The position numbers were made by a program, and so were the translations under genes. Positions 1-64,000 of a stretch of DNA of 64,000 nt are shown here, in pieces. Source of the DNA: a virus; IMG/VR virus record IMGVR_UViG_3300012178_000001, positions 28,495-92,494 of that record; one strand, given 5' to 3'. Under the pieces are notes generated by a model. The model saw only the letters and a program-made list of their open reading frames with translations, was not told the DNA's origin and ran no database searches. Position 1 is the first letter of the stretch. Every line of letters starts with the position of its first letter.

Positions 1-5
1 AATTT

Positions 6-17
6 AACAATTATATT
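6..17 (+). promoter_or_regulatory. AACA-N6-TW promoter-like box
   Basis: AACA, six bases, then TT, 26 nt upstream of the ATG at 43. It fits the late-promoter consensus AACA-N6-TW described for phage AR9's non-virion RNA polymerase. Function is inferred from recurrence at operon heads in this window; the motif alone is weak in AT-rich DNA. Confidence 0.45.
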
Positions 18-42
18 AATATAATAAAGAAAGGTGGTTAAA

Positions 43-465
43 ATGACAGAAACAGCTATGAAGAAAGAGTTCACTCTAAGTGTCAATGACTTTAGAGAAG
101 TTACTAACAAGGATGGAATTTATGGTCTGGCTAAGAATATAGAGACTATAATATTGATGGATAAAGGCTCTTATCCTAACATAAGAGATATGGGAGTTGG
201 AATAGAAGATTATCAATTTGAATTCCTAACAATAAACACTTTAGATACTATAAAGCACTCTATTAAAAGGCAAATTAATAAATATATACCTACTAATAAA
301 GTGAAGGATGTAGTAGTAGAACAGTTGGAGAATGAGAGTAATAATAAGAAGTCAGTGGCTGTACTAGTAACACTTAATAAGAATGTAGATAATGTCGGAG
401 AAATAGTTGTATTGATGAATAAAGATATTTCTAGTAATTCATTAGAAAGTACTATATTCATTTAA
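43..465 (+). CDS. Baseplate wedge protein, gp25-like
   Basis: A 140-aa protein resembling the gp25/GPW family, which joins the baseplate wedge to the contractile sheath. The family pattern is visible: an N-terminal helix ending NIETIIL, then a KGSYPNIRDMGVG-type loop, a helix with IKHSIKRQI and a closing strand after KYIP. The usual EPR-type motif is not evident (TNKVKDV stands there). The start is ATG at 43, 6 nt after AAAGGTGG; an upstream in-frame GTG lies inside that Shine-Dalgarno site. The gene sits directly before another baseplate candidate. It acts in the virion tail. Confidence 0.6.
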   Translation: MTETAMKKEFTLSVNDFREVTNKDGIYGLAKNIETIILMDKGSYPNIRDMGVGIEDYQFEFLTINTLDTIKHSIKRQINKYIPTNKVKDVVVEQLENESNNKKSVAVLVTLNKNVDNVGEIVVLMNKDISSNSLESTIFI

Positions 466-540
466 ATAAAAAAATTAAACTAATTATTATAGTTAGAAAG
501 TTATGTTAAAACTTATAATAATATATTTAGGAGGGTAATT

Positions 541-2088
541 ATGAAAGAAGATAAAATTATGGAAAAAATACCTTTAGAGAAACGTACAGAAATGGGTATT
601 AAAGAGCCAGGCACTATTACTTACTATGAGGAAGGATCACAACCTCAACCAGAACAACCAGAACAACCAGTCCAGAACAGTCAACCTGCTGAAAATTCAG
701 GTCAAAGACGTGTTGTTAATGATAATGATGTTGAAGAAGTTCAATATGAGGAAAAGTCACAACCTATTGAGCGACCACAAAATGTTAATAAAGTTCAACA
801 AAAAGTTCAGTCTAATATTCAGACGGAAGGTGAAATCAGAGGTAAAACTACAAATTCACAGTATGTAGATGAAGAAGCATTCTCAGGAAATCAACAAGAA
901 CAACAAGTTCAAAGTGAACAAAAGAGAGTAGTTGTAGCACAAGCTGAGGAGGAAGTTTCTTCTGATGTAGATACATCTACACTTGATAAAATTTCTTCTG
1001 GTGAATTGTCATTACCAAGTGAAGCTAGAAATTCAGTAGCAGTAGGTAAGGATCAGACTATTGATGGTAATGGAAACATAAAGAAAAGAGTAGCTCAGGA
1101 TGGCGGACCAAGTCAAGTCACTGGGAACAGTTTCTTAGACTCAATTAATATTGATGTAAATGAAATCGAGATAGTTGAGAAATCTACACTTGAGAGAAGA
1201 AATGATATGAATGAAATCTTTAGTACAAAATCGACATTCTCAGTAACATGTTGTCAATCAGCATTTAGAGCAGATATGTCAGCATTGTCAATGTCAGATA
1301 TCAACAGATTGAATGGTTCTAATAATGATTCTTATAACTATTCAAATAATCTATTTAATACGGTATATAAGCATATTGAGAAAATGTCTATTGTTAAACC
1401 ATCATATTCAGAGTGGTTAAAGATTACATCAATCAATGACTTTGATACGTTATTATTTGGATTATATTCACAAACATTCCCAGATACAAATAATTTTGAA
1501 ATTACTTGTGGGCATTGTGGCAATAATACTGATGTTGAGATTGATAATAATTCATTAATTAAAGTTATGGATGACGAAGTATACGATAAAATTGATGAGG
1601 TAGTTAATTCTGTTAAAGATAAGGTGGATTTAGTTAATAAATCACTTGTTAATACTACTAAGAGAATCATATTACCAGAAAGCAAGATTATGGTAGATAT
1701 CAGGATTCCTTCATTACACAATCAATTAACAATTCTTAAGTCAGTTACTGATAAATTACTTCAGAACTATTCTGAGAGTATAATGATTATGGTATTCATA
1801 AAGGATATTTATATGCTTGATATTGAAGGAACTAGACGTTCTGGTTCTGCAAAGTATTACAAATTAGGTAATCAACCTAAAGATGTACTAGACTTATTAA
1901 TTAAGTTATCTGTTAATGATGGTAAATATCTTGAAAAGGTTATTTCAAAACGTTCAGAAAAGCATTCAATTGCATATGAGATTAATGGTGCGGTTTGTGA
2001 TAAATGTGAAGAGGAGTTGGACTCATTAGAAGTCGACCTTAGAAGAGTTCTTTTTACGAGAATCGAGAAGGCGGGACAAACGGACTAA
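541..2088 (+). CDS. Putative baseplate hub/assembly protein (gp26-like) with four-cysteine zinc site
   Basis: A 515-aa protein in two parts. Residues ~30-185 are low-complexity, rich in Gln, Pro, Glu and Val, and probably disordered. The C-terminal ~300 residues form a folded domain with C323-x2-C326 (CGHC) and C486-x2-C489 (CDKC), a likely zinc site. A CGHCG turn after an FDTLLFGLY-type helix resembles the T4 gp26-like baseplate proteins of large Gram-positive phages. The ATG at 541 follows AGGAGGG. It lies between a gp25-like gene and a tightly coupled small gene, the usual company of gp26. The disordered N-terminus is unusual for the family. The assignment rests on motif and context. Confidence 0.45.
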   Translation: MKEDKIMEKIPLEKRTEMGIKEPGTITYYEEGSQPQPEQPEQPVQNSQPAENSGQRRVVNDNDVEEVQYEEKSQPIERPQNVNKVQQKVQSNIQTEGEIRGKTTNSQYVDEEAFSGNQQEQQVQSEQKRVVVAQAEEEVSSDVDTSTLDKISSGELSLPSEARNSVAVGKDQTIDGNGNIKKRVAQDGGPSQVTGNSFLDSINIDVNEIEIVEKSTLERRNDMNEIFSTKSTFSVTCCQSAFRADMSALSMSDINRLNGSNNDSYNYSNNLFNTVYKHIEKMSIVKPSYSEWLKITSINDFDTLLFGLYSQTFPDTNNFEITCGHCGNNTDVEIDNNSLIKVMDDEVYDKIDEVVNSVKDKVDLVNKSLVNTTKRIILPESKIMVDIRIPSLHNQLTILKSVTDKLLQNYSESIMIMVFIKDIYMLDIEGTRRSGSAKYYKLGNQPKDVLDLLIKLSVNDGKYLEKVISKRSEKHSIAYEINGAVCDKCEEELDSLEVDLRRVLFTRIEKAGQTD

Positions 2089-2090
2089 GA

Positions 2091-2282
2091 ATGAAACGTA
2101 AGTCCAATGCAGAATTTATAGTATCTGTCCTTGAACTATTTGATGGACAGATTTCTATAGATGATATACTTGAAAAAGAGATACCTCTCGTATATGATCT
2201 TCTCGATGCAAAAGACGAATTAATTAAGGAAAAGGAAAGATTAAGGATTGAAGCTGAAAATAAAGCAATGAACAGCAAATAA
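2091..2282 (+). CDS. Small protein coupled to the gp26-like gene
   Basis: A 63-aa, mostly helical, charged protein (FDGQISIDDIL, then LLDAKDELIKEKERL). It starts 2 nt after the stop of the preceding gene (TAAGAATG) with no clear Shine-Dalgarno site, so translation is probably by reinitiation. It lies in the -1 frame relative to its neighbour, an arrangement common for tail or baseplate assembly factors that can also be made as frameshift fusions, but I see no convincing slippery heptamer. Function unknown; a baseplate assembly partner is my inference. Confidence 0.6.
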   Translation: MKRKSNAEFIVSVLELFDGQISIDDILEKEIPLVYDLLDAKDELIKEKERLRIEAENKAMNSK

Positions 2283-2354
2283 GTATTACTTCCAGATTTG
2301 TAGATTATTAAATTAATGGGTGGTGATCTATAGATTAAAGGAAGGTTTGATATT

Positions 2355-2765
2355 ATGATGAGTTTATATTTAGATTTGATAAAGATAAAGAATAAAAGTG
2401 AAGACACTATTATAAATTTTTTAGATAGCTTGGAATACTGTGAAAATGGTTTTAATATAATAGAAATAATTAAAACTATGGAAAGTGACTTAGATGCTGA
2501 GGTAATTGTTATTGAGGGCTTTAAGAGTAAGAATGTTTTTGATGGTAAGTATGATGAATTATACAATCAATTTAGAAGAATTAAGATAACTTTTGATGAA
2601 TTTGATATTGATAGTATACCTAACATAGTTGAGAATAACAAGTATTACAATATGTATTGTGATGATATAACTATTGATAAAGATTATAGTTTAACTGTTT
2701 CATTCAAAGATGCTAGGAACATAGATAATTCGTCACAAGGAATAGTAATAGTTAATAATTTGTAA
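2355..2765 (+). CDS. Hypothetical protein
   Basis: A 136-aa acidic protein not recognised. It begins ATGATG after GAAGG; either ATG (2355 or 2358) could be used. Its N-terminus is helical (SLYLDLIKIKNKSEDTII) and it ends in a beta-rich stretch. It is the last gene before a strong terminator, so it probably belongs to the transcript carrying the baseplate genes. The 72 nt before it hold no gene. Confidence 0.6.
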   Translation: MMSLYLDLIKIKNKSEDTIINFLDSLEYCENGFNIIEIIKTMESDLDAEVIVIEGFKSKNVFDGKYDELYNQFRRIKITFDEFDIDSIPNIVENNKYYNMYCDDITIDKDYSLTVSFKDARNIDNSSQGIVIVNNL

Positions 2766-2807
2766 AGTTTATCCTATCATAAATGAGTGATAGGATAAAC
2801 TTTTTTA
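2766..2807 (+). terminator. Rho-independent terminator
   Basis: A 14-bp perfect stem (AGTTTATCCTATCA paired with TGATAGGATAAACT), 8-nt loop, then a T-rich tail. It starts directly after the stop codon at 2765 and closes the first plus-strand operon. Confidence 0.85.
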
Positions 2808-2817
2808 TTTTAAATTA

Positions 2818-2829
2818 AACATTTAATTA
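2818..2829 (+). promoter_or_regulatory. AACA-N6-TW promoter-like box
   Basis: AACA-TTTAAT-TA between the terminator ending at ~2807 and the chaperonin start at 2884. The terminator-then-box-then-gene order supports promoter function. Confidence 0.55.
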
Positions 2830-2883
2830 GACGATTTTAGTATAGCATATTAATATAAAATATAAAAGAGAGGGTGGAAATTA

Positions 2884-4614
2884 ATGACAGAAATTAATGA
2901 AACTAAAGATTATCTTGCTTCAAATGTAGTATCGGAGGAAAGAACTAAAAAGGAAATAAGAGATACAATTCACACTATAAGTGAAATTTTATCTAAGACA
3001 CTTGGACCTTATGGCTCTACTACAATCTTGCAAGATAAAACATTAAGACATACGCAAAGTAAAGATGGATTTACAGTATTTAAGAAGATATACTTCAGGG
3101 ATGAAATACCTAGAACTACATTAGATATAATAAAACAAATAAGTGAGAAATTAGTTAGAAGTGTTGGGGATGGTTCTACATCATCAGTAATTATTGCAGA
3201 TAAATTGTTCTCTAACTTAGATAACCTTATGAATGAATTTAATGTTGCTCCCAAAGATATAACACATGGGTTAAATAAGTTAGCTGTAAAATTAGAAGAA
3301 ATGATTAAAGATGTAGCAATTAAAGATGAAGATAATCTAGAAGCAATGTTAACAAAGGTTGCAACTATTTCAACTAATAATGATGATGAATTAGGGGAAA
3401 TGATTTCTAAGGCATTCTTGGAAATAGGTAAGTTTGGTTTTGCTAATATAGAACATTCGCCTACAAATGAGAGTTATTACGAAGTAGACACTGGCATGGA
3501 AGTTAAAAGAGGATATATACTACCTGAGTTCATAAATAAGGGAAATGAAACATGTGAATATGAAGACTCATTGGTATTTATAAGTAATGATGTTCTTGAT
3601 GATGATGACATGGAAATGGTAGGAGAAATACTAGGTTGGGCAATAAGTGAAGGTAAAGCAATAACCATCATAGCACCTGACTATTCTTCTTCAATGAAAG
3701 CATTTTTTCAACAAAATAAAAGGAATAATGAGGAATACTTGAAGTTGTTAGTTATAGATATGGCAAATAAAAGCAGACGTGCTAAGAATAAATTCCAAGA
3801 CTTTGCACTCCTAACTGGCTCAGACATATATGATAAAATGAATGAACAATCATTGAAAGAGTTCATTGGTTTTAATGGTAAAACTATATCTACAGAGAAC
3901 TTTGGTTCGGTAGATAAAGTAGTATCAAGTGAGAACTCAACTAAATTTATTACTGAAGTTGATACTGAAGATGAATATATCAAGGAGAGAATAGAGTATC
4001 TTAAAGAGGATTTAGTTAAACTTGAAACTGATTATGGTCACATAGATAGAGATGTTCAAATATATGAGTGTAAACAGAGAATTGCAAACCTTGAAGGCAA
4101 AATGGCTAAGATATTCATAGGTGGTAATTCAGAGAGTGAAAAGATTATCATAAAGGACTTGGTTGAAGATGCAGTGTATGCATGTAAATCAGCTATTGAA
4201 TATGGATACATTACAGGTGGTAATATTACAGTGCCTAGAATAATTAAATCACGTATGGAGGAGTTATCTGAATATCTTATTGGTGAGTTTAGCTATATGA
4301 ATAATAGAAAGAATATTGATGTTGAGTCATTTGTAGTTATGTTAATACTTCATATTGATGATGCATTTAAGTATAGTTTTGATAAAGTATTAGATAATGC
4401 TAATTTCACTCAAGAAGAAAAAGATGAAGTCATTAAAAAATGCGTTGATACTGACTTATTTTATAACCTTAAGACTAATGAGTATGAGAGCATTCATGAG
4501 ACAAATGTTATTAATTCAGCACAGACTGATATTGAAATAGTTAAGTCTACATTCTCAATAATAGGGCACTTAGTTACAAGTAGTCAGATAATAACCTTGA
4601 ATGTAAATAACTAA
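2884..4614 (+). CDS. GroEL-like (group I) chaperonin
   Basis: A 576-aa chaperonin subunit, an ATP-driven protein-folding ring. GroEL landmarks are present: TLGPYGS at 39-45, the nucleotide-binding DGSTS at 96-100 (GroEL DGTTT), GYILPEFINK at 210-219 (GroEL GYLSPYFINK), a R-x-A-x-L-x-G-x-x-A run at ~399-409, VEDA at 427-430 containing the catalytic Asp (GroEL D398) and GGNITVPR near 445. It lacks the C-terminal GGM tail and has an acidic stretch at 358-395 not typical of GroEL. The ATG follows AGAGGGTGG. AR9-like and EL-like phages encode chaperonins that work without a GroES partner, and no GroES-like gene is seen here. It probably folds phage virion or polymerase proteins. Confidence 0.93.
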   Translation: MTEINETKDYLASNVVSEERTKKEIRDTIHTISEILSKTLGPYGSTTILQDKTLRHTQSKDGFTVFKKIYFRDEIPRTTLDIIKQISEKLVRSVGDGSTSSVIIADKLFSNLDNLMNEFNVAPKDITHGLNKLAVKLEEMIKDVAIKDEDNLEAMLTKVATISTNNDDELGEMISKAFLEIGKFGFANIEHSPTNESYYEVDTGMEVKRGYILPEFINKGNETCEYEDSLVFISNDVLDDDDMEMVGEILGWAISEGKAITIIAPDYSSSMKAFFQQNKRNNEEYLKLLVIDMANKSRRAKNKFQDFALLTGSDIYDKMNEQSLKEFIGFNGKTISTENFGSVDKVVSSENSTKFITEVDTEDEYIKERIEYLKEDLVKLETDYGHIDRDVQIYECKQRIANLEGKMAKIFIGGNSESEKIIIKDLVEDAVYACKSAIEYGYITGGNITVPRIIKSRMEELSEYLIGEFSYMNNRKNIDVESFVVMLILHIDDAFKYSFDKVLDNANFTQEEKDEVIKKCVDTDLFYNLKTNEYESIHETNVINSAQTDIEIVKSTFSIIGHLVTSSQIITLNVNN

Positions 4615-4620
4615 AGAATT

Positions 4621-4636
4621 ATATATTATAAATATG
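4621..4636 (+). promoter_or_regulatory. ATATATTATA...TG promoter-like box (class 2)
   Basis: Reads ATATATTATAAATATG, 7 nt after the chaperonin stop. It matches a 16-base pattern seen four more times in the window, always ending in TG. phiKZ early promoters are also AT-rich elements followed by TG. This copy has A instead of T at position 12. Confidence 0.4.
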
Positions 4637-4677
4637 ATAGAATGTTTTAAGTTATTATATTGAAGGAGTGATATTAT

Positions 4678-4896
4678 ATACTAATAGTTAGTGATATAAT
4701 TGTTGTTGATGATGTGATTATAAAAGATGATGTAAAAGAATTTCTAGGCTTTAATTCTGATTCTATGAGTAAGGAATATAATAGACTAGAAAATAATAGG
4801 TTAGGATATGAGACTAATTTTGATAGAATATTTTCAGAAAGTGATTCAGTTAAAGAGATAGTTGATAAATTAGTCAAAATTAGTATCAATTTCTAG
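4678..4896 (+). CDS. Hypothetical protein, probable non-ATG start
   Basis: A small acidic protein of about 72 aa, not recognised (the core contains DVKEFLGFNSDSMSKEYNRL). The Shine-Dalgarno site GAAGGAG ends at 4668. The only in-frame codon resembling a start at usable distance is ATA at 4678, 9 nt downstream. The conventional alternative, GTG at 4714, has no Shine-Dalgarno site, and the reading frame is open upstream to a TGA at 4669. The exact start is uncertain; the coding frame itself is reasonably clear. Confidence 0.45.
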   Translation: MLIVSDIIVVDDVIIKDDVKEFLGFNSDSMSKEYNRLENNRLGYETNFDRIFSESDSVKEIVDKLVKISINF

Positions 4897-4898
4897 AA

Positions 4899-4935
4899 AA
4901 GACTACATCTCATGCTCACTAAAGAATGTGGTCTT
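4899..4935 (+). other. Hairpin without T-run
   Basis: AAGACTACAT pairs with ATGTGGTCTT (10 bp, one G-U) across a 17-nt loop, just after the stop at 4896. No T-run follows, so it is not a typical intrinsic terminator. It may stabilise or process the mRNA. The remainder of 4936-5009 holds only the Shine-Dalgarno site of the next gene. Confidence 0.4.
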
Positions 4936-5009
4936 GGATGACACTACTATTATGTATACACTTGCGATTGAAATTGATGAATAATAATTGAAAGGATAGA
5001 TGATTAATT

Positions 5010-5699
5010 ATGCCAATTAAAAAAGTTAATTTACCATTCTTTGGTAAAGATGCTATGCTAACAATGAATCAACTATTACAAAATCCAACAGGTAAAAAGA
5101 CTTCACATACAACTGCTAGATACAGAGTAATAGAGGATTTAGAAAACAGAATGACAAAAATGATAAAAGATAATGGTAAATTCAAATTCAATGTATTTGA
5201 TGATGGAGACAAGTACGTATTTCTATTTAAGGTACCATCTGAAAGTTATAAAGGTTTATTCTATGATGTTGTACTAGAATTTAGACCTACTAATGATGAC
5301 CAGAAGGATAGTAAAAATATAAAAAACTATGCTATGCGTATATTCTCAAATTCACCACATTTTACATTTACATTCACTTATGTTGTAAATGATAATGGAC
5401 TGTTAGTTCCTTGGGTTAAACCGAAGTGTAATTCAAGAGCACTTAAGGATAAACCAAAGGTTACTAATCCTATATTGGAATACGGTTTCGAAAAGAGTGT
5501 ATATTATGCAACCTTATACATCAAGAAAAATAGACTTTTTAATAAAAGTACACTGGATAAAAACAGAATAAAGTTTAATAATAATGAAGTATTAGGAAAG
5601 ATAAAGACACAAAGTTCTAAGTTAAAAGAGTACAATAGTGCTAAGAAGAATAACAAGAAGAAAAAGAAACCAAAGCAGTCTGCTAAGAAAAGAAAATAA
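5010..5699 (+). CDS. Hypothetical protein with lysine-rich C-terminus
   Basis: A 229-aa basic protein not recognised. The ATG follows GAAAGGATAG. Residues 1-180 look folded and beta-rich (YVFLFKVPSESYKGLFYDVV; FTFTFTYVVND). The last ~25 residues are almost all Lys, Arg, Asn and Ser (NNKKKKKPKQ), suggesting binding to nucleic acid or another polyanion. It lies between the chaperonin block and a 493-aa unknown. A nucleic-acid-associated or virion role is possible but unproven. Confidence 0.7.
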   Translation: MPIKKVNLPFFGKDAMLTMNQLLQNPTGKKTSHTTARYRVIEDLENRMTKMIKDNGKFKFNVFDDGDKYVFLFKVPSESYKGLFYDVVLEFRPTNDDQKDSKNIKNYAMRIFSNSPHFTFTFTYVVNDNGLLVPWVKPKCNSRALKDKPKVTNPILEYGFEKSVYYATLYIKKNRLFNKSTLDKNRIKFNNNEVLGKIKTQSSKLKEYNSAKKNNKKKKKPKQSAKKRK

Positions 5700-5726
5700 G
5701 AGGAAAACTAATAGGATGGTGATAAA

Positions 5727-7208
5727 GTGCCTAATCAAAAAATATTTGAAGCTGATAAGACTAATAAACTAATTAGAATCAACTTCGATTTACTTGATAA
5801 TGAGATTGAAATACCAGAAGATTTTATAACATTTTCAATAAGAAAGAGACGTACTTATGTTGGTATTATAGACCAAATAGTTGATGCACTAAATGAAACA
5901 TATGATAGTGTTCAACATAAAATAATTATACCTATGATAAGTATAGCATCAAAGATACATGAAGAAGAAGATTATACAGAAACTGATTTTCTTCACGATT
6001 TAAATACTTTGCTTATTAATGATGACTTAATTGAAGCTATTAGTAATCATGTAGAAGAAACATATGAAGTGGACTTAAATGATAATATAAAGAAGTCTAA
6101 CAATCTTAACGAACAATTACTCTATAAAGACTCACATGCTAAGGTTATATTAAAGGCTTCTAGATTAATAAAGATTACTGCACCTGTATTTTGTGAGTTC
6201 ATAGAAGTATACGATATTAAAAATGATAATGACTTCATATTTAATTTAGTTAAGACATACTTCGAACACTTTTCATCGGACATGAATATACCTAATAAAT
6301 TATATAAATTAGCGTATTCAAGGGTTGCTAAGACACAATATAGTGATAAAATGTATTGGAGTTATATAGCAAGTAGGGCAATAGATATCAATACTACTAG
6401 TAAACGTTTTTACAAAAGATTAATGAGAAACATACTTATTAAATTAGAACAAAATAGAAGTATTGTATCATTTATACATGTGGTATTGAAGAACTATATG
6501 AAGTATGAGTTGCTTACAAACTATGATATACACTATGACAGTAAGAATTTAAAGCAAACTGATAAAGATGGTCTTAGTGAATTTGATAAGCTGGAAGTGA
6601 AGTTGTTAAGACGTGATGAGGGTAAAGTAATAATAAACAGATTAACTGTTAACTCATCAATAATTGCTCTATGTAGACAATATGACTATGATATATCTGA
6701 ACCTGAATTTAGGTATTACCTTGATAATGTACGTGTTAACAAAGTCCAGAATAATCTAATGCAGATGTTTTATGCTGACAAGTTTGGTTGTTATAACACG
6801 TTATTCTCATCTAGTGGTAAAGAATATATAATGTTACTAATAATATTTAAGAAATGGTTAAAGGATAATAACTTTCCAATTCTTTCTAAGTTAGTTGTAG
6901 GACAACCAGATATGAACTTTAAGCCAGATAGAATCAGTAAACGTAAGTTCATGGAGAAATTAATTGAAAGTGAAAAGTTTAAAGAACTTCATGAGAACCA
7001 ATACAGATTTATAACACAAAATCTACTAGATAGTAATGTAATTGTAAGTCTACTATCAACACTTACAAGTAATACATTTATAGAACTTCCTGATTATGAG
7101 AAACTATCTCATTTGGAAAATTTAGATGATTTAGATTTTAATAATACTATAAATGAGAAGATAGGGAGTGTGGCACAAGAGTTGATTAATTTTATAGAAA
7201 TAATTTAA
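5727..7208 (+). CDS. Hypothetical 493-aa protein
   Basis: A largely helical protein with no motif I recognise. The start is GTG at 5727 after GGATGGTGAT; no ATG is near. It is rich in Lys, Arg and aromatic residues in the middle (ISKRKFMEKLIESEKFKEL; KRLMRNILIKLEQNR), compatible with nucleic-acid or polymerase contact. It lies two genes from the chaperonin. In phage AR9 the chaperonin (gp228) lies close to gp226, a ~460-aa promoter-specificity subunit of the non-virion RNA polymerase. Size and position make this a candidate for that subunit, by context only. A virion protein is the main alternative. Confidence 0.75.
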   Translation: MPNQKIFEADKTNKLIRINFDLLDNEIEIPEDFITFSIRKRRTYVGIIDQIVDALNETYDSVQHKIIIPMISIASKIHEEEDYTETDFLHDLNTLLINDDLIEAISNHVEETYEVDLNDNIKKSNNLNEQLLYKDSHAKVILKASRLIKITAPVFCEFIEVYDIKNDNDFIFNLVKTYFEHFSSDMNIPNKLYKLAYSRVAKTQYSDKMYWSYIASRAIDINTTSKRFYKRLMRNILIKLEQNRSIVSFIHVVLKNYMKYELLTNYDIHYDSKNLKQTDKDGLSEFDKLEVKLLRRDEGKVIINRLTVNSSIIALCRQYDYDISEPEFRYYLDNVRVNKVQNNLMQMFYADKFGCYNTLFSSSGKEYIMLLIIFKKWLKDNNFPILSKLVVGQPDMNFKPDRISKRKFMEKLIESEKFKELHENQYRFITQNLLDSNVIVSLLSTLTSNTFIELPDYEKLSHLENLDDLDFNNTINEKIGSVAQELINFIEII

Positions 7209-7233
7209 GCTGATTCTAGCTTAAATTATTTTT
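7202..7233 (+). terminator. Weak intrinsic terminator
   Basis: AATTTAAGC pairs with GCTTAAATT across an 8-nt loop, followed by ATTTTT. It overlaps the stop codon of the 493-aa gene. The primase Shine-Dalgarno site begins about 12 nt later, so it may attenuate rather than end the transcript. Confidence 0.5.
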
Positions 7234-7256
7234 ACATTTTATATGGAGGTGAGACA

Positions 7257-8312
7257 ATTTCAGTAGATGCAATAAAACTAATGTTAAACGAAATAGAGAC
7301 TAATATTTATCCATACTATTATAACGTATCAAATACTGAAATAAGTATTAGATGTCCATATTGTGGAGATAGTATTAAGAGTGATAAGTCAGCACACTTA
7401 TATATTGAAATAAACAATCCAAATGTATGTAGATTTTATTGTCAAAGATGTAGCATTTCAGGTATCGTTACTAATGATTTATTTAAAGACATAGGTATAT
7501 TCAATAATAAATTAAATGCACAGTTCCATAAAATGAATAAAGATAACAGATATAATGGAGCATCTATTAAAAAAGGTAACAGTAGTATTATATCAAAGAA
7601 GAAAGATTTAATTATCCCAAAAGCACATGGTACTGATTATGAGGTTAATAAATTAAAGTACTTAATAGAGAGATTGGGAGTCAGTATAACTGAAAAGGAA
7701 GCAAGAGAAAAATTTAATGTCATATTGAATTTTGAAGAATTTGTACTTGAGAATGATATAAAAAGCTTTAATATTCCAGAAGAATATAAAGAAAAAACTG
7801 TTTATGATTTTTATAGATATAGTATAGGTTTCTTATCGAACGACCAGACTAATATAATATTTAGGTCTATAAACACAGATAAAACATATTGGAGGTATTA
7901 TAATTATAATATATTTAATAATTATGATAATAGCATGAGAATGTACTCCATATCTAATAAAATTGACCTCCTAGCTGATGTTCTAAATGTTTATATAACA
8001 GAAGGAATATTTGATATACTAGGTGTATACAACAATGTGTATAATAAAGAGAAAACAAATGACAATGATTTATTTATTGCAGTAAATGGTAAAGGGTATA
8101 ACCTCATTTTTTTACACTTAATGCGTTTAGGTTTTCTTAATCTAAATATTCATATATTTTCAGATTCAGATGTTAATAGAAGATTTTATGAGAATATGAA
8201 GAAGTATAATGAAGTACTAAGTGATACCAAAATAAACTTGTACTACAATAAACTAAGTAAAGACTTTGGTGTTCCAAAAGAGTATATTGAATTAAAGAGG
8301 AGTTTTATATGA
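7257..8312 (+). CDS. DnaG/TOPRIM-type DNA primase, ATT start
   Basis: Makes RNA primers for DNA synthesis. An N-terminal zinc ribbon has C-x2-C (CPYCGDS, residues ~33-36) and C-x2-C (CQRC, ~62-65). A TOPRIM domain follows, with the glutamate in VYITEGIFDILG (~249) and a DSD pair in FSDSDVN (~303-305). At 351 aa it is much shorter than cellular DnaG and has no helicase-binding domain. The Shine-Dalgarno core GGAGG (7245-7249) is 7 nt before an in-frame ATT at 7257; the first ATG (7281) is 31 nt from it. I therefore place the start at ATT. The next gene overlaps by 4 nt. A phage TOPRIM primase-like protein of other function is less likely. Confidence 0.85.
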   Translation: MSVDAIKLMLNEIETNIYPYYYNVSNTEISIRCPYCGDSIKSDKSAHLYIEINNPNVCRFYCQRCSISGIVTNDLFKDIGIFNNKLNAQFHKMNKDNRYNGASIKKGNSSIISKKKDLIIPKAHGTDYEVNKLKYLIERLGVSITEKEAREKFNVILNFEEFVLENDIKSFNIPEEYKEKTVYDFYRYSIGFLSNDQTNIIFRSINTDKTYWRYYNYNIFNNYDNSMRMYSISNKIDLLADVLNVYITEGIFDILGVYNNVYNKEKTNDNDLFIAVNGKGYNLIFLHLMRLGFLNLNIHIFSDSDVNRRFYENMKKYNEVLSDTKINLYYNKLSKDFGVPKEYIELKRSFI

Positions 8313-8740
8313 ATAATGAATTTTTTATTAGAGTACTTGTAATAGCAACAGTAGTAATTATAGATGTTTTCTTAATTAAAATGGTGTTTGTTAAACCAAA
8401 AGTTAAGAAAGTTAAATCACCACAGGTAGACTTTGATTCCGATATGGAATTTTTACTCTATCTTATAGCATTTAAGTGTTCGAATGCGGCTGATATAATA
8501 GTTAAGACAAAGACAGAATTTGATGGAAGACTATTAGGTGATGATTATGTTGACCATATGACAACTGATTTATCAAATGAAATAATTGATTTTTTATCAG
8601 ATGATTACAAAGAGAGACTGGAGAAATATTTTAGACCTGATAATGGCTCATTGAAAACATATATAGTTGAAATGGTGTTTTTAGAAATTAGTAAAACAGC
8701 AATTAAACAGAATAAGAAAATTATGAACTCAGGTGATTAA
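8309..8740 (+). CDS. Membrane-anchored hypothetical protein
   Basis: A 143-aa protein starting at an ATGA overlap with the primase stop, so it is translationally coupled. Residues 6-30 form one hydrophobic segment (FFIRVLVIATVVIIDVFLIK), followed by a Lys-rich stretch (KPKVKKVKS) as for a cytoplasm-facing domain. The remaining ~100 residues are acidic and helical. Function unknown; coupling to a primase gene does not by itself define a role. Confidence 0.75.
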   Translation: MNNEFFIRVLVIATVVIIDVFLIKMVFVKPKVKKVKSPQVDFDSDMEFLLYLIAFKCSNAADIIVKTKTEFDGRLLGDDYVDHMTTDLSNEIIDFLSDDYKERLEKYFRPDNGSLKTYIVEMVFLEISKTAIKQNKKIMNSGD

Positions 8741-8767
8741 TTGTATGTATTTCATAATCCTTATATA

Positions 8768-8779
8768 AACATAATATTA
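8768..8779 (+). promoter_or_regulatory. AACA-N6-TW promoter-like box
   Basis: AACA-TAATAT-TA in the 82-nt gap before the ATG at 8823. Same pattern as at other operon heads. Confidence 0.5.
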
Positions 8780-8822
8780 ATATATAAAGTATTATTAAGT
8801 TATGTTTAGAAAGGATGATTTT

Positions 8823-9515
8823 ATGAAAATGCCTATTATGAATGATAGAAAAGGTCCAGAGTCTAAATCTAATGATATAAATACTATTGCAATCCATGAA
8901 TTAACACCAATTGAAATGGGTTTTACTGATTTTTCAGACACTAAAGCATATATCAGATTTATCAAAGATGTGGAAAGACTTATTAGAAAAAGTTCTGAAT
9001 ACAGATCATATATAAAATTTTTAAAGACTGAATGTAATCTAAATCGTGGTACATTCTTATCACAAGCTAATGATAATGAAAAAAGTAAAGTTAGTATAGA
9101 ATTTCATCATTATCCATTTAGTTTATATGATTTGGTAGACATCGTTACATCAAGTTATTATGCAGTAGGTGTCAATAGAATAAGTCCTTATATGTTAGCA
9201 AATGAAGTAATGGAGCTACATTATAAGAATATGATTGGTCTTGTACCACTTACAAAAACAGTTCATGAATTAGCACATAGTGGTGAAATATTTATTAGTT
9301 TAGATAACGTATATGGGAATGTAAATAAATTCTTAAGTGAATTCAAAGTTGGAATAGATTCAGATTATTTAGATAAGCTATCCGACTTAATAGATTTAAC
9401 TGATACACTTAAAGATTACAAACCTGATATCTTAGATAAGCAGATGACATATATTGATATGGAAACTGTAAATAATTTGTTAGAAGTAGATTTAAAAGAA
9501 GAAAATTTAGCTTAA
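8823..9515 (+). CDS. HHYPF-family protein, possible HNH-like fold (copy 1)
   Basis: A 230-aa protein with a clear paralogue on the minus strand at 16270-16968. Shared landmarks: a helical KAYIRFIKDVE..R region (~40-65), IEFHHYPFSLYD (~100), a V-M-x-L-H-x-x-x-x-G-L-V-P-L run (~145-160) and HELAHSGEIFI (~165-175). The His-His-x-Pro and later Pro-Leu...His...His spacing resembles HNH/His-Me finger nucleases; HELAH also matches the HExxH zincin motif. Neither is proven. The ATG at 8823 follows GAAAGGATG; an earlier in-frame ATG at 8802 lies upstream of that site. It is a one-gene transcript ending in a hairpin. Confidence 0.8.
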   Translation: MKMPIMNDRKGPESKSNDINTIAIHELTPIEMGFTDFSDTKAYIRFIKDVERLIRKSSEYRSYIKFLKTECNLNRGTFLSQANDNEKSKVSIEFHHYPFSLYDLVDIVTSSYYAVGVNRISPYMLANEVMELHYKNMIGLVPLTKTVHELAHSGEIFISLDNVYGNVNKFLSEFKVGIDSDYLDKLSDLIDLTDTLKDYKPDILDKQMTYIDMETVNNLLEVDLKEENLA

Positions 9516-9517
9516 AA

Positions 9518-9548
9518 ATAGTTAATATCCTTTATGGGTATTAACTAT
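9518..9548 (+). terminator. Terminator-like hairpin
   Basis: ATAGTTAATA pairs with TATTAACTAT around a CC/GG-containing loop region, right after the stop at 9515. The tail is only weakly T-rich (CTAAATTTCATTT), so termination may be partial. Confidence 0.5.
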
Positions 9549-9577
9549 CTAAATTTCATTTGAGGGGGAGCAGATTA

Positions 9578-10009
9578 ATGAATTATTGTAACGAATTAGA
9601 AGAATTACTAGGTGTAAAGATGAATGAGAAATTCTACTTAAGATTTGACAACCATGAGATAGGACGAAGTTTAAGTATAAAGGATTATAACTACAGTATT
9701 GCAGTAAGAAATCCATACACACTTAAAGAAGATGGTCTATACAATTCAGAAGATTGTATAGATCATATTGCATTGTCATTATTACTATTTGGAAGACTGA
9801 AGTTAGATCAATGCGACTTATCAGAGGTGATAAAAGATGGTGACATATACTTTTTTATTAACTATGCTAATACTGTAGAAAAACGAGTTTATCTTGAAAG
9901 AGAATCAGATAAAGTGTCTAATGCACATAGAGAAATGGGGAATATGTTTAGAACACGTGATACTGCATTTAACTATAAATTAGGGTTAATAGGAAAGGAT
10001 GATAAATAA
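9578..10009 (+). CDS. Hypothetical protein
   Basis: A 143-aa protein not recognised. The ATG at 9578 follows GAGGGGGAG with 7-nt spacing; the longer in-frame reading from TTG at 9560 runs through the Shine-Dalgarno site and is unlikely. Its stop overlaps the next ATG by one base (TAATG), so it is coupled to the radical SAM gene and may assist it. Confidence 0.7.
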   Translation: MNYCNELEELLGVKMNEKFYLRFDNHEIGRSLSIKDYNYSIAVRNPYTLKEDGLYNSEDCIDHIALSLLLFGRLKLDQCDLSEVIKDGDIYFFINYANTVEKRVYLERESDKVSNAHREMGNMFRTRDTAFNYKLGLIGKDDK

Positions 10010-10881
10010 TGATTATACAAAGTGTCTCAATAGTAGTTCCAGCAACAAACTGTATAAATAAATGTAAATTTTGTGTAGCACGAACAAACCACGATAATTC
10101 AGTTGATAACTTTATAACATATAATAATATGTATTTTAGTCTATATTATAAACAGTATAAAGATAGACTAGAATATAGCAGGGATAACGGATGTAATTCA
10201 ATTATATTAACTGGTGATTGTGAGCCACAACAGAATAAACAATTCTTAATGCTATTTGGTATAATGAATGATAGTTTATCTAAACCATATAGACATATTG
10301 AAATGCAAACTACAGGTACATTAATTGATGATGACTACTTATTCTTCCTAAGACACACTGTAGGTGTTACTACTATGAGCTTAAGCATATCTAGTTTAGA
10401 TAGAGATAAAAATAATGAAATAATTGCACCTGCTAAGACAATCAATGCTGAGTACTTATCTAGCAGAATTAAGAAATATCAATTTGTACTAAGGGTATCT
10501 ATAAACTTATCGAAACATACATTCGATACTGATAATTATGAAGAAATATTCAACAATATTAAAGAGAAATATAATGCTGACCAGGTAACTTTTAGAGTGC
10601 TTTATGATGGAGGTAGTGACATGCCACAGGATGTATGGGTACGTGAGAATAGGATATCTGATGAGTTCGTAGAGGGTTTAAATAAGTATATAAAGGACAA
10701 TGGTGAGTTTTTAGGTAAGTTAGAATTTGGTGCAGATAAATATTCAATTCATGGAATGACAACTGTAGTGGATGATGACTGTATGTCTACTACTGGGAAA
10801 GAAGCTATTAAGTTTGCTATAATCTATCCTAACTGTAGAATGTATTCCAGGTGGGGAGACTTTGGTAGTCTAATACTTTAA
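10009..10881 (+). CDS. Radical SAM enzyme
   Basis: A 290-aa protein with the iron-sulfur-binding C15-x3-C19-x2-C22 motif (CINKCKFC) close to the N-terminus, followed by ILTGDCEPQ (~64-72), the position of the SAM-contacting G-x-x-E-P motif. The rest fits a partial TIM barrel (IEMQTTGT; VTTMSLSISSLD). The family cleaves S-adenosylmethionine to start radical chemistry. The substrate here is unknown; nucleotide, DNA-base or peptide modification are all possible. It overlaps the upstream gene by one base and lies among DNA-metabolism genes. Confidence 0.85.
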   Translation: MIIQSVSIVVPATNCINKCKFCVARTNHDNSVDNFITYNNMYFSLYYKQYKDRLEYSRDNGCNSIILTGDCEPQQNKQFLMLFGIMNDSLSKPYRHIEMQTTGTLIDDDYLFFLRHTVGVTTMSLSISSLDRDKNNEIIAPAKTINAEYLSSRIKKYQFVLRVSINLSKHTFDTDNYEEIFNNIKEKYNADQVTFRVLYDGGSDMPQDVWVRENRISDEFVEGLNKYIKDNGEFLGKLEFGADKYSIHGMTTVVDDDCMSTTGKEAIKFAIIYPNCRMYSRWGDFGSLIL

Positions 10882-10937
10882 ATAAATAAAAATAACAAGG
10901 TATTAATGTAACTCCAATGAAAAAGTGAGGTGACTAT

Positions 10938-11279
10938 ATTAAGACTAAGCGTGAGATTAAAGAAAATTTAGAATTATCTCTATCATTTTATATAGGAGAT
11001 AACTTTATAATTCGTGATGATGATGGTATGTTAACAATCAAATTTATATATGGTTTCTTATTTAAACTAAGTCAATTAAAAGAAGCTATAGAAATCATAA
11101 ATTTAGATAATATCCACTTATCATATAATGGTGAGTATCTAATAGATATTATTAATGATGACCCAGAACGTGTAGATGAAATAGTAGTGTATGACCATAA
11201 TCACAGATTTGTGGTACACTATAAACCTAATGTGTATGATATATTTAAGGAGTGTGTAATTAATGGGTACAATGATTGA
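10938..11279 (+). CDS. Hypothetical protein with ATT start
   Basis: A 113-aa acidic protein not recognised. The Shine-Dalgarno core GAGG (10927-10930) is followed after 7 nt by an in-frame ATT at 10938. The upstream frame is closed by TGA at 10926, and the next in-frame ATG (11028) is ~97 nt from that site with no good Shine-Dalgarno of its own. The extra 30 residues (KTKREIKENLELSLSFYIG) read as ordinary protein. Spacing is identical to the ATT proposed for the primase. Its 3' end overlaps the RNase H start. Confidence 0.6.
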   Translation: MKTKREIKENLELSLSFYIGDNFIIRDDDGMLTIKFIYGFLFKLSQLKEAIEIINLDNIHLSYNGEYLIDIINDDPERVDEIVVYDHNHRFVVHYKPNVYDIFKECVINGYND

Positions 11280-12039
11280 GGTAGATATAACATTTAATTT
11301 GGAGTATATTAATTTCTTAGAAGAATTGGGAATTCCATTTAGAGAAAAAAAGATAAACTATAAAATAAGAGACGGGAATAAGCACCGACTCACTTATAAT
11401 GGTTGTTTACTAGAAAAAGACATGGTAGATAATCTAATAGACTCTAGTGAAAATGGGATACACAAAATTGAGAAAGTTAGAGATATTGATTCACCAGTAT
11501 ATAAAGTCTATTCAGATGGGGGCTCATTTAATAATGGTAAGAAAGATAGTAGCTTACCAACATTTGGAAGCTTTGCATACTATTGCGTTGATAATCATGA
11601 TGAAGAATTATTAAATGACTATCATGGATATGAAGGTGACACTAATAATATGGGTGAGTTAAAAGGTTGTCTATTTGGAGTAGAGAAACTGACTGAATAT
11701 ATCTATGACAATAAGATGGGTGATAATGAACCTATTAATATTGTTTTAATTTCTGACAGTCAGTATGTAATTCAAGGTATTAATACGTACATTGAAGGTT
11801 GGATAAAACGAGGTTGGAAGAATAATGCAGGAAAACCAACTCCGAATAAAGGACTATGGAAGAATCTTTATGATAACTTCTTAACTAACGAAGAATATAA
11901 TATTTACACTAAATGGGTACGTGGTCACACTGAGAATGATGGAAATGATTACAAGTATAATGACTTATGTGATTATAATTGTAATTTAGTTATTAATGAA
12001 TGGTTGGAAACAAAAGGTTTACCATTAAGAGATATTTAA
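11263..12039 (+). CDS. rnhA: Ribonuclease HI
   Basis: Cleaves RNA in RNA-DNA hybrids, for example replication primers. The four carboxylates are visible: D85 in KVYSDGG, E132 in MGELKG, D165 in ISDSQYVI and D237 in NDLCDYNCN; RGHTEND carries the histidine loop (~H222). Residues 1-75 are an N-terminal extension that I cannot match to the usual hybrid-binding domain. At 258 aa it is longer than E. coli RNase HI (155 aa). The ATG follows AAGGAG and overlaps the end of the preceding gene by 17 nt. Confidence 0.9.
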   Translation: MGTMIEVDITFNLEYINFLEELGIPFREKKINYKIRDGNKHRLTYNGCLLEKDMVDNLIDSSENGIHKIEKVRDIDSPVYKVYSDGGSFNNGKKDSSLPTFGSFAYYCVDNHDEELLNDYHGYEGDTNNMGELKGCLFGVEKLTEYIYDNKMGDNEPINIVLISDSQYVIQGINTYIEGWIKRGWKNNAGKPTPNKGLWKNLYDNFLTNEEYNIYTKWVRGHTENDGNDYKYNDLCDYNCNLVINEWLETKGLPLRDI

Positions 12040-12062
12040 TAAATTAGAGGAGATGATTTATA

Positions 12063-12809
12063 ATGGAATGGGTTAAAAGAAAAGAAGGAAAATTTGGTGC
12101 AGATACTAATATAATCGACAAGAAGATAAAAGATACTGTATTTCACATTGGTACATTACGTGTTGAAGAAGCTAAAGCAGTATCTAAAGAAAGAGCGAAC
12201 AGAAAGAATAAGGCTATTTCTAAACAACTTACTGTTCTTTCTAATTTGGAAAAGGAAAAAGAGAGTTCTAAGAATACAATACTTGTAATCTCTGGACCAA
12301 GCGGTTGCGGTAAGAGTTACTTAGTACAAAGTTTAGTAAATAATAGACCTGACTTATTCCATAATCTCCCTCAGGCTACATCTAGAGAAAGAAGACACCC
12401 AGATGAAAATGGGTATCTTTTTTTGCAACCACAAACATTTAGTAGGATAAGGGAGACACTTATTGGAAGAACTTCTCATAATGATAACCACTATGGAACA
12501 TTCCCTGACTTCAAGGATAATTTCATCAATACTATTATCTTATCAAAAGGTGGTTTAGAAGATTTATATAATTGCCTTGATGATGAAAAAATATATGCTA
12601 ATGTAATTGTACTAGGGATTGATGCTAATATGGATATAATTCCTGATAGTGCTAAGAGAGAAGGAAGAGATAAAGACTTTTTAGAAAGAGAAAGACGTGT
12701 GTTAGACATGGCACATTATGTATATGAAAGAAAGGATGAAACAGATTATCCAACAGTTGAAAGTGTAGTAGAATTATTATCTAACTTATCATCTGATTAT
12801 ATATTATAA
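12063..12809 (+). CDS. Guanylate kinase-like protein
   Basis: A 248-aa protein with a P-loop GPSGCGKS at 78-85 and, ~25 residues later, QATSRERRHPDENGY, the counterpart of the GMP-binding PQATTRxxRxGExxG motif. Guanylate kinase converts GMP to GDP and would support phage nucleotide supply. The YHF motif is altered (YLFLQ). Residues 1-75 form a charged helical extension absent from cellular enzymes, so a membrane-associated (MAGUK-like) or regulatory variant is possible. The ATG follows AGAGGAG. It is co-directional with and close to RNase H. Confidence 0.8.
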   Translation: MEWVKRKEGKFGADTNIIDKKIKDTVFHIGTLRVEEAKAVSKERANRKNKAISKQLTVLSNLEKEKESSKNTILVISGPSGCGKSYLVQSLVNNRPDLFHNLPQATSRERRHPDENGYLFLQPQTFSRIRETLIGRTSHNDNHYGTFPDFKDNFINTIILSKGGLEDLYNCLDDEKIYANVIVLGIDANMDIIPDSAKREGRDKDFLERERRVLDMAHYVYERKDETDYPTVESVVELLSNLSSDYIL

Positions 12810-12825
12810 CAGTGAGGTGTTTATT

Positions 12826-13641
12826 ATGATAAAATATATTAAAGAAAGATGGATAGTATACCTTTTGGTATTACTATCCATTTTCCAAATCGCATTCTTA
12901 ATGAGGTCTGGACAAGTGGAGTATTCAGTCAAGGAACATAAAATTGAAACTGAGAATAGTTTTAGTGGTGTATCAGAGGGTATGAAAAAATTAGATAATT
13001 CAATAAAAGAATTAGAAGGGGAGGTTAAAGAACTTCAGGAAGTCAACGATGAGTTAGGTTATAAAATTGGTGAGACTAGAAAAATGGTATTAGGTGTATA
13101 CAAAACTACTGGTAAATTATTACTAGATACGATACCGATAGAAGAAAAGTTATACATGAATTCAGAGTTAACACCTGAAACAATCAAATCAACTAATGTG
13201 TACTTAGGAGAACCATCCTATTATACTGCTAAAGAATTAAATCTATTCTTATTAGGTACAAGTATGAGTGGAATGGGTAGTACATTTGTTGAAGCTGAAA
13301 TTAGATATGGTGTGAATTCAGCAGTATTAATGTCAATAGCTATACATGAATCTGGTTGGGGTAATTCTCAAATAGCACTACTTAAGAATAATCTATTTGG
13401 TTTTAAGGCATATGATGATAGTCCATTTGCCAGTGCTGAAGATTTTGAGACATCACGAAAAGGTATAATGTTAGTAGCACGAAATCTTAAAAAGGAATAT
13501 ATATTAGAAAGTGGTAGTTATTATAGAAACAATGCATCATTATATGATATGAATTATTATTATGCTTCTGATAAATTATGGAGTTTCAAAATAACTAATA
13601 CACTTAAAAAATTTATGGAGAGTGTGGAAGAGAGGAATTAA
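12826..13641 (+). CDS. Membrane-anchored N-acetylglucosaminidase-type peptidoglycan hydrolase
   Basis: A 271-aa protein with an N-terminal hydrophobic anchor (residues 10-26), a coiled-coil stalk (~40-90) and a C-terminal glucosaminidase domain. The domain has the glutamate in AIHESGWGNS (E175), NNLFGFKA (~188-195) and a following helix. The family cleaves the glycan strand of the cell wall. The anchor suggests action from the host membrane or virion rather than free lysis. The ATG at 12826 follows GTGAGGTG; an in-frame GTG at 12817 lies within that site. It is followed after 2 nt by a small membrane protein. Confidence 0.8.
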   Translation: MIKYIKERWIVYLLVLLSIFQIAFLMRSGQVEYSVKEHKIETENSFSGVSEGMKKLDNSIKELEGEVKELQEVNDELGYKIGETRKMVLGVYKTTGKLLLDTIPIEEKLYMNSELTPETIKSTNVYLGEPSYYTAKELNLFLLGTSMSGMGSTFVEAEIRYGVNSAVLMSIAIHESGWGNSQIALLKNNLFGFKAYDDSPFASAEDFETSRKGIMLVARNLKKEYILESGSYYRNNASLYDMNYYYASDKLWSFKITNTLKKFMESVEERN

Positions 13642-13643
13642 TT

Positions 13644-13898
13644 ATGAAAAGAGTGTTTATCAAACATTTTTATTTCATTATGGTATTTTTATGTGTTGGA
13701 ATTGGGGCATTTATTTACATGTTAGTTTTACTGCCTGATGAACTCATTACTAAAAATTTACAGTATGCATCAATGGCTCTTACTATTGCAATGACTACAA
13801 TAGCATCAAATAGCTTTGAAGATAAATACAGAACCATGCATATTGAAGATATGGAGAAAGAAGACCATTATATGGATATTGAGGATAGACTTTTATGA
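13644..13898 (+). CDS. Small two-helix membrane protein
   Basis: An 84-aa protein with hydrophobic segments at ~9-30 and ~40-58 and a charged, acidic C-terminal tail (EDMEKEDHYMDIEDR). The size and topology are holin-like, and it follows a wall hydrolase by 2 nt. However, a better placed holin candidate accompanies the endolysin at 33 kb, so this may instead partner the anchored glucosaminidase. Its 3' end overlaps the next gene by 4 nt. Confidence 0.7.
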   Translation: MKRVFIKHFYFIMVFLCVGIGAFIYMLVLLPDELITKNLQYASMALTIAMTTIASNSFEDKYRTMHIEDMEKEDHYMDIEDRLL

Positions 13899-14674
13899 GC
13901 AATATAATACAAAAACATAATTATACAAATAAATATATTCAACACTTAAAGAATACAACTATAAGGGAATATGATATTGAAGATGGTGGATTTAGTATTC
14001 TTAAATATAAAGAGTTACTACCTAAAGAATTCGAAAATTATCTAAGTTCCATACCTAAACAACAACGTCATAGAGAAGTAGGTAAGTATGTATCTAAACA
14101 TAGAGATATTTCTATAGAACTTATAGAAGGGTTTAAAGATGTTAGAGAACGCTTTTATGAGTTAAATGAACTTGATGATAGTGATATCTTATCAATTAAA
14201 AAGGATGCTATATTCTTGATTGATAAGAAGGTTGAGATAGAAGAATTTAATACGTTTAATTTTAGAATGAAAAATAAATACTCATCATATATAAATCTAA
14301 GTGGTATTGAATTTTATTATTCTACTTGGAATGATACTCTAGATATAAAGGGAATATCGGGTGAAGTATTAGAATTTCATAAAGATTATATGATTGATGC
14401 TATTAAAGATGTTATAAAATTATCTGAAAGCATGGACAAAAGGAATATACTTAAGATCTTAAGAAGATTTAGAGGTGAATATATAAATTTAAACTTACCA
14501 GTAGAGTTTTATAAGGAACTATCATCAAATAGCTTCTATAGATATAAGAATGATTTACAGTTAGGTGATAGGAAGTTTGGAACAGATGTAGCATCTGATG
14601 ATATGAGAGAACTATTGAATATTAACTACAACTATATCAACTTTATTCTACCATTGATAAATATAATAATATAG
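13895..14674 (+). CDS. Hypothetical protein
   Basis: A 259-aa charged, mostly helical protein not recognised (PKQQRHREVGKYVSKHRDIS; LKILRRFRGEYINLNLP). It begins at an ATGA overlap and is thus coupled to the membrane-protein gene. It is the last gene of the 9.6-14.7 kb run; the 65 nt after it have no clear terminator. Confidence 0.7.
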   Translation: MSNIIQKHNYTNKYIQHLKNTTIREYDIEDGGFSILKYKELLPKEFENYLSSIPKQQRHREVGKYVSKHRDISIELIEGFKDVRERFYELNELDDSDILSIKKDAIFLIDKKVEIEEFNTFNFRMKNKYSSYINLSGIEFYYSTWNDTLDIKGISGEVLEFHKDYMIDAIKDVIKLSESMDKRNILKILRRFRGEYINLNLPVEFYKELSSNSFYRYKNDLQLGDRKFGTDVASDDMRELLNINYNYINFILPLINIII

Positions 14675-14739
14675 ATATTTAAATAAATAAAGTTAACTAA
14701 TTATTATAGAGATAATAGAAATTTAAGAAAGGTGATAAA

Positions 14740-15111
14740 ATGAAAAGTAATGAAAAAGAATTATTAGAAGGAAATGTAGATAAGTTAAAGAACTTAGACA
14801 CAAGTAATTTAAGCTTAGAAGATGACTTTGGCAACTTACGTATATTCCATAATCCAGATGAAGCACTAGTAATAGCAGGTAGACTTCAAAAACAGAATGA
14901 AGATATCTTATATTGTGAACTCAACTCAGGTTATTCATTAGAGCATGGAGAATTTATTACAATTAATCCAGTCTATAGAAAAAATAAAAAACAAAGGTTA
15001 AAAGAATTTCCTGAACTTACTCTAAAGGCTGTATGGGTACAAATGCTAGAGGAAGCAAAATTGTTAGAAGAAAAATTAGAAGAATTGAATGGGGATGATA
15101 AAAATGATTAA
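14740..15111 (+). CDS. Hypothetical protein
   Basis: A 123-aa acidic protein not recognised. The ATG follows AAGAAAGGTGAT. Its C-terminal half is a likely coiled coil (EEAKLLEEKLEELNGDDKND). The next gene starts inside its last codons, so the two are coupled and may form a complex. Upstream (14690-14715) lies ACTAATTATTATAGA, also present near 480-495, which may be a promoter variant. Confidence 0.7.
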   Translation: MKSNEKELLEGNVDKLKNLDTSNLSLEDDFGNLRIFHNPDEALVIAGRLQKQNEDILYCELNSGYSLEHGEFITINPVYRKNKKQRLKEFPELTLKAVWVQMLEEAKLLEEKLEELNGDDKND

Positions 15112-15418
15112 CGTTACAGAAGAAGTGCTAGATGGAATGATTACAGAAGTTGAGGCAAGAATAGAGAATGCAAGAGAGAAATATCAAAATAATGCTGATA
15201 TGATTGAAGCTATTAGAAATGATGCTGAAAAGAGAATTAGTGAGCTATCACAAGCTAATACTAATCTTAATAATAGTTTCATTCACTTAAATGGTCAGTT
15301 AGAATTATTAATTTCAATGAAAGATAATGATGACAAGGTTAGTGAAGAACCAACACCTTCAATTGATGAAGATATTAATGATACTGGAGAGCCTACAAAA
15401 GAAGCTGAGAGTAAATAA
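15104..15418 (+). CDS. Coiled-coil hypothetical protein
   Basis: A 104-aa protein of helical heptads (EARIENAREKYQNNADMIE) with an acidic, proline-containing tail. The ATG at 15104 overlaps the previous gene by 8 nt and has GGGGA in front; an in-frame ATG at 15089 lies upstream of that site. A strong terminator follows. Function unknown. Confidence 0.65.
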   Translation: MINVTEEVLDGMITEVEARIENAREKYQNNADMIEAIRNDAEKRISELSQANTNLNNSFIHLNGQLELLISMKDNDDKVSEEPTPSIDEDINDTGEPTKEAESK

Positions 15419-15428
15419 TAATTAAATT

Positions 15429-15466
15429 GAACTAATATCCTTTCGGGTATTAGTTCTTTTTTTTTT
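15429..15466 (+). terminator. Rho-independent terminator
   Basis: GAACTAATA-CC stem with a TTTC loop and GG-TATTAGTTC, then ten T residues. It closes the plus-strand run ending at 15418. Confidence 0.9.
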
Positions 15467-15488
15467 CGTAAATAATGGCATTCTACTT

Positions 15489-15504
15489 ATATATTATAAT
15501 AATG
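15489..15504 (+). promoter_or_regulatory. ATATATTATA...TG promoter-like box (class 2)
   Basis: Reads ATATATTATAATAATG, between the terminator at 15466 and the transglycosylase gene at 15549. It is identical over 16 bases to the box at 23093-23108. It also contains a TATAAT hexamer, so host sigma-70 recognition is an alternative, though no good -35 box is seen. Confidence 0.5.
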
Positions 15505-15548
15505 ATAAAATAAATATAAGTCATTATAAACTATAAAGGAGTGTTATT

Positions 15549-16253
15549 ATGAAATTTACAAAAAGAGATTGGTTAGTAGTTGGATTAGTAATTGTTGTAT
15601 TATCAGTATCAATAAATATAATAAGTAATATACAAGAAAAGAAGATACTAGAAAATGGTAGAGTATTAAGTAATAGTAGAACTAGTGAACAACCTATATT
15701 TGCCATTGGTAATAATAGTAATGTTGAAGAAGATGAAGTGGAAGAAATTATCGTTGAAATAAGTTCTAGAAGTTATTATGAAAGTTATATTAAGTCTCAT
15801 AGTAATATATCAGATAGTGAATTAAAAGAATTATTAGATTCTATAGACTCAGTATATAATATGTATAATAAAAATATTCCTAAGTCTTTAATTTTATCTA
15901 TAATTCAAACAGAAACAGACTTTAGAAATATATATTCAACTTTTGAGAGTGAAGACAGTGCTGGATTTGTACAAATGCAATCATCAACAATAAACTATTT
16001 ATATAATACCGTTCACGGACTACCAAGGATAAATTCACAAGATGAGTTTATAAATAATATTGATGCACAAATAAAGTACATCTTTGCATATATCAATGTG
16101 TCAAATGAAAAGTATGGTAGTCTACCCGACTGTGTTATATCATCATATAATACTGGACTATATGCAAATTTTATTAATGAGACATATGTTAATGAGACAT
16201 TACAACATAAATCTAAATTAGAAAAGCATATGAGTGTAGCATTAAATAGATAA
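15549..16253 (+). CDS. Membrane-anchored lytic transglycosylase
   Basis: A 234-aa protein with an N-terminal membrane segment (residues 8-27), an acidic linker (~55-75) and an SLT-like domain. The catalytic glutamate is E122 in IIQTETDF; SAGFVQMQ (137-144) matches the family's GLMQ-type motif, and SSYNTG (~205) its N-A-G-x-G-like loop. It cleaves peptidoglycan glycan strands. The ATG follows AAAGGAG. As a single-gene unit with its own class-2 promoter box and a bidirectional terminator, it may be expressed separately from the late lysis enzymes. Confidence 0.78.
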   Translation: MKFTKRDWLVVGLVIVVLSVSINIISNIQEKKILENGRVLSNSRTSEQPIFAIGNNSNVEEDEVEEIIVEISSRSYYESYIKSHSNISDSELKELLDSIDSVYNMYNKNIPKSLILSIIQTETDFRNIYSTFESEDSAGFVQMQSSTINYLYNTVHGLPRINSQDEFINNIDAQIKYIFAYINVSNEKYGSLPDCVISSYNTGLYANFINETYVNETLQHKSKLEKHMSVALNR

Positions 16254-16282
16254 AGAAATTAATCTTTATCTATTTTTTTTTT
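16244..16282. terminator. Bidirectional terminator between convergent genes
   Basis: AAATAGATAAAG pairs with CTTTATCTATTT around an 8-nt loop, with a T-run on the plus strand and A-rich flank giving T's on the minus strand. It overlaps the stop codon of the plus gene and the 3' end of the minus gene. Confidence 0.8.
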
Positions 16283-16968
16283 GACTTGCTATAATCAATA
16301 AGACTAATGGGTTCTAGCTTACTATTAGTTTGAATATCAATATCAAGAAATCCATTATCTGTACTATCATCAGTTGTAGACATTTCTACTAACTTATTAA
16401 ATTTTTTTATATCTGATAAACTTATATCCTTTAAATATGACTTTACAAATTTACTGATGTTTCCAAATATCTGCTTTAAGTTTATGAATAGATCTCCTTG
16501 GTGAGCTAACTCATGAGATGTAATTGATAATGGAACTACACCCACCATATGTTGAAAATGTAAATCCATAACTTCTTGTGCCACTAATAACGTACTGACC
16601 TTTTCTTTATTATTTAAACGTTTTTTAAGTACTATGGTTACTATATCATATAGGCTAAATGGATAATGATGGAACTCTATTGATGCCATATCATCATCTA
16701 CTTTCCCCATTACAGCACAGAAATCTAATTGATAATCTTCTTTTAGAATAGAAAGATATTCTCTATAAGGCTGTGATTGTCTTACTATTGACTCTACTTT
16801 CTTTACGAATCTCTTAAATTCTTTTGCATCATATATAGAAGTTGTATAATATGAACTAGCAAATATATCATCTTTTGATTTACCTATAGATAGATTTTCA
16901 TCCTTATCTACAGTAGTTATATCAACTATATTGTTGTTACTTGGTATTTTACTCTTATCTATTGCCAT
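16270..16968 (-). CDS. HHYPF-family protein, possible HNH-like fold (copy 2)
   Basis: A 232-aa paralogue of the product of 8823-9515. It retains IEFHHYPFSLYDIV, VMDLHFQHMVGVVPL and HELAHQGDLFI in the same order and spacing, while the N-terminal ~35 and C-terminal ~45 residues have diverged. Conservation of the His clusters through an otherwise free divergence argues that they are functional (metal binding or catalysis). The ATG follows AGGAGGTCAG. It is a lone minus-strand gene inserted between plus-strand units, with its own promoter-like box. Confidence 0.78.
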   Translation of the reverse strand: MAIDKSKIPSNNNIVDITTVDKDENLSIGKSKDDIFASSYYTTSIYDAKEFKRFVKKVESIVRQSQPYREYLSILKEDYQLDFCAVMGKVDDDMASIEFHHYPFSLYDIVTIVLKKRLNNKEKVSTLLVAQEVMDLHFQHMVGVVPLSITSHELAHQGDLFINLKQIFGNISKFVKSYLKDISLSDIKKFNKLVEMSTTDDSTDNGFLDIDIQTNSKLEPISLIDYSKSKKK

Positions 16969-17003
16969 AACTGACCTCCTAAGTGTAATTCTTATTCACA
17001 TGT

Positions 17004-17015
17004 TAATTAAATGTT
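17004..17015 (-). promoter_or_regulatory. AACA-N6-TW promoter-like box (minus)
   Basis: On the minus strand AACA-TTTAAT-TA, 36 nt upstream of the ATG at 16968. Two further AACA-N6-TW matches (AACATGTGAATA and AACATTAACATT) lie nearby, so which is used is uncertain. Confidence 0.45.
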
Positions 17016-17048
17016 AATGTTGAGTTTTGTTATTTTTATTTTAATGTG

Positions 17049-17060
17049 AACATTTTAATA
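17049..17060 (+). promoter_or_regulatory. AACA-N6-TW promoter-like box
   Basis: AACA-TTTTAA-TA, 34 nt before the TTG start at 17094. It is divergent from the box at 17004-17015, sharing a 125-nt intergenic region. Confidence 0.5.
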
Positions 17061-17093
17061 ATAGTGTTAATTGAAAGGAAGGAGTTGTATACT

Positions 17094-19592
17094 TTGTCTG
17101 AATATTTAATAGACGATAATAAGAGTGAAATAAAAGAATTAATAAATTTCTGTTCAAACATAGTTATAAAAAGAGAAGATAAGGCTGAAGAAAAAGAAAC
17201 ATTTGAAAGTTCTAAGAAAGCATATACATTGATTGATGCAATTCTTAAAACAGATTCAATAGATTCATATAACATATCAGAAGAAGACTTGTTAGAACCT
17301 GAATTAAATACTAAGTCAATGATGATGGGTGTTAGACTAGATTTTAGGAAATATAAATTTGATACATTGTCTAGGAAGCAGTTAGATGTATTATTAGAGT
17401 TCAAGAGATTTCAGGTATACTCAGTATTTATGGAATATGGTGATGCAAATGAGTATTATAATAATATTTATAATGAATATATTAAAGGTCCAGATACTCT
17501 AATATATGATACATTTAAGGAATTTGTAGAGGGTACAAGATACTGTTTTTTTGTAGATGCAAGGTTAGCTAAGAACTATTCTATATTGTATAATGATGGG
17601 AGTCTAAATAACTATCAAATATCTCAATTTATGAAATCATATAACTTTGCAAGAACATACTTTAGTAGAGTACTTTATAATAATGCATTTGATGAGAATA
17701 ACCCAATGTATACTAATTTTGCATCATTGGTTATAGTATTTATAGCCATTCAATACTACATGGATGATAGGTTAAAATATTCATCTGATGTTAATCTTAT
17801 GACATTATATGATATTAAAAACTTATTTATATCATATGGTCTTGACTACTTTTCAGATATGTCAATGAGATACCAAAAAAGTATACTTAAAAATATAAAT
17901 TCATTACTACAAGATAAAGGTACTTCAAAGGCTATAACGAGCATTCTAAATATCTTTGGATTTGATAATGTTGAGATATTTAAGTACGTATTAACTAAAG
18001 ATTATGACCGTGATGTTGATGGTAATATAATAATAAATAATCCTAAGCTAGAGTTTGTAAAGATACCTTACGATAGTACTAATATTCAGAAAGATATACT
18101 AAAGAATTCTGAAAGATTTGACTATGATACATTTGTTACTGATGATAAGTACTGGCAGATAACAGAAGAAGAAAAACAGACACTATTAACCTCAGAGTTT
18201 AACTATATTGAAACTAAATATTTAAGTATTGATAGCACGCTTAATATTATCAAGAATACATTGGATTTATCATACTTCTATGGACTGCTTAAAGATATGA
18301 AACAGAATGGAAACTTAGAAGATGTTACTTTTTTTGATAATCAAATATCAGATAACCGTGTAAATATATTTGATTCTATAACTGGTTTAAAGGTATTATT
18401 ACTTCAAAAGTTAGGATATGTAGATAATATAATAACTAACAATAATTCTATTTCATATATTTATGAATACAATTATGATAAGATACTAGGATCTATAACT
18501 TTACGTGACTATTCAACTATAAATCCGACATTAAGTGGTACTCTAGATGAAGAAACTATAAATAAATATCGTGACAGTTTTTTATCGGAGTTAATAGAAG
18601 ATAAGGTATTCACTAAAAGTGAATTAATTGACTTATTTGTAAATAACAAGGATATGATGAGTCAATTAGGGGATATGATAATCAATACTGGAGATTATGA
18701 CACGTATAGGGAACTTAGAACATTATATGACTTATCTGCTAAATCTGAGGTAAATAATGATAATTTTATAAAAGAAGTTGTAGGTGGAGAACCTGTATAT
18801 TATTCTACATTTAGTGAATATTTCTTAACTGTTGATTCTTCATTCCATGAGTTTTTATATCCAGGTCAAGACACTACTGAGGAGGTATATAATCAAAAGA
18901 TACTATTGCTTAGTAATACTATTAATAGATATCTAAACACTGATGCTATTGAACTGATAGAGAATAACAATACAATATCTCTAAATTATGTTAAAAACTA
19001 CATGCTTAGACTTATTGACCTATTCAGATCATATACAGTAACTGTAAAGGAGTTAACTACTAATTATGTATTTGATAGTAAGCTACTAAATGCTATCAGA
19101 ATATTTGATGAAGGTACACCTTTAATAACCTTGGGTCATCCTGAGTTTAATGATATGTATGATAATACTATGCATGAAAATAATATTTCTAGTGTAGATA
19201 TAAATCTTAAGGAACTAAGTGATATGATGTTAGCAGTAACTACAATGTTTCCTAAGATTAATTTGAATATAATTGAAGATTGGAATAATGAAACATATGT
19301 TGAATTTAAGAATAGTGAAGAATATATTAAATTTGTTGAAGATAAATTATACGATATAGGATTATTTGATGAAGATGGTATGACGTTGCTTGAAAAATTT
19401 GATTCATTAACTAACTCAATAACTTATGAACAAATATTAGAACTTAAAGAATTATTCCCTAGTGTAATTAAAGTCCTTAATTCATCTTTACTGGGAGAAT
19501 TAAATGATAAATTGGGAAGTGAACAAAAAATTAATATACTTGCAAATATGATGAAGATGAGCGAAAGCTTTAAATTGACTACTACTGAATAG
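17094..19592 (+). CDS. Large hypothetical protein, probable virion/baseplate component
   Basis: An 832-aa acidic protein without recognised catalytic motif. The start is TTG at 17094, 9 nt after AAGGAAGGAG; the longer in-frame reading from GTG at 17046 begins upstream of that site and across the promoter box. The sequence is helical and rich in Tyr, Asn and Asp. It is followed after 20 nt by a gene whose product has a tail-protein-like C-terminus. Size, context and late-type promoter suggest a baseplate or tail component; this is inference. Confidence 0.7.
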   Translation: MSEYLIDDNKSEIKELINFCSNIVIKREDKAEEKETFESSKKAYTLIDAILKTDSIDSYNISEEDLLEPELNTKSMMMGVRLDFRKYKFDTLSRKQLDVLLEFKRFQVYSVFMEYGDANEYYNNIYNEYIKGPDTLIYDTFKEFVEGTRYCFFVDARLAKNYSILYNDGSLNNYQISQFMKSYNFARTYFSRVLYNNAFDENNPMYTNFASLVIVFIAIQYYMDDRLKYSSDVNLMTLYDIKNLFISYGLDYFSDMSMRYQKSILKNINSLLQDKGTSKAITSILNIFGFDNVEIFKYVLTKDYDRDVDGNIIINNPKLEFVKIPYDSTNIQKDILKNSERFDYDTFVTDDKYWQITEEEKQTLLTSEFNYIETKYLSIDSTLNIIKNTLDLSYFYGLLKDMKQNGNLEDVTFFDNQISDNRVNIFDSITGLKVLLLQKLGYVDNIITNNNSISYIYEYNYDKILGSITLRDYSTINPTLSGTLDEETINKYRDSFLSELIEDKVFTKSELIDLFVNNKDMMSQLGDMIINTGDYDTYRELRTLYDLSAKSEVNNDNFIKEVVGGEPVYYSTFSEYFLTVDSSFHEFLYPGQDTTEEVYNQKILLLSNTINRYLNTDAIELIENNNTISLNYVKNYMLRLIDLFRSYTVTVKELTTNYVFDSKLLNAIRIFDEGTPLITLGHPEFNDMYDNTMHENNISSVDINLKELSDMMLAVTTMFPKINLNIIEDWNNETYVEFKNSEEYIKFVEDKLYDIGLFDEDGMTLLEKFDSLTNSITYEQILELKELFPSVIKVLNSSLLGELNDKLGSEQKINILANMMKMSESFKLTTTE

Positions 19593-19612
19593 AATGAAAG
19601 GGGACACATAAA

Positions 19613-20353
19613 ATGAAGAAAGTTTTTAAAGATGATTATAATAGTATAAACGAGGAAATGAGTATGGATAGTGTTAGCAAGCCATCAATTAGGGGTAAAG
19701 TAAGGTTTCTAGATGATGAAGGTAATGTTATTCTAGAAAAAGATAACTTAATAGTATTACGTGGACGTGTATTTGCACTAGAAAAATTATTTAATGATAT
19801 GAATACTGAAGGTTCTTATGTAACAAATAATAATCGTGAGTTAATATTATTTAAAATAGGTACTGGTGGTGCACCTGAGAATGATCCATTCCAGCCATAT
19901 ACACCAAGCTTTGATGACACTGATTTAGCTAGTCCAATTCCATTCAAAGTTGTTGATGCGAATGATACTAATACAACCTTAACAACTGAGGAACAAGATA
20001 TTTATTATGACTCTAAATTGAATGAAATTGATACTACTTTAACTGAGTTTTATTGTAAAAGATTTGATGTTATTGATCCTGTATGGAATATTGATACTGT
20101 TAATAATGAGGTTTATAAGAAAATGATTTTAAAGATAAATACTACAGACTTTAGAACAGTACCAACGGGAAATCCAGAACAACCTTATACAAGAGATGCA
20201 AATATAAATGAATTAGGTTTATACTTTGCTTCTTATAATGATACTACTAATGAAATGGAAGACATTGAAATGTTTAGTAGATTAACATTCTCAACTGAGC
20301 CATTAACAAACTTAAGTAAGACAGTTACAATTGAATATTATATCTTTGGTTAA
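19613..20353 (+). CDS. Putative virion structural protein
   Basis: A 246-aa protein. The N-terminus (RGKVRFLDDEGNVILEKDN, then GRVFALEKLF) and the C-terminus (NELGLYFA, then MFSRLTFSTEPL and IEYYIFG) match a layout often seen in phage baseplate or tail proteins, where a beta-sandwich ends in T-F-x-T-E-P and Y-Y. I do not know the specific family. The ATG follows GAAAGGGG. It lies 20 nt after the 832-aa gene and probably acts with it in the virion. Confidence 0.6.
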   Translation: MKKVFKDDYNSINEEMSMDSVSKPSIRGKVRFLDDEGNVILEKDNLIVLRGRVFALEKLFNDMNTEGSYVTNNNRELILFKIGTGGAPENDPFQPYTPSFDDTDLASPIPFKVVDANDTNTTLTTEEQDIYYDSKLNEIDTTLTEFYCKRFDVIDPVWNIDTVNNEVYKKMILKINTTDFRTVPTGNPEQPYTRDANINELGLYFASYNDTTNEMEDIEMFSRLTFSTEPLTNLSKTVTIEYYIFG

Positions 20354-20364
20354 TTAGTTATAAC

Positions 20365-20393
20365 TTCCCATTCTCTTTCACAGGGGATGGGAA
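20365..20393 (+). terminator. Terminator-like hairpin
   Basis: TTCCCAT pairs with ATGGGAA with inner TCTC/GGGG-type pairing, just after the stop at 20353. The tail TTTATTATATTTT is only moderately T-rich, and no promoter box follows, so read-through into the next genes is likely. Confidence 0.5.
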
Positions 20394-20420
20394 TTTATTA
20401 TATTTTAAGAGGTGATTTAA

Positions 20421-20990
20421 ATGAGTAAGGGAAGGGTATGGTTTTCAGCAGATTTACATTTAGGTTCAGAGAGGACTTTAACATTATCTAAGAGACCTTT
20501 TGAATCAGTAGATGAAATGAATGAAACGATTATAAGCAATTGGAATTCAGTAGTTAGGGAAGATGATGTTTGTTATATAGTGGGTGATATTGGAGATCTT
20601 GAAATAGCTAGAAAATTAAATGGGAAGTTAGTCTTGATAACAGGTAATTACGAGGAAGATGATATACAAGCTAATTACTATGGTAATAAATACCACTATA
20701 TAGATACGCTTAAGGAAAATGGATTCCATAAAGTATTTCATGAATGGTATAGATTCTTTGATAAGAATTATGAGAATAGAATGTATCTTACACATAAGCC
20801 TAGTGATTGTAAAAGCCATGAATTTAATTTATTTGGTCATGTTCATAAGCTTTCAATGATAAAGTCTTTTGGTTTAAATGTAGGAACCGACTGTCATAAC
20901 TTCTTTCCAATCGATATGGACACTGTTTTATTCTATAAAAAGGCTATTGAAGAATTTTATGATGATGAAGTATTTATGAGTAAACTATAG
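20421..20990 (+). CDS. Calcineurin-like metallophosphoesterase
   Basis: A 189-aa protein with the metal-binding series D11-x-H13 (ADLHLG), GD at 55-56 (VGDIGD), GN at 75-76 (TGNYE), a later THKP and GHVH (LFGHVHK). The family hydrolyses phosphomono- or diesters. The usual GNHD/E has become GNYE, so the metal-bridging Asn is kept but the following His is missing; activity may be altered. The ATG follows AAGAGGTGA. Its neighbours give no substrate. Confidence 0.82.
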   Translation: MSKGRVWFSADLHLGSERTLTLSKRPFESVDEMNETIISNWNSVVREDDVCYIVGDIGDLEIARKLNGKLVLITGNYEEDDIQANYYGNKYHYIDTLKENGFHKVFHEWYRFFDKNYENRMYLTHKPSDCKSHEFNLFGHVHKLSMIKSFGLNVGTDCHNFFPIDMDTVLFYKKAIEEFYDDEVFMSKL

Positions 20991-21004
20991 AGAAAGGACT
21001 TAAT

Positions 21005-21778
21005 ATGAATGAACAAGAGAGAGTATTACTCCAAAATGAGAGAAAAATAAATAATATATTTATAGAGTGTAGAGAGTTAATGAATGATATGATTATACAT
21101 GAACACACTATAATCATGAATGAAGGAACTTCTAGCGATATTGACTTTATCCAATTCAATGAATCTATTGATGGTATCAAGGAAGTATTTAAAGATATTT
21201 TTAGGTCAATATATGCTTCACTAGTTCTAATAAGCACACTAAATGATAAAATGGGTAATAAAGCAATTGATAAGTTGTATAAATTAGAAGATGAAACACC
21301 ATTACACGGGTCTGAGTTAAACTATGTAAGAAACGCTTATGAAGATATATCTAAATCATTTGAATTTCATATAAAAGATATAGAGGGTACTATTAAGACT
21401 AAAAAACTTAGAGGTGAGAAGAATAATAAAAACTATGAATTCTATATTAAGACTCTAAGTAAAATTCACGTCCAATTTGACAGTTATTTCAGTAATATAA
21501 CCACAGATTCACCTATGACTAAGAATACAGCATTACACTCAATCAACGAATTGTCTTCAGATATTAGAAATATTGTAGCTGAAATTGAAGGGTGGGTTAA
21601 TGAATTACAGAATGAGATTGCACTTATTGACCGTAAGAAAGAGAAAAATAATAAACCTATGTATATAAAAACTATAAATGAGAAGAGTCTAAGAGAAGAA
21701 CTTATTCTTGTTAGTAGTATTCAATTTTATATTAAGAATTTAATTAAAACTCTATATAGTTTAGTAAATGAATTATAA
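21005..21778 (+). CDS. Coiled-coil hypothetical protein
   Basis: A 257-aa, nearly all-helical charged protein. The ATG follows AGAAAGGAC. Candidate coiled coils lie at ~1-45 and ~175-220 (IVAEIEGWVNELQNEIALID). It is not recognised. It precedes the beta' C-terminal gene by 12 nt on the same strand and may be co-expressed with it. Confidence 0.7.
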   Translation: MNEQERVLLQNERKINNIFIECRELMNDMIIHEHTIIMNEGTSSDIDFIQFNESIDGIKEVFKDIFRSIYASLVLISTLNDKMGNKAIDKLYKLEDETPLHGSELNYVRNAYEDISKSFEFHIKDIEGTIKTKKLRGEKNNKNYEFYIKTLSKIHVQFDSYFSNITTDSPMTKNTALHSINELSSDIRNIVAEIEGWVNELQNEIALIDRKKEKNNKPMYIKTINEKSLREELILVSSIQFYIKNLIKTLYSLVNEL

Positions 21779-21790
21779 GGAAGTGATAAT

Positions 21791-23029
21791 ATGAAGAATT
21801 ATATATCTACAGGTGATAAACAATACTTATTATCATTAGAACCTAGTGATGTCACTAAGGATTTATTTATTGATTTATTTGCAAATGACATAGAAAAGCA
21901 AGGATCAAGATTTGAGACTAATGATAAGATGAGCTTAACAATAGATGAGATACAAAGAAAATTTAATACTGAAAATATACTTGGTGATGGAAAAGGCAAT
22001 AAAACATCTATATCAACTACCGTAGGTAGGTACATATTTAATCTATATTTAGATATGGCGAATATATTTGGATACATTAACCAAGAACTAAGTGGTGGAA
22101 AAATAAAGGGTCTAAACTCAATATTATCGTCCAAGTTATTAGAACGAGATATTGAAATAGAAAAAGCATTTGAGTTTGTAGATAAAATGGACTGGTTAGG
22201 ATATTCTATTAATAGAATGATTGCATCATCACTGACATATGATTTATTAGAACCATTACCTGAAGTTGAAAAACTCAAGAATGAGTTATTTGAAAAATAT
22301 GCTAATGAAATAGAAAACAAAGATATGGCAATCGTGAGTAAGATTGAAGATGAACTTTTAGATTTATCTAGGAAGTTACTAAAAGAAAAAGGTATAAGTG
22401 ACTTTGATATTTATGAATCGGGTGCTAGAGGTAGCTTCAGTAATAACTATAAGAATACAACTATAATGAGAGGTATTATAAAAGATCCATCAGATACCGA
22501 CAATTTCTTTATATCTAAGAGTAGTCTTATGGATGGAATACCTAAGGGCGAATTCCATAATTATGCAAACTTAATCGTAGCCGCTTCATATTCAAGGGCT
22601 GTAGGAACACGTTCGGGCGGTTATGAGGCTAAGAAGCTTAATGCCGCTTTTCAGACAGTTGTTCTAGATGATAAAGATACTGACTGTGGTACTAATAAGA
22701 CTATAAAAGTCCATTTAACTGAAAGAAATAAAAGTCAGTATAGTTATAGATATATTATTTATAGAAATAAGATGATACAGTTAGATGAAGAATCACTTGA
22801 GAAATTCACTGGTAAAGTAGTTAATATGCGTACACCATTATATTGTACTAATGAAAAGATTTGTAGTAGATGTGCAGGAGACTTATTCTATAGAATAGGT
22901 ATTCAAAATGTAGGTCTACTTGCTAATCGTGTAGGTACTAAACTGCTTAACTTAGCATTAAAAGATTTCCATGATGTTAGTATTACTATGCATGATATAA
23001 ATATAAACGATTATATAACAAGGCAATAA
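21791..23029 (+). CDS. RNA polymerase beta' subunit, C-terminal part
   Basis: A 412-aa part of a multisubunit RNA polymerase. Landmarks of RpoC appear in order: TTVGR (76-80), SGARGS (210-215), the bridge-helix/trigger-loop region EFHNYANL...GTRSGGYEAKKLNAA (254-286), D-C299-GT (E. coli C814), RTPLYC352 (E. coli C888) and C358-SR-C361 (C895, C898), so all four cysteines of the second zinc site are kept. It ends at LALKDFHD, the place of E. coli LTMRTFH, and lacks the later conserved region of bacterial beta'. The N-terminal part is encoded 4.7 kb downstream. phiKZ- and AR9-like phages carry such split subunits in virion and non-virion polymerases; no beta half is in this window. Confidence 0.93.
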   Translation: MKNYISTGDKQYLLSLEPSDVTKDLFIDLFANDIEKQGSRFETNDKMSLTIDEIQRKFNTENILGDGKGNKTSISTTVGRYIFNLYLDMANIFGYINQELSGGKIKGLNSILSSKLLERDIEIEKAFEFVDKMDWLGYSINRMIASSLTYDLLEPLPEVEKLKNELFEKYANEIENKDMAIVSKIEDELLDLSRKLLKEKGISDFDIYESGARGSFSNNYKNTTIMRGIIKDPSDTDNFFISKSSLMDGIPKGEFHNYANLIVAASYSRAVGTRSGGYEAKKLNAAFQTVVLDDKDTDCGTNKTIKVHLTERNKSQYSYRYIIYRNKMIQLDEESLEKFTGKVVNMRTPLYCTNEKICSRCAGDLFYRIGIQNVGLLANRVGTKLLNLALKDFHDVSITMHDININDYITRQ

Positions 23030-23034
23030 TAAAA

Positions 23035-23063
23035 AGAGTATATACCACTATGGTATATACTCT
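23035..23063 (+). terminator. Terminator hairpin
   Basis: AGAGTATATACCA pairs perfectly with TGGTATATACTCT (13 bp, CTA loop), 6 nt after the beta' C-terminal stop. The tail is AT-rich but short in T. Confidence 0.7.
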
Positions 23064-23092
23064 ATAAATTCGCATCTATATTATAACTAAAT

Positions 23093-23108
23093 ATATATTA
23101 TAATAATG
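23093..23108 (+). promoter_or_regulatory. ATATATTATA...TG promoter-like box (class 2)
   Basis: Reads ATATATTATAATAATG, identical to the box at 15489-15504. It lies between a terminator and the gene at 23145. Confidence 0.5.
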
Positions 23109-23144
23109 ATTAAATAGGTTTATTATAAGAATAAAGGAGGATGT

Positions 23145-23747
23145 ATGAAAAAAGTAAAGGATATTACAATTGGAATGATAGTTAATAAGTTAGTATATAA
23201 TATGGAAGAGGTTTTAGGTATAACTAATGATAATCTAGTTACACTATCTATTGGTGAAAAAGATTTATACAAGGTAGTTGCTAAAATTAATAATGAAGCT
23301 AGTAAAAGTAATAAGGGTATAAAGAAATTTATAATAGAAAATTTTCCTTCAACACATGATAATATTGGTTCATATTATGCATCAACTGTAGAAAGACTAA
23401 TAGAGTTCATAGAAACCAACATAGAACCTAAAGGTGAAGAATTATTTGAAGGAATGCATGGAATTAGGTATGATGAAATAGATACTATTTATGAAGACAT
23501 AGTGGAACCATTAAATGAAAAGACACATTATGAAATCAAACTGATTAGAATAAGAGAGAGATTATTATCTATAATATTTGGACTAGAAAAAAGATATGAG
23601 GCTTTGCTATTAAAGGATGAAAATGCTATGACAGAAAGAGGAGCAATAGCAATGAATAAAGCCTATAGATCATATATTGAAACCTTTAATAGACTTAGTC
23701 ATGAATATGAGCATGATATTAATATTGATTTTACAGATTTTAAATAA
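23145..23747 (+). CDS. Hypothetical protein
   Basis: A 200-aa helical, charged protein not recognised (KTHYEIKLIRIRERLLSIIF). The ATG follows AAAGGAGG with ideal spacing. It is the first gene of a plus-strand run to 27.5 kb made of small unknown proteins, the kind of region that often holds early host-takeover genes; with a class-2 box in front, that is my inference for this run. Confidence 0.7.
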   Translation: MKKVKDITIGMIVNKLVYNMEEVLGITNDNLVTLSIGEKDLYKVVAKINNEASKSNKGIKKFIIENFPSTHDNIGSYYASTVERLIEFIETNIEPKGEELFEGMHGIRYDEIDTIYEDIVEPLNEKTHYEIKLIRIRERLLSIIFGLEKRYEALLLKDENAMTERGAIAMNKAYRSYIETFNRLSHEYEHDINIDFTDFK

Positions 23748-23761
23748 GGAGAGTGCCAATT

Positions 23762-24130
23762 ATGAAAAATAAAGAAAGATTTGAAAAACATTCAAGCGAT
23801 GAAAATATGATAAGTTTACCACAGTATCTCGAATCTTTAGAAGAAAAGAAAAAGATTTGTAATTATATTAGAACTGATATATTACGTGCTAGTATCACAC
23901 CTGTTAATATAGAGATTACATTAGATATGGTAAACAACAGTAATGAGATTAGAAAAAGTCCTTCTAGGATAGAGGGTTGTAGGCAATTTGTAAAGCATAA
24001 CGATATGCCACATTCAGTTAGAGTACTATTGGGATATTTAACTGAAAAAGATGTATTAATAAATTCAGGCATGATTGGAAGTGATGAGACATTAGATGAA
24101 TTATTGTGTAGATTAACTAATAAAAAATAG
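23762..24130 (+). CDS. Hypothetical protein
   Basis: A 122-aa charged protein, not recognised. The ATG at 23762 follows AAGGAGAG; an in-frame GTG at 23753 overlaps that site and is unlikely. It is 14 nt from the previous gene and 10 nt from the next, so co-translated in the operon. Confidence 0.65.
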   Translation: MKNKERFEKHSSDENMISLPQYLESLEEKKKICNYIRTDILRASITPVNIEITLDMVNNSNEIRKSPSRIEGCRQFVKHNDMPHSVRVLLGYLTEKDVLINSGMIGSDETLDELLCRLTNKK

Positions 24131-24140
24131 GGGGTTGTAA

Positions 24141-24701
24141 ATGGATTATGATGATATTGATGTAAGATTAAAAGATGAGAAAGTAAGTGACCATGCCATA
24201 GCTTTATTAGGAAAAAAGGAGGCATTAAAAAGAGAATTACTAAAAAATAGAGATCTTTATCAGCATAAATTTATTCTTCTTAAATATAACGGTAATGTAA
24301 TAAGTGAATATAGAGCTGAAGTAAATAATCATAACTATTTTAATATTATTTCAGAATTAGCAATATACCATGGATTTGATAACTATGATCTTGAATTCGA
24401 ATATGATTTTTATAGATTAACTAAAGACTATAATAAAACTAAAAGACAACGTGGTTTAGAAATAGAAATCTCTAATTATATACCTAATAATTTTGAGAAG
24501 ATAGTTGATGACAAAATCATAAATTCGCTTAGTAAGCAAGGGAACATACAAAAAGTGGTAAAAGGTGGACTGTTTAAGAAGATTAGAAAACATGTTATGG
24601 AAAAATTCAATGTTGACATAGAATCTAATAACTTGATACTGAATAGTGTAAGTATTAAATTGACTATAGAGTATTTAAGAAATTCTATTACTTGTAATTA
24701 G
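24141..24701 (+). CDS. Hypothetical protein
   Basis: A 186-aa basic protein, not recognised. The ATG follows AGGGGGTTG. The middle has aromatic-rich patches (DNYDLEFEYDFYRL) and a Lys/Arg-rich stretch (KKIRKHVMEKF). No cysteine or catalytic motif is visible. Confidence 0.65.
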   Translation: MDYDDIDVRLKDEKVSDHAIALLGKKEALKRELLKNRDLYQHKFILLKYNGNVISEYRAEVNNHNYFNIISELAIYHGFDNYDLEFEYDFYRLTKDYNKTKRQRGLEIEISNYIPNNFEKIVDDKIINSLSKQGNIQKVVKGGLFKKIRKHVMEKFNVDIESNNLILNSVSIKLTIEYLRNSITCN

Positions 24702-24722
24702 TATATAAGGAGATGATTATCA

Positions 24723-25019
24723 ATGTTATATAATATGTTAGAGAGACCGTTTGTATGTAGGTCTGATAGAAAAGATATAGTATTTATAGAAAGAAATCCA
24801 GAACATTGTAGAGTTAGAAATACAAATGGTATAAGAAGAAGAGATATTTATGAGATATGGGAATTAACATCTGAAGATGAATGTAATCATGAAGAACATG
24901 ATAATTGGACTGAATGGTTCTCAATTCGTGATGTTATTGACGAAGTACTTAATAGAAAAGTTTGCTCTAACTGTGGTAAACCACAATCTGATTGGTCAGA
25001 GTGGGGAGAAATTGAATAA
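24723..25019 (+). CDS. Small zinc-cassette protein (tandem copy 1)
   Basis: A 98-aa protein with a C-terminal cassette: C-N-H-x-E-H (~59-63), W-x-E-W, then VCSNCGKP (~82-89) and a final W-x-E-W. The Cys/His set suggests one zinc site. The next gene ends in the same cassette, so the two arose by duplication. Its stop overlaps the next ATG by one base (TAATG). The N-terminal 50 residues are Arg-rich (RNTNGIRRRDIYEIW), which may favour nucleic-acid binding. Function unknown. Confidence 0.68.
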   Translation: MLYNMLERPFVCRSDRKDIVFIERNPEHCRVRNTNGIRRRDIYEIWELTSEDECNHEEHDNWTEWFSIRDVIDEVLNRKVCSNCGKPQSDWSEWGEIE

Positions 25020-25393
25020 TGTTAACCACTAAATTTGGCAGACAATATAGAAGTAATACTATTAGATTCAATAAAAAAGTACTGATGAGACGTGATGAAT
25101 TATTTTGTCATATAAAGGATAATGAAGGCAATACTATCACAAATGCTTATTCCAACTGGGATGAATTTAAGAAAGAAAATAAAGACAATGGTAAATTTAG
25201 TCTACTAGGTACATTACTTAGTAAACTTACATTGTCAAATGAAGTACCTGATAATCCATGTAATCATAGTGAGCACACTGTATGGAAAGAATGGTATTGT
25301 ACTGGGGGAGGTTGGACTTCAGATAATTATGTGAGAGAGGTTTGCTCTAATTGCGGTGAACCACTTAGTAAATGGAAGGAGCGTTATATATGA
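25019..25393 (+). CDS. Small zinc-cassette protein (tandem copy 2)
   Basis: A 124-aa protein whose C-terminal third repeats the cassette of the preceding gene: C-N-H-S-E-H, W-K-E-W, then VREVCSNCGEP and W-K-E. The N-terminal part is basic and different from copy 1, so only the zinc module is shared. It is coupled upstream (TAATG) and downstream (ATGA). Confidence 0.68.
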   Translation: MLTTKFGRQYRSNTIRFNKKVLMRRDELFCHIKDNEGNTITNAYSNWDEFKKENKDNGKFSLLGTLLSKLTLSNEVPDNPCNHSEHTVWKEWYCTGGGWTSDNYVREVCSNCGEPLSKWKERYI

Positions 25394-25596
25394 TAAATGC
25401 ATTAAAAGCAGTATTGTTAATAGTGTATATGGGTTTAATGATTAGATTTGTAACTGAACCTATGGCAAATGAACTAGCCAGGATATTAAAATTGTATATA
25501 AATGATAAGACTGCTAAGTTAATAGTTAGTGTTGTTGAAATTATAGCAATAGCAACACCCATATTTATATTGGATAAATTCATAGGTTTACTTTAA
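25390..25596 (+). CDS. Small membrane protein
   Basis: A 68-aa protein with two hydrophobic segments (~3-20 and ~45-65). The ATG at 25390 overlaps the previous stop (ATGA) and follows AAGGAG; an in-frame ATG at 25372 lies upstream of that site. Topology is holin-like but the gene is remote from the endolysin. Function unknown. Confidence 0.6.
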   Translation: MINALKAVLLIVYMGLMIRFVTEPMANELARILKLYINDKTAKLIVSVVEIIAIATPIFILDKFIGLL

Positions 25597-25617
25597 AGAT
25601 TGTGAGGAGTGATAAGA

Positions 25618-26085
25618 ATGTTATTTGACATTAATTGTATGTCTGACTTTATGACTATAAAGGTAGACAATATGAAAGTTGCTACATTTATATGCCTTAA
25701 ATTAGGTTATGGAAAATATGAATTCATATTAGAGGATGATGAAGGTAATGAGGATGCATACATCATACCAATGTTTATATTTTCAGATATAGATGATATA
25801 GATAAATGGGTGAGTGAAAAATTTGATATTGATACTGTGGAGGAGTTGATAAAGGATGTTATTATTAACCATAAGGATGAATTGATAAAAAGCTTAAGAC
25901 GAATAGTGTATGGTAAATTAGCAGATCGAAAGTCGTTCAACAAGGGATTAGAGTTAATAGAAGGTAAAGAAAAAGAGTTAGAATGGATTAATCATTGGAA
26001 TGATACTAGAAGAACTAGTTTAAATGATATTAATAGTTTTGCATTAGATTATGCAAACATGTTAGAAAAAGAAGGAGATGAGTAA
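25618..26085 (+). CDS. Hypothetical protein
   Basis: A 155-aa acidic protein, not recognised. The ATG at 25618 follows GTGAGGAG. The N-terminal part is beta-rich (KYEFILEDDEGNEDAYIIP), the C-terminal part helical. The next gene begins 1 nt after its stop and its Shine-Dalgarno site lies within the last codons here. Confidence 0.65.
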   Translation: MLFDINCMSDFMTIKVDNMKVATFICLKLGYGKYEFILEDDEGNEDAYIIPMFIFSDIDDIDKWVSEKFDIDTVEELIKDVIINHKDELIKSLRRIVYGKLADRKSFNKGLELIEGKEKELEWINHWNDTRRTSLNDINSFALDYANMLEKEGDE

Positions 26086-26086
26086 T

Positions 26087-27094
26087 ATGTTAAATAAGAA
26101 TAGTAGAAGATTTTTGGTTTCGTTGGTACTTGTATCTGTTGCATTATTGGTATTTAATTTAGGGATAGCGTTTGCTAATGAGGATGTGCATGATTATATT
26201 AAAGTTTTACAACCAGGGGAATATTATACAAATACTGATGAAATGATTGAGGTGTTAGGACAACCAGATAATATAAAAACAACTGAGGAGACTGACAGTT
26301 ACATTTTAAAACGGTATTATTATGATGAAATGATTATAATTGATACTGTTAATGATATGCCTTATACAATGGAAATATGGAATGATACTGAAATTGAGGG
26401 TTTTAGTAAGAATGTGGGAACATTTTATGATATTATGAATCAAAAAGGAATGCCTAATAACAGTAACAATGATGGGGAGATGTCAAATATAATTTATGAC
26501 TCTGAGAATTATAACTATTTAAGGTATAAATTGATATCTACTGGTGTGTCACTTAATTCTGAGGTGTCTATATTTACTATTGAGGTTTCTCCGTTATTTA
26601 ATCTTGTAGAGGAATTAAAACAAGAGAAAATAAAAGAGAGAGAATTAAACACTAGTGATGAAACAACTACAGACACAGCTAATAATACATCTAACACTAA
26701 TGATATTACCACCAATGATATTGAGACTATGTCTGGTGATGTCTACACTTTAGATAATTCTACTTCAATGTACAGGGAATATGAGATGATTTTTCCTAAT
26801 ACAACAGGCTCATTATATGAAGATGAACCTATCTACTTAAATAAAATCATCATGACTAATTATGGTGATAGACAGAATGATACATTAACTATAAATAATA
26901 GAAGTGATACAGTTACGTATAATAACTTCACTATGACTTATTTATTTTATGACACTTATGGATATCCATTAGATTATGTGTCATATAATATAGGTGAGTT
27001 GAAACCTAACAGTTCAGTAGACATTATGTTTGAATTATATGGTAATATTTCACGTGGAGAATTATATGAATATGACTATGACAGTAAGGAGTAA
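26087..27094 (+). CDS. Predicted secreted protein with FxLYD-like domain
   Basis: A 335-aa protein with an apparent signal peptide: basic start (KNSRR), hydrophobic core at ~9-30 and a likely cleavage after AFA. The mature part has a PepSY/SmpA-like region (~35-170: VLGQPDNIKTTEETDSYILKR), a Thr/Asn-rich linker (~185-215) and a C-terminal Ig-like domain (~230-330) with YLFYDTYGYPLDY and GELKPNSSVDIMF, typical of FxLYD domains. Such proteins are normal for Gram-positive bacteria but unusual in a phage. It probably acts outside the host membrane. The ATG at 26087 is 9 nt after GAAGGAG. Acquisition from a host is likely; function unknown. Confidence 0.72.
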   Translation: MLNKNSRRFLVSLVLVSVALLVFNLGIAFANEDVHDYIKVLQPGEYYTNTDEMIEVLGQPDNIKTTEETDSYILKRYYYDEMIIIDTVNDMPYTMEIWNDTEIEGFSKNVGTFYDIMNQKGMPNNSNNDGEMSNIIYDSENYNYLRYKLISTGVSLNSEVSIFTIEVSPLFNLVEELKQEKIKERELNTSDETTTDTANNTSNTNDITTNDIETMSGDVYTLDNSTSMYREYEMIFPNTTGSLYEDEPIYLNKIIMTNYGDRQNDTLTINNRSDTVTYNNFTMTYLFYDTYGYPLDYVSYNIGELKPNSSVDIMFELYGNISRGELYEYDYDSKE

Positions 27095-27099
27095 ATAAC

Positions 27100-27498
27100 G
27101 TGAATGTATTTGAAAGTTACCATACTATAGTTAACTGCGAGTGTGATGAGTACTTGAGACAACACAATTTTGAATTAAGTAAGAATGACTCACTGACGGA
27201 TGTTATTAGAGATGTATCGGATGCTATGGATTGTGGACTACCAATCTTAAGATATGAAGCATATGTTGCCACTAAGATAATAAATAGTGATGTTGATGAC
27301 TATGAAGTTGTATTAGAAATAGTTCATCATGACTTATTTATATTAGTGCATATTAAAAAAGGTGAGTATGAATACTCAAGTGTTAAAGACCTTTCCAATA
27401 TCCGAGATGCTGATGGTAAGATTCATTTAGAAGAATTTAGAGAGTTATTAAATAATGAATTTGGGAAGTTTATAACCAACTCCACACTATTTGAATAA
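27100..27498 (+). CDS. Hypothetical protein
   Basis: A 132-aa acidic protein, not recognised. The start is GTG at 27100, 8 nt after AAGGAG; the ATG at 27104 is out of frame. It ends the 23.1-27.5 kb run and is followed by a strong terminator. Confidence 0.65.
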   Translation: MNVFESYHTIVNCECDEYLRQHNFELSKNDSLTDVIRDVSDAMDCGLPILRYEAYVATKIINSDVDDYEVVLEIVHHDLFILVHIKKGEYEYSSVKDLSNIRDADGKIHLEEFRELLNNEFGKFITNSTLFE

Positions 27499-27505
27499 TG
27501 GATGA

Positions 27506-27539
27506 AATGAGGTGTGTTTATGTACACCTCATTTTTTTT
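27506..27539 (+). terminator. Rho-independent terminator
   Basis: AATGAGGTGT pairs with ACACCTCATT across an 8-nt loop, followed by a run of T. Confidence 0.88.
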
Positions 27540-27554
27540 AGTCATGTTTAAAAC

Positions 27555-27570
27555 ATATATTATAATCTTG
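27555..27570 (+). promoter_or_regulatory. ATATATTATA...TG promoter-like box (class 2)
   Basis: Reads ATATATTATAATCTTG, 15 nt after the terminator and 36 nt before the short ORF at 27606. An AACA lies at 27552-27555, but its spacing does not fit the AACA-N6-TW pattern. Confidence 0.5.
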
Positions 27571-27605
27571 GTAATATTATGAAGTAGACAGAAAGGAGGC
27601 AATTA

Positions 27606-27692
27606 ATGGAGACTGATACTAGCTTCATAGTAAGTAAAAATTTTCTATCTTCCAAAGCTAATCATGTTAATTTGGTAATTTTAAAACAATAA
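27606..27692 (+). CDS. 28-aa ORF upstream of the beta' N-terminal gene
   Basis: ATG at 27606 with an excellent Shine-Dalgarno site (GAAAGGAGG, 5-nt spacing) opens a 28-codon frame ending TAA at 27692. The peptide starts METDTSFIVSKNF and has no recognisable motif. Its start signal is stronger than that of many larger genes here. It may be a true small protein or a leader controlling the polymerase gene 50 nt downstream. Confidence is limited by its length. Confidence 0.45.
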   Translation: METDTSFIVSKNFLSSKANHVNLVILKQ

Positions 27693-27696
27693 AATT

Positions 27697-27708
27697 AACA
27701 TTTTAATT
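27697..27708 (+). promoter_or_regulatory. AACA-N6-TW promoter-like box
   Basis: AACA-TTTTAA-TT, 5 nt after the short ORF and 34 nt before the ATG at 27743. Together with the class-2 box at 27555, the beta' N-terminal gene has candidates of both promoter classes. Confidence 0.5.
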
Positions 27709-27742
27709 AATGATTTAGTAGAAACGGAGGATGGTGTATTTA

Positions 27743-29113
27743 ATGAAGATAATTTTCAAAGATGTCAATAATTGGTTTGACCCTAAAATGGTAGTGACTA
27801 ATCCTGAAGGAATAGACCAAAAGACAAAAAAATTTAAACCTGATGGCGTATTTTCAGAGAAGATATTTGGAAAGCTTGATGGTGACAACATGTCTTATAC
27901 GTGTGAGTGTGGTGGACACAAAGGAGAATTCTATAAAGGTAAAGAATGTCCTATATGTAAGACAGAAGTACGTTTCACTGAACCAATGTTACAAAGAACG
28001 GGATGGATTGACTTAGGTGATAAGTATATCATATCTCCACTGTTTTTTAAATTCATAGAGAAGTTATCTAGAAAAAAGACTTTAATAAATATGATTGATT
28101 TTGAAGCTGTTCTAGATGTAAATGGTAATATAGTTGCTAATGATGAGGATAAAGAAAAGAATCCTTATAGAAATATAGGTATGGATGAGTTTAGGCATAA
28201 TTTTGACGAGATCATTCAATATATCTATGAAAATGCAACTACCAAAGAGAAAGATAATCTTATGAGTTTGATAAATAATAATAGAGATAAGATATTTATA
28301 AATAAGATACCCATCTATTCCATAACACTTAGACCTGCACTAATGATTAAAGATACACTAAAATTAGATGAGGTTAATAATTATTACAACTTAATAATAA
28401 GAAATAGCAACTTAATTAAAGCTGAAATTGATAATGATGTCATTAATATGCCATTATTATATACAATCCAGAATGAAGCTAATAAAGTATTTGACAAAGT
28501 ACTTGAAAACATTAAGGGTAAAGACGGATTCATACGTAACAATATGATAGGAAGTAGAATTAACTTCTCATCACGTAATGTAATCACACCATTACCTAAA
28601 GGATATAAATTAGATGAAGTAGTTTTACCTTATCTAACATTTTTAGAGTTATATAAATTCCATATAATAAACATTATAAGTAGAGTTAAGAAGATAACTA
28701 TTGTGCAAGCCACAAATATTTGGTATCAAGCAACTACAAATTTTAGTAACGAAATTTATGATATCATGATGGACATCATAAATAAGACTAATAAAGGTTG
28801 TAAGATTCTACTTAACAGAAACCCAACTATTGCTATCGGAAGTATATTATGCTTAAATATAGCAGGAGTTAAGAAAGATTACACAGATCTGACATTGGGT
28901 GTAAATAATGTAATTCTAAGTCCCTTAAATGGTGATTATGATGGTGATACATTGAATATAGTTCCTATATTTGATGATGAAATGAAGAAGGTATTTTCTA
29001 ATGCTTTCTCACCTAAATCTTTAATGATTAGTAATAATAATGGTAAGTTCAATTATAAGCTTAATATTGAAAGAGATCAAGCACTAGGTATATATACATT
29101 TAATAATGCTTAA
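27743..29113 (+). CDS. RNA polymerase beta' subunit, N-terminal part (active-site half)
   Basis: A 456-aa part of beta'. Landmarks in order: PDGVFSEKIFG (33-43), first zinc site C54-x-C56...C69-x2-C72 (E. coli C70/C72/C85/C88 with the same spacing), IRNNMIGSRINFSSRNVITP (264-283; E. coli LLGKRVDYSGRSVIT), LNRNPT (357-362) and the catalytic metal loop N-G-D398-Y-D400-G-D402 (E. coli NADFDGD), all three Asp retained. It ends at QALGIYT, just after the catalytic loop. The start is ATG at 27743, behind GGAGG; an in-frame ATG at 27731 abuts the Shine-Dalgarno site and is too close. The C-terminal partner lies upstream at 21791-23029. Confidence 0.95.
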   Translation: MKIIFKDVNNWFDPKMVVTNPEGIDQKTKKFKPDGVFSEKIFGKLDGDNMSYTCECGGHKGEFYKGKECPICKTEVRFTEPMLQRTGWIDLGDKYIISPLFFKFIEKLSRKKTLINMIDFEAVLDVNGNIVANDEDKEKNPYRNIGMDEFRHNFDEIIQYIYENATTKEKDNLMSLINNNRDKIFINKIPIYSITLRPALMIKDTLKLDEVNNYYNLIIRNSNLIKAEIDNDVINMPLLYTIQNEANKVFDKVLENIKGKDGFIRNNMIGSRINFSSRNVITPLPKGYKLDEVVLPYLTFLELYKFHIINIISRVKKITIVQATNIWYQATTNFSNEIYDIMMDIINKTNKGCKILLNRNPTIAIGSILCLNIAGVKKDYTDLTLGVNNVILSPLNGDYDGDTLNIVPIFDDEMKKVFSNAFSPKSLMISNNNGKFNYKLNIERDQALGIYTFNNA

Positions 29114-29122
29114 GTTTTAAGT

Positions 29123-29138
29123 ATATATTATACTATTG
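29123..29138 (+). promoter_or_regulatory. ATATATTATA...TG promoter-like box (class 2)
   Basis: Reads ATATATTATACTATTG, 9 nt after the beta' N-terminal stop and 36 nt before the ATG at 29175. Confidence 0.45.
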
Positions 29139-29174
29139 GTTGTTATATTATTTAAAATAAGAGAGGACGGTAAG

Positions 29175-29498
29175 ATGAAAGAAAGTGAAATCAGGGAAAA
29201 AATACAAAAAGTTTTGTTAAAGCTAAAAGATGTGGTAGACATAGACTATACAGGTGACGTAGATGACTATGTTCTAGAGAGTTACGAACTATCTAAAGAT
29301 GAATTTATCCATTCAATACCTCCTAAGTTTAAAGATAACTTCGAGGATAAATCTCATATGGTGTACACTGGATATGGAGATTTAGGTGGCGAAGAAGTTA
29401 TAATCAATACAGTCATGGATAAAGATGAATATAAATGTATAGTCATTCAAGACAGTGAATCTGGTAAACCATTGCAGTATATTGACGGCATAAATTAG
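29175..29498 (+). CDS. Hypothetical protein
   Basis: A 107-aa acidic protein, not recognised. The ATG at 29175 follows GAGAGGACGG; an upstream in-frame start at 29136 would place translation across the promoter-like box and is unlikely. The sequence has a helical N-terminus and a GYGDLGGEEVI turn. Confidence 0.65.
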   Translation: MKESEIREKIQKVLLKLKDVVDIDYTGDVDDYVLESYELSKDEFIHSIPPKFKDNFEDKSHMVYTGYGDLGGEEVIINTVMDKDEYKCIVIQDSESGKPLQYIDGIN

Positions 29499-29524
29499 AG
29501 TATATATGAAGAAGAGGTCATAAT

Positions 29525-29674
29525 ATGGGTGAGAATAAAAACAAAAATTTAGATAGTGAGAAGATAGGCAACGCTTTAGGAAAAGCGAGTAAAATACTAG
29601 GGAATCTAGGTAAATTTTTATCTACAACCTCAGACATACTAAAAGAAAAAGATAAGATTGATAAAATTAGCTAA
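29525..29674 (+). CDS. Small hypothetical protein (49 aa)
   Basis: A basic 49-aa peptide starting MGENKNKNLD after GAAGAGGTC. The central part (IGNALGKASKILGNLGKFL) is Gly/Leu-rich and could form an amphipathic helix, as in membrane-active peptides. A strong terminator follows. Function unknown. Confidence 0.55.
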   Translation: MGENKNKNLDSEKIGNALGKASKILGNLGKFLSTTSDILKEKDKIDKIS

Positions 29675-29689
29675 TTTTATAAATTAATA

Positions 29690-29720
29690 AGAAAACCTTA
29701 GCGGGTTTTCTTTTTTTTTT
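29690..29720 (+). terminator. Rho-independent terminator
   Basis: GAAAACC pairs with GGTTTTC around a short TTAGCG-type loop, followed by ten T residues. Confidence 0.9.
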
Positions 29721-29727
29721 ATTATGA

Positions 29728-29739
29728 AACATGTTATTA
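29728..29739 (+). promoter_or_regulatory. AACA-N6-TW promoter-like box
   Basis: AACA-TGTTAT-TA immediately after the terminator and 33 nt before the ATG at 29773. Confidence 0.55.
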
Positions 29740-29772
29740 ATATTACAGTATATAGAAAGGTGGTTTATATAA

Positions 29773-31017
29773 ATGAAACGTGACAATTATATTGCAAGGG
29801 CACAAGCGACTACATCAGTATCATCTATAATGGGTAATGTAAGCTATGTAGCAAAGAAATACATACTAAGTAAATTCCCTAAGAATTACTTTAATGAGAT
29901 TACTATTGCTAATGGACTTATATCATCTGATTTAAGAGAGACTGATGAAGATGTAAAGAAGAAACCTAATCCTAAATTATCTATAAATCCTATATTTATT
30001 CCTGATGAGAATGATACATTCGGAGGTTCCTTACCAGAATGGTACAATAGTGGGGAAAGTTTTATAATGAGAGATACACTTAATAACTATCATCCAGTAC
30101 TTTATAATGATACTGATGAGATTTATATATGGACTGTACCTAATAAGTTAAAGTTAAATTTTGATATAAAGATTAAACTAAATACATCAATGCAAAAGAT
30201 TGATTTACTTCACTACTTAAGACGTATATTCTTAAATAATAAGCATATGTATATTAACGATGTCACACTTAAAGCTGAAGTTCCTAAAGAGTTTATAGCA
30301 AATGTTGCAGACCTAAAAGGACTAGACTTAACAGTTGAGGATGATATAATTGAGTTGTATAATTATTTACAAAAATTTTCTAATGGATATATCACAAGAC
30401 AGATGAATTTATCATCAGGTTTACCAACATATCAGTATAGGTTTATATCCAATATACTAATGAAGGTTGAAGAGCCTCCTAGTGGAGAGACTGAACGTGT
30501 GAGTATGACTGAAGGCGAAAGTGAGGTTCAGACTACATTTTCGTTTGAGTTATGGATTCCAACTAATTATATTATAGAAAGCAAGGACCCACTCTCAGAG
30601 AGTGATGGTTTTGATGATATCCTGAACAATGATAGTTACATCAGTTACTCATTCAAAACAAAGCCTGTTAGAACAATTGACGATAAAGTTGAACTATTTT
30701 GGCAAGCTTTTGTTACTGATATTGATACTGCAGAAGATATAATTGGCTTATCCCCTATAATCTCTACTAATAATAAGGAGATTATTGCACATATGATAAG
30801 TAACGAAGTATTAATTACGGACTATTATGATATAGATGTATATAGAGATGGGGAGCAACTAGAGGAAGATGTTGACTACTCATTCGACTGGAATTTACTA
30901 GAACTATCTACATTTAATCCATTCCAGAACTATACACATCATGTAGGTTTATATGGGGATCTTAAAAAGATAAAAGATTATTATGATGAAAATATTAAAG
31001 AAGAAAAATTACTATAA
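29773..31017 (+). CDS. Putative virion structural protein
   Basis: A 414-aa mixed alpha/beta protein, not assigned to a family. The ATG follows GAAAGGTGG. It is a single-gene unit with a late-type box and a terminator. Features such as VDYSFDWNLLEL, FSFELWIPTNYIIE and a long beta-rich middle resemble tail or neck proteins. The virion assignment is inference from promoter class and sequence character. Confidence 0.6.
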   Translation: MKRDNYIARAQATTSVSSIMGNVSYVAKKYILSKFPKNYFNEITIANGLISSDLRETDEDVKKKPNPKLSINPIFIPDENDTFGGSLPEWYNSGESFIMRDTLNNYHPVLYNDTDEIYIWTVPNKLKLNFDIKIKLNTSMQKIDLLHYLRRIFLNNKHMYINDVTLKAEVPKEFIANVADLKGLDLTVEDDIIELYNYLQKFSNGYITRQMNLSSGLPTYQYRFISNILMKVEEPPSGETERVSMTEGESEVQTTFSFELWIPTNYIIESKDPLSESDGFDDILNNDSYISYSFKTKPVRTIDDKVELFWQAFVTDIDTAEDIIGLSPIISTNNKEIIAHMISNEVLITDYYDIDVYRDGEQLEEDVDYSFDWNLLELSTFNPFQNYTHHVGLYGDLKKIKDYYDENIKEEKLL

Positions 31018-31023
31018 TAAAAA

Positions 31024-31051
31024 GAGATAACTATCCTATGATAGTTATCTC
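31024..31051. terminator. Bidirectional terminator between convergent genes
   Basis: GAGATAACTATC pairs perfectly with GATAGTTATCTC (CTAT loop). It lies between the plus gene ending at 31017 and the minus endolysin ending at 31060. Confidence 0.8.
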
Positions 31052-31059
31052 ATTATTAT

Positions 31060-32838
31060 TTACTTCTTATAGTTTTCTAACTTTACCATTATGTCGCTTA
31101 ATTCATCATCAGTTAGTTCTAAATTAAACTCATTCTTAAACCAAGTTATTAATTCATTAGGTTCATCATATTTTGAAGACTTAAGAAGTCTATTAAATTC
31201 TTTTCTATCAATACCAGAACCTGGGCAAGTTTTATATGAGTGGTCTCTATGGAATATATAACCTATTCTAAATGAATCCATCATATAATTCATGAAATCA
31301 AATAAAGACTCTCTTTGACCATTAGTAAATTCATCATTACCTTTATCGAAGTTACCAATCATTTCTATGGCAAATCCTAAGTAGTTTCTACCACTAACGG
31401 ATACTGGAGATTTATTAAAGCTTCTACCCATAACCCATTTTCCATCAGGTGCTAGAGTTAAATGTTGACCTATATCTGCCCAACCATTAGTATTTACATG
31501 GTAGTTTTTCATACCCTTTTGTAATGATTGATGATTATGACCATTAAAGTCATCAAAATTAGGTATAAATGTATGATGGATTTGTAATTCTTTAGGTTTC
31601 CTAGTCCAGTTAAATTCAATACAGTAATCAATTAATTCTTCAGTAGTCATTACTCTGAATTCTTCTTCAATATCATCAACTAATTTAATATAGTAAGCAT
31701 ATACCCAGCGTTTACTACCTATCTTATACCATTTGCCAGTATTATCAGTCTCTATAATATTCACGATGTCACCACTATCTATTCTATCTGCAACATCATA
31801 ATTAGTGCTTGGACCATATCTAACTCTTAATACAGTCGCTCTATGAACTCTACCTTGTTTAGTTTCATACTTAGTTTCATCTTTAATTAATTTACCGAAT
31901 ATATCTTTACCTGAGAAATAGTGTTCCTTCCCCTTAACTTTATACCATCCATCTATCTGACCGTCAACTTCAATTATATCACCTTTGTGGTATAAATCAA
32001 CTTTAGGATAGTCAAGTCCTGCAAATCTACGTACATTAAGGTATTTAGCAGTTATTTCTACCTTAGCATCAATCTTCTCTAAATTACTCTTATCTTTCTC
32101 CACTACAATTTCATAATCCTTACCATAGATTAATAATGCATTAGCAATACGTCTTTCATCCCCACCAGCTATAAAGTTAACAACCTCATCACCTAATTGC
32201 ATAGTAGAACTTCCACCACCATCAGCATTGATTGCTCTATCTGCACCTAGTTCTAACATTACTTCAGCACTTTGTTCAGCAGTTAATCCATTGTCATCAG
32301 AGTTTCTACCTTCCGCCACAACCATTAATAGTTCTCCTGAAGGCTTTTGACCTAGTAAAGTTCTAGGATGTTTTTGATTACTGTGGTCAAAGTATTCATC
32401 TCCACGGATATCTAGTTTACCGTCTAATACTAATGTGTATGATAATGAAACTCCCCACATTGCTTTACCTTTATATTTCTTATCAAACTCATCTTGAGAA
32501 ACTAATTCCTCAATAATTAATTTACCATCCATATAGATTGCTTCATAAAATCCTTTACCTACACTATCTACACGACTCTGAGTAAATCCATGATCTACAT
32601 ACTCTAAACCTACTGCATCAACTTCTTCTGAATATGAGAAGAACTGAAGGTTAGTACCCCCTATTTTATCAAATCCTTGCTTTTCAAACCAATTATGATT
32701 GATATCTGTTAGTTTTTCTCTGTGACCTCTATCATCAGCACATACAGTTGCAACTAAATTTTCATTAGTTTTAAATTCTAAAACGTGAATATCAGTTCCA
32801 AACCTTCTAATAGTTTTATATAGAACTTTGTTTTCCAT
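31060..32838 (-). CDS. Modular endolysin: phosphodiester glycosidase, SH3-like repeats, PGRP-type amidase
   Basis: A 592-aa wall-degrading enzyme. Residues ~15-240 are a NAGPA-type phosphodiester glycosidase domain, with PRTLLGQKPSGELLMVVAEGR around 158-178 and the signature DGGGSSTM at 206-213. Two bacterial SH3-like domains follow (~258-318; ~328-386), likely wall binding. Residues ~405-550 form a peptidoglycan-recognition/amidase-2 domain with H421-H422, an E in AIEMIGNF (~492) and H530-RDHSYKT-C538 as zinc ligands. The amidase cuts the glycan-peptide bond. Joining it to a NAGPA domain is unusual. No signal peptide is seen, so release needs a holin, probably the gene 12 nt upstream. The ATG follows GGGAGGA. 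Confidence 0.88.
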   Translation of the reverse strand: MENKVLYKTIRRFGTDIHVLEFKTNENLVATVCADDRGHREKLTDINHNWFEKQGFDKIGGTNLQFFSYSEEVDAVGLEYVDHGFTQSRVDSVGKGFYEAIYMDGKLIIEELVSQDEFDKKYKGKAMWGVSLSYTLVLDGKLDIRGDEYFDHSNQKHPRTLLGQKPSGELLMVVAEGRNSDDNGLTAEQSAEVMLELGADRAINADGGGSSTMQLGDEVVNFIAGGDERRIANALLIYGKDYEIVVEKDKSNLEKIDAKVEITAKYLNVRRFAGLDYPKVDLYHKGDIIEVDGQIDGWYKVKGKEHYFSGKDIFGKLIKDETKYETKQGRVHRATVLRVRYGPSTNYDVADRIDSGDIVNIIETDNTGKWYKIGSKRWVYAYYIKLVDDIEEEFRVMTTEELIDYCIEFNWTRKPKELQIHHTFIPNFDDFNGHNHQSLQKGMKNYHVNTNGWADIGQHLTLAPDGKWVMGRSFNKSPVSVSGRNYLGFAIEMIGNFDKGNDEFTNGQRESLFDFMNYMMDSFRIGYIFHRDHSYKTCPGSGIDRKEFNRLLKSSKYDEPNELITWFKNEFNLELTDDELSDIMVKLENYKK

Positions 32839-32850
32839 TTATATCCTCCC

Positions 32851-33135
32851 TTATCCTACTATGTCATTATTATTATCATCATTATAGTTATCTCTTTCTC
32901 CATCATTTGAATTTTTCTTGATATCAATGAACTTACTAACTCCATTAATGCCAAAGTGTCCAGCTAATATGACCATGACAGGTTGCTTAAGCAATTCTAT
33001 CAATGATAATCTATCTGGACTAATGTGAGATGTGAACGATACTATTATTAAACCTAAATATACAACCGCAAATATAAAACTTAAGAACTCACTAATAGTG
33101 AACCCTTTCTCATCATTAAAAAATGTTTTGAACAT
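32851..33135 (-). CDS. Holin candidate
   Basis: A 94-aa membrane protein, first gene of the minus-strand lysis unit. Hydrophobic segments lie at ~14-34 and ~48-65, followed by a polar Asp/Asn-rich tail (DNYNDDNNNDIVG). Small size, two segments, charged tail and a 12-nt distance to the endolysin gene are the classic holin context. The ATG follows AAGGAGGATG. Confidence 0.72.
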   Translation of the reverse strand: MFKTFFNDEKGFTISEFLSFIFAVVYLGLIIVSFTSHISPDRLSLIELLKQPVMVILAGHFGINGVSKFIDIKKNSNDGERDNYNDDNNNDIVG

Positions 33136-33168
33136 TTTGAATCATCCTCCTTATATTATCCTAATTAT

Positions 33169-33180
33169 TAATAAATTGTT
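33169..33180 (-). promoter_or_regulatory. AACA-N6-TW promoter-like box (minus)
   Basis: Minus strand AACA-ATTTAT-TA(A), 34 nt upstream of the holin-candidate ATG. The same 13 bases recur in front of the fibre gene at 62494. Confidence 0.55.
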
Positions 33181-33204
33181 ATAGACTAGTTAGCATAACC
33201 CATA

Positions 33205-33216
33205 AACATTTTATTA
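33205..33216 (+). promoter_or_regulatory. AACA-N6-TW promoter-like box
   Basis: AACA-TTTTAT-TA, 59 nt before the ATG at 33275, divergent from the lysis-unit box. Confidence 0.5.
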
Positions 33217-33274
33217 AGTATATAGTGAGTATATATTTAAATTAATTAAATTATAGAAGGAGATATATGATAAT

Positions 33275-34312
33275 ATGATTGGTAGATTGAAAGATACATT
33301 AAAGTCACAAAAACATATTCTTTATATTCTCTTATTTGCAGGTTTAGCTTTATTAATTCTGCTTACATCATTTGTATATGTATATAATACAATATATGAA
33401 AATGAGACAGCAAGAAAAAATGAGGACATACAAAATATAGAGGAAGTATATAAGTGGAACTTTATTCGTTCCCTAATAACTAGTACAAGAGATACCGCTA
33501 AATTAAACTCAGAGAAAATCAGAGGTGAGATTGAGCATGAATTGAGATTACAATATGATGGAGAAATGGACCAATTGAAATACGATATTGATAATCTAAC
33601 TTCTAGTTCAAGGTTCTCTAAAATACTTAATAATTCGATAGATGGAGAATATATAGTAGTTCAGAATGATAATAATGACCCATCGATAGGAGTTATAAAG
33701 TATGGAATCTATAGTGATAAGAGTGAAAATTACTCTATTGAAGAAGGGGAAAAACGCTCTTGGGCTAATGAAATAGATTCTCATGCAAATAAGAAACTAG
33801 CAGAACAAGCAATTGAAACATTTAAAAATATAGAAAATAGTAGTACTAAACTAATTTTCTGGGAATATCTAGAGTCAAGGGATGAAGATCATATAATGAT
33901 AGAAAATATGTCTGAGAGAGAACTTAAGAGGGTATTCCTAGAGGAAGGTCTATATGGTCTGCAAACATACGAGTTCTTAAGTTTTTCATTTATTGATGAT
34001 AATGGAACAGATGTATTCGGTAAATTTGATGTAGGTAATTTAGGAGTCCGAAATGACAACTATAAAATTATTGTAATTCAAGGCTTTAATATTGTTGACT
34101 TGATAAGAACTAAGTATAAAGATCAACTCAAAGAATTTGATTATATGAAACAATTAAGAATTAAAGAGTATAATAATAAGGTAGCTACAAGTAGAATATT
34201 ATTAACGCTTATGACACTAATAGCATCTATATTCTTTATATCCATTGTTAATATATATAATGGAATAATAACTGGAATGGATATTACAGATGAGAAGAAT
34301 AATATCAACTGA
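33275..34312 (+). CDS. Two-pass membrane protein
   Basis: A 345-aa protein with hydrophobic segments near both ends (~15-38 and ~308-330) and a ~270-residue hydrophilic domain between them, so the domain probably lies outside the membrane with both termini inside. The early part of the domain is helical (DQLKYDIDNLTSSSRF). Not recognised. It sits between the lysis unit and a second holin-like gene; a role in lysis control or superinfection exclusion is possible but unproven. The ATG at 33275 is 10-15 nt after GAAGGAG; ATG at 33267 is out of frame. Confidence 0.72.
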   Translation: MIGRLKDTLKSQKHILYILLFAGLALLILLTSFVYVYNTIYENETARKNEDIQNIEEVYKWNFIRSLITSTRDTAKLNSEKIRGEIEHELRLQYDGEMDQLKYDIDNLTSSSRFSKILNNSIDGEYIVVQNDNNDPSIGVIKYGIYSDKSENYSIEEGEKRSWANEIDSHANKKLAEQAIETFKNIENSSTKLIFWEYLESRDEDHIMIENMSERELKRVFLEEGLYGLQTYEFLSFSFIDDNGTDVFGKFDVGNLGVRNDNYKIIVIQGFNIVDLIRTKYKDQLKEFDYMKQLRIKEYNNKVATSRILLTLMTLIASIFFISIVNIYNGIITGMDITDEKNNIN

Positions 34313-34353
34313 AAGTTTATAGACCCTCAGCTAAAAGAGAAGGGAGCATAATA

Positions 34354-34719
34354 ATGAGTAATGAGACCTATATGATAATTACTCAAGATATTATTATTGC
34401 TTATCTTGTAAATTTTTTAAATGTTGTAATTCCTGTAATGTTAGGAGCATATGCTAAGGAATTATATCACATAACTAAAAAGGAATATAAGAGAATTAAT
34501 ATACAACGTATTATAATATCTGGGGTAGTTCCAGCATTTGGTCTCTCTGCATTTTTTGATAAGATACTATCTAAAGTCAGCTATGGCACACTAATATTTC
34601 TGTGCGTAGTAGGTGGGATGGTAGGGATGCAATTATTTGAAGAAATGTCAACTTTAGAAGGTATCCGACAATTAATGAGAGATATAAATGATTTTAAAGA
34701 TTTTCGAGGTAAAAAATAA
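34354..34719 (+). CDS. Holin-like membrane protein
   Basis: A 121-aa protein with hydrophobic segments at ~12-30, ~52-68 and ~73-92 and a charged C-terminus. The topology resembles class I holins, and the gene is 1.2 kb from the endolysin but on the opposite strand. It may be a second holin, an antiholin or an unrelated membrane protein. The ATG follows GAAGGGAG. A bidirectional terminator follows. Confidence 0.65.
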   Translation: MSNETYMIITQDIIIAYLVNFLNVVIPVMLGAYAKELYHITKKEYKRINIQRIIISGVVPAFGLSAFFDKILSKVSYGTLIFLCVVGGMVGMQLFEEMSTLEGIRQLMRDINDFKDFRGKK

Positions 34720-34733
34720 TTAAGTAATATAAA

Positions 34734-34759
34734 AACAGATAACCTAAGGGTTATCTGTT
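34734..34759. terminator. Bidirectional terminator between convergent genes
   Basis: AACAGATAACC pairs with GGTTATCTGTT around a 4-nt loop. The minus-strand gene's stop codon (34751-34753) lies inside the stem. Confidence 0.8.
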
Positions 34760-35239
34760 AATTATTTTATCTGAGTGTAATAAATCTTTAGGTGTTATAT
34801 TACCAGTTCTATATTCAGGAACTATATCAATGCCTAAATCAATATAGATATTATCTAACATTTCAGAACATATGAATTCATTCTTATTATTCAAGACTAT
34901 ATCTATATTAAATAGTATTCTAAGCCAAAAACCTAGTGTTAGTTGTATATAATCATAATCTATACCTACAGTCTTTATTATAGCTTTTCTTAAATTGCCT
35001 AAGTCATAGTTTCCTTCTTCAAATTTCTTTACATAGTATACTTCATAGTCATCTTCATCATACTTGTCTAATCGTCTTATAACAATATCATCATATGTAG
35101 TCTCAGCAATTAATCTATCTTCAGCATCATATACAATTGCAACATGACTAAATTCAGTTCCTAGAATCTTAGTTATAATCCATGAATACCACTTAGTAGG
35201 TCTAACGAATATAAGGTCACCATCTTTGATTTTTTTCAT
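34751..35239 (-). CDS. YiiX-like permuted papain-type hydrolase
   Basis: A 162-aa protein with the circularly permuted NlpC/P60 arrangement: DGDLIFVRP at 6-14, the histidine in EFSHVAIV (H32), an acidic residue in LIAETT (E46) and the cysteine late in FICSEML (C124). Such enzymes cleave amide or ester bonds in wall peptides or lipids. The protein lacks a signal peptide. It is a single-gene minus-strand unit with its own promoter-like box, next to the lysis and fibre regions. It could be a wall amidase or a virion-associated enzyme. The ATG follows GAAGGGTGA. Confidence 0.75.
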   Translation of the reverse strand: MKKIKDGDLIFVRPTKWYSWIITKILGTEFSHVAIVYDAEDRLIAETTYDDIVIRRLDKYDEDDYEVYYVKKFEEGNYDLGNLRKAIIKTVGIDYDYIQLTLGFWLRILFNIDIVLNNKNEFICSEMLDNIYIDLGIDIVPEYRTGNITPKDLLHSDKIINR

Positions 35240-35266
35240 AAGTTATCACCCTTCATATATTTTAAT

Positions 35267-35278
35267 TAATTATATGTT
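35267..35278 (-). promoter_or_regulatory. AACA-N6-TW promoter-like box (minus)
   Basis: Minus strand AACA-TATAAT-TA, 27 nt before the ATG at 35239 and just after the terminator at 35283-35311. Confidence 0.55.
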
Positions 35279-35282
35279 GAAA

Positions 35283-35311
35283 TTTAGCATAACCATTACA
35301 GTTATGCTAAA
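35283..35311 (-). terminator. Terminator hairpin of the baseplate/fibre unit
   Basis: TTTAGCATAAC pairs perfectly with GTTATGCTAAA (7-nt loop), 7 nt beyond the stop at 35318. On the minus strand a short T-rich stretch follows. Confidence 0.7.
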
Positions 35312-35317
35312 CATATC

Positions 35318-35689
35318 TTATAAATTATACTTATCTTTTAACTTAAAATACTCAATTCTCTCAGTCATTATAGATTGCTTTAATCCATAGATATAGTCAA
35401 GTACATTAACTCCACGCCCATCAGGGAACTCAGCATTTTCTAAATCAAATGTATGAAGTTGCGACTGTAAAGCCTTTAATTTATTATAATTAGCTAATTC
35501 ATTCTCAGATAATGTAATATTATTATTAGCTATCATATTATCCATCATTGTAATACTCATGTCTAATACTAAATCAAACATATACTCTAATGAAGCCATT
35601 AAGTGTTCTTGTTTTTGAGTTCCACTAACACGTTCAAGTAAATCTTCTTTAGTAACCTCTGGATTATTTTTACGACCAGATTGAATCAT
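35318..35689 (-). CDS. Hypothetical protein
   Basis: A 123-aa helical protein, not recognised. The ATG follows AGGAGGTG, which overlaps the end of the upstream fibre gene. It contains likely coiled-coil segments (ENELANYNKLKALQSQLHTF). As the last gene of the unit with two fibre/baseplate-type genes, it may be an assembly factor; that is inference. Confidence 0.65.
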   Translation of the reverse strand: MIQSGRKNNPEVTKEDLLERVSGTQKQEHLMASLEYMFDLVLDMSITMMDNMIANNNITLSENELANYNKLKALQSQLHTFDLENAEFPDGRGVNVLDYIYGLKQSIMTERIEYFKLKDKYNL

Positions 35690-35701
35690 ATCTTACACCT
35701 C

Positions 35702-37201
35702 CTAGTAACCAACACAATATCCTCTAATAGATTTATACTCACTCGTAGTATTTACAAATTTAATATATACATCATATTTTGAACTTGCATAATCTACTAC
35801 ACCATCCACAAATTTAGTACCATTTATATAAATATCAATACCTTCATCAGCATCAAATTCAACTAATTTAAACTTAGTAGTACCTTCCTCAAGTGCTATA
35901 TTTACAGTCCTAGCTTCTCCATTTGGTAATAATTCAAGAATACCCCTACCTGTATTTGCTGAATGACTATCGTCATTTATATTGATATCTTCTTCATCCA
36001 TAAAGTAATCTGCAACCACATAATCGATATCTATTTCGTCATTAAGTACACTATCTAACTTAGATAATAGTACTTCGTTAAGATCAAACTGTATGGGTTC
36101 TTCGTTTAAGCTAATTTCTTTGGTTACTATATTGTCAACCATTTTAGGTGTATATTTCTCAAATTCAGTAGGGACTTGTTTATTTTTAATATCTATATGT
36201 TCTATATTCTCCCAATACAACATATTTCCACTATCATCTTTCTCATGGACTTCAAATACAATCCTCTCATTTTCATTTCCAAGTGCATCATACCTATTAA
36301 TTGTTTCTAAATATTCACCAGTAGGAACATCACTCTCATCATACTGCATTTCATTATAGAGAATATTTCCCTCAAAGTCAGTCTTATTTACAATTTCTAT
36401 AACCTTTTCATTGGTATTACCACTATCATCAAACTTATTAGTGACTCTCTCACGAGCTATATATTTTACCTCAAATTGCTTATCTTCAAACTCTACAGGT
36501 ACTTTATCTTTTAATACTTCTTCTACATAAGGGTTACCATATTCATCATGAGTCTTATTCTCATAAGTTATAGCATATTCAGGTTGACTATATACTATGT
36601 CACCCTCTTGAGTTGTCTTTACTACTTTCATTGTTACTTTTTCATTTCTATTATTGAGCTTGTCAAATTCCTTCGTATCCTCAACGATAGTCTCATCATA
36701 TGTGGTAATGTCTTTATAATATAAATACTCACCACTAGAGTTAGTATTATGGACATCTATCAGTTTTGTTTCACCAGTATTTGTATTTATTACAACTGCT
36801 TCTTTATGTGTAACGGGTTCATCAGTGATTTCAGTTGTAGTAACAGTTTCTATGGATGGGTTAGAATATAATGTGTTGTGGTATAATTGGTTACCTTCAT
36901 CATCCTTCTTATCAACAACTACAATTACCTTTTCATTTTCATTACCATATTTATCGAATTGTTGAGTTGTATTAGAATAGCCTAATATTCTTTCTATCTT
37001 AACTTTATTAACTATCTCTTTAAGATATATTAATTCACCATTCTCATTTCTATCTTGAATTTTAGGTCTATCTTCATTGATTGTTTCTACTTCTTTAGTA
37101 ATATTTATAGAATCATCAATATCTATATCGTATTCAAATGGTGTTGCAGGACGGTTAAGCCCCACAACGTTATTTGAGATTTTATTTATTAATACTTTCA
37201 T
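35702..37201 (-). CDS. Repeat-built fibre/virion protein
   Basis: A 499-aa protein with tandem ~60-residue beta-rich repeats. Each repeat holds an N-x-N-E-K/R-V/I core (YGNENEKVIVV, LNNRNEKVTMKV, SGNTNEKVIEIV, LGNENERIVFEV) followed ~12 residues later by a turn such as EGNQLY, EGDIVY, EGNILY or SGNMLY. Two more partial copies precede and follow. The C-terminal ~100 residues are a separate domain (RGILELLPNGEARTVNIAL). The layout suggests an elongated shaft with a terminal head. It is followed by a 123-aa gene and preceded by the 1232-aa gene 3 nt away. Confidence 0.65.
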   Translation of the reverse strand: MKVLINKISNNVVGLNRPATPFEYDIDIDDSINITKEVETINEDRPKIQDRNENGELIYLKEIVNKVKIERILGYSNTTQQFDKYGNENEKVIVVVDKKDDEGNQLYHNTLYSNPSIETVTTTEITDEPVTHKEAVVINTNTGETKLIDVHNTNSSGEYLYYKDITTYDETIVEDTKEFDKLNNRNEKVTMKVVKTTQEGDIVYSQPEYAITYENKTHDEYGNPYVEEVLKDKVPVEFEDKQFEVKYIARERVTNKFDDSGNTNEKVIEIVNKTDFEGNILYNEMQYDESDVPTGEYLETINRYDALGNENERIVFEVHEKDDSGNMLYWENIEHIDIKNKQVPTEFEKYTPKMVDNIVTKEISLNEEPIQFDLNEVLLSKLDSVLNDEIDIDYVVADYFMDEEDININDDSHSANTGRGILELLPNGEARTVNIALEEGTTKFKLVEFDADEGIDIYINGTKFVDGVVDYASSKYDVYIKFVNTTSEYKSIRGYCVGY

Positions 37202-37203
37202 TA

Positions 37204-40200
37204 TTAATCACACTCCTTAATAAGAGGTCTTCCTTGAAGTCTAAAGTAGTTATAAACCTCGTCTTTTCCATTAGATAATCCATTGAAAGAACTATCATTA
37301 AGATAACTTATAGTCTTTAAATATAATTCATCTTCAATACTAACTAGACAATAGAAAATAAATACTGTATTTTGATTTATATTCATATTCTCATAGTAAA
37401 GAGTCGGAACTACACCATTCTTTAAGAAGTCACCATAATATTTATTATCAGTTCCCTGATGTTCACTAACAAACCTCACAGGCTTAATAGTCATATTATC
37501 TGTTATACTATAAGAATTTACCACGTTATTGTATTCTAATGGTTTATTATCATAGTCTGACATATTAAATTTTTTAAACTTATTAAACAGTGCTAGATTA
37601 AAGTTATTTAAAATAGTCTTATATTTATAATCATAATCAGGGTTATCTAAATTAGGCAATCCACCAGTACCTGAGTTTGTCACTACTGCATTTGAATAAT
37701 CTAAGAAAATACCTCGTTCCCCTTCTACTCTAACTTTTTCTAGGTCTGTAAAGCTAAATTCATCCTGACCTTCATCATTCATTCCCCATATAACTACTCT
37801 AGAATTATTATCAACACTTCCTATATTCAATCTTGTAACGTTACGAGTTTCATTTCTAACAAATAAAATACCACCATTAGTATCGATTCTAGAATTTTCA
37901 TTCTTAGGAGCTAAAATAGTGTAGTTATTATTTGTATATAATCTACTATCTATTTCAATACTAATACTTACATAATCAGTATATATAGTGGATAAAAATG
38001 AACCATCCGTCTGAGGGGAATGTGCTAGTAAATGAACCATACCATTATCATCAATTAACTCATCTATATCATTTAATACTAATATATCTATTTCAGTATT
38101 ATAGTTATTTTCATGTGAATAAGTATCTGTTGACCATTCACCATTTCTAGAATATCTTAGAGTGCATTTATCGATATCATTATAATGACCATAGCCTTTC
38201 CACATAAAATTAATATTTATAACATTATTTCTTATCCATTGAAGTTTATCTATTGAATTAATAGTACCATACTTACTTTCAACTAGTCTAATTATATCGA
38301 ACTCAAATATATGTTGACCATAACTAGAGTCTAATAGTGAATCAGATAATGATAGAGTATTATTTTCTTTAGCTATGTTATTGTAATTATATTGATTGAA
38401 CTCATCAGTATATAAATGCGGTGATAATATACTTTGGTTGTATCTCATAGCTTTATGAGGACACTCACTCAAATCAGACACAATCTTTCTATTAAAGTCA
38501 TCAGATACAATTATCGAATCCTTTTTAACTAATTCAATTCCATTATATTCTCCACTTACTACATCATTAAATACAGGAATTTGCCCTCTACCTGATTTAA
38601 TAGTTAGTGAGTATTGAACTTCTAAGTCTTCATCAACTATGTTATCCAATTCTGTATCCATTATAGTAAATTTAATCTTACTTGTGCCTATACCACTCCA
38701 CATTCCAGTTAACTCAACTAAATTATCATTACTATCTTTAAATTTGATAACTGGTATATCTGAGTTGGATATTTTATCTATAATTGTATACTGAGATATA
38801 TTAGATGACTTCTTAGGAATTGATATAGTAATTACATTCTCATCAGTAATATCTGTAATAGTGTAAGGACCATCTAAATTTTCATATGGCTCATGAATTT
38901 TAGTGAATGTAATTTCATCACCAATATTTACCTTACTATGACTATTAATTACTAATTTACTTGGATCTGATGTATAATCTGATGATATTTCACCATCCGC
39001 ATAGCTTATAACTTTAGCAATAGCTGAATCTGAATTAATCACACCAGAAATAATATCCTTATCATTCTTAGCACTCACTTCAATTGAGTCTCCATTGGAC
39101 CATATACCCTCTTGCGATTGTGTTACATTTACATAATTGACATTAGTTCCATCAGAACTTACTATATCTGTTGTATATTGTGTAGATATAGGATCTGAGA
39201 ATATTTTTATTTGATTATCGAGTGCACATGATAAATCAGCATGACCATCAGTAAAGTCTTTAGGAAGCATTGGGAACTGTTCTCCTAAATCTCCATTAAC
39301 AACTGATACATTAAATATAGTATTCTCTGAAGTATTCTCAATACTTATACCTGTTAAGGTTGAACTCGTATAATTTATATCTATTTCTTCTTTGACCATA
39401 TTTCCATTAATGTATATAGTTCTCTTAACGCCATCAACTACAAGACGAATATGATATACACCTTTCTTAACATCAATGCCATTTCCTGTAAAGTATCTAT
39501 CATTAATACCTATTGAGAATTTAACATCCCCTTCAGTTCTAATTAAGAAATAATCTTCAATATCTATATTATTAATATCAATCATGCATTCCATTGTTAA
39601 TAATCCTGCATCTAATTCTTCAGAGAAATTATAAACAAGTCTTTCATCTACAACTAAACCATTTCCAATAGGTGAATAGTTATTTGAGTGTTTACCTAGT
39701 GTAATAGGTTCTCCTCCCACCTCTGCAGTTACGTCATCTTTATAGCTAGCAAAGAATACAGAATTAGGATAACTTTGAGCATCTTCCATTCCGATGTAAA
39801 CTTTTTTTAGCTTATGAGGTTGTTTAGTCATTAACTCTCCTCTAACTAATCTATCAAAGTTCTTATCTAACAATCTTCTATAATCAGGTGCATTTAAGGT
39901 AACTTTATGTCTTAAATCAGTTATGTCATCTTTGTAAATAATATTTGAATATTTACCATCAGGTCTTCTAGTCTTGATAGTGCATTCATATACATCAACA
40001 GTCACACGATCGTCAACTAGAGCCATCATATTATTTAAAGTTGCATTAATATCTGTAATTGTTATAATAGTATCGTTATTTAAACTCAATTTGTCACCAA
40101 TGCTTAGTGTATCTATATTTCCACCAATTAAGTTGAATTTACCTACTTCTTTTATATTTAATTCTTTAACTGGTGTAATCATCCAACCGCTATTAAAGTT

Positions 40201-40902
40201 AGCAGAGCCATTAGAATTATCCACAGTATAATTACCCTTATTTCTTCTTTTAACTCTTAGTAATGGGATTGCAAATACTTTATTATCGTAACTCAGGTCA
40301 TCACCATTAGCTACAAATAATCCTTTATCATTAGGGTCTATATTGAAATTTACATTACTTTCCATTTCTAACATACCTCTAGCAAATATATTATTCGTGT
40401 CTAATATATTCTTATCTGGATGTACATTATTAGCAACTCTTATAGACCATCTCCATACATTATTATCTTTATTTTGAACTTCACGACCTTCAATAACCAT
40501 ATCTTCTGTCTGTCTCCATACTTCTAAGAATATTAAATCTTCTCTAACACCCTTATCACCAGTAGCGGATATAAAGTCTTTAGTTGGAGGTTCATTTAGA
40601 TAGACATCTAACCAATCATTATCAGTACCTTCAACCCTAATTATATTTCCGTTAATATTTACTTCAAATTCTTTTAAACTTATTTTGTTTATACTCTCAT
40701 TATCTACATATAATGCACCATCTTTAGCACTCTCTTTATTATCTGTAATGCTATTATGCTGAAGAACACCACTATGAATCATTTGAGTTATAACATTAGC
40801 ACGAGAAGCTTCTTGAAGCTCCTGTACATTTCTAACATAGTCATTCTCTGCAAATACATTACTTACACTTTTTTTATCAAGTTGTTCCATACCTATTGGC
40901 AT
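37204..40902 (-). CDS. Large tail-fibre/baseplate-associated protein (DUF4815-like)
   Basis: A 1232-aa virion protein. The N-terminal ~330 residues (MEQLDKKSVSNVF; VLQHNSITDNKESAKDGALYVDN; EDLIFLEVWR) resemble the DUF4815 type of phage baseplate/fibre proteins. A LamG/lectin-like sandwich follows (~375-560, with IYINGNMVKEEI and IRLVVDGVKR). The C-terminal 600 residues are beta-rich with repeated domains and Asp/Asn/Ser bias. The ATG follows GAAAGGTGG. First gene of a three-gene minus unit with a promoter-like box in front and a terminator behind. The family name is from memory of motifs. Confidence 0.65.
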   Translation of the reverse strand: MPIGMEQLDKKSVSNVFAENDYVRNVQELQEASRANVITQMIHSGVLQHNSITDNKESAKDGALYVDNESINKISLKEFEVNINGNIIRVEGTDNDWLDVYLNEPPTKDFISATGDKGVREDLIFLEVWRQTEDMVIEGREVQNKDNNVWRWSIRVANNVHPDKNILDTNNIFARGMLEMESNVNFNIDPNDKGLFVANGDDLSYDNKVFAIPLLRVKRRNKGNYTVDNSNGSANFNSGWMITPVKELNIKEVGKFNLIGGNIDTLSIGDKLSLNNDTIITITDINATLNNMMALVDDRVTVDVYECTIKTRRPDGKYSNIIYKDDITDLRHKVTLNAPDYRRLLDKNFDRLVRGELMTKQPHKLKKVYIGMEDAQSYPNSVFFASYKDDVTAEVGGEPITLGKHSNNYSPIGNGLVVDERLVYNFSEELDAGLLTMECMIDINNIDIEDYFLIRTEGDVKFSIGINDRYFTGNGIDVKKGVYHIRLVVDGVKRTIYINGNMVKEEIDINYTSSTLTGISIENTSENTIFNVSVVNGDLGEQFPMLPKDFTDGHADLSCALDNQIKIFSDPISTQYTTDIVSSDGTNVNYVNVTQSQEGIWSNGDSIEVSAKNDKDIISGVINSDSAIAKVISYADGEISSDYTSDPSKLVINSHSKVNIGDEITFTKIHEPYENLDGPYTITDITDENVITISIPKKSSNISQYTIIDKISNSDIPVIKFKDSNDNLVELTGMWSGIGTSKIKFTIMDTELDNIVDEDLEVQYSLTIKSGRGQIPVFNDVVSGEYNGIELVKKDSIIVSDDFNRKIVSDLSECPHKAMRYNQSILSPHLYTDEFNQYNYNNIAKENNTLSLSDSLLDSSYGQHIFEFDIIRLVESKYGTINSIDKLQWIRNNVININFMWKGYGHYNDIDKCTLRYSRNGEWSTDTYSHENNYNTEIDILVLNDIDELIDDNGMVHLLAHSPQTDGSFLSTIYTDYVSISIEIDSRLYTNNNYTILAPKNENSRIDTNGGILFVRNETRNVTRLNIGSVDNNSRVVIWGMNDEGQDEFSFTDLEKVRVEGERGIFLDYSNAVVTNSGTGGLPNLDNPDYDYKYKTILNNFNLALFNKFKKFNMSDYDNKPLEYNNVVNSYSITDNMTIKPVRFVSEHQGTDNKYYGDFLKNGVVPTLYYENMNINQNTVFIFYCLVSIEDELYLKTISYLNDSSFNGLSNGKDEVYNYFRLQGRPLIKECD

Positions 40903-40979
40903 TTTATTACCACCTTTCTATATCTGAATGTTGATTACATTTTAATTGAAGAAACAGTTTATATCTATGTACTTCCTAT

Positions 40980-40991
40980 TAATTTAATGTT
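40980..40991 (-). promoter_or_regulatory. AACA-N6-TW promoter-like box (minus)
   Basis: Minus strand AACA-TTAAAT-TA, 77 nt before the ATG at 40902 and 12 nt after the terminator hairpin at 41003-41030. Confidence 0.5.
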
Positions 40992-41002
40992 AAAATTTAA
41001 AT

Positions 41003-41030
41003 AATAAGTAAAGGATAACCTTTACTTATT
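41003..41030 (-). terminator. Terminator hairpin ending the fibre array
   Basis: AATAAGTAAAGG pairs perfectly with CCTTTACTTATT (ATAA loop), 9 nt beyond the stop of the remnant at 41039. The minus-strand tail contains ATTTAAATTTT. Confidence 0.75.
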
Positions 41031-41038
41031 ATATTATG

Positions 41039-41202
41039 TTAACCACTTGTATCAATCCATATATCACTGGTTGATGGTGATGATGAAGATACTGCTGTTT
41101 TAGGTTGATTTCCTGCGTGCCAAACGGTATTGCCATTAATTTTATAAGATGCATACGAAGTCCAATATGCTAACGAGTTATATATTTCACTGTTGTATAT
41201 AT
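41039..41202 (-). pseudogene. Remnant of a tail-fibre C-terminal module
   Basis: The minus strand encodes about 54 residues ending NTVWHAGNQ, then SSPSTSDIWIDTSG and a stop. The last part is the cap shared by the fibre proteins ending at 44339, 45455, 46823 and 50944. The frame is closed upstream by a TGA near 41203. A Shine-Dalgarno (GGAGG) and an ATG lie just upstream in another frame that stops after six codons. It looks like the 3' end of a fibre gene left after deletion and frameshift. A short functional cap from a non-ATG start cannot be excluded. Confidence 0.6.
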
Positions 41203-41225
41203 ATCATAGTTAACCTCCAACTATT

Positions 41226-41954
41226 TTATAGACTTATTTCATTTATTTCACCGTTTACATATGTTATTCCATCAGAACCCTCTATTACTTTCTCTGAACT
41301 TTCTGGATTTGTCATTTCATAATTAATCTTTACCTCTTCGCTACTTAATGATCTGTTGTATATTCTAATATCCTGTATTTTTCCATTAAACCAGTCACCT
41401 GACCTCGAGTAGTTAGTTCCGATATTTAAGCTATATGGATTAACAATACCAGTAATAGAATGATGACTAGTATCTTCAGCACCATTCACGTAAATACTAG
41501 TAGAACTTCCATTGTATGTTATTACTACATTGTTCCAACTATTAAGGTTATAAGTTAGTACTGTTGATAAGTACCCTGATGACTTAACCGTTGTATCAGT
41601 ATAGAATTCCAATCTACTTGATGATTGTAAAGCTAGTATAAATCTGTTACTACCATTAGCCCAGAATATCCTTTCACCGTCTACACCAGATGTAGGGTAA
41701 AACCATATAGATACTGATTGTTGCGGACTAGTTTGTGTAACTGGTATACTAATGTAACTATCTACACCATTAAAACTATATGCTTTTTGACCTAGACCAC
41801 TAGTAATTGTTGCACCGCTATTTGTGCCATCATTATCACTACCAGAATAATCAATGATATCACCATCTAGTTTCCACCAACCTATGAGACCGAATGTTAC
41901 TCCAACTTCAGAGATTGAGTTATTATTTATTATACCATTCTCATATATATCCAT
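41226..41954 (-). CDS. LamG-domain fibre protein, detached C-terminal module
   Basis: A 242-aa LamG/concanavalin-like lectin domain: GLIGWWKLDG (~22-31), NSGATITSGLGQKAYSFNGVDSY (~44-67), WNNVVITYNG and DIRIYNRSLSSEEV. It then has the short tail SSEKVIEGSDGITYVNGEINEISL. The same module is the C-terminus of the proteins at 47437-50724 and 56165-59575. Here it is a separate gene, starting by TGATG overlap with the upstream LamG gene. The domain binds carbohydrate in other proteins; here probably the host surface. Confidence 0.75.
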   Translation of the reverse strand: MDIYENGIINNNSISEVGVTFGLIGWWKLDGDIIDYSGSDNDGTNSGATITSGLGQKAYSFNGVDSYISIPVTQTSPQQSVSIWFYPTSGVDGERIFWANGSNRFILALQSSSRLEFYTDTTVKSSGYLSTVLTYNLNSWNNVVITYNGSSTSIYVNGAEDTSHHSITGIVNPYSLNIGTNYSRSGDWFNGKIQDIRIYNRSLSSEEVKINYEMTNPESSEKVIEGSDGITYVNGEINEISL

Positions 41955-44314
41955 CAGACCTCAACTCCCCATAGTATTTCCTCAACCATGTCTTCAGAGC
42001 CAGTCCAACATATGAATTGACATCTAGTTGCATCCCGTCCTGAACTAGTTCTATTATAACTTATGACGTGTCTTGCACCCCAACCAAACATTAAGTTGTC
42101 AGAGGGTTCTCCAAAGTCATCTGACGGACTAGCAAATCCTATACTAGTTGAACTTATAGCAAGTATATCAGTTTTTCCATAGTAAATATCATCAATATAC
42201 ATCTTTACTTGACCATTAAGTTTTTCACCATTAGTACCTGTTAATATATCCTCCATAGTCACACCATTTGGTAATACTAATTTAACAGTGCAAGGCATTA
42301 TAAATTCACCATCTATACCGTCTGCGTGTGGATATACATAATTGGTCGGGTTACCATTTGAATCATATAGATTAATTTGCTTTACCCAAGTTACACTATC
42401 CATTTTAATAGCCGAATTATATATATTCATATCTTTATGAGATGCAAATACTCCTGACTCACTATAGGGTATTACTTTATTACTAGTAGTTGTAGCATGT
42501 AAACTATCATCTGACATATTTGTACCAAATAAATCATATTGTGGACCACCAAATTGCTTCCATGCTAATTTAATTATATTACTACTAGTGATTGCATGTG
42601 CATTTAGATTACCATTAGTGTCCATATTAACTTTTTCAGTGTATATATCCATTATATCATCATCTGATAGATTTGATGAATACATTTGGACTTCATAAAT
42701 TGTTCCATCAAACCACCTAGACTCAGGATAATATGTTCCTAGTTTATCAAATATTAAGCTATCTAATTGTGTATCTGCAGTTATAGTGTTCTCAAGTATT
42801 CCATTTATATAAAGTTTATATACACCATTTCCGTCATAGGTATATGTAAGCATATATTTTACACCATTTTGAAGTACTGTAGTTCCTGTGTACCAACCTC
42901 TCTCTGGTATATCTTGATGTATCCAAATTCCTATTTTTTGTTCATATATACTTAACCAATTAGTATTAGAATCATAACTTCCAGAGGACATTATAGAGCG
43001 TATGTCTGATATATCTGATGGTTTTATCCATTCTATTACACTCCAAGAAGTATTAGATAACATTATTGTTTTATCTGATTTTATTAGATTATCTACTCCA
43101 TTAAATTCATAATCACCTATCCCAACAGTATTTGAACCATTCCATTTTGGTGTTGTTGAAGGTACAATATATGAATTATTCCCCTGACCACTGCAGTCAC
43201 TTATAACTCCATAGTCTCTTATATCTTCTATAAACTCTGTTGCATGATCCTTTTCTTCAAGTTGTATTTTTGTTACTTTAATATCAATACTATCAATATT
43301 AGAGTAGTAGTCTCCAGTTAATATATCTAATCTCAGTTTATCACTTGTGCCAGAATAGACTGCAGTTACTTCGCATCTAATATATCCACCAGTACCATCC
43401 AATATTACATAACTTTGTGGTTGTTCTGGTGCTGTTCCACCGTCAAACATCACTAGTCTTAGTGATGCAGTACCTACTACGTTATTCTTAAAGTATGCAG
43501 ATAATGTAATGGGTTGATTTGCTGGTGTTGTACGAACTAGATTTTGATAAATGTAATAATAACTACCCGTATCAGGAACAGTCACTATTCCATGATTATA
43601 TTTAATTGAGAAACTCCCAGTCCCATTTGTAGAGAGACTCCAATCAGATGTGTCTTCAAATAATGGATTGAATATTAGGTTCTGAGTTGGTTCTACAAAG
43701 TCATCGAATTTATAGTGTAATACTTTTGCTTTAGATAATTCCTTAACTTCTCTTTCACTTAGTGCGTGGTCATATATTTTTACATCATCCACTATAGCAT
43801 CAACATAATTAATTGTATATCCCTTACCTATTGTTATATTACTACTAGATACTGAACCTATACATGTGCTATTTGCTCCTTCACTTAAATCCTTCTCACC
43901 ATTAATATACCATTGTCTACTACCATCATCATATTTTACAATACACGAGTGATACCATTGTCCTACACTTAAATCACTAGAATTTATGCTGACATACGGA
44001 GATGCATTACCGTTGCCACCACCGCAGTAGAATCTTAAATGCCCAGGGGTTTCCAAGTTTATAGTAAACTCACCACCATATGCTTTATCTATTACAGTAC
44101 ATCTATTAGTAAGACCATTTATATAGATCCAAAATGATATAGACAATTCACCAACTATTTGTAAGTCTTCATGGTTTGGTACAGTAATATATCCATCCGA
44201 CCTACCAGTTCCCAGCTTACTATTTGAGTATACTGTAGATGTTTCCACCCCATGATGCTTTAATAAACTATCTTCTGCATTTCCATCTAATTTATAATGT
44301 GCTACTAAACTCAT
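41954..44314 (-). CDS. LamG-domain tail-fibre protein
   Basis: A 786-aa protein with an N-terminal LamG domain (MSLVAHYKLDGNAEDSLLKH at 1-20; closing with KIYDHALSEREVKELS at ~175-190), the linker KAKVLHYKFDDFVEP, a second carbohydrate-binding-like region (~205-360), a second LamG domain (~375-555, with GQGNNS and YKLYINGILEN) and a C-terminal domain. It is about 300 residues shorter than its relatives at 47437 and 56165 because their last LamG module is a separate, overlapping gene here. It likely binds surface glycans. Confidence 0.75.
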   Translation of the reverse strand: MSLVAHYKLDGNAEDSLLKHHGVETSTVYSNSKLGTGRSDGYITVPNHEDLQIVGELSISFWIYINGLTNRCTVIDKAYGGEFTINLETPGHLRFYCGGGNGNASPYVSINSSDLSVGQWYHSCIVKYDDGSRQWYINGEKDLSEGANSTCIGSVSSSNITIGKGYTINYVDAIVDDVKIYDHALSEREVKELSKAKVLHYKFDDFVEPTQNLIFNPLFEDTSDWSLSTNGTGSFSIKYNHGIVTVPDTGSYYYIYQNLVRTTPANQPITLSAYFKNNVVGTASLRLVMFDGGTAPEQPQSYVILDGTGGYIRCEVTAVYSGTSDKLRLDILTGDYYSNIDSIDIKVTKIQLEEKDHATEFIEDIRDYGVISDCSGQGNNSYIVPSTTPKWNGSNTVGIGDYEFNGVDNLIKSDKTIMLSNTSWSVIEWIKPSDISDIRSIMSSGSYDSNTNWLSIYEQKIGIWIHQDIPERGWYTGTTVLQNGVKYMLTYTYDGNGVYKLYINGILENTITADTQLDSLIFDKLGTYYPESRWFDGTIYEVQMYSSNLSDDDIMDIYTEKVNMDTNGNLNAHAITSSNIIKLAWKQFGGPQYDLFGTNMSDDSLHATTTSNKVIPYSESGVFASHKDMNIYNSAIKMDSVTWVKQINLYDSNGNPTNYVYPHADGIDGEFIMPCTVKLVLPNGVTMEDILTGTNGEKLNGQVKMYIDDIYYGKTDILAISSTSIGFASPSDDFGEPSDNLMFGWGARHVISYNRTSSGRDATRCQFICWTGSEDMVEEILWGVEV

Positions 44315-44338
44315 TCTAGCCCCCTAAAATACTATATA

Positions 44339-45433
44339 TTAACCGCTTGTATCTATCCATATATCATTAGTTGCTGGTGATGAAGGTGCTGATGATGCAA
44401 CAGTAATCTTATATCCATTGACTTCATTATGTGAATGACTAGCATTAGCAAATGCACTTGCATGCTCTCCGTCTAAAGTATCTACATCTAATTTTTTACC
44501 AGATACTGTACTCTTTACTGAGTCTGACCCGTATGATGTGGCATATGAAATATTCAATGGATTATCCCATTCAGCATTATCATCACCATTGTAACCTATA
44601 ATTAACTCCCTAACTGATATTACACTATAATCATATTGACCTGTATTAGTAACGTCACCAATATATATTACGCCATAATTAGATGGATCTCTAGCAAATC
44701 TAACTGTATCATTTGGTTTCATAGAACTAGTTGATTTAAAATATGCAAACGTGTTAATCCAAGTAGGAGATGCATATAAATAACCACCTAATGTAACAGT
44801 GAAACTTGTGTGGGTAGTATATTCATAGACATCGACTACCATACGCATCATAGAGTATGAAGACAATTTAGCTGGCAGTTTTATTCTTATAGCACCATTA
44901 TTATTACTTACTGGATTATTGTATGTTCCACCTTTCGGGTTTATAAGTTTTCTAACTCCACCTACACGATTCCTAATATTCATATTACTCATATCATTAA
45001 CTGTTAGATCTCCTGTCACTGTTCCCCCACTTGTTGGTAAGTAACTATGTGAGTGACTAGCATTAGCAAATGCACTAGCATGTTCTCCATCTATGGTGTC
45101 AACATCCAAACTATTACCAGAACCTTCGTTACCAACTGTTAACACACTTTTATTATTTACTCTAACATCCCCACCGTCATAGTTTAAATCTAATACACTA
45201 TACGAACCATTATTTATAGTCTTTATGTCTGAACCATTTAGTCTTATATTCGCAGAGTTCGTTGGTCCTATCTGTAGGGGATGTTCAGTTGTGGTATTAC
45301 CCACGCCCTGACTACTTGTAGTTTTTATAGTTCCACTTACACTCAAGGAGTTTATAACTTCTATATCTCTTGCACTAAGTAATCCTGTAACTTTTAGTAT
45401 TCCATATGTTAAAGTGCTTCCTAGGCTTGCCAT
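44339..45433 (-). CDS. Tail-fibre protein with cap module (twin 1)
   Basis: A 364-aa protein. Order: a conserved N-terminal attachment segment (MASLGSTLTYGILKVTGLL), a repeat VDTIDGEHASAFANASHSH (~115-133), a unique receptor-like middle (~150-300; GVRKLINPKGGTYNN), a second VDTLDGEHASAFANASHSH (~320-338) and the C-terminal cap SSAPSSPATNDIWIDTSG. The adjacent upstream gene encodes a second 364-aa protein of the same design. The ATG follows AGGAGGG. Confidence 0.75.
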   Translation of the reverse strand: MASLGSTLTYGILKVTGLLSARDIEVINSLSVSGTIKTTSSQGVGNTTTEHPLQIGPTNSANIRLNGSDIKTINNGSYSVLDLNYDGGDVRVNNKSVLTVGNEGSGNSLDVDTIDGEHASAFANASHSHSYLPTSGGTVTGDLTVNDMSNMNIRNRVGGVRKLINPKGGTYNNPVSNNNGAIRIKLPAKLSSYSMMRMVVDVYEYTTHTSFTVTLGGYLYASPTWINTFAYFKSTSSMKPNDTVRFARDPSNYGVIYIGDVTNTGQYDYSVISVRELIIGYNGDDNAEWDNPLNISYATSYGSDSVKSTVSGKKLDVDTLDGEHASAFANASHSHNEVNGYKITVASSAPSSPATNDIWIDTSG

Positions 45434-45454
45434 AAAACTATACCCTCCTTTATA

Positions 45455-46549
45455 TTAACCACCAGTATCTACCCATATGTCATTTGTTGATGGACTTGAT
45501 GGAGCCGATGTTCCTACTGTAACTTTAATACCATTTACCTCAGTATGTGAATGACTAGCATTAGCAAATGCACTAGCATGTTCTCCATCCAGAGTATCAG
45601 CATCTAATTTTTTTCCAGTTATAGTCCCCTTTATAGCATCTGTACCATATGATGTTGCATATGATATATTTAATGCATTATCCCATTGTGCGTTATCATC
45701 ACCACTATGACCTATAATTAATTCTCTTACAGATATTACACTATAATCATATTGACCTGTAGCTCCTACATCACCAATGTATATAACACCATATCCCGCT
45801 GTATCAATTGCGAATCTAACTGCAGGAGTTACTTGCATAGAACTAGTTGATTCAAAGTATGCAAATTCATTAACCCAATTAAATGATGAGTATAAATACC
45901 CACCTAACGAAACAGTGAAACTAGACCCACCAGCGTAATCATATACATCAACTATCATACGTAACATAGAGCTATAATTCTCATGACCTGGTAAGTTTAT
46001 CTTTATAGCCCCGTTTATATTACTTGATGTTAGGTTATAAGTACCGCCCTTAGGATTTAGAATCTTTCTAACTCCATTTTCCCATGTTCTTATATGTACA
46101 TCACTCATCCCATTAACTGTTAAATCATTTGTTACAGTTCCTCCACTTAGTGGCACATAACTATGTGAATGACTAGCATTAGCAAATGCACTAGCATGTT
46201 CTCCATCTACAGTGTCTGCATCAATTCCATTACCTGAACCTTCATCACCAGTAGTGAGTATCCTTTGGTTGTTTGCTCTAACTTCCCCACCATTATAATT
46301 TAAATGTAATATACTATAAGCACCGTTATTTATTGCCTTTATATCAGAGCCAGTTATTCTTAAGTTAGCACCAGTTGTTGGTCCTATTTGTAAAGGATGT
46401 TCTGTTGATATATTATCTGCGGCTTGACCACTTATAATATTTATAGAACCACCTAACTTTAAGGAATTTACTACTTCCATATCCTTAGATTTTACCAATC
46501 CTGTAATTTTTAGTATCCCATAAACTATTGAACTTCCAAGAGATCCCAT
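45455..46549 (-). CDS. Tail-fibre protein with cap module (twin 2)
   Basis: A 364-aa paralogue of the protein encoded at 44339-45433, collinear over its full length with no length difference. Both keep STEHPLQIGP/TTEHPLQIGP, two DGEHASAFANASHSH repeats, a middle with YDYSVISVRELIIG and the cap SAPSSPSTNDIWVDTGG. Divergence is spread along the gene but strongest in the middle domain, as expected for receptor-binding specialisation after tandem duplication. Confidence 0.75.
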   Translation of the reverse strand: MGSLGSSIVYGILKITGLVKSKDMEVVNSLKLGGSINIISGQAADNISTEHPLQIGPTTGANLRITGSDIKAINNGAYSILHLNYNGGEVRANNQRILTTGDEGSGNGIDADTVDGEHASAFANASHSHSYVPLSGGTVTNDLTVNGMSDVHIRTWENGVRKILNPKGGTYNLTSSNINGAIKINLPGHENYSSMLRMIVDVYDYAGGSSFTVSLGGYLYSSFNWVNEFAYFESTSSMQVTPAVRFAIDTAGYGVIYIGDVGATGQYDYSVISVRELIIGHSGDDNAQWDNALNISYATSYGTDAIKGTITGKKLDADTLDGEHASAFANASHSHTEVNGIKVTVGTSAPSSPSTNDIWVDTGG

Positions 46550-46804
46550 TATAAATTCACCTCATCTATTTGTCCTTTTATAAATACCTGTTTATCCTTA
46601 TTCTGTATTATTTGTTCGTTAGAATTAGGGTCTGTCATCTTATAATTAATAGTTATTTCTTCTTCTGATAGTGCTCTCATCAAATTTGTAACACTTTCAT
46701 AGTTTCCCATCAGCAACAGTTGGTGAGCCATCAACTATCCCATGATGCTTTAATAAACTATCCTCCACATTTCCATCTAATTTATAATGTGCTATTAATC
46801 TCAT
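46549..46804 (-). pseudogene. Decayed LamG fibre gene (internal deletion)
   Basis: The minus strand begins ATG at 46804 with MRLIAHYKLDGNVEDSLLKH, the start of a LamG fibre protein, and reaches a stop after about 36 codons. A second frame then continues as RALSEEEITINYKMTDPN to QIDEVNL, the end of a LamG fibre protein, stopping at 46549. About 85 codons remain of a protein whose relatives have ~800-1100. The 5' part is nearly identical in DNA to 44254-44314, so the loss looks recent. Confidence 0.8.
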
Positions 46805-46822
46805 AATATAGACTCATATATA

Positions 46823-47437
46823 TTAACCACTTGTATCTATCCATATATCATTAGTTGAAGGTGATGATGGTGCTGTTGTCCCTACTGTAAGGTGATGTCC
46901 ATCTATTTTATCGCTATCAGCCGCCGAGTCGGAATATCGTGCCCTATCGACTCTAACCCCATAAGTACCTGATCCATTATACCCCATAAGAGTAGGATAA
47001 CTAGCTTTCCAACTAGTGTTTGGATTTGTTTTATCACAGGTTGCTCCAGTTGGCGTTGTACCTGCGGATGCATCAAAAATAGTATGGTTATTATTATAGT
47101 TTCTCCATGCTAATTGACCAACCACAATGTCGTCACCATTATTAGTATACCAATTTGTTCTGTTAGATAGGTGATACCCATCTAATTTATCGCTATCAGC
47201 TGCCTTTCCAGATGTAGTTAGGTATGTACTATGACTATGACTAGAAACAGCAAACGCACTCGCATGTTCCCCGTCAACTGTATCAGCATCAATTCCCTTA
47301 CCAGATCCCTCATCTGCAGTAGTTAGTACGTTATTTCCACCCACTGTCAAACTTTCTTCTATCTCCATTGCTTTAGCCTTTATTAATCTTGTCACTCTTA
47401 GTAGTCCATATACTATACTACTTCCAAAGTTAGACAT
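46823..47437 (-). CDS. Short tail-fibre protein with cap module
   Basis: A 204-aa relative of the 364-aa twins. It shares the N-terminal segment (MSNFGSSIVYGLLRVTRLI), one VDGEHASAFAVSSHSH repeat (~58-73) and the cap TTAPSSPSTNDIWIDTSG, but has a different, shorter middle containing two DSDKLDGYHL/DSDKIDGHHL repeats. The start overlaps the upstream LamG gene's stop. Confidence 0.72.
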   Translation of the reverse strand: MSNFGSSIVYGLLRVTRLIKAKAMEIEESLTVGGNNVLTTADEGSGKGIDADTVDGEHASAFAVSSHSHSTYLTTSGKAADSDKLDGYHLSNRTNWYTNNGDDIVVGQLAWRNYNNNHTIFDASAGTTPTGATCDKTNPNTSWKASYPTLMGYNGSGTYGVRVDRARYSDSAADSDKIDGHHLTVGTTAPSSPSTNDIWIDTSG

Positions 47438-50400
47438 TAAATATTCACCTCGCTTAATTCACCTTTAATGTAGAGAATGTTATTATCTTGTATTACTTTT
47501 TCTCCATTATTTGGATTAGTTATTCTATAATTAATTGAAATTTCTTTCTCTGATAGTACTCTATCATATATTCTAAAATCTTGTACTTTACCATTAAAGC
47601 TTTTAGCATATGGATATGATGCTCCTCCTGTAGATCTACCAATTGAACTAAAGCTAAAATATTCAGTATCTGGATTTGCCCCTCTTGACATATAACCAGT
47701 ATGAAATAGATTACCATTTTGATACCATCTTACAGGTCTCTCTGATTCGTTATTAGCAAATACTATCGTAAAGTGACTCCATACTCCTTTAACATCATCT
47801 GGGAATGCTCCTGAACCAAAAGTATAACCATTCTGTAGAGCCGCCTCAGTTCTAAAGTTCTTACCGTCACTGTATATTTCTATATGTCTTATAGTACTAC
47901 TCCCTCTAAATAATGACATTCTGTCAACTGCATTAGCATCTACCTTTATCCATATACTATAAGTACAACCACTTGGATAATTACTCGTACTAGTATTTGT
48001 TATTAATTCAGGGATTAGTATATTACCACCATATACTGTTCCATCACTAGTTCCACTCCCATCTAAATCATATGCTTGCTGTCCTAATCCACTTGTGATA
48101 GTAGCACCATCATTTGTTCCATCATTATTACCAAGAGAATAGTCATCAGTATTTCCGTCTAATTTCCACCAACCTACAAGACCATTTGTTATTCCAACCT
48201 CACTATATCCGTTACTATAATTCACACCAGATGATTTTAGCTCAATTATATTAAGTTCACCAGAAGATATAGGTCTATGTTCTCCACAACCTATGATTGC
48301 TTCAATAGGTAATTCATTTCCATTTACTACTTCAAACCTCGGTCTATAATGCTTAACATATGTTCCATCCCCAATTTCACCATACTCATACATTGGATAC
48401 TGTCTTACATATACAGATGAAGCATTACTCATCCAATTAAAGTTTCTACCTACATTAAAGTAGGTTCCATCAGTATAGTAACCTTTACCGCTAGTTGGAT
48501 TACCAGTTGTTCCATATGGGTATATAAAGAACTCCCATAATACCCATTTACCTAAGTAATTTGTATCACCCATTGATGGGGCAGTAAAATATGGATTTGT
48601 ATTAGCAGTTGTTGTGTTTACGTTACAGACACTGTCTGACATACCAACATAATTTCTTTGATTACTAGATGAGCTTGGCTCTTCGTGACAGTATATCCAC
48701 TGTGTAAATCTATATGTTCTATTTGGATTTATTGTAAATCTATAATATGTTGTTGGGTGAGCATATTGTTGATAATGTAATGAGTTCGATTCAAATTTTA
48801 TCATAGTATCAACTTCGTCGATAGGGTTTATGAAATCATCTATAATATTAGTATAATTTGAATTTGCATTTATATCCATGCTTCCAGAGAGCATAGGATG
48901 TGTAAAGGATTTACTTGCTGTATAACTTCCTTTCTCCCATACCTCATATCTTATTAGATTATTATATTCATCAATACCACTTTCATCGAAAGTTTGTGCA
49001 TTAAAGTCTCCTGATATATCTATATTAAGTCTTTGTTTATATAAATCATTAATATCATCTTGGGATAAAACAGTTGCATATATCCTTATGTCCTGTATGC
49101 ATGCCATAACCCCATAGTTGGCATAATCACGAGCTATTCTACCAATTGATATCCCTGTATCTATATTTGCAGATACATTACCATCCCTTATTGTATTTAA
49201 GGTTGCTTTATTTCCATTAATATAAATATCTAATGATGTTGACTTGAATTGCCCCTCATCTCTTTTTACCCATACTATATGAGTCCATTCATTTAATGGT
49301 ATAATTTCTGAAGTATAGTATGTAGTACTTCCCCATTCATCAAAACCTACCCTATCTGTGGCATAACTTTGATAAGATGATATAGCATTATTCCTACTCC
49401 CTATCCCCCATAGTCCTGCGGCTTGCCAAGTGCCAGTTCTTTTAAACCATCCAGAAACAGTGAAAATAGGATTCGTTCCAATATTAAAGTCAGGATTAGA
49501 TATATTTTCATTATCAGATTCAAAATTATAAGCACCATTTCCAATCTTACTATCCTCAGTCCATTCTGGTGTAGTTGCTAAATTCACTACCCCATCATTA
49601 CCTTGTCCACTATTATCGTTTATAATTCCATAATCTCTCGTTCCCACTACAAACTCAGTAGAGTAATCTTTAGTTTCAAATTGTATTTTCTTTACATATG
49701 ATGTTCCTGCATCAATAGTACTAGGCATGTGATAAAATGATACAATCACATCTGTCGAGGGATTTCCATCACCTAATAAATAACTATCATCCCTTGTTAG
49801 GGTTCTTTCATATTTCTCATAATCCAATGATGTACTACTTATCTGTGTGCTAGCACCCCAACTATCGCCAGGATTTCGGGTGTAAATATACATAGTAACT
49901 CGTCCACCAGCATCTTTTCTAACTTTATCTATTTTCATTAGAGCACTTAAAGTTACACTTTCTCCGTCAGCAACTCCTAATTCACTCCATGTCCATGATT
50001 GAGATAAAAATCCATATCCTGTACCTGAATAAGCATAACCATCTTCTCTTGGACTACTCATCCAATTCTTAGTAGGCTCTACAAATTCATCAAATTTATA
50101 ATGCAATACCTTAGCCCTAGACAATTCTTTTACTTCTCTTTCAGTTAATGTATGGTCATAAATTCTAACATCATTAAGTTGTCCATAAAACTCATAATTA
50201 TTAAGGTAAGAGCCTGCCCATTGTCCAATTAATATTGGATAATCTGTAAAATATGGAGTCTTACTTAATATTATTGAATTATCCAGTATTCCATTTATAT
50301 ATACTTTCATATTATTACTATTATAATTATAAGTGAAAGCTACATGTGACCATTCATTTAAAGGTGTTGTACCAATAGAATTTATTCCATAACTCCGTGT

Positions 50401-50724
50401 TCCATCTGTATAACCTCCGTCTATGTGAATCTTTTTATCACTTCTACGTGACATAGTAAAGTTAGAAGGAGCACCATGATTATGATTAGATATTAGTCCA
50501 CCTATTCCAACATCAGATGTAGGATATATCCATATAGCAAAGGATACATCTCCCCTTAAAGTCTGATTTGAGGAGGTTCGTATATAAGTGTTATCTGCAA
50601 AGTTATATGATTGTCCTATCTTACCATTACTTGAGATAGTTACTCCACTTGTTGTAACTTCTATATTATTCCCACTATAATCATTTATGTTCCCAGTTAA
50701 TGGAAAGTGTGCAATTAAACTCAT
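47437..50724 (-). CDS. Three-module LamG tail-fibre protein
   Basis: A 1095-aa protein. Order: LamG 1 (~1-190; MSLIAHFPLTGNINDYSGNN to DHTLTEREVKELS), linker RAKVLHYKFDEFVEP, carbohydrate-binding-like region (~215-365), LamG 2 (~370-560; GQGNDG, TSLDIYINGNK), a unique domain (~565-830) and LamG 3 (~840-1060; GLVGWWKLDG, GATITSGLGQQAY, DFRIYDRVLSEKEI), ending GELSEVNI. It is the full-length form of a design that is split at 41226-44314 and decayed at 46549-46804. The ATG follows AGGAGG. Confidence 0.78.
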   Translation of the reverse strand: MSLIAHFPLTGNINDYSGNNIEVTTSGVTISSNGKIGQSYNFADNTYIRTSSNQTLRGDVSFAIWIYPTSDVGIGGLISNHNHGAPSNFTMSRRSDKKIHIDGGYTDGTRSYGINSIGTTPLNEWSHVAFTYNYNSNNMKVYINGILDNSIILSKTPYFTDYPILIGQWAGSYLNNYEFYGQLNDVRIYDHTLTEREVKELSRAKVLHYKFDEFVEPTKNWMSSPREDGYAYSGTGYGFLSQSWTWSELGVADGESVTLSALMKIDKVRKDAGGRVTMYIYTRNPGDSWGASTQISSTSLDYEKYERTLTRDDSYLLGDGNPSTDVIVSFYHMPSTIDAGTSYVKKIQFETKDYSTEFVVGTRDYGIINDNSGQGNDGVVNLATTPEWTEDSKIGNGAYNFESDNENISNPDFNIGTNPIFTVSGWFKRTGTWQAAGLWGIGSRNNAISSYQSYATDRVGFDEWGSTTYYTSEIIPLNEWTHIVWVKRDEGQFKSTSLDIYINGNKATLNTIRDGNVSANIDTGISIGRIARDYANYGVMACIQDIRIYATVLSQDDINDLYKQRLNIDISGDFNAQTFDESGIDEYNNLIRYEVWEKGSYTASKSFTHPMLSGSMDINANSNYTNIIDDFINPIDEVDTMIKFESNSLHYQQYAHPTTYYRFTINPNRTYRFTQWIYCHEEPSSSSNQRNYVGMSDSVCNVNTTTANTNPYFTAPSMGDTNYLGKWVLWEFFIYPYGTTGNPTSGKGYYTDGTYFNVGRNFNWMSNASSVYVRQYPMYEYGEIGDGTYVKHYRPRFEVVNGNELPIEAIIGCGEHRPISSGELNIIELKSSGVNYSNGYSEVGITNGLVGWWKLDGNTDDYSLGNNDGTNDGATITSGLGQQAYDLDGSGTSDGTVYGGNILIPELITNTSTSNYPSGCTYSIWIKVDANAVDRMSLFRGSSTIRHIEIYSDGKNFRTEAALQNGYTFGSGAFPDDVKGVWSHFTIVFANNESERPVRWYQNGNLFHTGYMSRGANPDTEYFSFSSIGRSTGGASYPYAKSFNGKVQDFRIYDRVLSEKEISINYRITNPNNGEKVIQDNNILYIKGELSEVNI

Positions 50725-50756
50725 TTTAACCTCCTAAAATATTATTTATGAAAATT

Positions 50757-50924
50757 CTATTCTTCATTAATTAGTTCATTTAAAGTAGTCATACTCCCTT
50801 TAAGTTCAATCATCTCTTGATTTACTTTTTTTGCTTCTTCATCTAACTGTTGTAGTTGTTTATATAAATTAGTATATCTTTCTTCAACTTCTTTCAACTT
50901 ATTCTTTAGTATTTTATCATCCAT
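50757..50924 (-). CDS. Small coiled-coil protein
   Basis: A 55-aa protein, almost entirely heptad repeats (KLKEVEERYTNLYKQLQQLD). The ATG at 50924 follows AAAGGGGA; a longer in-frame reading from 50951 overlaps the upstream gene and lacks a Shine-Dalgarno site. It lies between fibre genes and could be a trimerisation or assembly chaperone; that is inference. Confidence 0.6.
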   Translation of the reverse strand: MDDKILKNKLKEVEERYTNLYKQLQQLDEEAKKVNQEMIELKGSMTTLNELINEE

Positions 50925-50943
50925 TTTTATCCCCTTTATATTC

Positions 50944-51921
50944 TTAACCAATATCTATCCAGATATCATTAGTTTGTGGTGAAGATGGTGCTGATGTACT
51001 TACTGTAACCTCAGGTTGCTTATTAGTACCAACGTAATATCTATTTCCGCTTTTAACCCACATTCCATCAGTACCAATTGCTCCTGCTCCTACACCATTA
51101 GTACACCACACCATTTGGTGTCCTCCTGCCATAGTTCCGCCAGTTGGATTATTAGTATGCTTATATGCTAAGCCATATAGATTACCAAATGTTGCACCAC
51201 TGTCATCAACCCTATATGATGTTCCCATAGACCATATATGGTGTATATCATAGGAACTATAACTTCCATATATACCTGCATCACAATTTGATGTAGAACC
51301 ACCTGTAGATATCGCACCAGATATGTTATCATCTGAATCACTTCGTACAAAACTACCAGAACTTAATCCATCTAGCTTATCAGAGTCATTCATTTTACCC
51401 AGTGAAGTTCTTAATGATGCAAGGGAAGTTGGTCGAACGTAATTGTTATTACCATTACCTGTTTCTACTTGTGTCATTATATAATTAGGCGATGTATTAT
51501 TTGTTGTATACGTTGGTCTCAGTAGTCTAACTTCTAAGTCTCCAGAACCATCTCTTAGTGCAATTGTACTACCTACACTATCAGTAGATAAACCATAACC
51601 ATCTACTTTATCAGCATCAAGTCCACTACCAGAACCATCGTTTCCAGCATGCCATATTTTATTATTATTTATAAATAATTCTCCACCGTTAGTTCCATCT
51701 GTATGAAGTCTAGCATCATAGTCATTCTCATTTTCAGAATGATGAAAATCTAGATATCTACCTACTTCCATTACTCCATCAGACTTTACTGCCGCAATGT
51801 AAGGATATGAAAGACCTCCTGAACTAGGTGCAACTAGGGCGGGTGCAATACTTTCTATATTTCCTGTATGGATTGCTAGGAATCCGCCTATCCTAGTACC
51901 TCCACGTAATCTATCACTCAT
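50944..51921 (-). CDS. Tail-fibre protein with cap module
   Basis: A 325-aa fibre protein. It contains NNKIWHAGNDG followed by SGLDADKVDGYGL (~88-115), MNDSDKLDGLSSGSF (~185) and the C-terminal cap SAPSSPQTNDIWIDIG. IWHAGNDGxGSGLDAD is a common turn in phage side-tail fibres. The N-terminus (MSDRLRGGTRIGGFLAIHTG) differs from the other capped fibres. The ATG follows GGGGAGGTG; the start lies 3 nt from the stop of the upstream gene. Confidence 0.72.
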   Translation of the reverse strand: MSDRLRGGTRIGGFLAIHTGNIESIAPALVAPSSGGLSYPYIAAVKSDGVMEVGRYLDFHHSENENDYDARLHTDGTNGGELFINNNKIWHAGNDGSGSGLDADKVDGYGLSTDSVGSTIALRDGSGDLEVRLLRPTYTTNNTSPNYIMTQVETGNGNNNYVRPTSLASLRTSLGKMNDSDKLDGLSSGSFVRSDSDDNISGAISTGGSTSNCDAGIYGSYSSYDIHHIWSMGTSYRVDDSGATFGNLYGLAYKHTNNPTGGTMAGGHQMVWCTNGVGAGAIGTDGMWVKSGNRYYVGTNKQPEVTVSTSAPSSPQTNDIWIDIG

Positions 51922-51924
51922 GTA

Positions 51925-54711
51925 TTATAACACCTCCCCAGTGTGTAATCCATTTGTTTTTATACCATCATTACTCATATTAGTTAATTCATTGGTTTCT
52001 GGTAATGTTCTTACATATATCTGTAATGACTGCCACTCTCTAGGTGTTAATTCATATTCACCAGATTCTCTAAAGTCGTTAGCTTCAGCATGTGAATTTT
52101 CAAAATAATCATTGTCTCCATAGAATGTAAACCAATCATTCTTAATAACACTAGAGGGTGTCGCCCCCATATACATACTTGGATTTGTTATTCCACCTAC
52201 ATATATTGGTGAATCAAATCTACGCCAACTATTCCCGTAACCCCAGAATAATGTATTGTTGGATGTAAAACCAACATCTTGAACTTCATCAAGTCCATGA
52301 AATTTAATTTGAGGGTAACTCCCATCACTCTGTGTGAATAACCAGTGTATATAAAATTTTATATTCTCTTTTAGTATGGCACGTTCAGTAGTAGTGGCTA
52401 TAGTGTATATATCTCTTGCATACTTATGAACTAACATCATTTGGTCAAATTCTACATTCCACCTATTAAAATTTTCATATTCCGCATCAAATGTATTTGA
52501 AGCCATTTCAGTTGCTATTCCATCATATACTAATGTCCATTCAGTGGGTCTAGTTTCTATACTACTTACTTTAACCACACCATTATTATTTATATTGAAA
52601 TTTTGATATAATAGTTTTTCAACTTCTAAGTCATTAAGCTTTCTATCATATATTGATATATTTTTAAATATACCACCCCAATATCCATTAATTATTAATT
52701 TATCAAAGTTTAAGTTAGATAAACCCACATCAGTTGATGGATCTCTAGGAATACTCCATGTGGTATCTTGTCCATCCTGACTCACAGCTCTTAGAACACC
52801 AGTGTTACCAGTCTTAGTAAATACAAATTTACAAGGAATATTGGGTAAAGATCTGAATTCCTCATGAACATTATGACTACTTCCATCAAATGCGTTACCA
52901 TCAAAATATGGTGCGTTGTTATAATTCCTAAAGACTAAGTTTGGACTAGTTGAACTCTCTATATAGAACATCTGTTGTCCATTAGTTATATTATCTGAGT
53001 CTGAGTTAGGTATAAAGTCAAAACTAAAGCTAAAATCCCCATCACCCATATCTACATCTATCTTGAATTCCGAATTTACCTTATTCTGATTACTAAACCA
53101 TGTTGCATGATCTAATTTCTGAGTTTGTGGCATGACAACATCTATCGTTCTAACATTTGAGTCCTTGGAATATAAATACATTTTATATGTACTTATGAAC
53201 TCTGTCATTCCTACATCTGCAGGTTTAAATGTATGAGTATATAGTTTCCATTCATCACTGTTTATAGTTATGACATTTGATGAATCGACTCTAGAACCTG
53301 AACTATTAATCCCTTGCACATTTAGGTTTACATCAACATCTCCAGGGTCATTAGTTTTAGCCCAAACACTCTGGGTGTAATATGAATTGGGATCTATAGT
53401 ACTATAACCCTCATATGTAGGTCTAATTAAAGTCCCTCTATAATCTCCACTACTGACTACACGTCTCATACCTTTAATACCAAACTCAGTATCTATAATA
53501 CTATGATTCACATATCCATTATTAGGGTCATTGCTAAGAATCCATGAAGAAGGGTCAGTACCATTAGTAACCATATTAAAACCACCACGGTCTATAGGTA
53601 ATCCCTTAAATTGTGTTTGTGTTGGTAATATGCATGATGTATGAGCTTCATTATTAGCAACGTTACTTAATACCTCAGTTATTGCATTCCCTTCACCTGA
53701 ACCTACAAAACCAACACAAATATATGACTTTCTGGATGTCCATTCCAGCTTATCTGAAGAACCACCACAATATTTTATAGCACTAGCCATTCCACTTGTA
53801 TATTTCTCAGGTGCATGACTACCACCAATTATAACAACATGATGTGATTCTAAATCATTTATAGTGTTTACAAATGCTTGTGCTTCTGCTGTTGTATCAG
53901 CATACACGTCAAAGCAGACTAATTTACTACTTAGTATTTTATTAGCACCATAATGATTAAACTCAGTATTAGAAAGAAATCTACAGGCTTTACTATCCCA
54001 TACCATTAAATTCCAGTCTCTATCAAAATTCTCTACCCTACTACCACCAATCCATACACCATCTTTAGTTTCTTGAGTGTAAGGTTGTGTCCATATATCT
54101 ATTTCATGCTGAATTAGGAATGGGCTAAATGAACTAACTCTAGGATTTCTAGATATACCATCTAATAATCTTCCACCATTTTCTCGTTTAACTATATTTA
54201 TATCTGGTATATACTCCTGCTCATTAAATATCACTCTATCTATTTTACCATCAATAATTATATATGTTTTATAAGGAGTACTTAAGTGACCTACAGTATA
54301 CCACTTATTTAACTCTAATTTTTGAATAGATGCATGATATCCATTGCTTATTTTAGCATACTCATAAACACTCACTTTTCCACTACTGTCAACAGACAAA
54401 TACACATTTGATATACCTTGTGTTTCAGGACCACTAGCCCATAGAAAACTATATCTTTCACTAGGGTATGAATTTAAGTACACTTCACTCTCTAGGTATA
54501 TAGTATCCATTAAACCTGTTTTAAAGGTACTCCTTTCAGTCTCTGGAAAGTCACCATCCCATGAAAATACATCACCACAGTTAATAGAGTTTGCATTAAT
54601 ATCCAATGGAAGATGCATCACTAGACCATCATCTATAGATGAACTTCTTGTATCTATGGATTCCTTGACATCTAGTTCTCCATTATTAGTTATTCTAGCT
54701 AATTCTTCCAT
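51925..54711 (-). CDS. Tail-fibre protein with ILEI-like and LamG-like domains
   Basis: A 928-aa protein. After an N-terminal LamG-like domain (~30-190), residues ~235-350 resemble an interleukin-like EMT inducer (ILEI/FAM3) domain: VCFDVYADTTAEAQAFVNTI, HHVVIIGGSHAPE, SAIKYCGGSSDKL, SRKSYICVGFVGSGEG. A carbohydrate-binding-like region (~370-530) and a second LamG-like domain (~535-690) follow. The last ~200 residues include RPTEWTLVYDG and a C-terminal REWQSLQIYVRTLPETN. ILEI domains occur in some phage tail proteins but their ligand is unclear. Function as a fibre is inferred from location and modules. Confidence 0.68.
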   Translation of the reverse strand: MEELARITNNGELDVKESIDTRSSSIDDGLVMHLPLDINANSINCGDVFSWDGDFPETERSTFKTGLMDTIYLESEVYLNSYPSERYSFLWASGPETQGISNVYLSVDSSGKVSVYEYAKISNGYHASIQKLELNKWYTVGHLSTPYKTYIIIDGKIDRVIFNEQEYIPDINIVKRENGGRLLDGISRNPRVSSFSPFLIQHEIDIWTQPYTQETKDGVWIGGSRVENFDRDWNLMVWDSKACRFLSNTEFNHYGANKILSSKLVCFDVYADTTAEAQAFVNTINDLESHHVVIIGGSHAPEKYTSGMASAIKYCGGSSDKLEWTSRKSYICVGFVGSGEGNAITEVLSNVANNEAHTSCILPTQTQFKGLPIDRGGFNMVTNGTDPSSWILSNDPNNGYVNHSIIDTEFGIKGMRRVVSSGDYRGTLIRPTYEGYSTIDPNSYYTQSVWAKTNDPGDVDVNLNVQGINSSGSRVDSSNVITINSDEWKLYTHTFKPADVGMTEFISTYKMYLYSKDSNVRTIDVVMPQTQKLDHATWFSNQNKVNSEFKIDVDMGDGDFSFSFDFIPNSDSDNITNGQQMFYIESSTSPNLVFRNYNNAPYFDGNAFDGSSHNVHEEFRSLPNIPCKFVFTKTGNTGVLRAVSQDGQDTTWSIPRDPSTDVGLSNLNFDKLIINGYWGGIFKNISIYDRKLNDLEVEKLLYQNFNINNNGVVKVSSIETRPTEWTLVYDGIATEMASNTFDAEYENFNRWNVEFDQMMLVHKYARDIYTIATTTERAILKENIKFYIHWLFTQSDGSYPQIKFHGLDEVQDVGFTSNNTLFWGYGNSWRRFDSPIYVGGITNPSMYMGATPSSVIKNDWFTFYGDNDYFENSHAEANDFRESGEYELTPREWQSLQIYVRTLPETNELTNMSNDGIKTNGLHTGEVL

Positions 54712-54728
54712 AATTCACCTCTTAAATT

Positions 54729-56165
54729 TTATCCGTTAAAAAATCCTAAACTACCGTCTGCATTTTCTTTTATAGTCCAACTACCAGTACCAAATCCACC
54801 GTCAGCACTCAATTTACCAGTAGTTGATTCATCCCCCGTATTATTTAAAAATCTACCATCTGCTTCGGTTTCTGTATAGTATTGAGAGTTATGTGTGTGA
54901 CTATCATTAGCCACCGTTACAGTCAATGTACCACCTGCTAAATCAGTCAATGTAAGACTACCTGATGCATCTCCACCTAATGTTATAGTTGGATCTGGTT
55001 TATTAGTTGCATTATTCCAATCTCTATAATAAGAACCATGTTGACCGTCTAATAAATCACTATCATCTGCAGTAGCATTAATTCCCAAGTACTCAGTATC
55101 ATGATTATGTGCTGTTGAACTTTTACCATTTAATGCAGTCTGTAAACCATCAACATTAGCAATCGTATGATTATGACTATCATCCGCAACAGTTGCAGTT
55201 AATGTACCACTTGCTAGATTAGTTAATGTTATATTACCTGACAAGTCACCACCTAAGGTTATAGTTGGGTCGGGTTTATTAGTAGCATTATTCCAGTCTA
55301 AATAATGAGAACCATGTTGCCCGTCTAGTAGATCAGCATCTAGTCCACTAGCAGAACCATCAACATTCTTTAATCCAGTAAGTATATCACTGTCTGCCAT
55401 TGTTGCATTATCTATATTAGTTTGCAATGTGTTTAGTTCAGTCTGTAGACCGTCAATATTACCAATAATATGATTATGACTATCATCAGATACCGTAGCA
55501 GTTAATGTACCACCTGCTAGGTTTGTTAATGTTATATTACCTGACAAGTCCCCACCCAATGTTATAGTTGGATCTGGTTTATTAGTTGCATACGTCCAGT
55601 CTCTATAGTAAGAACCATGTTGACCGTCTAATAAGTCAGCATCTAATCCACTAGTAGAACCATCAACATTCTTTAATCCATTCAATATGTCACTATCTGC
55701 CATTGTTGCATTATCTATATTGGTCTGCAATGTATTTAACTCTGTTTGTAAACCATCAACATTACTTATAATATGATTATGGCTATCATCCCCTACAACG
55801 CCAGTTATAGTTACATTACTAGTACCATCAAATGATACACTACCAGATATATCACCGTCTAATGATATAGTCCTAGCAGTATTTAATCTAGTAGCAGATA
55901 CAGCATTATCATTAGCTCCTAAGAATGCACTAGCATGCTGACCGTCTAATAAGTCAGCATCTAATCCACTACCAGAACCATCTACTTTTTTTACTTCCGT
56001 TAATATAGCATTTGAACCTATTTGTGATGCAGTTACAGAATGTGGATTATCTACTCTCTCAGGATGATTTTTTATATAATCTTCAAGATTATTTATACCA
56101 CCAAGTTTTAATCTACCCGTAACAATTAGCTCACCATATGTTATCGTTGATCCTAATTTTGCCAT
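54729..56165 (-). CDS. Repeat-built tail-fibre protein
   Basis: A 478-aa protein of tandem units. Each unit has a LDGQH core (SGLDADLLDGQHASAF, SGLDADLLDGQHGSYY, SGLDADLLDGQHGSHY, DDSDLLDGQHGSYY), then NKPDPTITLGGDLSG, an LTNLAGGTLTATV strand and DDSHNHI. Three to four copies lie at ~75-440, with near-identical DNA between copies. The N-terminus (MAKLGSTITYGELIVTG) matches the attachment segment of the capped fibres; the C-terminus (FGTGSWTIKENADGSLGFFNG) is a different tip. Probably a trimeric shaft. Confidence 0.75.
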   Translation of the reverse strand: MAKLGSTITYGELIVTGRLKLGGINNLEDYIKNHPERVDNPHSVTASQIGSNAILTEVKKVDGSGSGLDADLLDGQHASAFLGANDNAVSATRLNTARTISLDGDISGSVSFDGTSNVTITGVVGDDSHNHIISNVDGLQTELNTLQTNIDNATMADSDILNGLKNVDGSTSGLDADLLDGQHGSYYRDWTYATNKPDPTITLGGDLSGNITLTNLAGGTLTATVSDDSHNHIIGNIDGLQTELNTLQTNIDNATMADSDILTGLKNVDGSASGLDADLLDGQHGSHYLDWNNATNKPDPTITLGGDLSGNITLTNLASGTLTATVADDSHNHTIANVDGLQTALNGKSSTAHNHDTEYLGINATADDSDLLDGQHGSYYRDWNNATNKPDPTITLGGDASGSLTLTDLAGGTLTVTVANDSHTHNSQYYTETEADGRFLNNTGDESTTGKLSADGGFGTGSWTIKENADGSLGFFNG

Positions 56166-59100
56166 TATATATTCACCTCACTTAATTCGCCTTTAGTATA
56201 GACTTGTCCGTCTAATGTCTCAATGTAGTTATCATTAGAATCTTTTCTACCTAAATCATAATTTATCTTTACTTCATTATCTGTTAATGCTCTATTGTAT
56301 ATTCTAACATCTTGAAATGAACCATCCCAATTATACGAATCACCGCTCACAGTTCCCGCTCCAACTAATAAATTTGAATTTAATGGGGGTGAATATGATG
56401 TTGTATTACCTGAAATAATATTACCATCCCATATTCCAAAACAGTTAACTCCATCAAATACTTGCCCCACCATATGCCAGTTAGTATCATTCCAATCTAT
56501 AGTGCAGTCTCTATATTCATTTTCACAATGAACTCTAAGCATATCATTTCTCGCCCATAGACCTGGATTCCATGTTGTACCTGAACCGAGAATTAAGTTA
56601 TTTCTACCTGTCCCTATTAGTGTATTTGCTCTAACCCAAAATATAATAGTGTACTGCTCGCTTGGATTTGGAGTAAATGGTAAAGTTATACTATCATTGC
56701 TTCCATCGAAGTAATAAGCCTTTTGACCTAACCCGCTAGTAATAGTTGCACCATTATTTATACCATCATTTCCCTTTCCACTATAATCTAGTGTATCTCC
56801 ATCTAGTTTCCAGTAACCTACTAATCCATCTGTTACACCTATTTCATTAGATGCTTCTGTTCCCTTAATTCCATTAGGGGTTAATACGTTTTCCCCGTAT
56901 ACAAATCCGTCTAATAACATTGGATCTTCTCTATAATCTTTAGTAAATGGGGTAGGATAATTCCTTTCCTCTAGTTGTATTGCACACCAGCTTAATTCTA
57001 CTGGAAGGTTGTCATCTGTATACATTATACTTCGAATATAATAGTCTCCATGATCTGTACTATTTGTTGTAAAAGTATAACTATATCTAGACCACTCAGT
57101 TGTAATAGTTTGTCCACTCATTGTTATATAATAATTGTCACTCAATCTATTTAAGGATATCCAATATTCATTAACCAACAATTCTCTACTTGCTTTTGAA
57201 TATACACTAATTGTATATGTTGTATTCGACTTTATATAGATGGGTCCATTTTCATTTTTATATGAACCACCTGAACCACCAACCGTTTTTATCATTTTTC
57301 TATAAGGCATGTTCATGTAGCCACCACTCTCTAAGTAAGTGACCTCAGCATAGTCTCCACCCCAATTAAAAGTAGAATAGACATTTCCATATATTTTATC
57401 TGAATAAAGAGGATGCTTCACTAAATTAACTGCAAATTCTACATTTTCTACTAATGTATGTGAGTTATAATTACCCTCACTATCCATAGTGGCTATCTGT
57501 TGGTACATTGAAGATATATCGTCTTGAGATAATGCACTTGTGTATAACCTAGTATCTGTCTGAGTACCATTACCATACTCACTAGAATGATTTTGTATTC
57601 TAAATTTAGTTTCTTCGATTAGTCTAGGTGTTGTAATACTACTATCAGTATTAACTAATACACCATTTATATATATTTTAATAGAATTCCCATCATACAC
57701 ATACGCTATAAATACCCAATCACCTATAACTAAAGGATTATTAACATCTACACTCTGAGTTCTAAATGAATTACCTGCATAAAAATATGGGTACCCAGAT
57801 TGATCTATCTTACATGAAAAATCTTCTTGAAGTATTGCTGAAAAGAAATGTGTGTAATCACTAAATGAAGATGGCTTATACCATGTTACTAATGAAAAAT
57901 CATTGTACCCTAACTTTATAGTATCCTTAGTCTCTATAAAGCTACTTGAGCCATCAAAATAATATGAACCACTTCCAAATAATGTATCATTGGTCCACTC
58001 AGGTGTAGTATCTATATTAACTATACCATCATTTCCTTGACCGCTACAATCACTTATAATTCCGTAATCTCTAATGCCATTTACGAATGGAGTTGCATGG
58101 TCTTTTACCTCTAATTGAATATCACTAACTTTAAAGTATGAACCTATTCGCTCAGGTGAATCAGCACTTGTAATATATAAATGTATAAATGTTATAGACT
58201 CACTAGTGTTATTAGTGTAAGTCCAACTAATTTTACTCATAGATTCCCTTGTTGCATATCCTGAACCAACTGAGATAGTAGTATTTGTATCATCAGTACT
58301 ACCATATATATGAAGCCTTATACCACCAGATTTAATTTCAGTTGACTGTTCATGTAAGAAACACGATAGTGTCACTTTCTCTCCAACACCCACGGATACA
58401 GTTTTATTAAGATTTACATCACTACTTGATAAGGTTATATTATTATCACCAGATGCAATTCTTTCAACTCGAACAGCGTTATCGCTATCTAGACCTTCGC
58501 CCTCTAGTAATGTATATGATGTCCCAGCAAACGAATCACCAAAGCCAGATGGACGCCAATTAGTTAGTGTTGTCAGTGGGTTAGTTAATAGGTTCTCAGT
58601 AGGCTCTACAAAGTTATCAAACTTATAATGTAATATCTTAGCTTTAGATAACTCATTTATCTCATCAGAGGATATCATACTATCATATATTCTAACATCT
58701 TCTAATTTACCATTAAAGAGTTGTGAAGGTGCCAGACCCCCATCATACTCTTGACCTAATGTGAATGTGTCATCTATATTCACAGTAGTTAAATTACCCT
58801 CAACTAAATTAGTTTGTCTTCCGTCCACATATTGATAAATTCTGTTATTATCTATATCAACATTTATAGAAATATGATGCCATTCTCCATCATTATATAA
58901 TGATGGTGTAGTAACATGACCCAGTGTGCCAGTATACAAATCTATTTTCCCATTAAGAATGCCAAATAATAAAGAGTTACCACCACTTGCAGTATTAAAC
59001 GATACTGTATGTAGAGATAATGCCGTAGTAAAATTAATCCAATAACTTATGCCAAAGCTTCTACCAAATACTCTTTTAGATATATCATTAGCTATAATGT

Positions 59101-59575
59101 AATCATCAACACCATCGAATTTTATACATCTGTCTAATTTACCATCTTCCGTAACTGGATTACCTACTGCTTTACCATCGATATTAGATATATCATCTTT
59201 GACATACTTAGTATTAGAATAAAGAGTCACATTATAAATGTGACCCCAATCCGCACTACCCGTATTATGGTAAATTTCAACCTTATTCATATAGTCGTCT
59301 AACATCTCTGGTGGTACTTTCCATTCATTAGTTTCTGTTACACCATTTGTTCCACTAACTGCATCAACTAATAGTACACCATTTATCTTTATATCTATTG
59401 CATTCTCTAGGTCATTCTGATTTATGCTTAAATACGTATCATCTTTACATACATTAGGTACACCTGAAAATTTAAATTCAAATGATTGCCCTGATGTAAT
59501 AATATACCAATCTCCGTCATACGACTCATTGAATTCCTCTACTGAATTTAATCTATATCTTGCTATCATACTCAT
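56165..59575 (-). CDS. Three-module LamG tail-fibre protein
   Basis: A 1136-aa protein. An extra N-terminal beta domain (~1-105; YNVTLYSNTKYV) precedes LamG 1 (~125-305), linker KAKILHYKFDNFVEP, carbohydrate-binding-like region (~325-490), LamG 2 (~500-680; GQGNDGIVN, SIKIYINGVLVN), a second binding-like region (~700-880) and LamG 3 (~905-1110; GLVGYWKLDG, GATITSGLGQKAY, DVRIYNRALTDNEV), ending KGELSEVNI. Same design as 47437-50724. Start overlap and close spacing indicate one transcript with its neighbours. Confidence 0.77.
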   Translation of the reverse strand: MSMIARYRLNSVEEFNESYDGDWYIITSGQSFEFKFSGVPNVCKDDTYLSINQNDLENAIDIKINGVLLVDAVSGTNGVTETNEWKVPPEMLDDYMNKVEIYHNTGSADWGHIYNVTLYSNTKYVKDDISNIDGKAVGNPVTEDGKLDRCIKFDGVDDYIIANDISKRVFGRSFGISYWINFTTALSLHTVSFNTASGGNSLLFGILNGKIDLYTGTLGHVTTPSLYNDGEWHHISINVDIDNNRIYQYVDGRQTNLVEGNLTTVNIDDTFTLGQEYDGGLAPSQLFNGKLEDVRIYDSMISSDEINELSKAKILHYKFDNFVEPTENLLTNPLTTLTNWRPSGFGDSFAGTSYTLLEGEGLDSDNAVRVERIASGDNNITLSSSDVNLNKTVSVGVGEKVTLSCFLHEQSTEIKSGGIRLHIYGSTDDTNTTISVGSGYATRESMSKISWTYTNNTSESITFIHLYITSADSPERIGSYFKVSDIQLEVKDHATPFVNGIRDYGIISDCSGQGNDGIVNIDTTPEWTNDTLFGSGSYYFDGSSSFIETKDTIKLGYNDFSLVTWYKPSSFSDYTHFFSAILQEDFSCKIDQSGYPYFYAGNSFRTQSVDVNNPLVIGDWVFIAYVYDGNSIKIYINGVLVNTDSSITTPRLIEETKFRIQNHSSEYGNGTQTDTRLYTSALSQDDISSMYQQIATMDSEGNYNSHTLVENVEFAVNLVKHPLYSDKIYGNVYSTFNWGGDYAEVTYLESGGYMNMPYRKMIKTVGGSGGSYKNENGPIYIKSNTTYTISVYSKASRELLVNEYWISLNRLSDNYYITMSGQTITTEWSRYSYTFTTNSTDHGDYYIRSIMYTDDNLPVELSWCAIQLEERNYPTPFTKDYREDPMLLDGFVYGENVLTPNGIKGTEASNEIGVTDGLVGYWKLDGDTLDYSGKGNDGINNGATITSGLGQKAYYFDGSNDSITLPFTPNPSEQYTIIFWVRANTLIGTGRNNLILGSGTTWNPGLWARNDMLRVHCENEYRDCTIDWNDTNWHMVGQVFDGVNCFGIWDGNIISGNTTSYSPPLNSNLLVGAGTVSGDSYNWDGSFQDVRIYNRALTDNEVKINYDLGRKDSNDNYIETLDGQVYTKGELSEVNI

Positions 59576-59587
59576 TTATTATTTCAC

Positions 59588-62494
59588 CTACCCCAAATAT
59601 TTAAATCTAAGTGTATCAGTTGCACTATCATCAACCATTCTATAGTTACCTACATTATAACCATTATTTGCTACCATAGTTCCGTTTACTGTAACATTCT
59701 GTTCAGTAACTATATCTGTATCAGTTCTTATAAAGTTACTTGCATGTAAACCATCTAGTAAATCTGCATTAACTCCACTTCCAATACCATCAACAGACTT
59801 AAGTTTATTTAATACATCACTTGCAGTGTAAATACTACTATTAAGCTTAGCATCTAATGATGATTGTAAATTATCTATATTACCTATAGTATGATTGTGA
59901 CTATCATCACTAACTGTTGCACTTAATGTCACATTAGAAGAACCATCAAATGATATTGAACCTGATAAATCTCCACCTAATGATATAGTTCTAGCAGTAT
60001 TTAATTTAGATGCACTAACTGCGTTACTATTAGAGTCTAACTTACCGTCTAATGCAGTTTGTAAGCCGTCAACGTTACCTATGATATGGTTATGACTATC
60101 ATCAGCAACTGTAGCTGTCAATGTTCCATTACCTAAATCAGTTAATGTAACACTACCACTTAAATCTCCACCTAAAGTAATTGTTGGATCTGGTTTATTA
60201 TTAATATTAGTCCAGTCTATATTTATATTAGCCCAATCAGCATCTGCTTGAATTACCCAACTAGTTCCATCATGAATATATGAATCTCCTGTATCCTTTT
60301 CATATATCTTATCCCCTTCAGAACCAGTAGGTCTAGTATCTGTACTATTTATAACAAATGTATCAGGATTACCTAAATCTGGTATTAGTGATAAAGGTAT
60401 TTTTGCACTATCATCTAATCCAGCATATCCATTAGCTATATTTTTATTTGTATTTAGTTCAAATACTGAAGCATGATTTCCATCTAAGTAATCAGCATCT
60501 AGCCCACTACCTGTGCCATCAACAGTTTTAATTTTAGATAATACATCACTTGCAGTATATACAGATGAATTCAATTTACTATCTAATGCATTTTGTAAAC
60601 CATCAACATTACTTATAATGTGATTATGACTATCATCATTTACAGTTATTGTATAAGTACCACCTGTAAGGTTAGTCATTGTTATACTACCAGTTACATC
60701 ACCGTCTAAAGTAAGTGTTGGATCTGGTTTATTAGTTGTATTAGTCCAATCTAAATAATATGCACTATTGTTATTATCTAATAACGTACTATTATCTGCA
60801 GTTGCATTTATACCCAAGAACTTATTATCTGATTCTATCTCTGTATAATATCTAGTATCATGTATATGACTATCATCGGCAACTGTTACATCAAAAGTTA
60901 TATTTTCACTACCGTCAATATTAATAGAACTACTTATATCACTAGTAACACTTCCAGACACATCACCAGTTAAGTTTATATTTATTGGTGACTCTAGTTT
61001 AGTAGTAGTTGCAGAATTACCTGTGATACTAGAACTTATAGTATTTGGTAAATATACATCACTAATTGTTCCACTATTTATATTAGTAGCATTAAGATAA
61101 TAACTTGGTAAATTATTACCTAGTAAATCACTATTATCTGAGGTTGCATTTATACCTAGAAACCTACTATCTGATTCAGTTTCAGTGTAGTATCTCGTAT
61201 CATGTGTATGACTATCATCAGCAACTGTTATATCTAAAGTTACATCTTCATCACCATCTATATAGTTCATTCCACTAATATCACCTGATAATACACCTGA
61301 TACATCTCCAGTGAGAGTTATAGCAAAAGGTGTCTCTAGTTTAGTAGTAGTTGCAGAGTTTCCAGTAATATCAGATGTTATACTACTTGGTAAATGGTCA
61401 TTACTAATTGTTCCACTATTTATATTTGTTGCGTCAAGATAATAACTCGGTAAATTATTACCTAATAGCTCACTATCCGTTGCAGTTGCACTTAAACCCA
61501 GAAATCTATTATCAGATTCGGTTTCTGTATAGTATCTCGTATCATGTGTATGACTATCATTTAAAATATTTATGTCTAAAGTTACATTTTCACTACCGTC
61601 AATGATATTTAATCCACTAGTGTCACCAGTTATACTTCCCGTAACATCTCCACCTAAATTTAGATTAAATCCATTTTCTAATTTAGTAGTAGTTGCAGAG
61701 TTACCAGTAATATCAGAAGTTATAGTATCTGGTAAGTGGGTATCAGGTATTGTACCACTATTTATATTAGTAGCATTAGTATAGAATGAACCTTCTTCTC
61801 CGTCTAATAAATCACTATCTATACCGCTACCTACTCCATCTACAATTTTCAGTTTACCTAGTATATTTGATGGAGAATTTACTTCACTTATTGATTGCAC
61901 TAGATTAGCCTTATTAGTTGTATTTAGGTTAGTTAGTGTTCCTATATTACTAGTATTTGAATCCACATCAGAACTTAAAGTGGTGAAATTGTTATTCTGT
62001 AATAAGTTTAAACTTAATGTTACAGTTCCATCACCGTTTTCCAAATAATTTATATCATTAGCTACTGGTAGATATGTATTTCTTATGGTTTCTTTTATTT
62101 GTTCTTCAGTGTTATGAATATCTGTATTATTTTTATGTGTATCGTATTCATTATGAATTTCATTTATTGAGCTTGTTATATCTGTTGCTACAGTATTTAA
62201 CTCCATATTACCTATTTTAATATCATTATCCTCAATGGATGATGCATTTGTGTTAATTTTAGTCATGTTAGTAGATATATCATCATTATTACCAGTGATT
62301 TCTAATAAGTTAGATGCAATATTATCTTTATTAATATTTATCTCTGTTAAGTTATTAGATATATCCGTATCATTACTATTTATAGAATTTAAGTTACTAG
62401 TTATTAAGTCTGTAACATCAACCTTAAAATCTTGGTGTCCTAACAATTCAAGTATCAAATCCGAAAGATCTATTTGTTCAGCTTTTAATGGCAT
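59588..62494 (-). CDS. Long repeat tail-fibre protein, first gene of the array
   Basis: A 968-aa protein. Residues ~20-130 are heptad-like (NLTEININKDNIASNLLEIT), a probable trimeric coiled coil. Then come four units of ~105 residues (~290-650) built as SATTTKLE, L-x-GDVSG, NYIDG-D-E-D-V-T-L-D, VADDSHTHDTRYYTETES and LLGNNLPSYYLNATNINSGTI. Later there are units with NKPDP, TGSGLDADYLDGNHASVF and GSGVNADLLDGLHASNF. The C-terminus (GTMVANNGYNVGNYRMVDDS) is a distinct tip. It heads the minus-strand fibre unit behind a terminator and promoter-like box. The ATG follows GAAAGGGG. Confidence 0.75.
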   Translation of the reverse strand: MPLKAEQIDLSDLILELLGHQDFKVDVTDLITSNLNSINSNDTDISNNLTEININKDNIASNLLEITGNNDDISTNMTKINTNASSIEDNDIKIGNMELNTVATDITSSINEIHNEYDTHKNNTDIHNTEEQIKETIRNTYLPVANDINYLENGDGTVTLSLNLLQNNNFTTLSSDVDSNTSNIGTLTNLNTTNKANLVQSISEVNSPSNILGKLKIVDGVGSGIDSDLLDGEEGSFYTNATNINSGTIPDTHLPDTITSDITGNSATTTKLENGFNLNLGGDVTGSITGDTSGLNIIDGSENVTLDINILNDSHTHDTRYYTETESDNRFLGLSATATDSELLGNNLPSYYLDATNINSGTISNDHLPSSITSDITGNSATTTKLETPFAITLTGDVSGVLSGDISGMNYIDGDEDVTLDITVADDSHTHDTRYYTETESDSRFLGINATSDNSDLLGNNLPSYYLNATNINSGTISDVYLPNTISSSITGNSATTTKLESPININLTGDVSGSVTSDISSSINIDGSENITFDVTVADDSHIHDTRYYTEIESDNKFLGINATADNSTLLDNNNSAYYLDWTNTTNKPDPTLTLDGDVTGSITMTNLTGGTYTITVNDDSHNHIISNVDGLQNALDSKLNSSVYTASDVLSKIKTVDGTGSGLDADYLDGNHASVFELNTNKNIANGYAGLDDSAKIPLSLIPDLGNPDTFVINSTDTRPTGSEGDKIYEKDTGDSYIHDGTSWVIQADADWANINIDWTNINNKPDPTITLGGDLSGSVTLTDLGNGTLTATVADDSHNHIIGNVDGLQTALDGKLDSNSNAVSASKLNTARTISLGGDLSGSISFDGSSNVTLSATVSDDSHNHTIGNIDNLQSSLDAKLNSSIYTASDVLNKLKSVDGIGSGVNADLLDGLHASNFIRTDTDIVTEQNVTVNGTMVANNGYNVGNYRMVDDSATDTLRFKYLG

Positions 62495-62524
62495 TTTATA
62501 CCCCTTTCTTATAGTTGTCTTAGT

Positions 62525-62536
62525 TAATAAATTGTT
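62525..62536 (-). promoter_or_regulatory. AACA-N6-TW promoter-like box (minus)
   Basis: Minus strand AACA-ATTTAT-TA(A), identical to the box before the holin candidate, 31 nt upstream of the ATG at 62494 and just after a terminator. Confidence 0.58.
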
Positions 62537-62550
62537 AGAATAGATAGAAA

Positions 62551-62584
62551 TTAAAACAACATTGAAAAATCAATGTTGTTTTAA
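62551..62584 (-). terminator. Terminator hairpin
   Basis: TTAAAACAACATTGA pairs perfectly with TCAATGTTGTTTTAA (15 bp, AAAAA-type loop). It ends the minus transcript that enters from the right edge and precedes the fibre-array promoter box. Confidence 0.82.
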
Positions 62585-62614
62585 TATAAGTTGTTATTCA
62601 TAGTATACTGTATT

Positions 62615-62722
62615 CTATAGTTGCGGTAACGTATCCGTCCTGTATTGCACACCGCTGTCTATAACAATTCTGGGGTTAGCCGGGCCAGTGGTGTCTAGTT
62701 CTAAGTTAAAATAATTTGCCAT
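62615..62722 (-). pseudogene. Truncated tail-protein start (35 codons)
   Basis: ATG at 62722, behind GGAG, encodes MANYFNLELDTTGPANPRIV and stops after 35 codons. The opening (MANYFNL-x-LDTT-x-PANP) is familiar from long Ig-like tail proteins of other phages, which suggests this is the retained start of a larger gene. The DNA is clearly richer in G+C than its neighbours. It could also be translated as a short peptide. Confidence 0.45.
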
Positions 62723-62741
62723 AATTTATCAACTCCTTTTC

Positions 62742-62891
62742 CTATTTATCAGAGAATGCACTCTTAATTTCTTCAATATCGCTGGAGGTTAGTTTAGGAT
62801 ACATAGCTAAAACCTCCCCTAAACTTTTACCAGTGGCATTGATTTTTCTATTTATTGTTCTAACTAGTATATTTAATTTATATTGAACCAT
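62742..62891 (-). CDS. Small hypothetical protein (49 aa)
   Basis: A helical 49-aa protein (NRKINATGKSLGEVLAMYPK; SSDIEEIKSAF). It overlaps the 3' end of the upstream gene by 14 nt in another frame. Small proteins with an R-x-I-x-x-G-x-x-x-x-E-V/I-L-x-x-Y-x-x-L-T pattern are common beside tail-fibre genes in Gram-positive phages. Function unknown. Confidence 0.6.
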   Translation of the reverse strand: MVQYKLNILVRTINRKINATGKSLGEVLAMYPKLTSSDIEEIKSAFSDK

Positions 62892-63195
62892 TTACAACAC
62901 CCCCAATAATATCAGACAAAGCGTCTTCTATATCGTTCATTCGCATATCATCATCTGAAGTGTATTTCGATATCTCTTTATTAATCTCATCAGTAAGTGT
63001 GACATATTTTTCCTTGTTTATCACTTCAATATCTAAATGGCTAATGATATCTTCTTCATTTGTTTCTAATACACAGAAACTATTATCCATTTTATAATTT
63101 TGACTACCCGGTACAAATTTTTGTATATCTAATCCTTTATAATCAGCTTTACCATTCTCATCAATAACTTTTGAAATTTTTAATTTTATTCCCAT
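62878..63195 (-). CDS. Hypothetical protein
   Basis: A 105-aa protein, not recognised, with a beta-rich N-terminal half and an acidic helical C-terminal half (DDDMRMNDIEDALSDIIGG). The ATG follows AAAGGAG. It lies between a G+C-richer fibre-like gene and a 49-aa gene and is AT-rich like the phage average. Confidence 0.62.
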   Translation of the reverse strand: MGIKLKISKVIDENGKADYKGLDIQKFVPGSQNYKMDNSFCVLETNEEDIISHLDIEVINKEKYVTLTDEINKEISKYTSDDDMRMNDIEDALSDIIGGVVNGSI

Positions 63196-63216
63196 TTTTA
63201 ATACTCCTTTAATCTA

Positions 63217-63924
63217 TTATATTAATTCACCATCTGGATTTATACCGCCTGTTACAAATTGAATTAAAATCGCTAATTCATTCAGGGCCCCTTGCTCCCA
63301 CGATTTAATGTCCGTCCCCCCAGCCCCAATAAGAATAACCCCCTGGCTTCTTACTACGATTAAAAGGGACTCGGTAATAGCATGTAACCAGGTACCTTCA
63401 AACGAATCACTAATATTCCCGAGGCTTGTACCCGCTCCGTTATAAATTGAAAGAAATGGTTGTGAATAATAAGTAGTATATACTACGTCTATTCCATAGT
63501 GATACGCACCAATGCGTGCACTATTGGGTGCTATAGGTGTTGCTATAGCTAATTGTGTCCCGTTATAGTCATATACTCTGTAATCCAGAGTATCGCTATT
63601 AAGAGCGCACCCCGAAAGCCATTCCTCTGAGAAGCATATTTTTCGTGCAGAGGCTCCACCAGCTCGTGCGATAATAGTCTGTTGGAGGGTTCCAGTTGGT
63701 GTATAGCTGGATATTTTATCGCCTTTAGTTGTCCAAACTAAACCGTCTGACCTACGATACCCACTAAACCAGTCAAACCCATCACGCTCTTCAAAATTAT
63801 TAAACGTAGACAAAGTTGACTGGGCTGGAGCCCCTCCACCGCCCACATCCGCCCATTGTGTTCCGTCCCACACTTTCTGTGCTGGGACAACCCATTCTGA
63901 ACCATTCCAATATTTTTGTGCCAT
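63217..63924 (-). CDS. Fibre-like protein of atypical base composition
   Basis: A 235-aa protein. The N-terminus has two short repeats (KYWNGSEWV and KVWDGTQWA), a pattern of phage/prophage tail tips, followed by a Gly-rich linker (VGGGGAPAQ). The rest is beta-rich with short bladed repeats (DGLVWTTKGDKISSY; LDYRVYDYNGTQLA; PFLSIYNGAGTSLG), suggesting a small propeller-like fold. The G+C content is visibly higher than elsewhere in the window and Cys/Ala/Gly use differs. The ATG follows AAGGAGG. It probably came from another phage or prophage. Confidence 0.68.
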   Translation of the reverse strand: MAQKYWNGSEWVVPAQKVWDGTQWADVGGGGAPAQSTLSTFNNFEERDGFDWFSGYRRSDGLVWTTKGDKISSYTPTGTLQQTIIARAGGASARKICFSEEWLSGCALNSDTLDYRVYDYNGTQLAIATPIAPNSARIGAYHYGIDVVYTTYYSQPFLSIYNGAGTSLGNISDSFEGTWLHAITESLLIVVRSQGVILIGAGGTDIKSWEQGALNELAILIQFVTGGINPDGELI

Positions 63925-63938
63925 AATATCAATCCTCC

Positions 63939-64000
63939 TTAATCACCACTTATATCTATCCATATATCATTTGTTGCTGGTCCACTTGGTGCTGTTGTAG
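63939..64000 (-). CDS. Partial tail-fibre protein, C-terminal cap only
   Basis: The minus strand at the right edge encodes TTAPSGPATNDIWIDISGD and a stop at 63939-63941. This is another copy of the C-terminal cap of the fibre proteins. The rest of the gene lies beyond the window. Confidence 0.7.
   Translation of the reverse strand, partial: TTAPSGPATNDIWIDISGD

What the first reader, a model, noticed from the sequence alone, without database searches (positions are those of the whole stretch)
41039..64000. Tail-fibre array with a shared C-terminal cap and interchangeable modules
At least nine intact fibre-type genes plus remnants lie head-to-tail. Six loci end in the same cap (A/T-PS-x-P-x-TNDIWIDxSG): 41039, 44339, 45455, 46823, 50944 and 63939. 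Five carry (L/V)DGxH repeats; three start with the same segment (GS-x-x-YG-x-L-x-V-TG-L). Three loci share LamG modules with the same linker HYKFD-FVEP. Conserved ends with variable middles suggest a recombination-driven system for changing receptor specificity.
Basis: seen in the sequence. Interest (0 to 1): 0.65.

Follow-up and report, generated by a model that had tools for sequence, protein, structure and literature searches.

The report
Duplicated tail-fibre cassettes in jumbo phage
A giant bacterial virus carries a 21-kb operon of about eleven related tail-fibre genes, built by old duplications of a fibre cassette also found in unrelated phages; it probably lets the virus recognise varied hosts, and it looks like ordinary slow gene duplication and exchange rather than a dedicated switching system.

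Summary
Six caps, three LamG linkers, four shared N-termini and 13 DGxH motifs all lie in 41-64 kb; none lies elsewhere in the window, and all but DGxH (0.8 expected) are absent from random sequence. The record is a 92-kb fragment of a divergent AR9/PBS1-type jumbo phage. The array is a late operon bounded by an AR9-type promoter and a hairpin. It repeats a cassette: fibre, then LamG protein, then fibre with a GxxxYGxLxVTG start. The same order and ends occur in Vibrio KVP40-like long-tail-fibre loci and other phages, and that Vibrio locus is a published recombination hotspot (PMC12028318). In the window most shared ends are saturated at synonymous sites, so selection on old paralogues keeps them alike. 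Two tracts look exchanged more recently: a cap/LamG-start junction, and a 45-nt linker that brackets the knob domain in two neighbouring genes. No recombinase, reverse transcriptase or invertible repeat was found. Verdict: a mosaic, duplicated fibre locus; recombination is partly supported, a dedicated system is not.

The parts
62525..62536 (-). AR9-type late promoter match AACAATTTATTA, AACA(6N)TR, upstream of the first gene of the array operon
   Evidence: intergenic enrichment 19 against 8.7 expected, p=0.001
59588..62494 (-). 968-aa fibre with tandem repeats; C-term ...DTLRFKYLG, like the ...SLDFNYTG / SIDFIFA ends of genes that precede LamG genes elsewhere
56165..59575 (-). LamG gene 1 (1136 aa, 3 LamG_3 domains, linker HYKFDNFVEP; C-term KGELSEVNI)
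54729..56165 (-). fibre (478 aa) with start MAKLGSTITYGELIVTG and four LDGQH repeats; no cap
51925..54711 (-). 928-aa protein, weak ILEI and CBM_4_9 matches below cut-off; no phage homologue found
50944..51921 (-). fibre (325 aa), start resembles the TAIGGNIVWHGGN type of Vibrio fibres; ends in cap TNDIWIDIG
47437..50724 (-). LamG gene 2 (1095 aa, 3 LamG_3 domains)
46823..47437 (-). fibre (204 aa), shared start, cap TNDIWIDTSG
46549..46804 (-). LamG remnant: first ~33 codons joined to last ~50 codons, with a stop; its start is nearly identical to that of LamG gene 3
45455..46549 (-). fibre (364 aa) with shared start, knob domain, DGEH linkers and cap
46163..46207 (-). 45-nt linker copy (DGEHASAFANASHSH) 5' of the knob in 45455; 0 mismatches
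45545..45589 (-). 45-nt linker copy 3' of the knob in 45455; 0 mismatches
44339..45433 (-). fibre (364 aa), tandem paralogue of 45455 (69% aa, 74% nt)
45047..45091 (-). 45-nt linker copy 5' of the knob in 44339; 1 mismatch
44429..44473 (-). 45-nt linker copy 3' of the knob in 44339; 3 mismatches
44249..44383 (-). cap-end / LamG-start junction tract shared with 46739-46869; 17 of 18 synonymous codons identical in the LamG start
41954..44314 (-). LamG gene 3 (786 aa, 2 LamG_3 domains)
41226..41954 (-). separate 242-aa LamG gene corresponding to the C-terminal LamG of genes 1 and 2 (split gene)
41039..41225 (-). fibre remnant with cap TSDIWIDTSG
41001..41032 (-). hairpin at the end of the array, likely terminator
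63217..63924 (-). 235-aa gene starting MAQKYWNGSEWV, after a cap-ended fibre; same pairing in L149
63939..64000 (-). C-term of a further cap-ended fibre, cut by the record end

Best explanation
This is the long-tail-fibre operon of a divergent AR9/PBS1-type jumbo phage, made by repeated duplication and decay of one fibre cassette: proximal fibre, LamG protein, distal fibre. Gene products probably join end to end through matching termini, so the ends are held constant by selection on assembly while knob and LamG modules vary (inferred). The LamG and knob parts would contact surface glycans or proteins of the host (inferred from fold families). New combinations arise slowly, through general homologous recombination at short shared tracts at gene junctions and at the DGEH linkers that bracket the knob. 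There is no dedicated switching enzyme that we could find. Shown: operon anatomy, cassette repetition, remnants, synonymous saturation of most ends, two DNA-level homologous tracts, and sharing with unrelated phages. Inferred: receptor role, end-to-end assembly, mode of recombination.
For: Cassette order and termini match the Vibrio KVP40-like loci and L014, L015, L020 and L034 (7 of 33 LamG genes followed by the N-term motif, about 0.3 expected). LamG_3 E 1e-27 to 1e-53; tail-fibre PHROGs. The cap occurs on otherwise unrelated low-GC siphophage fibres. Internal deletion and truncated copies. Synonymous codon identity at expectation in nearly all pairs. Exceptions: junction tract 17/18 codons and linker copies 11-15 of 15 codons identical, exact repeats up to 46 nt against at most 19 in shuffles. 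Knob model pLDDT 74 with viral Foldseek hits to tail and fibre proteins. AR9, BpSp, LPJP1, S6 and phiR1-37 lack LamG_3, so the cassettes are not ancestral to the group as sampled. Published recombination hotspot at the homologous Vibrio locus (PMC12028318).
Against: No near relative is available, so no exchange was observed between genomes. Most of the array shows no recent exchange at DNA level. The knob fold match to solved structures is weak (T4 gp9, E 1e-3, TM 0.39). The single-sequence model of the whole fibre failed (pLDDT 30). No virion proteomics.
Confidence: 0.7

Rival explanations
1. Static multi-fibre apparatus: old paralogues, each with its own place in a branched or composite fibre, kept by purifying selection with no ongoing exchange.
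For: Synonymous saturation of nearly all pairs. The 44339/45455 pair is 69% aa identical at near-saturated synonymous sites, implying purifying selection. Matching gene ends suggest fixed joints.
Against: Two remnants and a split LamG gene show turnover. The junction tract and homogenised linkers stand out from the saturated background. The cap is shared with unrelated phages.
Confidence: 0.2
2. A programmed diversification system (invertible shufflon-like segments or a diversity-generating retroelement) changes receptor specificity.
For: Four near-identical 45-nt direct repeats bracket the knob in two genes.
Against: No serine or tyrosine recombinase and no reverse transcriptase in the 92-kb record. 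No significant inverted repeats across the array; all genes are on one strand. The caveat is that more than half of the genome is probably missing.
Confidence: 0.03
3. Array partly degenerate or an assembly artefact: remnants and near-repeats reflect misassembly of a metagenomic contig at repeats.
For: Metagenome-derived record ending inside the array; repeats of 38-46 nt could confuse short-read assembly.
Against: Most repeats are only ~75% identical at DNA level and easily resolved. Eleven intact reading frames with purifying-type divergence. Known termini join in the known order.
Confidence: 0.07

Closest known systems
Long-tail-fibre locus of KVP40-like Vibrio phages (Schizotequatrovirus ValKK3, D485, F86)
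   Same: Fibre ending SIDFIFA, then LamG 'virion structural protein' starting MSLIAWYPL, then distal fibre starting MAKLGPTxxYGSIDVTG; also a second fibre type TAIGGNIVWHGGN. The locus is a recombination hotspot (PMC12028318).
   Different: The window has several cassette copies with remnants, ~25% aa identity in LamG, terminal caps where the Vibrio distal fibres have a long C-terminal domain that looks like an S74-type chaperone (motif recognised from memory), and an AR9-type jumbo phage background.
AR9/PBS1/S6-type jumbo phages
   Same: Multisubunit RNAP genes, GroEL, 877-aa conserved protein (~34% to AR9), late promoter AACA(6N)TR.
   Different: AR9, BpSp, LPJP1, S6 and phiR1-37 have no LamG_3 domain at E 1e-3; Machias has two small LamG proteins.
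Low-GC siphophage contigs L149/L150 (IMG/VR)
   Same: Two neighbouring fibre genes ending in TNDIWID-type caps; in L149 followed by a MAQ..YNGSxWV gene, as at 63939-63217 here.
   Different: Rest of the fibres unrelated; no LamG cassette seen next to them on these contigs.
Host-recognition modules shared between Alteromonas phages A5 and V22
   Same: Tail-fibre modules exchanged between unrelated phages (PMC10579305, abstract read).
   Different: Different fibres and a separate chaperone; no array of paralogues described in the abstract.

Membership tests
KVP40-type long-tail-fibre cassette | order fibre -> LamG protein -> GxxxYGxLxVTG fibre on one strand | tested here: met
   window 59588->56165->54729, and partial repeats at 47437->46823, 46549->45455 (remnant), 41226->41039 (remnant)
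KVP40-type long-tail-fibre cassette | matching protein termini at the joints | tested here: met
   for other phages (7/33 next-gene N-term, 9/33 previous-gene C-term)
KVP40-type long-tail-fibre cassette | C-terminal S74-type chaperone on the distal fibre | tested here: not met
   no Peptidase_S74 in the array fibres at the E limits used; four intact genes end in the cap. The Vibrio ends were not scanned
KVP40-type long-tail-fibre cassette | T4-like (Straboviridae) core genome | tested here: not met
   core genes match AR9-type jumbo phages
AR9/PBS1-type jumbo phage | split multisubunit RNA polymerase genes | tested here: met
   phrog_2962, phrog_2987, phrog_25005
AR9/PBS1-type jumbo phage | genome above 200 kb | tested here: inconclusive
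   92,494-base linear fragment
Shufflon / invertible fibre segment | site-specific recombinase and inverted repeats | tested here: not met
   (fragment only)
Diversity-generating retroelement | reverse transcriptase with template and variable repeats | tested here: not met
   no RVT_1 (fragment only); template/variable repeats not searched separately

The most novel reading that the evidence does not exclude
The 45-nt DGEHASAFANASHSH linker is a DNA-level recombination joint, kept homogeneous by frequent exchange, through which this jumbo phage swaps knob domains between neighbouring fibre genes within a population.
Probability: 0.1. Interest if true: 0.6.

Novelty: new variant of a known kind. 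Interest (0 to 1): 0.35.

Why it matters
It shows that a fibre cassette known from T4-like Vibrio phages also occurs, multiplied, in an AR9-type jumbo phage, and that its gene ends are shared across unrelated phages. This gives concrete joints (matching termini and a bracketed knob) with which to test how phage fibres assemble and exchange modules. It also gives a caution: conserved ends with variable middles need not mean recent recombination, and a codon-level test separates the two.

Tried and rejected
Close relatives: single-protein scans of viral contigs, megablast against phages, alignment scans of viral contigs and GTDB genomes. These gave at best ~38% identity in the core protein and no near relative. 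Reverse transcriptase, serine and tyrosine recombinase: none. Structure of the whole 364-aa fibre from single sequence: uninformative. PDB sequence searches with LamG gene 2 and the fibre: nothing. The 928-aa and 235-aa proteins had no phage homologue by tblastn. sigma-70 promoter scan: no more than chance. The idea that all shared ends reflect recent gene conversion was rejected by the codon test.

Full report
What the record is. The window is bases 28495-92494 of a 92,494-base linear virus record whose right end is the window's right end. It encodes split RNA polymerase beta-type subunits, a GroEL chaperonin and AR9-type virion proteins. An 877-aa core protein is ~34% identical to AR9/PBS1 and 29-33% to Bacillus BpSp, Listeria LPJP1, Staphylococcus S6/Machias and Yersinia phiR1-37. 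It is therefore a fragment of a divergent AR9-type jumbo phage. The host is unknown. A low-GC Bacillota host is likely from GC content (30%) and relatives, but this is inference.

The observation. Counts are cap 6, linker 3, shared start 4, DGxH 13, against 0, 0, 0 and 0.8 in first-order Markov windows and none in the first 40.9 kb. Corrections: four genes share the start; the cap at 41039 is TSDIWID in a broken gene; the GSxxYG spacing should be GSxxxYG.

Anatomy (all on the minus strand). In transcription order: cap-end of a truncated fibre (63939), 63217 (235 aa, MAQKYWNGSEWV start), 62878, a hairpin at 62550-62585, an AR9-type late promoter match at 62536, 59588 (968-aa fibre), LamG gene 56165, fibre 54729, 51925 (928 aa), fibre+cap 50944, LamG gene 47437, fibre+cap 46823, LamG remnant 46549-46804, fibre+cap 45455, fibre+cap 44339, LamG gene 41954, split LamG gene 41226, fibre remnant with cap 41039, hairpin 41001-41032. 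The AR9 late promoter is AACA-(6N)-TA/G (PMC5312081). Such sites are enriched between genes here (19 against 8.7, p=0.001) and stand before the operon starts at 62494 and 40902. So 62494-41039 is most likely one late transcript.

A repeated cassette shared with other phages. LamG genes end in ...KGELSEVNI-type sequence and are followed at once by a fibre with the GxxxYGxLxVTG start, in the full copies at 56165/54729 and 47437/46823 and in the remnant 46549/45455. Upstream of the first LamG gene is a fibre ending ...DTLRFKYLG. The KVP40-like Vibrio phages ValKK3, F86 and D485 have the same order: fibre ending SIDFIFA/S, LamG protein, distal fibre MAKLGPTxxYG. Among 33 LamG relatives in viral contigs and these phages whose gene ends inside the locus, 7 are followed by that fibre start within about 400 nt (about 0.3 expected) and 9 are preceded by the SLDFxF-type end. 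The expected number uses a motif rate that includes the hits, so it is conservative. The linker KxLHYKFxxFVEPT recurs in L014 and L015. The cap recurs, as the last residues of otherwise unrelated fibres, in low-GC siphophage contigs L149/L150; in L149 the last cap-ended fibre is followed by a MAQ..YNGSxWV gene as at 63939-63217 here. Five of seven annotated jumbo phages searched (AR9, BpSp, LPJP1, S6, phiR1-37) have no LamG_3 match at all, so the cassettes look acquired in this lineage (inference).

Is it recombination? If shared ends were kept alike by recent DNA exchange, synonymous codons in them should agree. Across array pairs, codon identity at identical residues is 0.41-0.58 in nearly all large comparisons, against 0.51 expected from codon usage. 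Caps, starts and LamG linkers are not clearly different from that; a few small cap comparisons are mildly high (z about 2). So most ends are old and held by selection on the protein. Two exceptions exist. First, the junction tract 44249-44383 / 46739-46869 (cap end plus LamG start): 17 of 18 comparable codons identical in the LamG start. Second, the DGEHASAFANASHSH linker: four copies bracket the knob in 44339 and 45455, with 41-45 of 45 bases identical and loss of identity beyond the block on most sides. The longest exact repeat is 46 nt, against at most 19 in shuffles and 19 in the rest of the window. The same linker in other phages has drifted at synonymous sites. The pair 44339/45455 as a whole has slightly raised codon identity (0.61, z 3.6), as expected of the youngest duplication; but the two linkers within 45455 are identical to each other, which gene duplication alone does not explain. 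These windows are the best of 812 tested, so the evidence is suggestive rather than conclusive.

Direct signs of turnover: an internally deleted LamG gene, a split LamG gene and a truncated fibre. No reverse transcriptase, serine or tyrosine recombinase was found, and no significant inverted repeats. More than half of the genome is probably missing, so this is not proof of absence.

The variable part. Residues 139-318 of the 45455 protein, with 11 relatives, give a beta-sandwich model (pLDDT 74, pTM 0.76). Viral Foldseek hits are tail-repeat, tail and fibre proteins (best E 1e-10); the best solved structure is T4 gp9, weakly. It is probably a fibre knob. Receptor binding is inferred from such folds and from the LamG domains, not shown.

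Mechanism proposed. Products assemble end to end through matching termini, which constrains gene ends; knobs and LamG modules vary. Duplications and deletions by general homologous recombination at junctions and linkers change the set over evolutionary time. The same locus in Vibrio phages is a recombination hotspot associated with receptor-binding variation (PMC12028318), and exchange of host-recognition modules between unrelated phages is published for Alteromonas phages (PMC10579305).

Verdict. A real, well-described anatomical feature of a known kind: an expanded, mosaic long-tail-fibre locus. The variant features are the multiplied LamG/fibre cassette in an AR9-type phage, the terminal caps, and the homogenised linkers around the knob. 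The claim of a dedicated recombination system is not supported.

Noticed in passing
window 31060-32838 (-): 592-aa lysin-like protein combining a phosphodiester glycosidase (NAGPA) domain, SH3_3 repeats and Amidase_2; an unusual domain combination near the array.
   Followed up: no
window 37204-40902 (-): 1232-aa protein downstream of the array, 27% identical to gp420 of Bacillus phage G over two thirds of its length, with weaker matches in Bacillus phage vB_BboS-125 and Exiguobacterium phage vB_EalM-137; no Pfam or PHROG match.
   Followed up: partly
window 50725-50943 (-): Small coiled-coil-like reading frame (MDDKILKNKLKEVEERYTNLYKQLQQLDEE...) inserted between a cap-ended fibre and a LamG gene.
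   Followed up: no
window 62586-62877 (-): Short reading frames between 62878 and the hairpin, including a remnant-like MANYFNLELDTTGPANPRIVIDSGVQYRTDTLPQL.
   Followed up: no
L006:4969-6852 (-), record bases about 24969-26852: 627-aa HNH/homing-endonuclease-like protein (phrog_559) in the same record.
   Followed up: no
window, several intergenic gaps (2818, 8768, 17015, 29728, 33205, 35278, 40991, 62536): Recurring AACA(6N)TA sites before operon starts, matching the AR9 late promoter.
   Followed up: yes
L034 10001-15953: Three LamG genes in a row between a SLDFNYTG-ended gene and a MANLSSSTIFGDLEVTG fibre in another phage contig: another multiplied LamG cassette.
   Followed up: partly
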